From Tomocerus qinae (taxonomy: Eukaryota; Arthropoda; Collembola; Entomobryomorpha; Tomoceridae): DNA of 64,000 bases. A model generated the notes under the pieces. That model was not told where the DNA came from. It searched no databases and saw only the letters and a list, made by a program, of their open reading frames with translations. The position numbers and the translations under genes are program-made. Shown here one piece after another: positions 1 through 64,000 of the stretch (position 1 is the first letter of the stretch; each line of letters starts with the position of its first letter). The stretch is from the NCBI GenBank assembly GCA_020055645.1, contig JAECZT010000029.1, forward strand, positions 21,008-85,007, given 5' to 3'.

Positions 1-3000
1 TTACAGCATTTCAAGTGTTGAATATCATTTTTTAAACTTTTACGCTTCGTACAAGTGTTAAATTATGAATTTTAAAATTTCAAGTCTTGAATATCATTTT
101 TTAAACTTTTACGTCTCGTACAAGTGTTAAATTATGAATTTCAACTCTTGAAAATTATTTTGTAAGCTTTTTGTCCCGTACAAGTATTAAATCATCAATT
201 TTAACTCTTGAAAATTATTTTTTAAGCTTTTTGGCTCGTAGAAGTTTAAAAAAATTTAAACTGTTGAATGTTATTTTTAAGCTTTTTGGCTCGTACAAGT
301 ATTAAATCATGAATTTTAACTCTTGAAAATTATTTTTTAAGCTTTTTGGCTGGCACAAGTTTAAAAAATAATTAAAACTGTTGAATGTTATTTTTAAGCT
401 TTTTGGCTCGTACAAGTTTAAAAAATAATTAAAACTGTTGAATGTTATTTTTAAGCTTTTTGGCTCGTACAAGTTTAAAAAATAATAAAAACTGTTGAAT
501 GTTATTTTTAAGCTTTTTGGCTCGTACAAGTATTAAATCATGAATTTGAACTCTTGAAAATTATTTTTTAAGCTTTTTGGCTCGTACAAGTATTAAATCA
601 TTAATTTCAACTCTTGAAAATTATTTTTTAAGCTTTTTGGCTCGTACAAGTGTTAAATTATGAATTACAGCATTTCAAGTGTTGAATATCATTTTTTAAA
701 CTTTTACGCCTCGTACAAGTTTTAAATAATGAATTTTTAAATTTCAAGTCTTGAATATCATTTTTTAAACTTTTACGCCTCGTACAAGTTTAAAAAATAA
801 TTAAAACTGTTGAATGTTATTTTTAAGCTTTTCGGCTCGTACAAGTGTTAAATAATGAATTTTTAAATTTCAAGTCTTGAATATCTTTTTTTAAACTTTT
901 ACGCCTCGTACAAGTGTTAAATTATGAATTTTAAAATTTCAAGTCTTGAATATCATTTTTTAAACTTTTACGTCTCGTACAAGTGTTAAATTATGAATTT
1001 CAACTCTTGAAAATTATTTTGTAAGCTTTTTGTCCCGTACAAGTATTAAATCATCAATTTTAACTCTTGAAAATTGTTTTTTAAGCTTTTTGGCTCGTAC
1101 AAGTTTAAAAAATAATTAAAACTGTTGAATGTTATTTTTAAGCTTTTTGGCTCGTACAAGTATTAAATCATGAATTTTAACTCTTGAAAATTATTTTTAA
1201 GCTTTTTGGCTCGTACAAGTTTAAAAAATAATTAAAACTGTTGAATGTTATTTTTAAGCTTTTTGGCTCGTACAAGTATTAAATCATGAATTTTAACTCT
1301 TGAAAATTATTTTTTAAGCTTTTTGGCTCGTACAAGTTTAAAAAATAATTAAAACTGTTGAATGTTATTTTCAAGCTTTTTTTCACGTACAAGTATTAAA
1401 TCATGAATTTCAACTCTTGAAAATTATTTTTTAAGCTTTTTGGCTCGTACAAGTGTTAAATTATGAATTACAGCATTTCAAGTGTTGAATATCATTTTTT
1501 AAACTTTTACGCCTCGTACAAGTGTTAAATTATGAATTTCAACTCTTGAAAATTATTTTGTAAGCTTTTTGTCCCGTACAAGTATTAAATCATCAATTTT
1601 AACTCTTGAAAATTATTTTTTAAGCTTTTTGGCTCGTAGAAGTTTAAAAAATAATTTAAACTGTTGAATGTTATTTTTAAGCTTTTTGGCTCGTACAAGT
1701 ATTAAATCATGAATTTTAACTCTTGAAAATTATTTTTTAAGCTTTTTGGCTGGCACAAGTTTAAAAAATAATTAAAACTGTTGAATGTTATTTTTAAGCT
1801 TTTTGGCTCGTACAAGTTTAAAAAATAATTAAAACTGTTGAATGTTATTTTTAAGCTTTTTGGCTCGTACAAGTTTAAAAAATAATAAAAACTGTTGAAT
1901 GTTATTTTTAAGCTTTTTGGCTCGTACAAGTATTAAATCATGAATTTGAACTCTTGAAAATTATTTTTTAAGCTTTTTGGCTCGTACAAGTATTAAATCA
2001 TTAATTTCAACTCTTGAAAATTATTTTTTAAGCTTTTTGGCTCGTACAAGTGTTAAATTATGAATTACAGCATTTCAAGTGTTGAATATCATTTTTTAAA
2101 CTTTTACGCCTCGTACAAGTGTTAAATCATGAATTTCAACTTTTGAAAATTATTTTTTAAGCTTTTTGGCTCGTACAAGTTTAAAAAATAATTAAAACTG
2201 TTCAATGTTATTTTCAAGCTTTTTTTCACGTACAAGTATTAAATCATGAATTTCAACTCTTGAAAATTATTTTTTAAGCTTTTTGTCCCGTACAAGTGTT
2301 AAATTATGAATTTTTAAATTTCAAGTCTTGAATATCATTTTTTAAACTTTTACGCCTCGTACAAGTGTTAAATTATGAATTTTAAAATTTCAAGTCTTGA
2401 ATATCATTTTTTAAACTTTTACGTCTCGTACAAGTGTTAAATTATGAATTTCAACTCTTGAAAATTATTTTGTAAGCTTTTTGTCCCGTACAAGTATTAT
2501 ATCATCAATTTTAACTCTTGAAAATTATTTTTTAAGCTTTTTGGCGCGTAGAAGTTTAAAAAATAATTTAAACTGTTGAATGTTATTTTTAAGCTTTTTG
2601 GCTCGTACAAGTATTAAATCATGAATTTTAACTCTTGAAAATTATTTTTTAAGCTTTTTGGCTCGTACAAGTTTAAAAAAATTTAAACTGTTGAATGTTA
2701 TTTTTAAGCTTTTTGGCTCGTACAAGTATTAAATCATGAATTTTAACTCTTGAAAACTATTTTTTAAGCTTTTTGGCTCGTACAAGTTTAAAAAATAATT
2801 AAAACTGTTGAATGTTATTTTCAAGCTTTTTTTCACGTACAAGTATTAAATCATGAATTTTAACTCTTGAAAATTATTTTTTAAGCTTTTTGGCTCGTAC
2901 AAGTGTTAAATTATGAATTACAGCATTTCAAGTGTTGAATATCATTTTTTAAACTTTTACGCCTCGTACAAGTGTTAAATAATGAATTTTTAAATTTCAA

Positions 3001-3338
3001 GTCTTGAATATCATTTTTTAAACATTTACGCCTCGTACAAGTGTTAAATTATGAATTTTTAAATTTCAAGTCTTGAATATCATTTTTTAAACTTTTACGT
3101 CTCGTACAAGTGTTAAATTATGAATTTCAACTCTTGAAAATTATTTTGTAAGCTTTTTGTCCCGTACAAGTATTAAATCATGAATTTCAACTCTTGAAAA
3201 TTATTTTTTAAGCTTTTTGGCTCGTACAAGTTTAAAAAATAATTAAAACTGTTGAATGTTATTTTTACGCTTTTTGGCTCGTACAAGTATTAAATCATGA
3301 ATTTTAACTCTTGAAAATTATTTTTTAAGCTTTTTGGC
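1..3338. repeat. HOR block: units 1-5
   Basis: There are five HOR units. Unit 1 (1-641, left end cut) is C*-Ct-Ag-Ac-B-A-BBB-A-A, with a 2-bp deletion in its first B near 250. Unit 2 (642-1,444, 803 bp) has a B inserted among its C monomers: C*-C-B-C-Ct-Ag-Ac-BABABA. Unit 3 (1,445-2,041, 597 bp) is the 666-bp form without Ct. Unit 4 (2,042-2,894, 853 bp) is C*-A-B-A-C-Ct-Ag-Ac-BABABA. Unit 5 (2,895-3,338, 444 bp) is C*-C-Ct-Ag-A-B-A. No other content was found. Confidence 0.88.
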
Positions 3339-6300
3339 TCGTACAAGTGTTAAATTATGAATTACAGCATTTCAAGTGTTGAATATCATTTTTTAAACTT
3401 TTACGCTTCGTACAAGTGTTAAATTATGAATTTTAAAATTTCAAGTCTTGAATATCATTTTTTAAACTTTTACGTCTCGTACAAGTGTTAAATTATGAAT
3501 TTCAACTCTTGAAAATTATTTTGTAAGCTTTTTGTCCCGTACAAGTATTAAATCATCAATTTTAACTCTTGAAAATTATTGTTTAAGCTTTTTGGCTCGT
3601 AGAAGTTTAAAAAATAATTTAAACTGTTGAATGTTATTTTTAAGCTTTTTGGCTCGTACAAGTATTAAATCATGAATTTTAACTCTTGAAAATTATTTTT
3701 TAAGCTTTTTGGCTGGCACAAGTTTAAAAAATAATTAAAACTGTTGAATGTTATTTTTAAGCTTTTTGGCTCGTACAAGTTTAAAAAATAATTAAAACTG
3801 TTGAATGTTATTTTTAAGCTTTTTGGCTCGTACAAGTTTAAAAAATAATAAAAACTGTTGAATGTTATTTTTAAGCTTTTTGGCTCGTACAAGTATTAAA
3901 TCATGAATTTGAACTCTTGAAAATTATTTTTTAAGCTTTTTGGCCCGTACAAGTATTAAATCATTAATTTCAACTCTTGAAAATTATTTTTTAAGCTTTT
4001 TGGCTCGTACAAGTGTTAAATTATGAATTACAGCATTTCAAGTGTTGAATATCATTTTTTAAACTTTTACGCCTCGTACAAGTTTTAAATAATGAATTTT
4101 TAAATTTCAAGTGTTGAATATCATTTTTTAAACTTTTACGCCTCGTACAAGTTTTAAATAATGAATTTTTAAATTTCAAGTGTTGAATATCATTTTTTAA
4201 ACTTTTAGGCCTCGTACAAGTGTTAAATAATGAATTTTTAAATTTCAAGTCTTGAATATCATTTTTTTTAAACTTTTACGCCTCGTACAATTGTTAAATT
4301 ATGAATTTTAAAATTTCAAGTCTTAAATATCATTTTTTAAACTTTTACGTCTCGTACAAGTGTTAAATTATGAATTTCAACTCTTGAAAATTATTTTGTA
4401 AGCTTTTTGTCCCGTACAAGTATTATATCATCAATTTTAACTCTTGAAAATTATTTTTTAAGCTTTTTGGCGCGTAGAAGTTTAAAAAATAATTTAAACT
4501 GTTGAATGTTATTTTTAAGCTTTTTGGCTCGTACAAGTATTAAATCATGAATTTTAACTCTTGAAAATTATTTTTTAAGCTTTTTGGCTCGTACAAGTTT
4601 AAAAAATAATTAAAACTGTTGAATGTTATTTTCAAGCTTTTTTTCACGTACAAGTATTAAATCATGAATTTCAACTCTTGAAAATTATTTTTTAAGCTTT
4701 TTGGCTCGTACAAGTTTAAAAAATAATTAAAACTGTTGAATGATATTTTCAAGCTTTTTGGCCCGTACAAGTATTAAATCATGAATTTCAACTCTTGAAA
4801 ATTATTTTGTAAGCTTTTTGGCCCGTACAAGTTTAAAAAATAATTAAAACTGTTGAATGTTATTTTCAAGCTTTTTTTCACGTACAAGTATTAAATCATG
4901 AATTTCAACTCTTGAAAATTATTTTTTAAACTTTTTTGCTCGTACAAGTTTAAAAATCAATTAAAACTGTTGAATGTTATTTTTAAGCTTTTTGGCTCGT
5001 ACAAGTATTAAATCATGAATTTTAACTCTTGAGAATTATTTTTTAATCTTTTTGGCTCGTACAAGTTTAAAAATAATTAAAACTGTTGAATGTTATTTTC
5101 AAGCTTTTTTTCACGTACAAGTATTAAATCATGAATTTCAACTCTTGAAAATTATTTTTTAAGCTTTTTGGCTCGTACAAGTTTAAAAAATAATTAAAAC
5201 TGTTGAATGTTATTTTCAAGCTTTTTTTCACGTACAAGTATTAAATCATGAATTTCAACTCTTGAAAATTATTTTTTAAGCTTTTTGGCTCGTACAAGTG
5301 TTAAATTATGAATTACAGCATTTCAAGTGTTGAATATCATTTTTTAAACTTTTACGTCTCGTACAAGTGTTAAATTATGAATTTCAACTCTTGAAAATTA
5401 TTTTGTAAGCTTTTTGTCCCGTACAAGTATTAAATCATCAATTTTAACTCTTCAAAATTATTTTTTAAGCTTTTTGGCTCGTAGAAGTTTAAAAAATAAT
5501 TTAAACTGTTGAATGTTATTTTTAAGCTTTTTGGCTCGTACAAGTATTAAATCATGAATTTTAACTCTTGAAAATTATTTTTTAAGCGTTTTGGCTGTCA
5601 CAAGTTAAAAAATAATTAAAACTTTTGAATGTTATTTTTAAGCTTTTTGGCTCGTAAAAGTTTAAAAAATCATTAAAACTGTTGAATGTTATTTTTAAGC
5701 TTTTTGGCTCGTACAAGTTTAAAAAATAATAAAAACTGTTGAATGTTATTTTTAAGCTTTTTGGCTCGTACAAGTATTAAATCATGAATTTGAACTCTTG
5801 AAAATTATTTTTTAAGCTTTTTGGCTCGTACAAGTATTAAATCATTAATTTCAACTCTTGAAAATTATTTTTTAAGCTTTTTGGCTCGTACAAGTGTTAA
5901 ATTATGAATTACAGCATTTCAAGTGTTGAATATCATTTTTTAAACTTTTACGCCTCGTACAAGTTTTAAATAATGAATTTTTAAATTTCAAGTGTTGAAT
6001 ATCATTTTTTAAACTTTTACGCCTCGTACAAGTTTTAAATAATGAATTTTTAAATTTCAAGTGTTGAATATCATTTTTTAAACTTTTAGGCCTCGTTCAA
6101 GTGTTAAATAATGAATTTTTAAATTTCAAGTCTTGAATATCATTTTTTTAAACTTTTACGCCTCGTACAAGTGTTTAATTATGAATTTTAAAATTTCAAG
6201 TCTTGAATATCATTTTTTAAACTTTTACGTCTCGTACAAGTGTTAAATTATGAATTTCAACTCTTGAAAATTATTTTGTAAGCTTTTTGTCCCGTACAAG

Positions 6301-7087
6301 TATTATATCATCAATTTTAACTCTTGAAAATTATTTTTTAAGCTTTTTGGCGCGTAGAAGTTTAAAAAATAATTTAAACTGTTGAATGTTATTTTTAAGC
6401 TGTTTGGCTCGTACAAGTATTAAATCATGAATTTTAACTCTTGAAAATTATTTTTTAAGCTTTTTGGCTCGTACAATTTTAAAAAATAATTAAAACTGTT
6501 GAATGTTATTTTTAAGCTTTTTGGCTCGTACAAGTATTAAATCATGAATTTTAACTCTTGAAAATTATTTTTTAACCTTTTTGGCTCGTACAAGTTTAAA
6601 AAATAATTAAAACTGTTGAATGTTATTTTTAAGCTTTTTGGCTCGTACAAGTATTAAATCATGAATTTTAACTCTTGAAAATTTTTTTTAAGCTTTTTGG
6701 CTCGTACAAGTGTTAAATTATGAATTACAGCATTTCAAGTGTTGAATATCATTTTTTAAACTTTTACGCCTCGTACAAGTGTTAAATAATGAATTTTTAA
6801 ATTTCAAGTCTTGAATATCATTTTTTAAACTTTTACGCCTCGTACAAGTGTTAAATTAATAATTTTAAAATTTTAAGTCTTGAATATCATTTTTTAAACT
6901 TTTACGTCTCGTACAAGTGTTAAATTATGAATTTCAACTCTTGAAAATTATTTTGTAAGCTTTTTGTCCCGTACAAGTATTGAATCATCAATTTTAACTC
7001 TTGAAAATTATTTTTTAAGCTTTTTTTCACGTACAAGTATTAAATCATGAATTTTAACTCAAAAAATTATTTTTTAAGCTTTTTGGC
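3339..7087. repeat. 3,749-bp HOR block, copy 1 (units 6-10)
   Basis: The units are: 3,339-4,004 (666 bp, C*-Ct-Ag-Ac-B-A-BBB-A-A); 4,005-5,289 (1,285 bp, five C then Ag-Ac and seven B-A pairs); 5,290-5,885 (596 bp, the 666-bp form without Ct); 5,886-6,701 (816 bp, five C, Ag-Ac, BABABA); and 6,702-7,087 (386 bp, C*-C-Ct-Ag-Ac-A). The first two units recur at 7,088, and most of the block recurs near 22,107. Private variants include cgcttcg in the first C*, a long T run near 4,262, and gtacaattg near 4,287. Confidence 0.9.
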
Positions 7088-9037
7088 TCGTACAAGTGTT
7101 AAATTATGAATTACAGCATTTCAAGTGTTGAATATCATTTTTTAAACTTTTACGCTTCGTACAAGTGTTAAATTATGAATTTTAAAATTTCAAGTCTTGA
7201 ATATCATTTTTTAAACTTTTACGTCTCGTACAAGTGTTAAATTATGAATTTCAACTCTTGAAAATTATTTTGTAAGCTTTTTGTCCCGTACAAGTATTAA
7301 ATCATCAATTTTAACTCTTGAAAATTATTGTTTAAGCTTTTTGGCTCGTAGAAGTTTAAAAAATAATTTAAACTGTTGAATGTTATTTTTAAGCTTTTTG
7401 GCTCGTACAAGTATTAAATCATGAATTTTAACTCTTGAAAATTATTTTTTAAGCTTTTTGGCTGGCACAAGTTTAAAAAATAATTAAAACTGTTGAATGT
7501 TATTTTTAAGCTTTTTGGCTCGTACAAGTTTAAAAAATAATTAAAACTGTTGAATGTTATTTTTAAGCTTTTTGGCTCGTACAAGTTTAAAAAATAATAA
7601 AAACTGTTGAATGTTATTTTTAAGCTTTTTGGCTCGTACAAGTATTAAATCATGAATTGGAACTCTTGAAAATTATTTTTTAAGCTTTTTGGCCCGTACA
7701 AGTATTAAATCATGAATTTTAACTCTTGAAAATTATTTTTTAAGCTTTTTGGCTCGTACAAGTGTTAAATTATGAATTACAGCATTTCAAGTGTTGAATA
7801 TCATTTTTTAAACTTTTACGCCTCGTACAAGTTTTAAATAATGAATTTTTAAATTTCAAGTGTTGAATATCATTTTTTAAACTTTTACGCCTCGTACAAG
7901 TGTTAAATAATGAGTTTTTAAATTTCAAGTCTTGAATATCATTTTTTAAACTTTTACGCCTCGTACAAGTGTTAAATAATGAATTTTTAAATTTCAAGTC
8001 TTGAATATCATTTTTTAAACATTTACGCCTCGTACAAGTGTTAAATTATGAATTTTTAAATTTCAAGTCTTGAATATCAATTTTTAAACTTTTACGTCTC
8101 GTACAAGTGTTAAATTATGAATTTCAACTCTTGAAAATTATTTTGTAAGCTTTTTGTCCCGTACAAGTATTAAATCATCAATTTTAACTCTTGAAAATTA
8201 TTTTTTAAGCTTTTTGGCTCGTAGAAGTTTAAAAAATAATTTAAACTGTTGAATGTTATTTTTAAGCTTTTTGGCTCGTACAAGTATTAAATCATGAATT
8301 TTAACTCTTGAAAATTATTTTTTAAGCTTTTTGGCTCGTACAAGTTTAAAAAATAATTAAAACTGTTGAATGTTATTTTCAAGCTTTTTTTCACGTACAA
8401 GTATTAAATCATGAATTTCAACTCTTGAAAATTATTTTTTAAGCTTTTTGGCTCGTACAAGTTTAAAAAATAATTAAAACTGTTGAATGATATTTTCAAG
8501 CTTTTTGGCCCGTACAAGTATTAAATCATGAATTTCAACTCTTGAAAATTATTTTGTAAGCTTTTTGGCCCGTACAAGTTTAAAAAATAATTAAAACTGT
8601 TGAATGTTATTTTCAAGCTTTTTTTCACGTACAAGTATTAAATCAAGAATTTCAACTCTTGAAAATTATTTTTTAAACTTTTTTGCTCGTACAAGTTTAA
8701 AAATCAATTAAAACTGTTGAATGTTATTTTTAAGCTTTTTGGCTCGTACAAGTATTAAATCATGAATTTTAACTCTTGAGAATTATTTTTTAATCTTTTT
8801 GGCTCGTACAAGTTTAAAAAATAATTAAAACTGTTGAATGTTATTTTCAAGCTTTTTTTCACGTACAAGTATTAAATCATGAATTTCAACTCTTGAAAAT
8901 TATTTTTTAAGCTTTTTGGCTCGTACAAGTTTAAAAAATAATTAAAACTGTTGAATGTTATTTTCAAGCTTTTTTTCACGTACAAGTATTAAATCATGAA
9001 TTTCAACTCTTGAAAATTATTTTTTAAGCTTTTTGGC
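7088..9037. repeat. 3,749-bp HOR block, partial copy 2 (units 11-12)
   Basis: Two units, 7,088-7,753 (666 bp) and 7,754-9,037 (1,284 bp), match 3,339-5,289 at an offset of 3,748-3,749 bp. They share cgcttcg in the C*, the gttatttt-to-gatatttt B variant with end ggcccg, the caatt B variant and the gagaatt A variant. The C run of the second unit differs from copy 1, having no aggcc C there. After 9,037 the two copies diverge in unit composition, which places the end of the duplicated stretch near the next C*. Confidence 0.9.
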
Positions 9038-12000
9038 TCGTACAAGTGTTAAATTATGAATTACAGCATTTCAAGTGTTGAATATCATTTTTTAAACTTC
9101 TACGCCTCGTACAAGTGTTAAATAATGAATTTTCAAATTTCAAGTGTTGAATATCCTTTTTTCAACTTTTACGCCTCGTACAAGTGTTAAATAATGAATT
9201 TTTAAATTTCAAGTCTTGAATATCATTTTTTAAACTTTTACGTCTCGTACAAGTGTTAAATTATGAATTTCAACTCTTGAAAATTATTTTGTAAGCTTTT
9301 TGTCCCGTACAAGTATTAAATCATCAATTTTAACTCTTGAAAATTATTTTTTAAGCTTTTTGGCTCGTAGAAGTTTAAAAAATAATTTAAACTGTTGAAT
9401 GTTATTTTTAAGCTTTTTGGCTCGTACAAGTATTAAATCATGAATTTTAACTCTTGAAAATTATTTTTTAAGCTTTTTGGCTCGTACAAGTTTAAAAAAT
9501 AATTAAAACTGTTGAATGTTATTTTCAAGCTATTTTTCACGTACAAGTATTAAATCATGAATTTCAACTCTTGAAAATTATTTTTTAAGCTTTTTGGCTC
9601 GTACAAGTTTAAAAAATAATTAAAACTGTTGAATGATATTTTCAAGCTTTTTGGCCCGTACAAGTATTAAATCATGAATTTCAACTCTTGAAAATTATTT
9701 TGTAAGCTTTTTGGCCCGTACAAGTTTAAAAAATAATTAAAACTGTTGAATGTTATTTTCAAGCTTTTTTTCACGTACAAGTATTAAATCATGAATTTCA
9801 ACTCTTGAAAATTATTTTTTAAACTTTTTTGCTCGTACAAGTTTAAAAATCAATTAAAACTGTTGAATGTTATTTTTAAGCTTTTTGGCTCGTACAAGTA
9901 TTAAATCATCAATTTTAACTCTTGAAAATTATTTTTTAAGCTTTTTGGCTCGTAGAAGTTTAAAAAATAATTTAAACTGTTGAATGTTATTTTTAAGCTT
10001 TTTGGCTCGTACAAGTATTAAATCATGAATTTTAACTCTTGAAAATTATTTTTTAAGCTTTTTGGCTCGTACAAGTGTTAAATTATGAATTACAGCATTT
10101 CAAGTGTTGAATATCATTTTTTAAACTTTTACGCCTCGTACAAGTGTTAAATAATGAATTTTTAAATTTCAAGTGTTGAATATCATTTTTTAAACTTTTA
10201 GGCCTCGTACAAGTGTTAAATAATGAATTTTTAAATTTCAAGTCTTGAATATCATTTTTTAAACTTTTACGCCTCGTACATGTGTTAAATAATGAATTTT
10301 TAAATTTCAAGTCTTGAATATCATTTATTAAACTTTTACGCCTCGTACAAGTGTTAAATTATGAATTTTAAAATTTCAAGTCTTGAATATCATTTTTTAA
10401 ACTTTTACGTCTCGTACAAGTGTTAAATTATGAATTTCAACTTTTGAAAATTATTTTGTAAGCTTTTTGTCCCGTACAAGTATTATATCATCAATTTTAA
10501 CTCTTGAAAATTATTTTTTAAGCTTTTTGGCTTGTACAAGTTTAAAAAATAATTAAAACTGTTGAATGTTATTTTTAAGCTTTTTGGCTCGTACAAGTAT
10601 TAAATCATGAATTTTAACTCTTGAAAACTATTTTTTAAGCTTTTTGGCTCGTACAAGTTTAAAAAATAATTAAAACTGTTGAATGTTATTTTCAAGCTTT
10701 TTTTCACGTACAAGTATTAAATCATGAATATTAACTCTTGAAAATTATTTTTTAAGCTTTTTGGCTCGCACAAGTGTTAAATTATAAATTACAGCATTTC
10801 AAGTGTTGAACATCATTTTTTTAACTTTTACGCCTCGTACAAGTGTTAAATAATGAATTTTTAAATTTCAAGTGTTGAATATCATTTTTTCAACTTTTAC
10901 GCCTCGTACAAGTGTTAAATAATGAATTTTTAAATTTCAAGTCTTGAATATCATTTTTTAAACTTTTACGCCTCGTACAAGTGTTAAATTAATAATTTTA
11001 AAATTTCAAGTCTTGAATATCATTTTTTAAACTTTTACGTCTCGTACAAGTGTTAAATTATGAATTTCAACTCTTCAAAATTATTTTGTAAGATTTTTGT
11101 CCCGTACAAGTATTGAATCATCAATTTTAACTCTTGAAAATTATTTTTTAAGCTTTTTGGCGCGTAGAAGTTTAAAAAATAATTTAAACCGTTGAATGTT
11201 ATTTTTAAGCTTTTTGGCTCGTACAAGTATTAAATCATGAATATTAACTCTTGAAAATTATTTTTTAAGCTTTTTGGCTCGCACAAGTATTAAATCATGA
11301 ATTTCAACTCTTGAAAATTATTTTGTAAGCTTTTTGGCTCGTACAAGTGTTAAATTATGAATTACAGCATTTCAAGTGTTGAATATCATTTTTTAAACTT
11401 TTACGCCTCGTACCAGTGTTAAATTATGAATTTTAAAATTTCAAGTCTTGAATATCATTTTTTAAACTTTTACGTCTCGTACAAGTGTTAAATTATGAAT
11501 TTCAACTCTTGAAAATTATTTTGTAAGCTTTTTGTCCCGTACAAGTATTAAATCATCAATTTTAACTCTTGAAAATTATTTTTTAAGCTTTTTGGCTCGT
11601 AGAAGTTTAAAAAATAATTTAAACTGTTGAATGTTATTTTTAAGCTTTTTGGCTCGTACAAGTATTAAATCATGAATTTTAACTCTTGAAAATTATTTTT
11701 TAAGCTTTTTGGCTGGCACAAGTTTAAAAAATAATTAAAACTGTTGAATGTTATTTTTAAGCTTTTTGGCTCGTACAAGTTTAAAAAATAATTAAAACTG
11801 TTGAATGTTATTTTTAAGCTTTTTGGCTCGTACAAGTTTAAAAAATAATAAAAACTGTTGAATGTTATTTTTAAGCTTTTTGGCTCGTACAAGTATTAAA
11901 TCATGAATTTGAACTCTTGAAAATTATTTTTTAAGCTTTTTGGCTCGTACAAGTATTAAATCATTAATTTCAACTCTTGAAAATTATTTTTTAAGCTTTT

Positions 12001-12763
12001 TGGCTCGTACAAGTGTTAAATTATGAATTACAGCATTTCAAGTGTTGAATATCATTTTTTAAACTTTTACGCCTCGTACAAGTTTTAAATAATGAATTTT
12101 TAAATTTCAAGTGTTGAATATCATTTTTTAAACTTTTACGCCTCGTACAAGTTTTAAATAATGAATTTTTAAATTTCAAGTGTTGAATATCATTTTTTAA
12201 ACTTTTAGGCCTCGTACAAGTGTTAAATAATGAATTTTTAAATTTCAAGTCTTGAATATCATTTTTTAAACTTTTACGCCTCGTACAAGTGTTAAATTAA
12301 TAATTTTAAAATTTCAAGTCTTGAATATCATTTTTTAAACTTTTACGTCTCGTACAAGTGTTAAATTATGAATTTCAACTCTTCAAAATTATTTTGTAAG
12401 ATTTTTGTCCCGTACAAGTATTGAATCATCAATTTTAACTCTAGAAAATAATTTTTTAAGCTTTTTGGCGCGTAGAAGTTTAAAAAATAATTTAAACTGT
12501 TGAATGTTATTTTTAAGCTTTTTGGCTCGTACAAGTATTAAATCATGAATATTAACTCTTGAAAATTATTTTTTAAGCTTTTTGGCTCGCACAAGTATTA
12601 AATCATGAATTTCAACTCTTGAAAATTATTTTTTAAGCTTTTTGGCTCGTACAAGTTTAAAATATAATTAAAACTGTTGAATGATACTTTCAAGCTTTTT
12701 GGCCCGTACAAGTATTAAATCATGAATTTCAACTCTTGAAAATTATTTTGTAAGCTTTTTGGC
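9038..12763. repeat. HOR block: units 13-17 (part)
   Basis: The units are: 9,038-10,066 (1,029 bp, three C, Ag-Ac, then six B-A pairs, the fifth A being an Ac); 10,067-10,765 (699 bp, five C, Ag-Ac, BABA); 10,766-11,338 (573 bp, four C, Ag-Ac, B-A-A); 11,339-12,004 (666 bp canonical); and the head of a 1,227-bp unit that starts at 12,005. That last unit joins a 573-type head with the aagattttt Ag to a 666-type tail (second Ac at 12,764). It therefore looks like a fusion of two unit types. Confidence 0.87.
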
Positions 12764-15700
12764 TCGTACAAGTATTAAATCATCAATTTTAACTCTTGAA
12801 AATTATTTTTTAAGCTTTTTGGCTCGTAGAAGTTTAAAAAATAATTTAAACTGTTGAATGTTATTTTTAAGCTTTTTGGCTCGTACAAGTATTAAATCAT
12901 GAATTTTAACTCTTGAAAATTATTTTTTAAGCTTTTTGGCTGGCACAAGTTTAAAAAATAATTAAAACTGTTGAATGTTATTTTTAAGCTTTTTGGCTCG
13001 TACAAGTTTAAAAAATAATTAAAACTGTTGAATGTTATTTTTAAGCTTTTTGGCTCGTACAAGTTTAAAAAATAATAAAAACTGTTGAATGTTATTTTTA
13101 AGCTTTTTGGCTCGTACAAGTATTAAATCATGAATTTGAACTCTTGAAAATTATTTTTTAAGCTTTTTGGCTCGTACAAGTATTAAATCATTAATTTCAA
13201 CTCTTGAAAATTATTTTTTAAGCTTTTTGGCTCGTACAAGTGTTAAATTATGAATTACAGCATTTCAAGTGTTGAATATCATTTTTTAAACTTTTACGCC
13301 TCGTACAAGTTTTAAATAATGAATTTTTAAATTTCAAGTGTTGAATATCATTTTTTAAACTTTTACGCCTCGTACAAGTTTTAAATAATGAATTTTTAAA
13401 TTTCAAGTGTTGAATATCATTTTTTAAACTTTTAGGCCTCGTACAAGTGTTAAATAATGAATTTTTAAATTTCAAGTCTTGAATATCATTTTTTAAACTT
13501 TTACGCCTCGTACAAGTGTTAAATAATGAATTTTTAAATTTCAAGTCTTGAATACACTTTTTTAAACTTTTACGCCTCGTACAAGTGTTAAATTATGAAT
13601 TTTAAAATTTCAAGTCTTGAATATCATTTTTTAAACTTTTACGTCTCGTACAAGTGTTAAATTATGAATTTCAACTCTTGAAAATTATTTTGTAAGCTTT
13701 TTGTCCCGTACAAGTATTATATCATCAATTTTAACTCTTGAAAATTATTTTTTAAGCTTTTTGGCGCGTAGAAGTTTAAAAAATAATTTAAACTGTTGAA
13801 TGTTATTTTTAAGGTTTTTGGCTCGTACAAGTATTAAATCATGAATATTAACTCTTGAAAATTATTTTTTAAGCTTTTTGACTCGTACAAGTTTAAAAAA
13901 TAATTAAAACTGTTGAATGTTATTTTTAAGCTTTTTGGCTCGTACAAGTATTAAATCATGAATTTTAACTCTTGAAAACTATTTTTTAAGCTTTTTGGCT
14001 CGTACAAGTTTAAAAAATAATTAAAACTGTTGAATGTTATTTTCAAGCTTTTTTTCACGTACAAGTATTAAATCATGAATTTTAACTCTTGAAAATTATT
14101 TTTTAAGCTTTTTGGCTCGTACAAGTGTTAAATTATGAATTACAGCATTTCAAGTGTTGAATATCATTTTTTAAACTTTTACGCCTCGTACAAGTGTTAA
14201 ATAATGGATTTTTAAATTTCAAGTGTTGAATATCATTTTTTCAACTTTTACGCCTCGTAAATGTGTTAAATAATGAATTTTTAAATTTCAAGTCTTGAAT
14301 ATCATTTTTTAAACTTTTACGCCTCGTACAAGTGTTAAATTAATAATTTTAAAATTTCAAGTCTTGAATATCATTTTTTAAACTTTTACGTCTCGTACAA
14401 GTGTTAAATTATGAATTTCAACTCTTCAAAATTATTTTGTAAGATTTTTGTCCCGTACAAGTATTGAATCATCAATTTTAACTCTTGAAAATTATTTTTT
14501 AAGCTTTTTGGCGCGTAGAAGTTTAAAAAATAATTTAAACTGTTGAATGTTATTTTTAAGCTTTTTGGCTCGTACAAGTATTAAATCATGAATATTAACT
14601 CTTGAAAATTATTTTTTAAGCTTTTTGGCCCGTACAAGTATTAAATCATGAATTTCAACTCTTGAAAATTATTTTGTAAGCTTTTTGGCTCGTACAAGTG
14701 TTAAATTATGAATTACAGCATTTCAAGTGTTGAATATCATTTTTTAAACTTTTACGCCTCGTACCAGTGTTAAATTATGAATTTTAAAATTTCAAGTCTT
14801 GAATATCATTTTTTAAACTTTTACGTCTCGTACAAGTGTTAAATTATGAATTTCAACTCTTGAAAATTATTTTGTAAGCTTTTTGTCCCGTACAAGTATT
14901 AAATCATAATTAAAACTGTTGAATGTTATTTTTAAGCTTTTTGGCTCGCACAAGTATTAAATCATGAATTTCAACTCTTGAAAAATATTTTTTAAGCTTT
15001 TTGGCTCGTACAAGTTTAAAATATAATTAAAACTGTTGAATGATACTATCAAGCTTTTTGGCCCGTACAAGTATTAAATCATGAATTTCAACTCTTGAAA
15101 ATTATTTTGTAAGCTTTTTGGCTCGTACAAGTGTTAAATTATGAATTACAGCATTTCAAGTCTTGAATACACTTTTTTAAACTTTTACGCCTCGTACAAG
15201 TGTTAAATTATGAATTTTTAAATTTCAAGTCTTGAATATCATTTTTTAAACTTTTACGTCTCGTACAAGTGTTAAATTATGAATTTCAACTCTTGAAAAT
15301 TATTTTGTAAGCTTTTTGTCCCGTACAAGTATTAAATCATCAATTTTAACTCTTGAAAATTATTTTTTAAGCTTTTTGGCTCGTAGAAGTTTAAAAAATA
15401 ATTTAAACTGTTGAATGTTATTTTTAAGCTTTTTGGCTCGTACAAGTATTAAATCATGAATTTTAACTCTTGAAAATTATTTTTTAAGCTTTTTGGCTGG
15501 CACAAGTTTAAAAAATAATTAAAACTGTTGAATGTTATTTTTAAGCTTTTTGGCTCGTACAAGTTTAAAAAATAATTAAAACTGTTGAATGTTATTTTTA
15601 AGCTTTTTGGCTCGTACAAGTTTAAAAAATAATAAAAACTGTTGAATGTTATTTTTAAGCTTTTTGGCTCGTACAAGTATTAAATCATGAATTTGAACTC

Positions 15701-16055
15701 TTGAAAATTATTTTTTAAGCTTTTTGGCTCGTACAAGTATTAAATCATTAATTTCAACTCTTGAAAATTATTTTTTAAGCTTTTTGGCTCGTACAAGTGT
15801 TAAATTATGAATTACAGCATTTCAAGTGTTGAATATCATTTTTTAAACTTTTACGCCTCGTACAAGTGTTAAATTATGAATTTTAAAATTTCAAGTGTTG
15901 AATATCATTTTTTAAACTTTTACGCCTCGTACAAGTGTTAAATTAATAATTTTAAAATTTCAAGTCTTGAATATCATTTTTTAAACTTTTACGTCTCGTA
16001 CAAGTGTTAAATTATGAATTTCAACTCTTCAAAATTATTTTGTAAGATTTTTGGC
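12764..16055. repeat. 3,292-bp super-repeat, copy 1
   Basis: It begins at the Ac monomer at 12,764 and contains the rest of unit 17, then an 885-bp unit (13,232-14,116), a 573-bp unit (14,117-14,689), a 433-bp unit (14,690-15,122), a 666-bp unit (15,123-15,788) and the head of a 735-bp unit. Copy 2 starts directly at 16,056. Private variants found in both copies are aataatggattt near 14,203 and 17,496, cctcgtaaatgtg near 14,254 and 17,547, gtaccagtg near 14,762 and 18,053, and tgatactatc near 15,044 and 18,336. Confidence 0.92.
14888..14945. repeat. A/B hybrid monomer (58 bp)
   Basis: It starts as A (tattaaatcat) and switches to B (aattaaaactgttgaatgtta). In the second 3,292-bp copy the equivalent position, near 18,180, is a normal A with gaatatt. 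The hybrid therefore probably arose in copy 1 after the duplication, or was replaced in copy 2. Confidence 0.85.
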
Positions 16056-19000
16056 TCGTACAAGTATTAAATCATCAATTTTAACTCTTGAAAATTATTT
16101 TTTAAGCTTTTTGGCTCGTAGAAGTTTAAAAAATAATTTAAACTGTTGAATGTTATTTTTAAGCTTTTTGGCTCGTACAAGTATTAAATCATGAATTTTA
16201 ACTCTTGAAAATTATTTTTTAAGCTTTTTGGCTGGCACAAGTTTAAAAAATAATTAAAACTGTTGAATGTTATTTTTAAGCTTTTTGGCTCGTACAAGTT
16301 TAAAAAATAATTAAAACTGTTGAATGTTATTTTTAAGCTTTTTGGCTCGTACAAGTTTAAAAAATAATAAAAACTGTTGAATGTTATTTTTAAGCTTTTT
16401 GGCTCGTACAAGTATTAAATCATGAATTTGAACTCTTGAAAATTATTTTTTAAGCTTTTTGGCTCGTACAAGTATTAAATCATTAATTTCAACTCTTGAA
16501 AATTATTTTTTAAGCTTTTTGGCTCGTACAAGTGTTAAATTATGAATTACAGCATTTCAAGTGTTGAATATCATTTTTTAAACTTTTACGCCTCGTACAA
16601 GTGTTAAATTATGAATTTTAAAATTTCAAGTGTTGAATATCATTTTTTAAACTTTTACGCCTCGTACAAGTTTTAAATAATGAATTTTTAAATTTCAAGT
16701 GTTGAATATCATTTTTTAAACTTTTAGGCCTCGTACAAGTGTTAAATAATGAATTTTTAAATTTCAAGTCTTGAATATCATTTTTTAAACTTTTACGCCT
16801 CGTACAAGTGTTAAATAATGAATTTTTAAATTTCAAGTCTTGAATACACTTTTTTAAACTTTTACGCCTCGTACAAGTGTTAAATTATGAATTTTAAAAT
16901 TTCAAGTCTTGAATATCATTTTTTAAACTTTTACGTCTCGTACAAGTGTTAAATTATGAATTTCAACTCTTGAAAATTATTTTGTAAGCTTTTTGTCCCG
17001 TACAAGTATTATATCATCAATTTTAACTCTTGAAAATTATTTTTTAAGCTTTTTGGCGCTTACAAGTTTAAAAAATAATTTAAACTGTTGAATGTTATTT
17101 TTAAGCTTTTTGGCTCGTACAAGTATTAAATCATGCATATTAACTCTTGAAAATTATTTTTTAAGCTTTTTGGCTCGTACAAGTTTAAAAAATAATTAAA
17201 ACTGTTGAATGTTATTTTTAAGCTTTTTGGCTCGTACAAGTATTAAATCATGAATTTTAACTCTTGAAAACTATTTTTTAAGCTTTTTGGCTCGTACAAG
17301 TTTAAAAAATAATTAAAACTGTTGAATGTTATTTTCAAGCTTTTTTTCACGTACAAGTATTAAATCATGAATTTTAACTCTTGAAAATTATTTTTTAAGC
17401 TTTTTGGCTCGTACAAGTGTTAAATTATGAATTACAGCATTTCAAGTGTTGAATATCATTTTTTAAACTTTTACGCCTCGTACAAGTGTTAAATAATGGA
17501 TTTTTAAATTTCAAGTGTTGAATATCATTTTTTCAACTTTTACGCCTCGTAAATGTGTTAAATAATGAATTTTTAAATTTCAAGTCTTGAATATCATTTT
17601 TTAAACTTTTACGCCTCGTACAAGTGTTAAATTAATAATTTTAAAATTTCAAGTCTTGAATATCATTTTTTAAACTTTTACGTCTCGTACAAGTGTTAAA
17701 TTATGAATTTCAACTCTTCAAAATTATTTTGTAAGATTTTTGTCCCGTACAAGTATTGAATCATCAATTTTAACTCTTGAAAATTATTTTTTAAGCTTTT
17801 TGGCGCGTAGAAGTTTAAAAAATAATTTAAACTGTTGAATGTTATTTTTAAGCTTTTTGGCTCGTACAAGTATTAAATCATGAATATTAACTCTTGAAAA
17901 TTATTTTTTAAGCTTTTTGGCCCGTACAAGTATTAAATCATGAATTTCAACTCTTGAAAATTATTTTGTAAGCTTTTTGGCTCGTACAAGTGTTAAATTA
18001 TGAATTACAGCATTTCAAGTGTTGAATATCTTTTTTAAACTTTTACGCCTCGTACCAGTGTTAAATTATGAATTTTAAAATTTCAAGTCTTGAATATCAT
18101 TTTTTAAACTTTTACGTCTCGTACAAGTGTTAAATTATGAATTTCAACTCTTGAAAATTATTTTGTAAGCTTTTTGTCCCGTACAAGTATTAAATCATGA
18201 ATATTAACTCTTGAAAATTATTTTTTAAGCTTTTTGGCTCGCACAAGTATTAAATCATGAATTTCAACTCTTGAAAAATATTTTTTAAGCTTTTTGGCTC
18301 GTACAAGTTTAAAATATAATTAAAACTGTTGAATGATACTATCAAGCTTTTTGGCCCGTACAAGTATTAAATCATGAATTTCAACTCTTGAAAATTATTT
18401 TGTAAGCTTTTTGGCTCGTACAAGTGTTAAATTATGAATTACAGCATTTCAAGTCTTGAATACACTTTTTTAAACTTTTACGCCTCGTACAAGTGTTAAA
18501 TTATGAATTTTTAAATTTCAAGTCTTGAATATCATTTTTTAAACTTTTACGTCTCGTACAAGTGTTAAATTATGAATTTCAACTCTTGAAAATTATTTTG
18601 TAAGCTTTTTGTCCCGTACAAGTATTAAATCATCAATTTTAACTCTTGAAAATTATTTTTTAAGCTTTTTGGCTCGTAGAAGTTTAAAAAATAATTTAAA
18701 CTGTTGAATGTTATTTTTAAGCTTTTTGGCTCGTACAAGTATTAAATCATGAATTTTAACTCTTGAAAATTATTTTTTAAGCTTTTTGGCTGGCACAAGT
18801 TTAAAAAATAATTAAAACTGTTGAATGTTATTTTTAAGCTTTTTGGCTCGTACAAGTTTAAAAAATAATTAAAACTGTTGAATGTTATTTTTAAGCTTTT
18901 TGGCTCGTACAAGTTTAAAAAATAATAAAAACTGTTGAATGTTATTTTTAAGCTTTTTGGCTCGTACAAGTATTAAATCATTAAATTTGAACTCTTGAAA

Positions 19001-19080
19001 ATTATTTTTTAAGCTTTTTGGCTCGTACAAGTATTAAATCATTAATTTCAACTCTTGAAAATTATTTTTTAAGCTTTTTG
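16056..19080. repeat. 3,292-bp super-repeat, copy 2 (incomplete at right)
   Basis: This matches 12,764-15,788 at an offset of 3,291-3,294 bp through units at 16,524 (885 bp), 17,409 (573 bp), 17,982 (434 bp) and 18,416. It ends where copy 1 has C* (15,789) but copy 2 continues with an A of the gaatatt type. It differs from copy 1 at the monomer near 18,187, which is an ordinary A here and an A/B hybrid in copy 1, and by single-base changes. The unit starting at 18,416 therefore runs 844 bp, with three extra monomers (A, B ending tttcacg, A) after its A-A. Confidence 0.9.
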
Positions 19081-22000
19081 GCTCGTACAAGTATTAAATC
19101 ATGAATATTAACCCTTGAAAATTATTTTTTAAGCTTTTTGGCTCGTACAAGTTTAAAAAATAATTAAAACTGTTGAATGTTATTTTCAAGCTTTTTTTCA
19201 CGTACAAGTATTAAATCATGAATTTCAACTCTTGAAAATTATTTTTTAAGCTTTTTGGCTCGTACAAGTGTTAAATTATGAATTACAGCATTTCAAGTGT
19301 TGAATATCATTTTTTAAACTTTTACGCCTCGTACAAGTGTTAAATAATGAATTTTTAAATTTCAAGTGTTGAATATCATTTTTTCAACTTTTACGCCTCG
19401 TACAAGTGTTAAATAATGAATTTTTAAATTTCAAGTCTTGAATATCATTTTTTAAACTTTTACGCCTCGTACAAGTGTTAAATTAATAATTTTAAAATTT
19501 CAAGTCTTGAATATCATTTTTTAAACTTTTACGTCTCGTACAAGTGTTAAATTATGAATTTAAACTCTTGAAAATTATTTTGTAAGCTTTTTGTCCCGTA
19601 CAAGTATTGAATCATCAATTTTAACTCTTGAAAATTATTTTTTAAGCTTTTTGGCGCTTACAAGTTTAAAAAATAATTAAAACTGTTGAATGTTATTTTT
19701 AAGCTTTTTGGCTCGTACAAGTATTAAATCATGAATATTAACTCTTGAAAATTATTTTTTAAGCTTTTTGGCTCGTACAAGTTTAAAAAATAATTAAAAC
19801 TGTTGAATGTTATTTTTAAGCTTTTTGGCTCGTACAAGTATTAAATCATGAATTTTAACTCTTGAAAACTATTTTTTAAGCTTTTTGGCTCGTACAAGTT
19901 TAAAAAATAATTAAAACTGTTAAATGTTATTTTCAAGCTTTTTTTCACGTACAAGTATTAAATCATGAATTTTAACTCAAAAAATTATTTTTTAAGCTTT
20001 TTGGCTCGTACAAGTGTTAAATTATGAATTACAGCATTTCAAGTGTTGAATATCATTTTTTAAACTTTTACGCCTCGTACAAGTGTTAAATTATGAATTT
20101 CAACTCTTGAAAATTATTTTGTAAGCTTTTTGTCCCGTACAAGTATTAAATCATCAATTTTAACTCTTGAAAATTATTTTTTAAGCTTTTTGGCTCGTAG
20201 AAGTTTAAAAAATAATTTAAACTGTTGAATGTTATTTTTAAGCTTTTTGGTTCGTACAAGTATTAAATCATGAATTTTAACTCTTGAAAATTATCTTTTA
20301 AGCTTTTTGGCTGGCACAAGTTTAAAAAATAATTAAAACTGTTGAATGTTATTTTTAAGCTTTTTGGCTCGTACAAGTTTAAAAAATAATTAAAACTGTT
20401 GAATGTTATTTTTAAGCTTTTTGGCTCGTACAAGTTTAAAAAATAATAAAAACTGTTGAATGTTATTTTTAAGCTTTTTGGCTCGTACAAGTATTAAATC
20501 ATGAATTTGAACTCTTGAAAATTATTTTTTAAGCTTTTTGGCGCTTACAAGTTTAAAAAATAATTAAAACTGTTGAATGTTATTTTTAAGCTTTTTGGCT
20601 CGTACAAGTATTAAATCATGAATATTAACTCTTGAAAATTATTTTTTAAGCTTTTTGGCTCGTACAAGTTTAAAAAATAATTAAAACTGTTGAATGTTAT
20701 TTTTAAGCTTTTTGGCTCGTACAAGTATTAAATCATGAATTTTAACTCTTGAAAATTATTTTTTAAGCTTTTTGGCTCGTACAAGTTTAAAAAATAATTA
20801 AAACTGTTGAATGTTATTTTCAAGCTTTTTTTCACGTACAAGTATTAAATCATGAATTTTAACTCAAAAAATTATTTTTTAAGCTTTTTGGCTCGTACAT
20901 GTGTTAAATTATGAATTACAGCATTTCAAGTGTTGAATATCATTTTTTAAACTTTTACGCCTCGTACAAGTGTTAAATTATGAATTTTAAAATTTCAAGT
21001 CTTGAATATCATTTTTTAAACTTTTACGTCTCGTACAAGTGTTAAATTATGAATTTCAACTCTTGAAAATTATTTTGTAAGCTTTTTGTCCCGTACAAGT
21101 ATTAAATCATCAATTTTAACTCTTGAAAATTATTTTTTAAGCTTTTTGGCTCGTAGAAGTTTAAAAAATAATTTAAACTGTTGAATGTTATTTTTAAGCT
21201 TTTTGGTTCGTACAAGTATTAAATCATGAATTTTAACTCTTGAAAATTATCTTTTAAGCTTTTTGGCTGGCACAAGTTTAAAAAATAATGAAAACTGTTG
21301 AATGTTATTTTTAAGCTTTTTGGCTCGTACAAGTTTAAAAAATAATTAAAACTGTTGAATGTTATTTTTAAGCTTTTTGGCTCGTACAAGTTTAAAAAAT
21401 AATAAAAACTGTTGAATGTTATTTTTAAGCTTTTTGGCTCGTACAAGTATTAAATCATGAATTTGAACTCTTGAAAATTATTTTTTAAGCTTTTTGCCTC
21501 GTACAAGTGTTAAATTATGAATTACAGCATTTCAAGTGTTGAATATCATTTTTTAAACTTTTACGCCTCGTACAAGTGTTAAATTAATAATTTTAAAATT
21601 TCAAGTCTTGAATATCATTTTTTAAACTTTTACGTCTCGTACAAGTGTTAAATTATGAATTTCAACTCTTGAAAATTATTTTGTAAGCTTTTTGTCCCGT
21701 ACAAGTATTGAATCATCAATTTTAACTCTTGAAAATTATTTTTTAAGCTTTTTGGCGCTTACAAGTTTAAAAAATAATTAAAACTGTTGAATGTTATTTT
21801 TAAGCTTTTTGGCTCGTACAAGTATTAAATCATGAATATTAACTCTTGATAATTATTTTTTAAGCTTTTTGGCTCGTACAAGTTTAAAAAATAATTAAAA
21901 CTGTTGAATGTTAGTTTTAAGCTTTTTGGCTCGTACAAGTATTAAATCATGAATTTTAACTCTTGAAAACTATTTTTTAAGCTTTTTGGCTCGTACAAGT

Positions 22001-22106
22001 TTAAAAAATAATTAAAACTGTTGAATGTTATTTTCAAGCTTTTTTTCACGTACAAGTATTAAATCATGAATTTTAACTCAAAAAATTATTTTTTAAGCTT
22101 TTTGGC
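19081..22106. repeat. HOR block: units 27-30 plus the end of unit 26
   Basis: After the end of unit 26 come 19,260-20,005 (746 bp, four C, Ag-Ac, BABABA), 20,006-20,892 (887 bp, C*-Ag-Ac-B-A-BBB-A followed by BABABA), 20,893-21,498 (606 bp, C*-Ct-Ag-Ac-B-A-BBB-A) and 21,499-22,106 (608 bp, C*-Ct-Ag-Ac-BABABA). Three of the four end with the shortened A reading aactcaaaaaatt. The 887-bp unit places a 666-type tail before a BABABA tail, so it is a second fusion unit. Confidence 0.87.
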
Positions 22107-25100
22107 TCGTACAAGTGTTAAATTATGAATTACAGCATTTCAAGTGTTGAATATCATTTTTTAAACTTTTACGCTTCGTACAAGTGTTAAATTATGAATT
22201 TTAAAATTTCAAGTCTTGAATATCATTTTTTAAACTTTTACGTCTCGTACAAGTGTTAAATTATGAATTTCAACTCTTGAAAATTATTTTGTAAGCTTTT
22301 TGTCCCGTACAAGTATTAAATCATCAATTTTAACTCTTGAAAATTATTGTTTAAGCTTTTTGGCTCGTAGAAGTTTAAAAAATAATTTAAACTGTTGAAT
22401 GTTATTTTTAAGCTTTTTGGCTCGTACAAGTATTAAATCATGAATTTTAACTCTTGAAAATTATTTTTTAAGCTTTTTGGCTGGCACAAGTTTAAAAAAT
22501 AATTAAAACTGTTGAATGTTATTTTTAAGCTTTTTGGCTCGTACAAGTATTAAATCATGAATTTTAACTCTTGAAAATTATTTTTTAAGCTTTTTGGCTC
22601 GTACAAGTTTAAAAAATAATAAAAACTGTTGAATGTTATTTTTAAGCTTTTTGGCTCGTACAAGTATTAAATCATGAATTTGAACTCTTGAAAATTATTT
22701 TTTAAGCTTTTTGGCCCGTACAAGTATTAAATCATTAATTTCAACTCTTGAAAATTATTTTTTAAGCTTTTTGGCTCGTACAAGTGTTAAATTATGAATT
22801 ACAGCATTTCAAGTGTTGAATATCATTTTTTAAACTTTTACGCCTCGTACAAGTTTTAAATAATGAATTTTTAAATTTCAAGTGTTGAATATCATTTTTT
22901 AAACTTTTACGCCTCGTACAAGTTTTAAATAATGAATTTTTAAATTTCAAGTGTTGAATATCATTTTTTAAACTTTTAGGCCTCGTACAAGTGTCAAATA
23001 ATGAATTTTTAAATTTCAAGTCTTGAATATCATTTTTTTTAAACTTTTACGCCTCGTACAATTGTTAAATTATGAATTTTAAAATTTCAAGTCTTAAATA
23101 TCATTTTTTAAACTTTTACGTCTCGTACAAGTGTTAAATTATGAATTTCAACTCTTGAAAATTATTTTGTAAGCTTTTTGTCCCGTACAAGTATTATATC
23201 ATCAATTTTAACTCTTGAAAATTATTTTTTAAGCTTTTTGGCGCGTAGAAGTTTAAAAAATAATTTAAACTGTTGAATGTTATTTTTAAGCTTTTTGGCT
23301 CGTACAAGTATTAAATCATGAATATTAACTCTTGAAAATTATTTTTTAAGCTTTTTGGCTCGTACAAGTTTAAAAAATAATTAAAACTGTTGAATGTTAT
23401 TTTTAAGCTTTTTGGCTCGTACAAGTATTAAATCATGAATTTTAACTCTTGAAAACTATTTTTTAAGCTTTTTGGCTCATACAAGTTTAAAAAATAATTA
23501 AAACTGTTGAATGTTATTTTCAAGCTTTTTTTCACGTACAAGTATTAAATCATGAATTTTAACTCTTGAAAATTATTTTTTAAGCTTTTTGGCTCGTACA
23601 AGTGTTAAATTATGAATTACAGCATTTCAAGTGTTGAATATCATTTTTTAAACTTTTACGTCTCGTACAAGTGTTAAATTATGAATTTCAACTCTTGAAA
23701 ATTATTTTGTAAGCTTTTTGTCCCGTAAAAGTATTAAATCATCAATTTTAACTCTTGAAAATTATTTTTTAAGCTTTTTGGCTCGTAGAAGTTTAAAAAA
23801 TAATTTAAACTGTTGAATGTTATTTTTAAGCTTTTTGGTTCGTACAAGTATTAAATCATGAATTTTAACTCTTGAAAATTATTTTTTAAGCGTTTTGGCT
23901 GGCACAAGTTTAAAAAATAATTAAAACTTTTGAATGTTATTTTTAAGCTTTTTGGCTCGTAAAAGTTTAAAAAATCATTAAAACTGTTGAATGTTATTTT
24001 TAAGCTTTTTGGCTCGTACAAGTTTAAAAAATAATAAAAACTGTTGAATGTTATTTTTAAGCTTTTTGGCTCGTACAAGTATTAAATCATGAATTTGAAC
24101 TCTTGAAAATTATTTTTTAAGCTTTTTGGCTCGTACAAGTATTAAATCATTAATTTCAACTCTTGAAAATTATTTTTTAAGCTTTTTGGCTCGTACAAGT
24201 GTTAAATTATGAATTACAGCATTTCAAGTGTTGAATATCATTTTTTAAACTTTTACGCCTCGTACAAGTTTTAAATAATGAATTTTTAAATTTCAAGTGT
24301 TGAATATCATTTTTTAAACTTTTACGCCTCGTACAAGTTTTAAATAATGAATTTTTAAATTTCAAGTGTTGAATATCATTTTTTAAACTTTTAGGCCTCG
24401 TTCAAGTGTTAAATAATGAATTTTTAAATTTCAAGTCTTGAATATCATTTTTTTAAACTTTTACGCCTCGTACAAGTGTTTAATTATGAATTTTAAAATT
24501 TCAAGTCTTGAATATCATTTTTTAAACTTTTACGTCTCGTACAAGTGTTAAATTATGAATTTCAACTCTTGAAAATTATTTTGTAAGCCTTTTGTCCCGT
24601 ACAAGTATTATATCATCAATTTTAACTCTTGAAAATTATTTTTTAAGCTTTTTGGCGCGTAGAAGTTTAAAAAATAATTTAAACTGTTAAATGTTATTTT
24701 TAAGCTGTTTGGCTCGTACAAGTATTAAATCATGAATATTAACTCTTGAAAATTATTTTTTAAGCTTTTTGGCTCGTACAAGTTTAAAAAATAATTAAAA
24801 CTGTTGAATGTTATTTTTAAGCTTTTTGGCTCGTACAAGTATTAAATCATGAATTTTAACTCTTGAAAACTATTTTTTAACCTTTTTGGCTCGTACAAGT
24901 TTAAAAAATAATTAAAACTGTTGAATGTTATTTTCAAGCTTTTTTTCACGTACAAGTATTAAATCATGAATTTTAACTCTTGAAAATTATTTTTTAAGCT
25001 TTTTGGCTCGTACAAGTGTTAAATTATGAATTACAGCATTTCAAGTGTTGAATATCATTTTTTCAACTTTTACGCCTCGTACAAGTGTTAAATAATGAAT

Positions 25101-25393
25101 TTTTAAATTTCAAGTCTTGAATATCATTTTTTAAACTTTTACGCCTCGTACAAGTGTTAAATTAATAATTTTAAAATTTTAAGTCTTGAATATCATTTTT
25201 TAAACTTTTACGTCTCGTACAAGTGTTAAATTATGAATTTCAACTCTTGAAAATTATTTTGTAAGCTTTTTGTCCCGTACAAGTATTGAATCATCAATTT
25301 TAACTCTTGAAAATTATTTTTTAAGCTTTTTTTCACGTACAAGTATTAAATCATGAATTTTAACTCAAAAAATTATTTTTTAAGCTTTTTGGC
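22107..25393. repeat. 3,287-bp super-repeat, copy 1 (units 31-35)
   Basis: Five units occur in the order 669, 818, 597, 817 and 386 bp, starting at 22,107, 22,776, 23,594, 24,191 and 25,008. The same order of unit types as 3,339-7,087 (666, 1,285, 596, 816, 386) shows common descent with that block. The 464-bp length difference lies in the second unit, which has fewer B-A pairs here. Shared private variants are cgcttcg, the eight-T run with gtacaattg, gcgttttggctg, and the paired gtaaaag and aatcatt changes in the B triplet. Confidence 0.92.
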
Positions 25394-26947
25394 TCGTACA
25401 AGTGTTAAATTATGAATTACAGCATTTCAAGTGTTGAATATCATTTTTTAAACTTTTACGCTTCGTACAAGTGTTAAATTATGAATTTTAAAATTTCAAG
25501 TCTTGAATATCATTTTTTAAACTTTTACGTCTCGTACAAGTGTTAAATTATGAATTTCAACTCTTGAAAATTATTTTGTAAGCTTTTTGTCCCGTACAAG
25601 TATTAAATCATCAATTTTAACTCTTGAAAATTATTTTTTAAGCTTTTTGGCTCGTAGAAGTTTAAAAAATAATTTAAACTGTTGAATGTTATTTTTAAGC
25701 TTTTTGGCTCGTACAAGTATTAAATCATGAATTTTAACTCTTGAAAATTATTTTTTAAGCTTTTTGGCTGGCACAAGTTTAAAAAATAATTAAAACTGTT
25801 GAATGTTATTTTTAAGCTTTTTGGCTCGTACAAGTATTAAAAAATAATTAAAACTGTTGAATGTTATTTTTAAGCTTTTTGGCTCGTACAAGTTTAAAAA
25901 ATAATTAAAACTGTTGAATGTTATTTTTAAGCTTTTTGGCTCGTACAAGTATTAAATCATGAATTTCAACTCTTGAAAATTATTTTTTAAGCTTTTTGGC
26001 CCGTACAAGTATTAAATCATGAATTTTAACTCTTGAAAATTATTTTTTAAGCTTTTTGGCTCGTACAAGTGTTAAATTATGAATTACAGCATTTCAAGTG
26101 TTGAATATCATTTTTTAAACTTTTACGCCTCGTACAAGTTTTAAATAATGAATTTTTAAATTTCAAGTGTTGAATATCATTTTTTAAACTTTTACGCCTC
26201 GTACAAGTTTTAAATAATGAATTTTTAAATTTCAAGTGTTGAATATCATTTTTTAAACTTTTAGGCCTCGTACAAGTGTCAAATAATGAATTTTTAAATT
26301 TCAAGTCTTGAATATCATTTTTTTTAAACTTTTACGCCTCGTACAATTGTTAAATTATGAATTTTAAAATTTCAAGTCTTAAATATCATTTTTTAAACTT
26401 TTACGTCTCGTACAAGTGTTAAATTATGAATTTCAACTCTTGAAAATTATTTTGTAAGCTTTTTGTCCCGTACAAGTATTATATCATCAATTTTAACTCT
26501 TGAAAATTATTTTTTAAGCTTTTTGGCGCGTAGAAGTTTAAAAAATAATTTAAACTGTTGAATGTTATTTTTAAGCTTTTTGGCTCGTACAAGTATTAAA
26601 TCATGAATATTAACTCTTGAAAATTATTTTTTAAGCTTTTTGGCTCGTACAAGTTTAAAAAATAATTAAAACTGTTGAATGTTATTTTTAAGCTTTTTGG
26701 CTCGTACAAGTATTAAATCATGAATTTTAACTCTTGAAAACTATTTTTTAAGCTTTTTGGCTCGTACAAGTTTAAAAAATAATTAAAACTGTTGAATGTT
26801 ATTTTCAAGCTTTTTTTCACGTACAAGTATTAAATCATGAATTTTAACTCTTGAAAATTATTTTTTAAGCTTTTTGGCTCGTACAAGTGTTAAATTATGA
26901 ATTACAGCATTTCAAGTGTTGAATATCATTTTTTAAACTTTTACGTC

Positions 26948-27015
26948 TCGTACAAGTGTTAAATAATGAATTTTTAAATTTCAAGTCTTGAAAATTATTT
27001 TGTAAGCTTTTTGTC
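26948..27015. repeat. C/Ag hybrid monomer (68 bp)
   Basis: The first part is C (gttaaataatgaattttt, aatttcaagtcttg). It then switches to Ag (aaaattattttgtaag, end gtccc). It stands where Ct and Ag would normally be two monomers, so it removes about one monomer from the hub of the 610-bp unit. Confidence 0.88.
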
Positions 27016-27309
27016 CCGTACAAGTATTAAATCATCAATTTTAACTCTTGAAAATTATTTTTTAAGCTTTTTGGCTCGTAGAAGTTTACAAAATAATTTA
27101 AACTGTTGAATGTTATTTTTTAAGCTTATTGGCTCGTACAAGTATTAAATCATGAATTTTAACTCTTGAAAATTATTTTTTAAGCTTTTTGGCTCGTACA
27201 AGTATTAAAAAATAATTAAAACTGTTGAATGTTATTTTTAAGCTTTTTGGCTCGTACAAGTATTAAAAAATAATTAAAACTGTTGAATGTTATTTTTAAG
27301 CTTTTTGGC

Positions 27310-27368
27310 TCGTACAAGTATTAAATCATGAATAAAAACTGTTGAATGTTATTTTTAAGCTTTTTGGC
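27310..27368. repeat. A/B hybrid monomer (59 bp)
   Basis: It starts as A (tattaaatcatgaat) and continues as the third-B subtype (aaaaactgttgaatgtta). Two 58-bp B monomers with tattaaaaaataatt precede it, so three consecutive positions of the BBB tail have acquired an A-like left end (gtatt in place of gttt). Confidence 0.85.
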
Positions 27369-28563
27369 TCGTACAAGTATTAAATCATGAATTTGAACTC
27401 TTGAAAATTATTTTTTAAGCTTTTTGGCTCGTACAAGTATTAAATCATTAATTTCAACTCTTGAAAATTATTTTTTAAGCTTTTTGGCTCGTACAAGTGT
27501 TAAATTATGAATTACAGCATTTCAAGTGTTGAATATCATTTTTTAAACTTTTACGCCTCGTACAAGTTTTAAATAATGAATTTTTAAATTTCAAGTGTTG
27601 AATATCATTTTTTAAACTTTTACGCCTCGTACAAGTTTTAAATAATGAATTTTTAAATTTCAAGTGTTGAATATCATTTTTTAAACTTTTAGGCCTCGTT
27701 CAAGTGTTAAATAATGAATTTTTAAATTTCAAGTCTTGAATATCATTTTTTTAAACTTTTACGCCTCGTACAAGTGTTTAATTATGAATTTTAAAATTTC
27801 AAGTCTTGAATATCATTTTTTAAACTTTTACGTCTCGTACAAGTGTTAAATTATGAATTTCAACTCTTGAAAATTATTTTGTAAGCTTTTTGTCCCGTAC
27901 AAGTATTATATCATCAATTTTAACTCTTGAAAATTATTTTTTAAGCTTTTTGGCGCGTAGAAGTTTAAAAAATAATTAAAACTGTTGAATGTTATTTTTA
28001 AGCTTTTTGGCTCGTACAAGTATTAAATCATGAATATTAACTCTTGAAAATTATTTTTTAAGCTTTTTGGCTCGTACAAGTTTAAAAAATAATTAAAACT
28101 GTTGAATGTTATTTTTAAGCTTTTTGGCTCGTACAAGTATTAAATCATGAATTTTAACTCTTGAAAACTATTTTTTAAGCTTTTTGGCTCGTACAAGTTT
28201 AAAAAATAATTAAAACTGTTGAATGTTATTTTCAAGCTTTTTTTCACGTACAAGTATTAAATCATGAATTTTAACTCTTGAAAATTATTTTTTAAGCTTT
28301 TTGGCTCGTACAAGTGTTAAATTATGAATTACAGCATTTCAAGTGTTGAATATCATTTTTTAAACTTTTACGCCTCGTACAAGTGTTAAATTATGAATTT
28401 TAAAATTTCAAGTCTTGAATATCATTTTTTAAACTTTTACGTCTCGTACAAGTGTTAAATTATGAATTTCAACTCTGGAAAATTATTTTGTAAGCTTTTT
28501 GTCCCGTACAAGTATTATATCATCAATTTTAACTCTTGAAAATTATTTTTTAAGCTTTTTGGC

Positions 28564-28623
28564 GCGTACAACTATTAAATCATGATTTTTAACTTATGAA
28601 AATTGTTTATTAAGCGTTTTGGC
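28564..28623. repeat. A' monomer, copy 1 of 4
   Basis: A' is a 60-bp A-class monomer with gcgcgtacaact in place of tcgtacaagt, catgatttttaacttatg in the centre, attgttt in place of attattt, and gcgtttt in place of gctttt, which destroys the HindIII site. It always follows the tattatatcatc form of Ac and precedes an A beginning cgcac. The other copies are at 30,523-30,582, 35,774-35,833 and 45,162-45,221. This copy differs by attgtttatt. Confidence 0.9.
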
Positions 28624-30522
28624 TCGCACAAGTATTAAATCGTGAATTTCAACTCTTGAAAATTATTTTTTAAGCTTTTTGGCTCATACAAGTTTAAAAA
28701 ATAATTAAAACTGTTGAATGTTATTTTTAAGCTTTTTGGCTCGTACAAGTATTAAATCATGAATTTTAACTCTTGAAAACTATTTTTTAAGCTTTTTGTC
28801 TCGTACAAGTTTAAAAAATAATTAAAACTGTTGAATGTTATTTTCAAGCTTTTTTTCACATACAAGTATTAAATCATGAATTTTAACTCTTGAAAATTAT
28901 TTTTTAAGCTTTTTGGCTCGTACAAGTGTTAAATTATGAATTACAGCATTTCAAGTGTTGAATATCATTTTTTAAATTTTTACGTCTCGTACAAGTGTTA
29001 TATAATGAATTTTTAAATTTCAAGTGTTGAATATCATTTTTTCAACTTTTACGCCTCGTACAAGTGTTAAATTATGAATTTCAACTCTTGAAAATTATTT
29101 TGTAAGCTTTTTGTCCCGTACAAGTATTATATCATCAATTTTAACTCTTGAAAATTATTTTTTAAGCTTTTTGGCGCGTAGAAGTTTAAAAAATAATTTA
29201 AACTGTTGAATGTTATTTTTAAGCTTTTTGGCTCGTACAAGTATTAAATCATGAATATTAACTCTTGAAAATTATTTTTTAAGCTTTTTGGCTCGTACAA
29301 GTTTAAAAAATAATTAAAACTGTTGAATGTTATTTTTAAGCTTTTTGGCTCGTACAAGTATTAAATCATGAATTTTAACTCTTGAAAACTATTTTTTAAG
29401 CTTTTTGGCTCGTACAAGTTTAAAAAATAATTAAAACTGTTGAATGTTATTTTCAAGCTTTTTTTCACGTACAAGTATTAAATCATGAATTTTAACTCTT
29501 GAAAATTATTTTTTAAGCTTTTTGGCTCGTACAAGTGTTAAATTATGAATTACAGCATTTCAAGTGTTGAATATCATTTTTTAAACTTTTACGCCTCGTA
29601 CAAGTGTTAAATAATGAATTTTTAAATTTCAAGTGTTGAATATCATTTTTTCAACTTTTACGCCTCGTACAAGTGTTAAATAATGAATTTTTAAATTTCA
29701 AGTCTTGAATATCCTTTTTTAAGCTTTTACGCCTCGTACAAGTGTTAAATTAATAATTTTAAAATTTCAAGTCTTGAATATCATTTTTTAAACTTTTACG
29801 TCTCGTACAAGTGTTAAATTATGAATTTCAACTCTTGAAAATTATTTTGTAAGCTTTTTGTCCCGTACAAGTATTGAATCATCAATTTTAACTCTTGAAA
29901 ATTATTTTTTAAGCTTTTTGGCGCTTACAAGTTTAAAAAATAATTAAAACTGTTGAATGTTATTTTTAAGCTTTTTGGCTCGTACAAGTATTAAATCATG
30001 AATATTAACTCTTGAAAATTATTTTTTAAGCTTTTTGGCTCGTACAAGTTTAAAAAATAATTAAAACTGTTGAATGTTTTTTTTAAGCTTTTGGGCTCGT
30101 ACAAGTATTAAATCATGAATTTTAACTCTTGAAAATTATTTTTTAAGCTTTTTGGCTCGTACAAGTATTAAATCATGAATTTTAACTCTTGAGAATTATT
30201 TTTTAATCTTTTTGGCTCGTACAAGTTTAAAAAATAATTAAAACTGTTGAATGATACTTTCAAGCTTTTTGGCCCGTACAAGTATTAAATCATGAATTTC
30301 AACTCTTGAAAATTATTTTGTAAGCTTTTTGGCTCGTACAAGTGTTAAATTATGAATTACAGCATTTCAAGTGTTGAATATCATTTTTTAAACTTTTACG
30401 CCTCGTACAAGTGTTAAATTATGAATTTCAACTCTTGAAAATTATTTTGTAAGCTTTTTGTCCCGTACAAGTATTATATCATCAATTTTAACTCTTGAAA
30501 ATTATTTTTTAAGCTTTTTGGC

Positions 30523-30582
30523 GCGTACAACTATTAAATCATGATTTTTAACTTATAAAAATTGTTTTTTAAGCGTTTTGGC
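30523..30582. repeat. A' monomer, copy 2 of 4
   Basis: This has the same features as the copy at 28,564, with aacttataaaa in place of aacttatgaaa. It lies in a 660-bp unit that lacks Ct, so the Ac-A'-A segment is kept even where the C run is reduced to C* alone. Confidence 0.9.
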
Positions 30583-30993
30583 TCGCACAAGTATTAAATC
30601 ATGAATATTAACTCTTGAAAATTATTTTTTAAGCTTTTTGGCTCGTACAAGTTTAAAAAATAATTAAAACTGTTGAATGTTATTTTTAAGCTTTTTGGCT
30701 CGTACAAGTATTAAATCATGAATTTTAACTCTTGAAAATTATTTTTTAAGCTTTTTGGCTGGCACAAGTTTAAAAAATAATTAAAACTGTTGAATGTTAT
30801 TTTTAAGCTTTTTGGCTCGTACAAGTATTAAATCATGAATTTCAACTCTTGAAAATTATTTTTTAAGCTTTTTGGCTCGTACAAGTTTAAAAAATAATAA
30901 AAACTGTTGAATGTTATTTTTAAGCTTTTTGGCTCGTACAAGTATTAAATCATGAATTGGAACTCTTGAAAATTATTTTTTAAGCTTTTTGGC

Positions 30994-31061
30994 TCGTACA
31001 AGTGTTAAATTATGAATTACAGCATTTCAAGTGTTGAAAATTATTTTTTAAGCTTTTTGGC
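30994..31061. repeat. C*/A hybrid monomer (68 bp)
   Basis: The first half is C* (ttacagcatttcaagtgttg). From ttgaaaattatt onward it is A, ending aagctttttggc. It sits alone between two C* markers, with no tail. The switch point falls in the ttgaa segment common to all classes, consistent with unequal exchange between a C* and an A out of register. Confidence 0.9.
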
Positions 31062-34000
31062 TCGTACAAGTGTTAAATTATGAATTACAGCATTTCAAGT
31101 GTTGAATATCATTTTTTAAACTTTTACGCCTCGTACAAGTTTTAAATAATGAATTTTTAAATTTCAAGTGTTGAATATCATTTTTTAAACTTTTACGCCT
31201 CGTACAAGTGTTAAATAATGAATTTTTAAATTTCAAGTCTTGAATACACTTTTTCAAACTTTTAAGCCTCGTACAAGTGTTAAATTATGAATTTTAAAAT
31301 TTCAAGTCTTGAATATCATTTTTTAAACTTTTACGTCTCGTACAAGTGTTAAATTATGAATTTCAACTCTTGAAAATTATTTTGTAAGCTTTTTGTCCCG
31401 TACAAGTATTATATCATCAATTTTAACTCTTGAAAATTATTTTTTAAGCTTTTTGGCGCGTAGAAGTTTAAAAAATAATTTAAACTGTTGAATGTTATTT
31501 TCAAGCTTTTTTTCACGTACAAGTATTAAATCATGAATTTTAGCTCTTGAAAATTATTTTTTAAGCTTTTTGGCTCAGACAAGTTTAAAAAATAATTAAA
31601 ACTGTTGAATGTTATTTTTAAGCTTTTTGGCTCGTACAAGTATTAAATCATGAATTTTAACTCTTGAAAACTATTTTTTAAGCTTTTTGGCTCGTACAAG
31701 TTTAAAAAATAATTAAAACTGTTGAATGTTATTTTCAAGCTTTTTTTCACGTACAAGTATTAAATCATGAATTTTAGCTCTTGAAAATTATTTTTTAAGC
31801 TTTTTGGCTCGTACAAGTGTTAAATTATGAATTACAGCATTTCAAGTGTTGAATATCATTTTTTAAACTTTTACGCCTCGTACAAGTGTTAAATAATGAA
31901 TTGTTAAATTTCAAGTCTTGAATATCATTTTTTAAACTTTTACGCCTCGTAGAAGTGTTAAATAATGAATTTTTAAATTTCAAGTGTTGAATATCATTTT
32001 TTCAACTTTTACGCCTCGTACAAGTGTTAAATAATGAATTTTTAAATTTCAAGTGTTGAATATCATTTTTTCAACTTTTACGCCTCGTACAAGTGTTAAA
32101 TAATGAATTTTTAAATTTCAAGTCTTGAATATCATTTTTTAAACTTTTACGCCTCGTACAAGTTTTAAATAATGAATTTTTAAATTTCAAGTGTTGAATA
32201 TCATTTTTTAAACTTTTACGCCTCGTACAAGTGTTAAATAATGAATTTTTAAATTTCAAGTCTTGAATACACTTTTTCAAACTTTTAAGCCTCGTACAAG
32301 TGTTAAATTATGAATTTTAAAATTTCAAGTCTTGAATATCATTTTTTAAACTTTTACGTCTCGTACAAGTGTTAAATTATGAATTTCAACTCTTGAAAAT
32401 TATTTTGTAAGCTTTTTGTCCCGTACAAGTATTATATCATCAATTTTAACTCTTGAAAATTATTTTTTAAGCTTTTTGGCGCGTAGAAGTTTAAAAAATA
32501 ATTTAAACTGTTGAATGTTATTTTCAAGCTTTTTTTCACGTACAAGTATTAAATCATGAATTTCAACTCTTGAAAATTATTTTTTAAGCTTTTTGGCTCG
32601 TACAAGTTTAAAAAATAATTAAAACTGTTGAATGTTATTTTTAAGCTTTTTGGCTCGTACAAGTATTAAATCATGAATTTTAACTCTTGAAAACTATTTT
32701 TTAAGCTTTTTGGCTCGTACAAGTTTAAAAAATAATTAAAACTGTTGAATGTTATTTTCAAGCTTTTTTTCACGTACAAGTATTAAATATTGAATTTTAG
32801 CTCTTGAAAATTATTTTTTAAGCTTTTTGGCTCGTACAAGTGTTAAATTATGAATTACAGCATTTCAAGTGTTGAATATCATTTTTTAAACTTTTACGCC
32901 TCGTACAAGTGTTAAATAATGAATTGTTAAATTTCAAGTCTTGAATATCATTTTTTAAACTTTTACGCGTCGTAGAAGTGTTAAATAATGAATTTTTAAA
33001 TTTCAAGTGTTGAATATCATTTTTTCAACTTTTACGCCTCGTACAAGTGTTAAATAATGAATTTTTAAATTTCAAGTCTTGAATATCATTTTTTAAACTT
33101 TTACGCCTCGTACAAGTGTTAAATTATGAATTTTAAAATTTCAAGTCTTGAATATCATTTTTTAAACTTTTACGTCTCGTACAAGTGTTAAATTATGAAT
33201 TTCAACTCTTGAAAATTATTTTGTAAGCTTTTTGTCCCGTACAAGTATTATATCATCAATTTTAACTCTTGAAAATTATTTTTTAAGCTTTTTGGCGCGT
33301 AGAAGTTTAAAAAATAATTTAAACTGTTGAATGTTATTTTTAAGCTTTTTGGCTCGTACAAGTATTAAATCATGAATATTAACTCTTGAAAATTATTTTT
33401 TAAGCTTTTTGGCTCGTACAAGTTTAAAAAATAATTAAAACTGTTGAATGTTATTTTTAAGCTTTTTGGCTCGTACAAGTATTAAATCATGAATTTTAAC
33501 TCTTGAAAACTATTTTTTAAGCTTTTTGGCTCGTACAAGTTTAAAAAATAATTAAAACTGTTGAATGTTATTTTCAAGCTTTTTTTCACGTACAAGTATT
33601 AAATCATGAATTTTAACTCTTGAAAATAATTTTTAAGCTTTTTGGCTCGTACAAGTGTTAAATTATGAATTACAGCATTTCAAGTGTTGAATATCATTTT
33701 TTAAACTTTTACGCCTCGTACAAGTGTTAAATAATGAATTTTTAAATTTCAAGTCTTGAATATCATTTTTTAAACTTTTACGCCTCGTACAAGTGTTAAA
33801 TAATGAATTTTTAAATTTCAAGTCTTGAATATCATTTTTTAAACTTTTACGCCTCGTACAAGTGTTAAATTAATAATTTTAAAATTTCAAGTCTTGAATA
33901 TCATTTTTTAAACTTTTACGTCTCGTACAAGTGTTAAATTATGAATTTCAACTCTTGAAAATTATTTTGTAAGCTTTTTGTCCCGTACAAGTATTGAATC

Positions 34001-34570
34001 ATCAATTTTAACTCTTGAAAATTATTTTTTAAGCTTTTTGGCGCTTACAAGTTTAAAAAATAATTAAAACTGTTGAATGTTAGGTTTAAGCTTGTTGGCT
34101 CGTACAAGTATTAAATCATGAATATTAACTCTTGAAAATTATTTTGTAAGCTTTTTGTCCCGTACAAGTATGAAATCATCAATTTTAACTCTTGAAAATT
34201 ATTTTTTAAGCTTTTTGGCTCGTAGAAGTTTAAAAAATAATTTAAACTGTTGAATGTTATTTTTAAGCTTTTTGGCTCGTACAAGTATTAAATCATGAAT
34301 TTTAACTCTTGAAAATTATTTTTTAAGCTTTTTGGCTCGTACAAGTTTAAAAAATAATTAAAACTGTTGAATGTTATTTTTAAGCTTTTTGGCTCGTACA
34401 AGTATTAAATTATGAATTTTAACTCTTGAAAACTATTTTTTAAGCTTTTTGGCTCGTACAAGTTTAAAACAAAATTAAAACTGTTGAATGTTATTTTCAA
34501 GCTTTTTTTCACGTACAAGTATTAAATCATGAATTTTAGCTCTTGAAAATTATTTTTTAAGCTTTTTGGC
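31062..34570. repeat. HOR block: units 45-48
   Basis: The units are: 31,062-31,808 (747 bp, four C, Ag-Ac, BABABA); 31,809-32,831 (1,023 bp, eight C, the longest C run in the window); 32,832-33,646 (815 bp, five C); and 33,647-34,570 (924 bp, four C, Ag-Ac-B-A-Ac-BABABA, with a second Ac). The first three share gaattttagctc in an A, and the second and third share gaattgttaaat and gtagaagtg in their C runs. They look like one unit type amplified with different numbers of C. Confidence 0.88.
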
Positions 34571-36127
34571 TCGTACAAGTGTTAAATTATGAATTACAGC
34601 ATTTCAAGTGTTGAATATCATTTTTTAAACTTTTACGCCTCGTACAAGTGTTAAATAATGAATTTTTAAATTTCAAGTGTTGAATATCATTTTTTCAACT
34701 TTTACGCCTCGTACAAGTGTTAAATAATGAATTTTTAAATTTCAAGTCTTGAATATCATTTTTTAAACTTTTACGCCTCGTACAAGTGTTAAATAATGAA
34801 TTTTTAAATTTCAAGTGTTGAATATCATTTTTTCAACTTTTACGCCTCGTACAAGTGTTAAATAATGAATTTTTAAATTTCAAGTCTTGAATATCATTTT
34901 TTAAACTTTTACGCCTCGTACAATTGTTAAATTAATAATTTTAAAATTTCAAGTCTTGAATATCATTTTTTAAACTTTTACGTCTCGTACAAGTGTTAAA
35001 TTATGAATTTCAACTCTTGAAAATTATTTTGTAAGCTTTTTGTCCCGTACAAGTATTGAATCATCAATTTTAACTCTTGAAAATTATTTTTTAAGCTTTT
35101 TGGCGCTTACAAGTTTAAAAAATAATTAAAACTGTTGAATGTTATTTTTAAGCTTTTTGGCTCGTACAAGTATTAAATCATGAATATTAACTCTTGAAAA
35201 TTATTTTTTAAGCTTTTTGGCTCGTACAAGTTTAAAAAATAATTAAAACTGTTGAATGTTATTTTTAAGCTTTTTGGCTCGTACAAGTATTAAATCATGA
35301 ATATTAACTCTTGAAAATTATTTTTTAAGCTTTTTGGCTCGCACAAGTATTAAATCAGGAATTTCAACTCTTGAAAATTATTTTTTAAGCTTTTTGGCTC
35401 GTACAAGTTTAAAATATAATTAAAACTGTTGAATGATACTTTCAAGCTTTTTGGCCCGTACAAGTATTAAATCATGAATTTCAACCCTTGAAAATTATTT
35501 TGTAAGCTTTTTGGCTCGTACAAGTGTTAAATTATGAATTACAGCATTTCAAGTGTTGAATATCATTTTTTAAGCTTTTACGCCTCGTACAAGTGTTAAA
35601 TTATGAATTTTAAAATTTCAAGTCTTGAATATCATTTTTTAAACTTTTACGTCTCGTACAAGTGTTAAATTATGAATTTCAACTCTTGAAAATTATTTTG
35701 TAAGCTTTTTGTCCCGTACAAGTATTATATCATCAATTTTAACTCTTGAAAATTATTTTTTAAGCTTTTTGGCGCGTACAACTATTAAATCATGATTTTT
35801 AACTTATGAAAATTGTTTTTTAAGCGTTTTGGCTCGCACAAGTATTAAATCATGAATATTAACTCTTGAAAATTATTTTTTAAGCTTTTTGGCTCGTACA
35901 AGTTTAAAAAATAATTAAAACTGTTGAATGTTATTTTTAAGCTTTTTGGCTCGTACAAGTATTAAATCATGAATTTTAACTCTTGAAAACTATTTTTTAA
36001 GCTTTTTGGCTCGTACAAGTTTAAAAAATAATTAAAACTGTTGAATGTTATTTTCAAGCTTTTTTTCACGTACAAGTATTAAATCATGAATTTTAACTCT
36101 TGAAAATTATTTTTTAAGCTTTTTGGC
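34571..36127. repeat. HOR block: units 49-50
   Basis: Unit 49 (34,571-35,515, 945 bp) has six C, Ag-Ac with end ggcgct, then B-A-B-A-A-B-A. Within its C run a C-C pair is repeated (34,640-34,777 and 34,778-34,915), with gtgttg plus ttcaac in the first member and gtcttg in the second each time. Unit 50 (35,516-36,127, 612 bp) is C*-Ct-Ag-Ac-A'-A-BABA and carries the third A' copy. No other content was found. Confidence 0.87.
35774..35833. repeat. A' monomer, copy 3 of 4
   Basis: This is the A' form with aacttatgaaaattgtttttt, in a 612-bp unit (35,516-36,127). It is followed by the cgcac A with gaatatt, as in copies 2 and 4. Confidence 0.9.
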
Positions 36128-39100
36128 TCGTACAAGTGTTAAATTATGAATTACAGCATTTCAAGTGTTGAATATCATTTTTTAAACTTTTACGCCTCGT
36201 ACAAGTGTTAAATAATGAATTTTTAAATTTCAAGTCTTGAATATCATTTTTTAAACTTTTACGCCTCGTACAAGTGTTAAATAATGAATTTTTAAATTTC
36301 AAGTCTTGAATATCATTTTTTAAACTTTTACGCCTCGTACAAGTGTTAAATAATGAATTTTTAAATTTCAAGTCTTGAATATCATTTTTTAAACTTTTAC
36401 GTCTCGTACAAGTGTTAAATTATGAATTTCAACTCTTCAAAATTATTTTGTAAGATTTTTGTCCCGTACAAGTATTGAATCATCAATTTTAACTCTTGAA
36501 AATTATTTTTTAAGCTTTTTGGCTGGCACAAATATAAAAAATAATTAAAACTGTTGAATGTTATTTTTAAGCTTTTTGGCTCGTACAAGTTTAAAAAATA
36601 ATTAAAACTGTTGAATGTTATTTTTAAGCTTTTTGGCTCGTACAAGTTTAAAAAATAATAAAAACTGTTGAATTTTATTTTTAAGCTTTTTGGCTCGTAC
36701 AAGTATTAAATCATGAATTTGAACTCTTGAAAATTATTTTTTAAGCTTTTTGGCTCGTACAAGTATTAAATCATTAATTTCAACTCTTGAAAATTATTTT
36801 TTAAGCTTTTTGGCTCGTACAAGTGTTAAATTATGAATTACAGCATTTCAAGTGTTGAATATCATTTTTTAAACTTTTACGCCTCGTACAAGTGTTAAAT
36901 TAATAATTTTAAAATTTCAAGTCTTGAATATCATTTTTTAAACTTTTACGTCTCGTACAAGTGTTAAATTATGAATTTCAACTCTTCAAAATTATTTTGT
37001 AAGATTTTTGTCCCGTACAAGTATTGAATCATCAATTTTAACTCTAGAAAATTATTTTTTAAGCTTTTTGGCGCGTAGAAGTTTAAAAAATAATTTAAAC
37101 TGTTGAATGTTATTTTTAAGCTTTTTGGCTCGTACAAGTATTAAATCATGAATATTAACTCTTGAAAATTATTTTTTAAGCTTTTTGGCTGGCACAAATA
37201 TAAAAAATAATTAAAACTGTTGAATGTTATTTTTAAGCTTTTTGGCTCTTACAAGTATTAAATCATGAATTTTAACTCTTGAAAATTATTTTTTAAGCTT
37301 TTTGGCTGGCACAAATATAAAAAATAATTAAAACTGTTGAATGTTATTTTTAAGCTTTTTGGCTCGTACAAGTTTAAAAAATAATTAAAACTGTTGAATG
37401 TTATTTTTAAGCTTTTTGGCTCGTACAAGTTTAAAAAATAATAAAAACTGTTGAATTTTATTTTTAAGCTTTTTGGCTCGTACAAGTATTAAATCATGAA
37501 TTTGAACTCTTGAAAATTATTTTTTAAGCTTTTTGGCTCGTACAAGTATTAAATCATTAATTTCAACTCTTGAAAATTATTTTTTAAGCTTTTTGGCTCG
37601 TACAAGTGTTAAATTATGAATTACAGCATTTCAAGTGTTGAATATCATTTTTTAAACTTTTACGCCTCGTACAAGTGTTAAATTAATAATTTTAAAATTT
37701 CAAGTCTTGAATATCATTTTTTAAACTTTTACGTCTCGTACAAGTGTTAAATTATGAATTTCAACTCTTCAAAATTATTTTGTAAGATTTTTGTCCCGTA
37801 CAAGTATTGAATCATCAATTTTAACTCTAGAAAATTATTTTTTAAGCTTTTTGGCGCGTAGAAGTTTAAAAAATAATTTAAACTGTTGAATGTTATTTTT
37901 AAGCTTTTTGGCTCGTACAAGTATTAAATCATGAATATTAACTCTTGAAAATTATTTTTTAAGCTTTTTGACTCGCACAAGTATTAAATCATGAATTTCA
38001 ACTCTTGAAAATTATTTTGTAAGCTTTTTGGCTCGTACAAGTGTTAAATTATGAATTACAGCATTTCAAGTGTTGAATATCATTTTTTAAACTTTTACGC
38101 CTCGTACAAGTGTTAAATTATGAATTTTAAAATTTCAAGTCTTGAATATCATTTTTTAAACTTTTACGTCTCGTACAAGTGTTAAATTATGAATTTCAAC
38201 TCTTGAAAATTATTTTGTAAGCTTTTTGTCCCGTACAAGTATTAAATCATCAATTTTAACTCTTGAAAATTATTTTTTAAGCTTTTTGGCTCGTAGAAGT
38301 TTAAAAAATAATTTAAACTGTTGAATGTTATTTTTAAGCTTTTTGGCTCTTACAAGTATTAAATCATGAATTTTAACTCTTGAAAATTATTTTTTAACCT
38401 TTTTGGCTGGCACAAATATAAAAAATAATTAAAACTGTTGAATGTTATTTTTAAGCTTTTTGGCTCTTACAAGTATTAAATCATGAATTTTAACTCTTGA
38501 AAATTATTTTTTAAGCTTTTTGGCTGGCACAAATATAAAAAATAATTAAAACTGTTGAATGTTATTTTTAAGCTTTTTGGCTCTTACAAGTATTAAATCA
38601 TGAATTTCAACTCTTGAAAATTATTTTTTAATCTTTTTGGCTCGTACAAGTAAAAAAAACAATTAAAACTGTTGAATGTTATTTTTAAGCTTTTTGGCTC
38701 GTACAAGTATTAAAAAATAATTAAAACTGTTGAATGTTATTTTTAAGCTTTTTGGCTCGTACAAGTTTAAAAAATAATAAAAACTGTTGAATTTTATTTT
38801 TAAGCTTTTTGGCTCGTACAAGTATTAAATCATGAATTTGAACTCTTGAAAATTATTTTTTAAGCTTTTTGGCTCGTACAAGTATTAAATCATTAATTTC
38901 AACTCTTGAAAATTATTTTTTAAGCTTTTTGGCTCGTACAAGTGTTAAATTATGAATTACAGCATTTCAAGTGTTGAATATCATTTTTTAAACTTTTACG
39001 CCTCGTACAAGTTTTAAATAATGAATTTTTAAATTTCAAGTGTTGAATATCATTTTTTAAACTTTTACGCCTCGTACAAGTTTTAAATAATGAATTTTTA

Positions 39101-40415
39101 AATTTCAAGTGTTGAATATCATTTTTTAAACTTTTAGGCCTCGTACAAGTGTTAAATAATGAATTTTAAAATTTCAAGTCTTGAATATCATTTTTTAAAC
39201 TTTTACGTCTCGTACAAGTGTTAAATTATGAATTTCAACTCTTCAAAATTATTTTGTAAGATTTTTGTCCCGTACAAGTATTGAATCATCAATTTTAACT
39301 CTAGAAAATTATTTTTTAAGCTTTTTGGCGCGTAGAAGTTTAAAAAATAATTTAAACTGTTGAATGTTATTTTTAAGCTTTTTGGCTCGTACAAGTATTA
39401 AATCATGAATATTAACTCTTGAAAATTATTTTTTAAGCTTTTTGGCTCGCACAAGTATTAAATCATGAATTTCAACTCTTGAAAATTATTTTGTAAGCTT
39501 TTTGGCTCGTACAAGTGTTAAATTATGAATTACAGCATTTCAAGTGTTGAATATCATTTTTTAAACTTTTACGCCTCGTACAAGTGTTAAATTATGAATT
39601 TTAAAATTTCAAGTCTTGAATATCATTTTTTAAACTTTTACGTCTCGTACAAGTGTTAAATTATGAATTTCAACTCTTGAAAATTATTTTGTAAGCTTTT
39701 TGTCCCGTACAAGTATTAAATCATCAATTTTAACTCTTGAAAATTATTTTTTAAGCTTTTTGGCTCGTACAAGTGTTAAATTATGAATTACAGATTAAAA
39801 GTGTTGAATGTTATTTTTAAGCTTTTTGGCTCGTACAAGTATTAAATCATGAATTTTAACTCTTGAGTATTATTTTTTAACCTTTTTGGCTCGTACAAGT
39901 TTAAAAAATAATTAAAACTGTTGAATTTTATTTTCAAGCTTTTTGGCTCTTACAAGTATTAAATCATGAATTTTAACTCTTGAAAATTATTTTTTAAGCT
40001 TTTTGGCTGGCACAAATATAAAAAATAATTAAAACTGTTGAATGTTATTTTTAAGCTTTTTGGCTCTTACAAGTATTAAATCATGAATTTTAACTCTTGA
40101 AAATTATTTTTTAAGCTTTTTGGCTGGCACAAATATAAAAAATAATTAAAACTGTTGAATGTTATTTTTAAGCTTTTTGGCTCGTACAAGTTTAAAAAAT
40201 AATTAAAACTGTTGAATGTTATTTTTAAGCTTTTTGGCTCGTACAAGTTTAAAAAATAATAAAAACTGTTGAATTTTATTTTTAAGCTTTTTGGCTCGTA
40301 CAAGTATTAAATCATGAATTTGAACTCTTGAAAATTATTTTTTAAGCTTTTTGGCTCGTACAAGTATTAAATCATTAATTTCAACTCTTGAAAATTATTT
40401 TTTAAGCTTTTTGGC
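36128..40415. repeat. HOR domain marked by the aaatat B variant (units 51-56)
   Basis: Units start at 36,128 (687 bp), 36,815 (783 bp), 37,598 (435 bp), 38,033 (901 bp), 38,934 (573 bp) and 39,507 (909 bp). A B variant reading ggctggcac-aaatataaaaaataatt occurs seven times here (near 36,521, 37,191, 37,308, 38,407, 38,525, 40,010 and 40,127) and only once more, near 46,485. Tails alternate between extended B-A-B-A-BBB forms and short B-A-A forms. The 783-bp unit equals the 666-bp form plus one A-B pair. The 909-bp unit contains a C*/B hybrid at 39,765-39,830. Confidence 0.87.
39765..39830. repeat. C*/B hybrid monomer (66 bp)
   Basis: It begins as C* (gttaaattatgaattacag) and then reads attaaaagtgttgaatgttattttt, which is B-like, ending aagctttttggc. 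It lies within the 909-bp unit that starts at 39,507, directly after an Ac, where a B would be expected. Confidence 0.88.
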
Positions 40416-40484
40416 TCGTACAAGTGTTAAATTATGAATTACAGCATTTCAAGTGTTGAATATCATTTTTTAAACTTTTACGCC
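40416..40484. repeat. Exemplar C* monomer (HOR start marker)
   Basis: C* is a 69-bp C-class monomer in which the centre reads ttatgaattacagcatttcaagtg in place of the poly-T/A stretch. The motif ttacagcatttcaag recurs about 85 times in the window at irregular spacings. The usual spacings are 386, 434, 573, 597, 608-612, 666, 735, 747, 816-818 and 885 bp. With few exceptions it follows a terminal A and leads a run of C. I use its TCG as the first base of each HOR unit. Confidence 0.95.
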
Positions 40485-40622
40485 TCGTACAAGTTTTAAA
40501 TAATGAATTTTTAAATTTCAAGTGTTGAATATCATTTTTTAAACTTTTACGCCTCGTACAAGTTTTAAATAATGAATTTTTAAATTTCAAGTGTTGAATA
40601 TCATTTTTTAAACTTTTAGGCC

Positions 40623-40691
40623 TCGTACAAGTGTTAAATAATGAATTTTTAAATTTCAAGTCTTGAATATCATTTTTTAAACTTTTACGCC
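40623..40691. repeat. Exemplar class C monomer (69 bp)
   Basis: This C monomer has TCGTACAAGT, the centre gttaaataatgaattt, an extra ttaaattt, then caagtcttgaatatc, a T run and the end aaacttttacgcc. It differs from A mainly by the 8-bp insertion and one extra base near the end. The end reads AAACTT in place of AAGCTT, so C lacks the HindIII site. C monomers occur in runs of one to eight at the head of each HOR unit. Subtypes have gtgttg or gtcttg, ttcaac in place of ttaaac, aggcc in place of acgcc, and acactt in place of tcattt. Confidence 0.95.
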
Positions 40692-40760
40692 TCGTACAAG
40701 TGTTAAATAATGAATTTTTAAATTTCAAGTCTTGAATACACTTTTTTAAACTTTTACGCC

Positions 40761-40949
40761 TCGTACAAGTGTTAAATTATGAATTTTAAAATTTCAAGTC
40801 TTGAATATCATTTTTTAAACTTTTACGTCTCGTACAAGTGTTAAATTTTGAATTTCAACTCTTGAAAATTATTTTGTAAGCTTTTTGTCCCGTACAAGTA
40901 TTATATCATCAATTTTAACTCTTGAAAATTATTTTTTAAGCTTTTTGGC
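40761..40949. repeat. Exemplar HOR hub Ct-Ag-Ac (189 bp)
   Basis: Nearly every HOR unit passes through the same three-monomer hub. It is Ct (C ending acgtc, 69 bp), then Ag (gttaaattatgaatttcaac with ttttgtaagc and end gtccc, 60 bp), then Ac (catcaatttt, end ggctcgtag or ggcgcgtag, 60 bp). The hub joins the variable C run on its left to the tail on its right. Two forms of Ct exist (aattatgaattttaaaa and aattaataattttaaaa) and two of Ag (aagctttttgtccc and cttcaaaa...aagatttttgtccc), and these tend to travel together. Confidence 0.9.
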
Positions 40950-41066
40950 GCGTAGAAGTTTAAAAAATAATTTAAACTGTTGAATGTTATTTTTAAGCTT
41001 TTTGGCTCGTACAAGTATTAAATCATGAATATTAACTCTTGAAAATTATTTTTTAAGCTTTTTGGC

Positions 41067-41123
41067 TCGTACAAGTTTAAAAAATAATTAAAACTGTTGA
41101 ATGTTATTTTTAAGCTTTTTGGC
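41067..41123. repeat. Exemplar class B monomer (57 bp)
   Basis: This typical B monomer has TCGTACAAGT, the A-rich centre tttaaaaaataattaaaac, then tgttgaatgtta, a run of five T and the HindIII-containing end aagctttttggc. Against A it is 2 bp shorter in the centre and 1 bp shorter in the T run. Subtypes are: centre aataatttaaac after the Ac monomer; centre aataataaaaac as the third B of a triplet; end caagctttttttcacg as the last B before the terminal A; and centre aaatataaaaaataatt after ggctggcac. Confidence 0.95.
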
Positions 41124-42620
41124 TCGTACAAGTATTAAATCATGAATTTTAACTCTTGAAAACTATTTTTTAAGCTTTTTGGCTCGTACAAGTTTAAAAA
41201 ATAATTAAAACTGTTGAATGTTATTTTCAAGCTTTTTTTCACGTACAAGTATTAAATCATGAATTTTAACTCTTGAAAATTATTTTTTAAGCTTTTTGGC
41301 TCGTACAAGTGTTAAATTATGAATTACAGCATTTCAAGTGTTGAATATCATTTTTTAAACTTTTACGCCTCGTACAAGTGTTAAATAATGAATTTTTAAA
41401 TTTCAAGTGTTGAATATCATTTTTTCAACTTTTACGCCTCGTACAAGTGTTAAATAATGAATTTTTAAATTTCAAGTCTTGAATATCATTTTTTAAACTT
41501 TTACGCCTCGTACAAGTGTTAAATTAATAATTTTAAAATTTCAAGTCTTGAATATCATTTTATAAACTTTTACGTCTCGTACAAGTGTTAAATTATGAAT
41601 TTCAACTCTTGAAAATTATTTTGTAAGCTTTTTGTCCCGTACAAGTATTGAATCATCAATTTTAACTCTTGAAAATTATTTTTTAAGCTTTTTGGCGCTT
41701 ACAAGTTTAAAAAATAATTAAAACTGTTGAATGTTATTTTTAAGCTTTTTGGCTCGTACAAGTATTAAATCATGAATATTAACTCTTGAAAATTATTTTT
41801 TAAGCTTTTTGGCTCGTACAAGTTTAAAAAATAATTAAAACTGTTGAATGTTATTTTTAAGCTTTTTGGCTCGTACAAGTATTAAATCATGAATTTTAAC
41901 TCTTGAAAACTATTTTTTAAGCTTTTTGGCTCGTACAAGTTTAAAAAATAATTAAAACTGTTGAATGTTATTTTCAAGCTTTTTTTCACGTACAAGTATT
42001 AAATCATGAATTTTAACTCTTGAAAATTATTTTTTAAGCTTTTTGGCTCGTACAAGTGTTAAATTATGAATTACAGCATTTCAAGTGTTGAATATCATTT
42101 TTTAAACTTTTACGCCTCGTACAAGTGTTAAATAATGAATTTTTAAATTTCAAGTGTTGAATATCATTTTTTCAACTTTTACGCCTCGTACAAGTGTTAA
42201 ATAATGAATTTTTAAATTTCAAGTCTTGAATATCATTTTTTAAACTTTTACGCCTCGTACAAGTGTTAAATTAATAATTTTAAAATTTCAAGTCTTGAAT
42301 ATCATTTTTTAAACTTTTACGTCTCGTACAAGTGTTAAATTATGAATTTCAACTCTTGAAAATTATTTTGTAAACTTTTTGTCCCGTACAAGTATTAAAT
42401 CATCAATTTTAACTCTTGAAAATTATTTTTTAAGCTTTTTGGCTCGTAGAAGTTTAAAAAATAATTTAAACTGTTGAATGTTATTTTTAAGCTTTTTGGC
42501 TCGTACAAGTATTAAATCATGAATTTTAACTCTTGAAAATTATTTTTTAAGCTTTTTGGCTCGCACAAGTATTAAATCATGAATTTCAACTCTTGAAAAT
42601 TATTTTTTAAGCTTTTTGGC

Positions 42621-42670
42621 TCGTACAAGTGTTAAATTATGAATTACAGCATTTCAAGAAGCTTTTTGGC
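42621..42670. repeat. Truncated C*/A hybrid monomer (50 bp)
   Basis: It starts as C* and breaks after acagcatttcaag, continuing directly as aagctttttggc. The TTGAA segment and the T run are missing. At 50 bp it is the shortest monomer I found. The bases aag are shared at the join (caag / aagctt), so a short microhomology may have guided the deletion. Confidence 0.9.
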
Positions 42671-45161
42671 TCGTACAAGTATTAAATCATGAATTTCAAC
42701 TCTTGAAAATTATTTTGTAAGCTTTTTGGCTCGTACAAGTGTTAAATTATGAATTACAGCATTTCAAGTGTTGAATATCATTTTTTAAACTTTTACGCCT
42801 CGTACAAGTGTTAAATTATGAATTTTTAAATTTCAAGTCTTGAATATCATTTTTTAAACTTTTACGTCTCGTACAAGTGTTAAATTATGAATTTCAACTC
42901 TTGAAAATTATTTTGTAAGCTTTTTGTCCCGTACAAGTATTAAATCATCAATTTTAACTCTTGAAAATTATTTTTTAAGCTTTTTGGCTCGTAGAAGTTT
43001 AAAAAATGATTTAAACTGTTGAATGTTATTTTTAAGCTTTTTGGCTCGTACAAGTATTAAATCATGAATTTTAACTCTTGAAAATTATTTTTTAAGCTTT
43101 TTGGCTGGCACAAGTTTAAAAAATAATTAAAACTGTTGAATGTTATTTTTAAGCTTTTTGGCTCGTACAAGTTTAAAAAATAATTAAAACTGTTGAATGT
43201 TATTTTTAAGCTTTTTGGCTCGTACAAGTATTAAATCATTAATTTCAACTCTTGAAAATTATTTTTTAAGCTTTTTGGCTCGTACAAGTGTTAAATTATG
43301 AATTACAGCATTTCAAGTGTTGAATATCATTTTTTAAACTTTTACGCCTCGTACAAGTTTTAAATAATGAATTTTTAAATTTCAAGTGTTGAATATCATT
43401 TTTTAAACTTTTACGCCTCGTACAAGTTTTAAATAATGAATTTTTAAATTTCAAGTGTTGAATATCATTTTTTAAACTTTTAGGCCTCGTACAAGTGTTA
43501 AATAATGAATTTTTAAATTTCAAGTTTTGAATATCATTTTTTAAACTTTTACGCCTCGTACAAGTGTTAAATAATGAATTTTTAAATTTCAAGTCTTGAA
43601 TACACTTTTTTAAACTTTTACGCCTCGTACAAGTGTTAAATTATGAATTTTAAAATTTCAAGTCTTGAATATCATTTTTTAAACTTTTACGTCTCGTACA
43701 AGTGTTAAATTATGAATTTCAACTCTTGAAAATTATTTTGTAAGCTTTTTGTCCCGTACAAGTATTATATCATCAATTTTAACTCTTGAAAATTATTTTT
43801 TAAGCTCGTAGAAGTTTAAAAAATAATTTAAACTGTTGAATGTTACTTTTAAGCTTTTTGGCTCGTACAAGTATTAAATCATGAATATTAACTCTTGAAA
43901 ATTATTTTTTAAGCTTTTTGGCTCGTACAAGTTTAAAAAATAATTAAAACTGTTGAATGTTATTTTTAAGCTTTTTGGCTCGTACAAGTATTAAATCATG
44001 AATTTTAACTCTTGAAAACTATTTTTTAAGCTTTTTGGCTCGTACAAATTTAAAAAATAATTAAAACTGTTGAATGTTATTTTCAAGCTTTTTTTCACGT
44101 ACAAGTATTAAATCATGAATTTTAACTCTTGAAAATTATTTTTTAAGCTTTTTGGCTCGTACAAGTGTTAAATTATGAATTACAGCATTTCAAGTGTTGA
44201 ATATCATTTTTTAAACTTTTACGCCTCGTACAAGTGTTAAATAATGAATTTTTAAATTTCAAGTCTTGAATATCATTTTTTCAACTTTTACGCCTCGTAC
44301 AAGTGTTAAATAATGAATTTTTAAATTTCAAGTCTTGAATATCATTTTTTAAACTTTTACGCCTCGTACAAGTGTTAAATTAATAATTTTAAAATTTCAA
44401 GTCTTGAATATCATTTTTTTAAACTTTTACGTCTCGTACAAGTGTTAAATTATGAATTTCAACTCTTGAAAATTATTTCGTAAGCTTTTTGTCCCGTACA
44501 AGTATTGAATCATCAATTTTAACTCTTGAAAATTATTTTTTAAGCTTTTTGGCGCTTACAAGTTTAAAAAATAATTAAAACTGTTGAATGTTATTTTTAA
44601 GCTTTTTGGCTCGTACAAGTATTAAATCATGAATATTAACTCTTGAAAATTATTTTTTAAGCTTTTTGGCTCGTACAAGTTTAAAAAATAATTAAAACTG
44701 TTGAATGTTATTTTTAAGCTTTTTGGCTCGTACAAGTATTAAATCATGAATTTTAACTCTTGAAAACTATTTTTTAAGCTTTTTGGCTTGTACAAGTTTA
44801 AAAAATAATTAAAACTGTTGAATGTTATTTTCAAGCTTTTTTTCACGTACAAGTATTAAATCATGAATTTTAACTCAAAAAATTATTTTTTAAGCTTTTT
44901 GGCTCGTACAAGTGTTAAATTATGAATTACAGCATTTCAAGTGTTGAATATCATTTTTTAAACTTTTACGCCTCGTACAAGTGTTAAATTATGAATTTTA
45001 AAATTTCAAGTCTTGAATATCATTTTTTAAACTTTTACGTCTCGTACAAGTGTTAAATTATGAATTTCAACTCTTGAAAATTATTTTGTAAGCTTTTTGT
45101 CCCGTACAAGTATTATATCATCAATTTTAACTCTTGAAAATTATTTTTTAAGCTTTTTGGC

Positions 45162-45221
45162 GCGTACAACTATTAAATCATGATTTTTAACTTATGAAAA
45201 TTGTTTTTTAAGCGTTTTGGC
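45162..45221. repeat. A' monomer, copy 4 of 4
   Basis: On reading, this is identical in all diagnostic positions to copy 3, and it sits in a 611-bp unit (44,904-45,514) of the same composition. The roughly 9.4 kb between copies 3 and 4 contains none, so the unit type is dispersed rather than locally amplified. Confidence 0.9.
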
Positions 45222-45970
45222 TCGCACAAGTATTAAATCATGAATATTAACTCTTGAAAATTATTTTTTAAGCTTTTTGGCTCGTACAAGTTTAAAAAAT
45301 AATTAAAACTGTTGAATGTTATTTTTAAGCTTTTTGGCTCATACAAGTATTAAATCATGAATTTTAACTCTTGAAAATTATTTTTTAAGCTTTTTGGCTC
45401 GTACAAGTTTAAAAAATAATTAAAACTGTTGAATGTTATTTTCAAGCTTTTTTTCACGTACAAGTATTAAATCATGAATTTCAAATCTTGAAAATTATTT
45501 TTAAGCTTTTTGGCTCGTACAAGTGTTAAATTTTGAATTACAGCATTTCAAGTGTTGAATATCATTTTTTAAACTTTTACGCCTCGTACAAGTGTTAAAT
45601 AATGAATTTTTAAATTTCAAGTGTTGAATATCATTTTTTCAACTTTTACGCCTCGTACAAGTGTTAAATAATGAATTTTTAAATTTCAAGTCTTGAATAT
45701 CATTTTTTAAACTTTTACGCCTCGTACAAGTGTTAAATTAATAATTTTAAAATTTCAAGTCTTGAATATCATTTTTTAAACTTTTACGTCTCGTACAAGT
45801 GTTAAATTATGAATTTCAACTCTTCAAAATTATTTTGTAAGATTTTTGTCCCGTACAAGTATTGAATCATCAATTTTAACTCTTGAAAATTATTTTTTAA
45901 GCTTTTTTGGCTCGTACAAGTGTTAAATTATGAATTTCAACTCTTGAAAATTATTTTTAAGCTTTTTGGC

Positions 45971-46107
45971 TCGTACAAGTATTAAATCATGAATTTTTAA
46001 ATTTCAAGTGTTGAATATCATTTTTTAAACTTTTAGGCCTCGTACAAGTGTTAAATAATGAATTTTTAAATTTCAACTCTTGAAAATTATTTTGTAGGTT
46101 TTTTGGC
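45971..46107. repeat. Adjacent A/C and C/A hybrid monomers (69 + 68 bp)
   Basis: The first (45,971-46,039) begins as A (tattaaatcatgaattt) and becomes C (ttaaatttcaagtgttgaatatc), ending aggcc. The second (46,040-46,107) begins as C and becomes A at caactcttgaaaattattttg, ending taggttttttggc. Together they look like a C segment patched into an A-A context, as gene conversion would leave. Confidence 0.87.
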
Positions 46108-46713
46108 TCGTACAAGTGTTAAATTATGAATTACAGCATTTCAAGTGTTGAATATCATTTTTTAAACTTTTACGCCTCGTACAAGTGTTAAATTATGAAT
46201 TTTAAAATTTCAAGTCTTGAATATCATTTTTTAAACTTTTACGTCTCGTACAAGTGTTAAATTATGAATTTCAACTCTTGAAAATTATTTTGTAAGCTTT
46301 TTGTCCCGTACAAGTATTAAATCATCAATTTTAACTCTTGAAAATTATTTTTTAAGCTTTTTGGCTCGTAGAAGTTTAAAAAATAATTTAAACTGTTGAA
46401 TGTTATTTTTAAGCTTTTTGGCTCTTACAAGTATTAAATCATGAATTTTAACTCTTGAAAATTATTTTTTAAGCTTTTTGGCTGGCACAAATATAAAAAA
46501 TAATTAAAACTGTTGAATGTTATTTTTAAGCTTTTTGGCTCGTACAAGTTTAAAAAATAATTAAAACTGTTGAATGTTATTTTTAAGCTTTTTGGCTCGT
46601 ACAAGTTTAAAAAATAATAAAAACTGTTGAATGTTATTTTTAAGCTTTTTGGCTCGTACAAGTATTAAATCATGAATTGGAACTCTTGAAAATTATTTTT
46701 TAAGCTTTTTGGC

Positions 46714-49700
46714 TCGTACAAGTGTTAAATTATGAATTACAGCATTTCAAGTGTTGAATATCATTTTTTAAACTTTTACGCCTCGTACAAGTTTTAAATA
46801 ATGAATTTTTAAATTTCAAGTGTTGAATATCATTTTTTAAACTTTTACGCCTCGTACAAGTTTTAAATAATGAATTTTTAAATTTCAAGTGTTGAATATC
46901 ATTTTTTAAACTTTTAGGCCTCGTACAAGTGTTAAATAATGAATTTTTAAATTTCAAGTCTTGAATATCATTTTTTAAACTTTTACGCCTCGTACAAGTG
47001 TTAAATAATGAATTTTTAAATTTCAAGTCTTGAATACACTTTTTTAAACTTTTACGCCTCGTACAAGTGTTAAATTATGAATTTTAAAATTTCAAGTCTT
47101 GAATATCATTTTTTAAACTTTTACGTCTCGTACAAGTGTTAAATTATGAATTTCAACTCTTGAAAATTATTTTGTAAGCTTTTTGTCCCGTACAAGTATT
47201 ATATCATCAATTTTAACTCTTGAAAATTATTTTTTAAGCTTTTTGGCGCGTAGAAGTTTAAAAAATAATTTAAACTGTTGAATGTTATTTTTAAGCTTTT
47301 TGGCTCGTACAAGTATTAAATCATGAATATTAACTCTTGAAAATTATTTTTTAAGCTTTTTGGCTCGTACAAGTTTAAAAAATAATTAAAACTGTTGAAT
47401 GTTATTTTTAAGCTTTTTGGCTCGTACAAGTATTAAATCATGAATTTTAACTCTTGAAAATTATTTTTTAAGCTTTTTGGCTCGTACAAGTTTAAAAAAT
47501 AATTAAAACTGTTGAATGTTATTTTCAAGCTTTTTTTCACGTACAAGTATTAAATCATGAATTTCAACTCTTGAAAATTATTTTTTAAGCTTTTTGGCTC
47601 GTACAAGTGTTAAATTATGAATAACAGCATTTCAAGTGTTGAATATCATTTTTTAAACTTTTACGCCTCGTACAAGTGTTAAATAATGAATTTTTAACTT
47701 TCAAGTGTTGAATATCATTTTTTCAACTTTTACGCCTCGTACAAGTGTTAAATAATGAATTTTTAAATTTCAAGTCTTGAATATCATTTTTTAAACTTTT
47801 ACGCCTCGTACAAGTGTTAAATTAATAATTTTAAAATTTCAAGTCTTGAATATCATTTTTTAAACTTTTACGTCTCGTACAAGTGTTAAATTATGAATTT
47901 CAACTCTTGAAAATTATTTTGTAAGCTTTTTGTCCCGTACAAGTATTAAATCATCAATTTTAACTCTTGAAAATTATTTTTTAAACCTTTTTGGCGCTTA
48001 CAAGTTTAAAAAATAATTAAAACTGTTGAATGTTATTTTTAAGCTTTTTGGCTCGTACAAGTATTAAATCATGAATTTTAACTCTTGAAAATTATTTTTT
48101 AAGCTTTTTGGCTCGTACAAGTTTAAAAAATAATTAAAACTGTTGAATGTTATTTTCAAGCTTTTTTTCACGTACAAGTATTAAATCATGAATTTCAACT
48201 CTTGAAAATTATTTTTTAAGCTTTTTGGCTCGTACAAGTGTTAAATTATGAATTACAGCATTTCAAGTGTTGAATATCATTTTTTAAACTTTTACGCCTC
48301 GTACAAGTGTTAAATTATGAATTTTAAAATTTCAAGTCTTGAATATCATTTTTTAAACTTTTACGTCTCGTACAAGTGTTAAATTATGAATTTCAACTCT
48401 TGAAAATTATTTTGTAAGCTTTTTGTCCCGTACAAGTATTAAATCATCAATTTTAACTCTTGAAAATTATTTTTTAAGCTTTTTGGCTCGTAGAAGTTTA
48501 AAAAATAATTTAAACTGTTGAATGTTATTTTTAAGCTTTTTGGCTCGTACAAGTATTAAATCATGAATTTTAACTCTTGAAAATTATTTTTTAAGCTTTT
48601 TGGCTGGCACAAGTATTAAATCATGAATTTCAACTCTTGAAAATTATTTTTAAGCTTTTTGTCTCGTACAAGTTTAAAAAATAATTAAAACTGTTGAATG
48701 TTATTTTTAAGCTTTTTGGCTCGTACAAGTTTAAAAAATAATAAAAACTGTTGAATGTTATTTTTAAGCTTTTTGGCTCGTACAAGTATTAAATCATGAA
48801 TTTGAACTCTTGAAAATTATTTTTTAAGCTTTTTGGCTCGTACAAGTATTAAATCATTAATTTCAACTCTTGAAAATTATTTTTTAAGCTTTTTGGCTCG
48901 TACAAGTGTTAAATTATGAATTACAGCATTTCAAGTGTTGAATATCATTTTTTAAACTTTTACGCCTCGTACAAGTTTTAAATAATGAATTTTTAAATTT
49001 CAAGTGTTGAATATCATTTTTTAAACTTTTAGGCCTCGTACAAGTGTTAAATCATGAATTTCAACTCTTGAAAATCATTTTTTAAACTTTTTGGCTCGTA
49101 CAAGTATTAAATCATGAATTTCAAGTCTTGAAAATCATTTTTTAAACTTTTACGCCTCGTACAAGTGTTAAATAATGAATTTTTAAATTTCAAGTCTTGA
49201 ATACACTTTTTTAAACTTTTACGCCTCGTACAAGTGTTAAATTACGAATTTTAACTATTGAAATGTATTCTGTAAGCTTTTTGGCTCGTACAAGTATTAA
49301 ATCATGAATTTCAACTCTTGAAAATTATTTTTTAACCTTTTTGGCTCGTACAAGTATTAAATCATGAATTTCAACTCTTGAAAATTATTTTGTAAGCTTT
49401 TTGTCCCGTACAAGTATTAAATCATCAATTTTAACTCTTGAAAATTATTTTTTAAGCTTTTTGGCTCGTAGAAGTTTAAAAAATAATTTAAACTGTTGAA
49501 TGTTATTTTTAAGCTTTTTGGCTCGTACAAGTATTAAATCATGAATTTTAACTCTTGAAAATTATTTTTTAAGCTTTTTGGCTGGTACAAGTTTAAAAAA
49601 TAATTAAAACTGTTGAATGTTATTTTTAAGCTTTTTGGCTCGTACAAGTTTAAAAAATAATTAAAACTGTTGAATGTTATTTTTAAGCTTTTTGGCTCGT

Positions 49701-49873
49701 ACAAGTTTAAAAAATAATAAAAACTGTTGAATGTTATTTTTAAGCTTTTTGGCTCGTACAAGTATTAAATCATGAATTTGAACTCTTGAAAATTATTTTT
49801 TAAGCTTTTTGGCTCGTACAAGTATTAAATCATTAATTTCAACTCTTGAAAATTATTTTTTAAGCTTTTTGGC
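46714..49873. repeat. HOR block: units 67-70
   Basis: The units are: 46,714-47,598 (885 bp); 47,599-48,229 (631 bp, a 747-type lacking one B-A pair, with the C* reading gaataacagc); 48,230-48,897 (668 bp, a 666-type with one B replaced by A); and 48,898-49,873 (976 bp). The last unit contains two A/C hybrid monomers (49,036-49,156). It also holds an A with ttaactattgaaatgtattctgtaag near 49,253, a variant otherwise seen only in the right-hand domain beyond 57 kb. Confidence 0.87.
49036..49156. repeat. Two A/C hybrid monomers (60 + 61 bp)
   Basis: Both have an A-type left half (aaatcatgaattt) but read cttgaaaatcattttttaaac on the right, mixing A (ttgaaaat) with C (tcattttttaaac). The first ends ggc like A and the second ends acgcc like C. 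They lie between a C ending aggcc and a C with acactt, in place of ordinary C monomers. Confidence 0.86.
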
Positions 49874-51745
49874 TCGTACAAGTGTTAAATTATGAATTAC
49901 AGCATTTCAAGTGTTGAATATCATTTTTTAAACTTTTACGCCTCGTACAAGTTTTAAATAATGAATTTTTAAATTTCAAGTGTTGAATATCATTTTTTAA
50001 ACTTTAAGGCCTCGTACAAGTGTTAAATAATGAATTTTTAAATTTCAAGTCTTGAATATCATTTTTTAAACTTTTACGCCTCGTACAAGTGTTAAATAAT
50101 GAATTTTTAAATTTCAAGTCTTGAATATCATTTTTTAAACTTTTACGCCTCGTACAAGTGTTAAATTATGAATTTTAAAATTTCAAGTCTTGAATATCAT
50201 TTTTTAAACTTTTACGTCTCGTACAAGTGTTAAATTATGAATTTCAACTCTTGAAAATTATTTTGTAAGCTTTTTGTCCCGTACAAGTATTATATCATCA
50301 ATTTTAACTCTTGAAAATTATTTTTTAAGCTTTTTGGCTCGTAGAAGTTTAAAAAATAATTTAAACTGTTGAATGTTATTTTTAAGCTTTTTGGCTCGTA
50401 CAAGTATTAAATCATGAATTTTAACTCTTGAAAATTATTTTTTAAGCTTTTTGGCTCGTACAAGTTTAAAAAATAATTAAAACTGTTGAATGTTATTTTT
50501 AAGCTTTTTGGCTCGTACAAGTATTAAATCATGAATTTTAACTCTTGAAAATTATTTTTTAAGCTTTTTGGCTCGTACAAGTTTAAAAAATAATTAAAAC
50601 TGTTCAATGTTATTTTTAAGCTTTTTTTCACGTACAAGTATTAAATCATGAATTTCAACTCTTGAAAATTATTTTTTAAGCTTTTTGGCTCGTACAAGTG
50701 TTAAATTATGAATTACAGCATTTCAAGTGTTGAATATCATTTTTTAAACTTTTACGCCTCGTACAAGTGTTAAATTATGAATTTTTAAATTTCAAGTCTT
50801 GAATATCATTTTTTAAACTTTTACGTCTCGTACAAGTGTTAAATTATGAATTTCAACTCTTGAAAATTATTTTGTAAGCTTTTTGTCCCGTACAAGTATT
50901 ATATCATCAATTTTAACTCTTGAAAATTATTTTTTAAGCTTTTTGGCTCGTACAAGTATTAAATCATGAATTTCAACTCTTGAAAATTATTTTTTAAGCT
51001 TTTTGGCTCGTACAAGTATTAAATCATGAATATTAACTCTTGAAAATTATTTTTTAAGCTTTTTGGCTCGTACAAGTTTAAAAAATAATTAAAACTGTTG
51101 AATGTTATTTTTAAGCTTTTTGGCTCGTACAAGTATTAAATCATGAATTTTAACTCTTGAAAACTATTTTTTAAGCTTTTTGGCTCGTACAAGTTTAAAA
51201 AATAATTAAAACTGTTGAATGTTATTTTCAAGCTTTTTTTCACGTACAAGTATTAAATCATGAATTTTAACTCTTGAAAATTATTTTTTAAGCTTTTTGG
51301 CTCGTACAAGTGTTAAATTATGAATTACAGCATTTCAAGTGTTGAATATCATTTTTTAAACTTTTACGCCTCGTACAAGTGTTAAATAATGAATTTTTAA
51401 ATTTCAAGTGTTGAATATCATTTTTTCAACTTTTACGCCTCGTACAAGTGTTAAATAATGAATTTTTAAATTTCAAGTCTTGAATATCATTTTTTAAACT
51501 TTTACGCCTCGTACAAGTGTTAAATCATGAATATTAACTCTTGAAAATTATTTTTTAAGCTTTTTGGCTCGCACAAGTATTAAATCATGAATTTCAACTC
51601 TTGAAAATTATTTTTTAAGCTTTTTGGCTCGTACAAGTTTAAAATATAATTAAAACTGTTGAATGATATTTTCAAGCTTTTTGGCCCGTACAAGTATTAA
51701 ATCATGAATTTCAACTCTTGAAAATTATTTTGTAAGCTTTTTGGC
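49874..51745. repeat. HOR block: units 71-73
   Basis: The units are: 49,874-50,689 (816 bp, five C, Ag-Ac, BABABA); 50,690-51,301 (612 bp, C*-Ct-Ag-Ac-A-A-BABA, where the A' position is filled by an ordinary A); and 51,302-51,745 (444 bp, C*-C-C-A-A-B-A, lacking the Ct-Ag-Ac hub and keeping the cgcac A and aaaatataatt B pair). Nothing other than satellite was found. Confidence 0.88.
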
Positions 51746-53351
51746 TCGTACAAGTGTTAAATTATGAATTACAGCATTTCAAGTGTTGAATATCATTTTT
51801 TAAACTTTTACGCCTCGTACAAGTGTTAAATTATGAATTTTAAAATTTCAAGTCTTGAATATCATTTTTTAAACTATTACGTCTCGTACAAGTGTTAAAT
51901 TATGAATTTCAACTCTTGAAAATTATTTTTTAAGCTTTTTGGCTCGTAGAAGTTTAAAAAATAATTTAAACTGTTGAATGTTATTTTTAAGCTTTTTGGC
52001 TCGTACAAGTATTAAATCATGAATTTTTTAACTCTTGAAAATTATTTTTTAAGCTTTTTGGCTCGTACAAGTTTAAAAAATAATTAAAATTGTTGAATGT
52101 TATTTTTAAGCTTTTTGGCTCGTACAAGTTTAAAAAATAATTAAAACTGTTGAATGTTATTTTTAAGCTTTTTGGCTCGTACAAGTATTAAATCATGAAT
52201 TTCAACTCTTGAAAATTATTTTTTAAGCTTTTTGGCTCGTACAAGTATTAAATCATGAATTTCAACTCTTGAAAATTATTTTTTAAGCTTTTTGGCTCGT
52301 ACAAGTTTAAAAAATAATTAAAACTGTTGAATGTTATTTTTAAGCTTTTTAGCTCGTACAAGTATTAAATCATGAATTTTTACAGCATTTCAAGTATTGA
52401 AATGTATTTTTTAAGCTTTTTGGCTCGTACAAGTATTAAATTATGAATTTTAAAATTTCAACACTTGAATATTATTTTTTAGGCTTTTTGGCTCGTACAA
52501 GTATTAAATCAAGAATTTCAACTCTTGAAAATTATTTTGTAAGCTTTTGGGCTCGTACAAGTATTAAATTATGAATTACAGCATTTCAATTTTTGAAAAT
52601 TAATTTTTAAGCTTTTTGGCTCGTACAAGTGTTAAATAATGAATTTTTAAATTTCAAGTGTTGAATGTTATTTTTAAGCTTTTTGGCTCGTACAAGTATT
52701 AAATCATGAATTTCAACTCTTGAAAATTATTTTTTAAGCTTTTTGGCTCGTACAAGTATTAAATTATGAATTTCAACTCTTGAAAATTATTTTTTAAGCT
52801 TTTTGGCTCGTACAAGTATTAAATCATCAATTTTAACTCTTGAAAATTATTTTTTAAGCTTTTTGGCTCGTACAAGTTTAAAAAATAATTAAAACTGTTG
52901 AATGTTATTTTTAAGCTTTTTGGCTCGTACAAGTATTAAATCATGAATTTTAACTCTTGAAAATTATTTTTTAAGCTTTTTGGCTCGCACAAGTATTAAA
53001 TCATGAATTTCAACTCTTGAAAATTATTTTTTAAGCTTTTTGGCTCGTACAAGTGTTAAATTATGAATTACAGCATTTCAAGTGTTGAATATCATTTTTT
53101 AAACTTTTACGCCTCGTACAAGTTTTAAATCATGAATTTTAACTCTTGAAAATTATTTTTTAACCTTTTTGGCTCGTACAAGTGTTAAATTATGAATTTC
53201 AACTCTTGAAAATTATTTTGTAAGCTTTTTGTCCCGTACAAGTATTAAAAAATAATTAAAACTGTTGAATGTTATTTTTAAGCTTTTTGGCTCGTACAAG
53301 TATTAAATCATTAATTTCAACTCTTGAAAATTATTTTTTAAGCTTTTTGGC
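51746..53351. repeat. Irregular, A-rich and hybrid-rich stretch (units 74-75)
   Basis: Only 51,746-51,883 (C*-Ct) and 53,045-53,113 (C*) look like normal unit heads. Between them lie mostly A and B monomers in no canonical order. A cluster of atypical monomers occupies 52,354-52,687, with lengths 71, 68, 60, 68 and 67 bp. Four of these five combine C-type and A- or B-type halves. Unit 75 (53,045-53,351, 307 bp) is C*-A-Ag-B-A with a 58-bp B. The Ct-Ag-Ac hub is absent through this stretch. Confidence 0.85.
52354..52687. repeat. Cluster of five atypical monomers, four of them hybrids
   Basis: Monomer lengths are 71, 68, 60, 68 and 67 bp. The first is an A left half with tttacagcatttcaag inserted and an A right half. 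The second is C-like with caacacttgaatatt and taggc. The third is an A with tcaagaatttc. The fourth is C*-like to gcatttcaat, then A (ttttgaaaattaattttt). The fifth is C to gtgttg, then B (aatgttattttt). This is the highest density of class mixing in the window. Confidence 0.85.
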
Positions 53352-53627
53352 TCGTACAAGTGTTAAATTATGAATTACAGCATTTCAAGTGTTGAATATC
53401 ATTTTTTAAACTTTTACGCCTCGTACAAGTGTTAAATAATGAATTTTTAAATTTCAAGTCTTGAATATCATTTTTTAAACTTTTACGCCTCGTACAAGTG
53501 TTAAATAATGAATTTTTAAATTTCAAGTCTTGAATATCATTTTTTAAACTTTTAGGCCTCGTACAAGTGTTAAATAATGAATTTTTAAATTTCAAGTCTT
53601 GAATACACTTTTTTAAACTTTTACGCC
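53352..53627. repeat. Run of four C monomers at the head of unit 76
   Basis: Four 69-bp C monomers (C*, C, C ending aggcc, C with acactt) fill exactly 276 bp. They head an 816-bp unit that ends at 54,167. They lie immediately left of the first 1,344-bp tandem copy, so the duplication boundary falls at or near the start of Ct in this unit. Confidence 0.88.
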
Positions 53628-54971
53628 TCGTACAAGTGTTAAATTATGAATTTTAAAATTTCAAGTCTTGAATATCATTTTTTAAACTTTTACGTCTCGT
53701 ACAAGTGTTAAATTATGAATTTCAACTCTTGAAAATTATTTTGTAAGCTTTTTGTCCCGTACAAGTATTATATCATCAATTTTAACTCTTGAAAATTATT
53801 TTTTAAGCTTTTTGGCGCGTAGAAGTTTAAAAATTAATTTAAACTGTTGAATGTTATTTTTAAGCTTTTTGGCTCGTACAAGTATTAAATCATGAATATT
53901 AACTCTTGAAAATTATTTTTTAAGCTTTTTGGCTCGTACAAATTTAAAAAATAATTAAAACTGTTGAATGTTATTTTTAAGCTTTTTGGCTCGTACAAGT
54001 ATTAAATCATGAATTTTAACTCTTGAAAATTATTTTTTAAGCTTTTTGGCTCGTACAAGTTTAAAAAATAATTAAAACTGTTGAATGTTATTTTCAAGCT
54101 TTTTTTCACGTACAAGTATTAAATCATGAATTTTAACTCTTGAAAATTATTTTTTAAGCTTTTTGGCTCGTACAAGTGTTAAATTATGAATTACAGCAAT
54201 TCAAGTGTTGAATATCATTTTTTCAACTTTTACGCCTCGTACAAGTGTTAAATAATGAATTTTTAAATTTCAAGTCTTGAATATCATTTTTTAAACTTTT
54301 ACGCCTCGTACAAGTGTTAAATTAATAATTTTAAAATTTCAAGTCTTGAATATCATTTTTTAAACTTTTACGTCTCGTACAAGTGTTAAATTATGAATTT
54401 CAACTCTTGAAAATTATTTTGTAAGCTTTTTGTCCCGTACAAGTATTAAATCATCAATTTTAACTCTTGAAAATTATTTTTTAAGCTTTTTGGCTCGTAC
54501 AAGTTTAAAAAATAATTAAAACTGTTGAATGTTATTTTTAAGCTTTTTGGCTCGTACAAGTATTAAATCATGAATTTTAACTCTTAAAAATTATTTTTTA
54601 AGCTTTTTGGCTGGTACAAGTTTAAAAAATAATTAAAACTGTTGAATGTTATTTTTAAGCTTTTTGGCTCGTACAAGTTTAAAAAATAATTAAAACTGTT
54701 GAATGTTATTTTTAAGCTTTTTGGCTCGTACAAGTTTAAAAAATAATAAAAACTGTTGAATGTTATTTTTAAGCTTTTTGGCTCGTACAAGTATTAAATC
54801 ATGAATTTGAACTCTTGAAAATTATTTTTTAAGCTTTTTGGCTCGTACAAGTATTAAATCATTAATTTCAACTCTTGAAAATTATTTTTTAAGCTTTTTG
54901 GCTCGTACAAGTGTTAAATTATGAATTACAGCATTTCAAGTGTTGAATATCATTTTTTAAACTTTTACGCC
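53628..54971. repeat. 1,344-bp tandem duplication, copy 1
   Basis: It runs from the Ct monomer of unit 76 through unit 77 (54,168-54,902, 735 bp) to the end of the next C*. The adjacent stretch 54,972-56,315 matches at a constant offset of 1,344 bp. Shared private features are tttaaaaattaattt in the B after Ac (near 53,824 and 55,168), gtacaaattt in a later B, and the C* reading acagcaattcaag (near 54,195 and 55,539) with ttcaac. Confidence 0.92.
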
Positions 54972-56315
54972 TCGTACAAGTGTTAAATTATGAATTTTAA
55001 AATTTCAAGTCTTGAATATCATTTTTTAAACTTTTACGTCTCGTACAAGTGTTAAATTATGAACTTCAACTCTTGAAAATTATTTTGTAAGCTTTTTGTC
55101 CCGTACAAGTATTATATCATCAATTTTAACTCTTGAAAATTATTTTTTAAGCTTTTTGGCGCGTAGAAGTTTAAAAATTAATTTAAACTGTTGAATGTTA
55201 TTTTTAAGCTTTTTGGCTCGTACAAGTATTAAATCATGAATATTAACTCTTGAAAATTATTTTTTAAGCTTTTTGGCTCGTACAAATTTAAAAAATAATT
55301 AAAACTGTTGAATGTTATTTTTAAGCTTTTTGGCTCGTACAAGTATAAAATCATGAATTTTAACTCTTCAAAACTATTTTTTAAGCTTTTTGGCTCGTAC
55401 AAGTTTAAAAAATAATTAAAACTGTTGAATGTTATTTTCAAGCTTTTTTTCACGTACAAGTATTAAATCATGAATTTTAACTCTTGAAAATTATTTTTTA
55501 AGCTTTTTGGCTCGTACAAGTGTTAAATTATGAATTACAGCAATTCAAGTGTTGAATATCATTTTTTCAACTTTTACGCCTCGTACAAGTGTTAAATAAT
55601 GAATTTTTAAATTTCAAGTCTTGAATATCATTTTTTAAACTTTTACGCCTCGTACAAGTGTTAAATTAATAATTTTAAAATTTCAAGTCTTGAATATCAT
55701 TTTTTAAACTTTTACGTCTCGTACAAGTGTTAAATTATGAATTTCAACTCTTGAAAATTATTTTGTAAGCTTTTTGTCCCGTACAAGTATTAAATCATCA
55801 ATTTTAACTCTTGAAAATTATTTTTTAAGCTTTTTGGCTCGTAGAAGTTTAAAAAATAATTTAAACTGTTGAATGTTATTTTTAAGCTTTTTGGCTCGTA
55901 CAAGTATTAAATCATGAATTTTAACTCTTGAAAATTATTTTTTAAGCTTTTTGGCTGGCACAAGTTTAAAAAATAATTAAAACTGTTGAATGTTATTTTT
56001 AAGCTTTTTGGCTCGTACAAGTTTAAAAAATAATTAAAACTGTTGAATGTTATTTTTAAGCTTTTTTGCTCGTACAAGTTTAAAAAATAATAAAAACTGT
56101 TGAATGTTATTTTTAAGCTTTTTGGCTCGTACAAGTATTAAATCATGAATTTGAACTCTTGAAAATTATTTTTTAAGCTTTTTGGCTCGTACAAGTATTA
56201 AATCATTAATTTCAACTCTTGAAAATTATTTTTTAAGCTTTTTGGCTCGTACAAGTGTTAAATTATGAATTACAGCATTTCAAGTGTTGAATATCATTTT
56301 TTAAACTTTTACGCC
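54972..56315. repeat. 1,344-bp tandem duplication, copy 2
   Basis: This direct tandem copy of 53,628-54,971 contains the rest of unit 78 (54,903-55,511, 609 bp), unit 79 (55,512-56,246, 735 bp) and the C* of the next unit. Differences from copy 1 include gaacttcaac in Ag (near 55,061), cttcaaaactat in an A near 55,367 and cttttttgctcg near 56,064. The gaacttcaac change also appears at 56,405 and 61,535. This suggests that the start of a third copy follows before the sequence changes. Confidence 0.92.
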
Positions 56316-57204
56316 TCGTACAAGTGTTAAATTATGAATTTTAAAATTTCAAGTCTTGAATATCATTTTTTAAACTTTTACGTCTCGTACAAGTGTTAAA
56401 TTATGAACTTCAACTCTTGAAAATTATTTTGTAAGCTTTTTGTCCCGTACAAGTATTAAATCATCAATTTTAACTCTTGAAAATTATTTTTTAAGCTTTT
56501 TGGCGCGTAGAAGTTTAAAAAATAATTTAAACTGTTGAATGTTATTTTTAAGCTTTTTGGCTCATACAAGTATATAATCATGAATTTTAACTCTTGAAAA
56601 TTATTTTTTAAGCTTTTTGGCTCCTACAAGTATTAAATCAAGAATTCCAACTGTTGAAAATTATTTTTTAAGCTTTTTGACCCGTACAAGTATTAAATCA
56701 TCAATTTTAACTCTTGAAAATTATTTTTTAAGCTTTTTGGCTCGTACAAGTTTAAAAAATAATTAAAACTGTTGAGTGTTATTTTTAAGCTTTTTGGCTC
56801 GTACAAGTTTAAAAAATAATAAAAACTGTTGAATGTTATTTTTAAGCTTTTTGGCTCTTACAAGTATTAAATCATGAATTTCAACTCTTGAAAATTATTT
56901 TTTAAGCTTTTTGGCTCGTACAAGTTTAAAAAATAATTAAAACTGTTGAGTGTTATTTTTAAGCTTTTTGGCTCGTACAAGTTTAAAAAATAATAAAAAC
57001 TGTTGAATGTTATTTTTAAGCTTTTTGGCTCTTACAAGTATTAAATCATGAATTTAATTCTTGAAAATTATTTTTTAAGCTTTTTGGCTCGTACAAGTAT
57101 TAAATCATGAATTTCAACTCTTGAAAATTATTTTTTAAGCTTTTTGGCTCGTACAAGTTTAAAAAATAATTAAAACTGTTGAATGTTATTTTTAAGTTTT
57201 TAGC

Positions 57205-57430
57205 TCGTACAAGTATTAAATCATGAATTTTAACTATTGAAATGTATTCTGTAAGCTTTTTGGCCCGTACAAGTATTAAATCATGAATTTCAACACTTGA
57301 AAATTATTTTTTAGGCTTTTTCACCCGTACAAGTATTAAATCATGAATTTCAACTCTTGAACATTATTTTGTAAGCTTTTGGGCCCGTACAAGTATTAAA
57401 TCATGACTTTTAATTTTTGAAAATTAATTT
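57205..57430. repeat. Diverged A-monomer quartet, first of three copies
   Basis: Consecutive A-class monomers with unusual variants occur here: aactattgaaatgtattctgtaag, then caacacttg with taggctttttcacccg, then cttgaacatt with gtaagcttttgggcccg, then catgacttttaatttttg with aattaatttttaag. The group recurs near 62,336 with the same four members, and near 60,730 with the first three members, where the fourth is an Ac. It gives the right-hand domain a signature not found complete elsewhere in the window. Confidence 0.85.
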
Positions 57431-60400
57431 TTAAGCTTTTTGGCTCGTACAAGTTTAAAAAATAATAAAAACTGTTTAATGTTATTTTTAAGCTTTTTGA
57501 CCCGTACAAGTATTAAATCATCAATTTTAACTCTTGAAAATTATTTTTTAAGCTTTTTGGCTCGTACAAGTTTAAAAATTAATTAAAACTGTTGAATGTT
57601 ATTTTTAAGCTTTTTGGCTCGTACAAGTTTAAAAAATAATAAAAACTGTTGAATGTTAGTTTTAAGCTTTTTGGCTCGTACAAGTATTAAATCATGAATT
57701 TCAACTCTTGAAAATTATTTTTTAAGCTTTTTGGCTCGTACAAGTATTAAATCATTAATTTCAACTCTTGAAAATTATTTTTTAAGCTTTTTGGCTCGTA
57801 CAAGTTTAAAAAATAATTAAAAATGTTGAATGGTATTTTTAAGCATTTTGGCTCGTACAAGTATTAAATCATGAATTTTAAATCTTGAAAATTATTTTTT
57901 AAGCTTTTTGGCTCGTACAAGTCTAAAAAATAATTAAAACTGTTGAATGTTATTTTCAAGCTTTTTTTCACGTACAAGTATTAAATCATGAATTTCAACT
58001 CTTGAAATTTATTTTTTAAGCTTTTTGGCCCGTACAAGTATTAAATCATGAATTTCAACTCTTGAAAATTATTTTGTAAGCTTTTTGGCCCGTACAAGTA
58101 TTAAATCATGAATTTCAACTCTTGAAAATTATTTTGTAAGCTTTTTGGCCCGTACAAGTATTAAATCATCAATTTCAACTCTTGAAAATTATTTTGTAAG
58201 CTTTTTGGCTCGTACAAGTGTTAAATTATGAATTACAGCATTTCAAGTGTTGAATATCATTTTTTAAACTTTTACGCCTCGTACAAGTGTTAAATTATGA
58301 ATTTTAAAATTTCAAGTCTTGAATATCATTTTTTAAACTTTTACGTCTCGTACAAGTGTTAAATTATGAATTTCAACTCTTGAAAATTATTTTGTAAGCT
58401 TTTTGTCCCGTACAAGTATTAAATCATCAATTTTAACTCTTGAAAATTATTTTTAAAGCTTTTTGGCTCGTAAAAGTTTAAAAAATAATTTAAACTGTTG
58501 AATGTTATTTTTAAGCTTTTTGGCTCATACAAGTATTTAATCATGAATTTTAACTCTTGAAAATTATTTTTTAAGCTTTTTGGCTCCTACAAGTATTAAA
58601 TCAAGAATTCCAACTGTTGAAAATTATTTTTTAAGCTTTTTGACCCGTACAAGTATTAAATCATCAATTTTAACTCTTGAAAATTATTTTTTAAGCTTTT
58701 TGGCTCGTACAAGTTTAAAAAATAATTAAAACTGTTGAGTGTTATTTTTAAGCTTTTTGGCTCATACAAGTTTAAAAAATAATATAAACTGTTGAATGTT
58801 AGTTTTAAGCGTTTTGGCTCTTGCAAGTATTAAATCATGAATTTCAACTCTTGAAAATTATTTTTTAAGCTTTTTGGCTCGTACAAGTATTAAATCATTA
58901 ATTTCAACTCTTGAAAATTATTTTTTAAGCTTTTTGGTTCGTACAAGTGTTAAATTATGAATTACAGCATTTCAAGTGTTGAATATCATTTTTTAAACTT
59001 TTACGCCCCGTACAAGTGTTAAATTATGAATTTCAACTCTTGAAAATTATTTTGTAAGCTTTTTGTCCCGTACAAGTATTAAATCATCAATTTTAACTCT
59101 TGAAAATTATTTTTTTAGCTTTTTGACTGGTACAAGTTTAAAAAATAATTAAAACTGTTGAATGTTATTTTCAAGCTTTTTTTTTACGTACAAGTATTAA
59201 ATCATGAATTTCAACTCTTGAAAATTATTATTTAAACTTTTTGGCTCCTACAAGTATTAAATCATGAATTTCAACTGTTGAAAATTATTTTGTAAGCTTT
59301 TTGACCCGTACAAGTATTAAATCATCAATTTTAACTCTTGAAAATTATTTTTTAAGCTTTTTGGCTCGTACAAGTTTAAAAAATAATTAAAACTGTTGAA
59401 TGTTATTTTTAAGCTTTTTGGCTCGTACAAGTTTAAAAAATAATAAAAACTGTTGAATGTTATTTTTAAGCTTTTTGGCTCGTACAAGTATTAAATCATG
59501 AATTTCAACTCTTGAAAATTATTTTTTAAGCTTTTTGGCTCGTACAAGTATTAAATCATGAATTTCAACTCTTGAAAATTATTTTTTAATCTTTTTGGCT
59601 CGTACAAGTTTAAAAAATAATTAAAACTGTTGAATGTTATTTTTAAGCTTTTTGGCTCGTACAAGTATTAAATCATGAATTTTAAATCTTGAAAATTATT
59701 TTTCAAGCTTTTGGGCTTGTACAAGTTTAAAAAATAATAAAAACTGTTGAATGTTATTTTTAAGCTTTTTGGCTCGTCCAAGTATTAAATCATGAATTTC
59801 AACTCTTGAAAATTATTTTTTAAGCTTTTTGGCTCCTATAAGTATTAAATCAAGAATTCCAACTGTTGAAAATTATTTTTTAAGCTTTTTGACCCGTACA
59901 AGTATTAAAACATCAATTTTAACTCTTGAAAATTATTTTTTAAGCTTTTTGGCTCGTACAAGTTTAAAAAATAATTAAAACTGTTGAATGTTATTTTTAA
60001 GCTTTTTTTCACGTACAAGTATTAAATCATGAATTTCAACTCTTGAAAATTATTTTTTAAGCTTTTTGGCTCGTACAAGTATTAAATCATTAATTTCAAC
60101 TCTTGAAAATTATTTTTTAAGCTTTTTGGTTCGTACAAGTGTTAAATTATGAATTACAGCATTTCAAGTGTTGAATATCATTTTTTAAACTTTTACGCCT
60201 CGTACAAGTGTTAAATTATGAATTTCAACTTTTGAAAATTATTTTGTAAGCTTTTTGTCCCGTACAAGTATTAAATCATCAATTTTAACTCTTGAAAATT
60301 ATTTTTTAAGCTTTTTGACTGGTACAAGTTTAAAAAATAATTAAAACTGTTGAATGTTATTTTCAAGCTTTTTTTCACGTAGAGGTATTAAATCATGAAT

Positions 60401-60553
60401 TTCAACTCTTGAAAATTATTTTTTAAACTTTTTGGCTCGTACAAGTTTAAAAATCAATTAAAACGGTTGCATGTTATTTTTAAGCTTTTTGGCTCGTACA
60501 AGTATTTAATCATGAATTTTAACTCTTGAAAATTATTTTTTAAGCTTTTTGGC

Positions 60554-60613
60554 TCGTACAAGTATTAAATCATGAATTTCAACTCTTGAAAATTATTTTT
60601 TAAGCTTTTTGGC
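60554..60613. repeat. Exemplar class A monomer (60 bp)
   Basis: This is a typical A monomer. It has the TCGTACAAGT box, the centre attaaatcatgaatttcaac, then tcttgaaaattatttttt and the end aagctttttggc, which contains a HindIII site (AAGCTT). It holds 15 G/C in 60 bases. A is the commonest class. Frequent subtypes differ at the centre (gaattttaac, gaatttgaac, gaatattaac, cattaatttc, catcaatttt) and at the end (ggctcg, ggcccg, gtcccg, ggcgcg, ggctgg). The following monomer, 60,614-60,673, is another A of the same form. Confidence 0.95.
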
Positions 60614-60909
60614 TCGTACAAGTATTAAATCATGAATTTCAACTCTTGAAAATTATTTTTTAAGCTTTTTGGCTCGTACAAGTTTAAAAAATAATTAAAA
60701 CTGTTGAATGTTATTTTTAAGTTTTTAGCTCGTTCAAGTATTAAATAATGAATTTTAACTATTGAAATGTATTCTGTAAGCTTTTTGGCCCGTACAAGTA
60801 TTAAATCATGAATTTCAACACTTGAAAATTATTTTTTAGGCTTTTTCACCCGTACAAGTATTAAATCATGAATTTCAACTCTTGAACATTATTTTGTAAG
60901 CTTTTGGGC

Positions 60910-63900
60910 CCGTACAAGTATTAAATCATCAATTTTAACTCTTGAAAATTATTTTTTAAGCTTTTTGGCTCGTACAAGTTTAAAAAATAATTTAAACTGT
61001 TGAATGTTATTTTTAAGCTTTTTGGCTCTTACAAGTATTAAATCATGAATTTTAACTCTTGAAAATTATTTTTTAAGCTTTTTGGCTGGCACAAGTTTAA
61101 AAAATAATTAAAACTGTTGAATGTTATTTTTAAGCTTTTTGGCTCGTACAAGTTTAAAAAATAATTAAAACTGTTGAATGTTATTTTTAAGCTTTTTGGC
61201 TCGTACAAGTTTAAAAAATAATAAAAACTGTTGAATGTTATTTTTAAGCTTTTTGGCTCGTACAAGTATTAAATCATGAATTTGAACTCTTGAAAATTAT
61301 TTTTTAAGCTTTTTGGCTCGTACAAGTATTAAATCATTAATTTCAACTCTTGAAAATTATTTTTAAGCTTTTTGGCTCGTACAAGTGTTAAATTATGAAT
61401 TACAGCATTTCAAGTGTTGAATATCATTTTTTAAACTTTTACGCCTCGTACAAGTGTTAAATTATGAATTTTAAAATTTCAAGTCTTGAATATCATTTTT
61501 TAAACTTTTACGTCTCGTACAAGTGTTAAATTATGAACTTCAACTCTTGAAAATTATTTTGTAAGCTTTTTGTCCCGTACAAGTATTAAATCATCAATTT
61601 TAACTCTTGAAAATTATTTTTTAAGCCTTTTGGCGCGTAGAAGTTTAAAAAATAATTTAAACTGTTGAATGTTATTTTTAAGCTTTTTGGCTCATACAAG
61701 TATATAATCATGAATTTTAACTCTTGAAAATTATTTTTTAAGCTTTTTGGCTCCTACAAGTATTAAATCAAGAATTCCAACTGTTGAAAATTATTTTTTA
61801 AGCTTTTTGACCCGTACAAGTATTAAATCATCAATTTTAACTCTTGAAAATTATTTTTTAAGCTTTTTGGCTCGTACAAGTTTAAAAAATAATTAAAACT
61901 GTTGAGTGTTATTTTTAAGCTTTTTGGCTCGTACAAGTTTAAAAAATAATAAAAACTGTTGAATGTTATTTTTAAGCTTTTTGGCTCTTACAAGTATTAA
62001 ATCATGAATTTCAACTCTTGAAAATTATTTTTTAAGCTTTTTGGCTCGTACAAGTTTAAAAAATAATTAAAACTGTTGAATGTTATTTTTAAGCTTTTTG
62101 GCTCGTACAAGTTTAAAAAATAATAAAAACTGTTGAATGTTATTTTTAAGCTTTTTGGCTCTTACAAGTATTAAATCATGAATTTTAACTCTTGAAAATT
62201 ATTTTTTAAGCTTTTTGGCTCGTACAAGTATTAAATCATGAATTTCAACTCTTGAAAATTATTTTTTAAGCTTTTTGGCTCGTACAAGTTTAAAAAATAA
62301 TTAAAACTGTTGAATGTTATTTTTAAGTTTTTAGCTCGTACAAGTATTAAATCATGAATTTTAACTATTGAAATGTATTCTGTAAGCTTTTTGGCCCGTA
62401 CAAGTATTAAATCATGAATTTCAACACTTGAAAATTATTTTTTAGGCTTTTTCACCCGTACAAGTATTAAATCATGAATTTCAACTCTTGAACATTATTT
62501 TGTAAGCTTTTGGGCCCGTACAAGTATTAAATCATGACTTTTAATTTTTGAAAATTAATTTTTAAGCTTTTTGGCTCGTACAAGTTTAAAAAATAATAAA
62601 AACTGTTTAATGTTATTTTTAAGCTTTTTGACCCGTACAAGTATTAAATCATCAATTTTAACTCTTGAAAATTATTTTTTAAGCTTTTTGGCTCGTACAA
62701 GTTTAAAAATTAATTAAAACTGTTGAATGTTATTTTTAAGCTTTTTGGCTCGTACAAGTTTAAAAAATAATAAAAACTGTTGAATGTTAGTTTTAAGCTT
62801 TTTGGCTCGTACAAGTATTAAATCATGAATTTCAACTCTTGAAAATTATTTTTTAAGCTTTTTGGCTCGTACAAGTATTAAATCATTAATTTCAACTCTT
62901 GAAAATTATTTTTTAAGCTTTTTGGCTCGTACAAGTTTAAAAAATAATTAAAAATGTTGAATGGTATTTTTAAGCATTTTGGCTCGTACAAGTATTAAAT
63001 CATGAATTTTAAATCTTGAAAATTATTTTTTAAGCTTTTTGGCTCGTACAAGTCTAAAAAATAATTAAAACTGTTGAATGTTATTTTCAAGCTTTTTTTC
63101 ACGTACAAGTATTAAATCATGAATTTCAACTCTTGAAATTTATTTTTTAAGCTTTTTGGCCCGTACAAGTATTAAATCATGAATTTCAACTCTTGAAAAT
63201 TATTTTGTAAGCTTTTTGGCCCGTACAAGTATTAAATCATGAATTTCAACTCTTGAAAATTATTTTGTAAGCTTTTTGGCCCGTACAAGTATTAAATCAT
63301 CAATTTCAACTCTTGAAAATTATTTTGTAAGCTTTTTGGCTCGTACAAGTGTTAAATTATGAATTACAGCATTTCAAGTGTTGAATATCATTTTTTAAAC
63401 TTTTACGCCTCGTACAAGTGTTAAATTATGAATTTTAAAATTTCAAGTCTTGAATATCATTTTTTAAACTTTTACGTCTCGTACAAGTGTTAAATTATGA
63501 ATTTCAACTCTTGAAAATTATTTTGTAAGCTTTTTGTCCCGTACAAGTATTAAATCATCAATTTTAACTCTTGAAAATTATTTTTTAAGCTTTTTGGCTC
63601 GTAGAAGTTTAAAAAATAATTTAAACTGTTGAATGTTATTTTTAAGCTTTTTGGCTCATACAAGTATTTAATCATGAATTTTAACTCTTGAAAATTATTT
63701 TTTAAGCTTTTTGGCTCCTAAAGTATTAAATCAAGAATTCCAACTGTTGAAAATTATTTTTTAAGCTTTTTGACCCGTACAAGTATTAAATCATCAATTT
63801 TAACTCTTGAAAATTATTTTTTAAGCTTTTTGGCTCGTACAAGTTTAAAAAATAATTAAAACTGTTGAGTGTTATTTTTAAGCTTTTTGGCTCATACAAG

Positions 63901-64000
63901 TTTAAAAAATAATATAAACTGTTGAATGTTAGTTTTAAGCGTTTTGGCTCTTGCAAGTATTAAATCATGAATTTCAACTCTTGAAAATTATTTTTTAATG
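60910..64000. repeat. 5,131-bp super-repeat, copy 2 (runs off the right edge)
   Basis: This matches 55,779-58,869 at an offset of 5,130-5,131 bp up to the last base, so at least 3.09 kb of the second copy is present. Unit starts correspond: 56,247 with 61,377, and 58,210 with 63,341. Differences are small: ggctcgtac in place of gtag after Ac, ggctcttac near 61,023, gaattttaac near 62,181 in place of gaatttaattc near 57,050, and a 1-bp loss in ggctcctaaag near 63,714. Confidence 0.93.

Follow-up and report, generated by a model that had tools for sequence, protein, structure and literature searches.

A stretch of DNA filled from end to end by one repeat raises the question of how its monomers are ordered and what has kept that order. 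The stretch considered here, 64,000 nucleotides long and called the window below, had been described in a first-pass annotation as a single gene-free satellite in which 57-, 60- and 69-bp monomers of one family alternate, with at least three levels of repetition; tandem-repeat finding had been proposed there as a check. The analysis points, with good confidence, to an AT-rich, most likely eukaryotic satellite array shaped by block duplication and deletion, in which exchange has nearly always taken place between like classes of monomer. The window is one head-to-tail array that runs off both ends, comprising 1039 whole monomers with about 24% GC.

Positions 1..64000, + strand: satellite array (TRF 76-63998, GC bins, segmentation).

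The proposed tandem-repeat search, run with TRF on the whole window, returned one period-60 array at 76-63998. Segmentation found the monomers to be contiguous, and the description of a single satellite filling the 64 kb is thereby borne out. The GC content lies between 23.4 and 24.6% in all 32 bins of 2 kb. As far as tested the window is also gene-free: it contains no open reading frame of at least 150 aa, no tRNA gene and no Rfam match reaching the gathering score. With 1039 monomers and no such reading frame, it has the character of satellite DNA, a long head-to-tail non-coding array of tens of kb. Monomers were cut at the anchor CTCGTACAAGT, allowing up to 3 substitutions; two anchors were corrected by hand, a false one being deleted and a missed one inserted. 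The anchor was also sought on the minus strand: allowing 1 substitution gives no match, allowing 2 gives 7 and allowing 3 gives 717, the last being the loose matching expected of AT-rich repeats. Since the plus-strand monomers are contiguous without gaps, we read no inverted stretch in the window. Over positions 1-64000 the observed/expected ratio is 1.37 for CpG and 1.87 for GpC. Transitions at CpG are not in excess (6 of 74 sites vs 31 of 397 other C/G sites), in a test that is blurred by homogenisation; this fits, weakly, a host without germline CpG methylation.

The three monomer lengths were confirmed by the spacing of the anchors, which is 60 bp in 460 cases, 57 bp in 268 and 69 bp in 255. 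The corresponding classes are A (285 monomers, exactly 57 bp in 268), B (486 monomers, exactly 60 bp in 462) and C (268 monomers, exactly 69 bp in 255), the margin of class assignment being small for 12 monomers. Mean edit distances within classes are 3.6 for A, 4.5 for B and 5.3 for C, and those between classes are 12.5 (A-B), 21.0 (A-C) and 18.5 (B-C). Examples of the three classes are as follows.

Positions 396..452, + strand: class A unit, cut from AAGCTT to AAGCTT (exact 22-mer anchors at 396 and 453; class consensus).
Positions 570..629, + strand: class B unit in the same AAGCTT phase (anchors at 570 and 630; class consensus).
Positions 641..709, + strand: class C monomer of 69 bp, subtype c1, cut at CTCGTACAAGT (class consensus, subtype clustering).

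The 275 distinct monomers cluster into 79 subtypes, 32 of which have at least five copies. The first-pass annotation took length class as part of the code; as a signal apart from sequence this is not supported. Length tracks class in 985 of the 1039 monomers, the other 54 having other lengths, and the fine order sits in the 32 commoner subtypes, many of which are equal in length. Length as a code adds little, because length follows sequence class and the subtypes carry the order. The C class has an internal repeat. Subtype c2 contains two direct copies of a shorter sequence (CAAGTGTTAAAT... and CAAGTCTTGAAT...), matched by none of 300 dinucleotide shuffles, and the internal-repeat score of c1 is equalled in 7 of 300; an origin from half-monomers is supported for these two subtypes. 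The same origin for A and B was considered and is unsupported, their scores being reached in 249 (A) and 105 (B) of 300 shuffles.

Ordered units are found throughout the window. They were cut from one run of C monomers to the next, the first and last being cut by the window ends, and rare subtypes were pooled as ax, bx and cx for the order tests, with the controls carrying the same labels. In a typical unit a C-run starts with c1, ends with c3 or c4, and is followed by b3, b2 or b9 and then by a tail. Recurring tails are a3 b1 a4 a1 a1 b1 b4, a5 b5 a1 b7 a2 b6 and a5 b5 b12 a6 b8. The position of c1 as the usual opener is marked: 78 of 87 B-to-C steps enter it, though it makes up only 79 of the 268 C monomers. 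Likewise, b3 or b10 is the entry point in 78 of 88 C-to-B steps, though these two account for only 79 of the 486 B monomers. The 89 units range from 137 to 1964 bp (median 668) and comprise 50 class strings and 81 subtype strings. The ordered units of the first-pass annotation are therefore real, and its size range of 0.4-1.3 kb was too narrow. With units of such varied length and 50 class strings there is no single higher-order repeat (HOR) period.

Long words of subtypes recur far more often than neighbour preferences would produce. Of 1028 positions for a 12-subtype word, 163 carry one that is repeated, compared with none in 100 order shuffles and a mean of 1.4 (maximum 12) in 100 first-order Markov arrays; for 8-subtype words the figure is 381 of 1032, where the Markov arrays average 53 (maximum 104). 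The gap is smaller for words of 5, at 617 of 1035 positions vs a mean of 391 (maximum 480), and from this it follows that short-range order is largely neighbour preference. Across lags of 1-599 monomers, the best lag is 53, at which 18.7% of pairs lie within 2 edits vs 9.1% of random pairs, and no single lag dominates the array. So low a best value, together with the many class strings and the wide range of unit lengths, sets the array apart from canonical (Willard-type) HORs.

The strictest rule of order concerns classes A and C. Only 2 A-C contacts are observed, whereas 2000 shuffles average 147.7 and never fall below 115, and a single monomer provides both of them.

Positions 779..835, + strand: sole A monomer adjoining C, one a1 inside a C-run that makes both A-C contacts (order analysis).

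Neutral block duplication and deletion, usually starting between monomers of the same class, is the most likely source of this rule. A toy simulation was run from a unit of the window, with assumed block lengths, and stopped at 50 distinct unit strings, with 60 runs per setting. When exchange was between like classes only, all 60 runs ended with at most 2 A-C contacts; this setting, at 0% class-blind exchange, forbids such contacts by construction. The number of runs with at most 2 contacts was 36 of 60 at 2% class-blind exchange, 18 at 5%, 5 at 10%, 1 at 20% and none at 50%, and wholly class-blind exchange again gave 0 of 60, with 9-37 contacts. Neutral like-class exchange reproduces the A-C rule in these simulations, so that selection is not required for it.

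Selection could also maintain the observed order, if the alternating lengths set the spacing of nucleosomes or proteins at a centromere and an A-C adjacency were harmful. The near-absence of A-C contacts would agree with this, but the simulated neutral process yields the same rule, and the length of the units is not constant. Some features of the DNA itself also bear on selection. The A-tract spacing of 9.6-11.2 bp is equalled in 4 of 200 shuffled-consensus arrays for the consensus array and in 16 of 200 for the real window, so that phasing is borderline. Folded as single-stranded DNA, c1 and c2 give hairpin z values of -2.8 and -3.2, compared with 0.05 for A and -0.45 for B, and dyad symmetry or non-B DNA is reported at other centromeric satellites, in a literature that includes PMC13081366. 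Yet over distinct monomers of standard length the mean z is only -1.64 for C (n=55), with -0.17 for A (n=66) and -0.40 for B (n=113), and 40% of the 55 distinct 69-bp C monomers fall below -2. The outer pairs of the C stem are mostly invariant and for that reason silent on covariation, several inner pairs are often broken, and inspection of the 55 distinct C monomers found no convincing compensatory change. The predicted C hairpin would then be a weak tendency, with no evidence of a working structure. A cruciform or hairpin function was accordingly set aside as a candidate, only C departing from shuffles and the effect being modest. Nor does the window contain a CENP-B-box-like site at up to 2 mismatches, where 24 are expected in shuffles; the array lacks the box that marks CENP-B-type centromeric satellites. 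Taken with the simulation, these results make selection on class order quite unlikely. A more specific form of the idea is very improbable: the alternation of three lengths would act as a spacing code that is maintained, hairpin-prone C-runs and runs of alternating B and A would represent two states of chromatin within a single centromeric array, and the A-C ban would be selected.

Under the favoured neutral reading, exchange may also occasionally fall within monomers. Among 41 distinct monomers of irregular length, 13 fit a two-class chimera better by at least 4 edits, whereas no monomer of the control set, 179 distinct rare ones with regular length, reaches this gain, the largest being 2. 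Scoring was made against the 12 commonest library monomers per class (of 13 A, 28 B and 14 C), and the threshold of 4 was our choice. Nine of the calls join a 5' part of C with a 3' part of A or B, three are B-A and one is B-C. Two of the 13 are doubtful hybrids: in our reading the call at 43753 is better taken as a truncated B and that at 42620 as a deletion junction. Two examples that need no edits as chimeras follow.

Positions 26947..27014, + strand: hybrid monomer, 5' C / 3' B, 0 edits as a chimera (chimera scoring, regular-length control).
Positions 52620..52686, + strand: hybrid monomer, 5' C / 3' A, 0 edits as a chimera (chimera scoring, regular-length control).

Above the level of units, blocks of many monomers have been duplicated. 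The ungapped listing kept only pairs at least 97% identical, with a highest identity of 99.8%; from it and from the list of units nine block pairs were chosen and aligned with gaps. Their best alignments are 87.0-99.7% identical, or 84.4-99.7% when two alignments of each are counted. Such alike blocks, built of neighbouring monomers that differ by a mean of 10.4 edits, are what is expected of a HOR satellite. Duplicated blocks had been noticed before, with sizes of 1.3-5.1 kb; the blocks stand, and the lower bound drops to about 1 kb. Monomer classes, ordered units and block duplications together make up the three or more levels of repetition originally claimed. The main duplications are listed here.

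Positions 12705..19106, + strand: block duplication with an offset of 3292 bp (12705-14744 vs 15997-18036, 99.4% ungapped).
Positions 21930..28682, + strand: block duplication (21930-25392 vs 25214-28682, 96.7% over 3480 columns, gapped).
Positions 53519..56245, + strand: tandem block duplication (53519-54901 vs 54864-56245, 98.2% over 1383 columns).
Positions 56169..63998, + strand: C-poor domain with a 5131-bp tandem duplication (56169-58868 vs 61300-63998, 99.7% over 2701 columns).

A longer gapped alignment, of 11149-15812 with 14500-19106, is 92.5% identical over 4724 columns. The offsets of the first two duplications are both about 3.29 kb, near 53 monomers; their contents differ and this is possibly a coincidence. 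In the 5131-bp tandem duplication the second copy is cut by the window end. From about 56 kb onward C monomers are rare, with 5 of 67 and 5 of 66 in the two 4-kb bins at the end, the other fourteen bins holding 13-23 each. This C-poor end domain, with its own near-identical tandem unit, looks like a separately amplified sub-array.

Near-identical blocks are typical sites of assembler error, and some of the duplications might be artefacts of assembling a repeat region, above all the 99.7% identical one at the window end. Against this, the best alignment of eight of the nine block pairs has at least 18 mismatches, which a plain copying error would not give, and 81 different subtype strings among 89 units are also unlike such an error. 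The pair at 56169-63998, with only 5 mismatches, is undefended by the mismatch argument. On balance it is unlikely that the block duplications are in part artefacts of assembly.

A bacterial or mobile-element origin, with no eukaryotic satellite involved, was weighed in searches for relatives of the array. Among genome contigs a 51-base pattern had no match, and the spaced anchor pair matched once each in five. Two of these are contigs of WOR-3 MAGs with 57-58 bp AT-rich repeats that contain the anchor word (L002:550-2350 and L004:3950-4149), which could speak for bacteria; their repeats, however, align no better than a shuffled consensus, the score being reached by 9-80 of 100 shuffles in six tests, and the repeats of the other three contigs differ by inspection. 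From their repeats all five were judged unrelated (all of L001, parts of L002-L005). A contig of a Bacteroidetes MAG has a 67-bp tandem repeat (L005:5765-6275) in which the word CCTCGTACAAGT of the array also occurs. Viral contigs had no match to either of two exact patterns, a 29-base word and the spaced anchor pair. With positions 1001-5000 as query, phages and plasmids gave weak AT-rich matches, the best E being 0.3 among the best 20 of 119 phage records and 0.09 among the best 20 of 31 plasmid records, which argues against a mobile element. A bacterial or mobile-element source is thus extremely improbable.

Twelve words of 14-19 bases from the array were absent from open-access papers, and no satellite with monomers of 57, 60 and 69 bp was found in the literature searched by these lengths. 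The comparisons covered viral and genome contigs, phages, plasmids and open-access text, and the family may well be undescribed.

What has to be explained are the classes, the ordered subtypes, the blocks of varied identity, the hybrid-like monomers and the near-absence of A-C contacts, all of them observed directly. An account by neutral block duplication and deletion would begin with an old monomer family that split into three classes differing in length. A C-run with the B/A stretch that follows it may then have been amplified as a higher-order unit. Unequal exchange or copying would have duplicated some units and multi-unit blocks, deleted others and shuffled their arrangement; with nearly all events joining monomers of one class, the order of classes would be kept while unit length drifts. 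Occasional exchange within monomers would yield the hybrids. Unequal crossing-over, gene conversion and rolling-circle reinsertion are alike compatible with this history, and we infer both the exchange mechanism and the eukaryotic host. A heterochromatic, perhaps centromeric or pericentromeric, location is suggested, because arrays of this type are usually eukaryotic and lie in heterochromatin or near centromeres.

It is not necessary to suppose that the array itself encodes anything, and it overturns nothing known. Its classes are easily distinguished and one window holds duplications of varied identity, so that it can be read as a record of how satellite exchange works, useful for modelling satellite turnover. 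From this record, monomers of unlike class would seem to exchange only rarely, even where long stretches of the two are identical.

Several known satellites resemble the array in part. Mouse gamma satellite contains 58/60-bp sub-repeats, and like it the array alternates sub-monomers of slightly different length inside a larger unit. The mouse gamma (major) satellite has one 234-bp unit (PMC2722675), whereas the units of the array vary in length. In Chenopodium, the satellite CficCl-61-40 has longer HOR units that go back to a single short ancestral monomer through divergence and merging, as is proposed for the array; its base monomer is about 40 bp, unlike the 57-69 bp here, and its HOR units are species-specific and were deduced from clones and clustered short reads (PMC6429384). 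PMC5615363 mentions complex HORs in several mammals and insects, and the portion of the review PMC12692304 drawn on here holds nothing bearing on prior description of such a satellite. The nematodes Meloidogyne chitwoodi and M. fallax have complex HORs whose junctions lie at shared motifs, which is attributed to recombination or cut-and-paste (PMC3694981). The array is similar in joining distinct kinds of monomers and in having long and short variants, but the Meloidogyne monomers are about 170 bp long, 32-64% alike and carry a CENP-B-box-like motif (PMC3694981), while the classes of the array are closely related and a search with the CENP-B box itself, as distinct from the nematode variant, found no site.

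A further parallel is with cascading HORs, described for primates, whose canonical units contain some types of monomer more than once (PMC11630843). As in primate cascading alpha satellite (PMC11630843), types recur per unit in the array, with a1 a1 and alternating B/A, and there are variants by loss or gain of monomers. One a1 follows another 26 times, and a unit such as c1 c3 b3 b2 a3 b1 a4 a1 a1 b1 b4 illustrates the recurrence; the likeness extends to the recurrence of types alone, because a canonical unit length is lacking. By description, AT-rich monomers of 57-69 bp, in three lengths, also set the array apart from primate alpha satellite. The contrast with alpha satellite of uniform monomer length, drawn in the first-pass annotation, is fair as a description, although complex and cascading HORs are already in print. 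In kind, the array is an irregular, cascading-type HOR satellite, a form of organization that has already been described.
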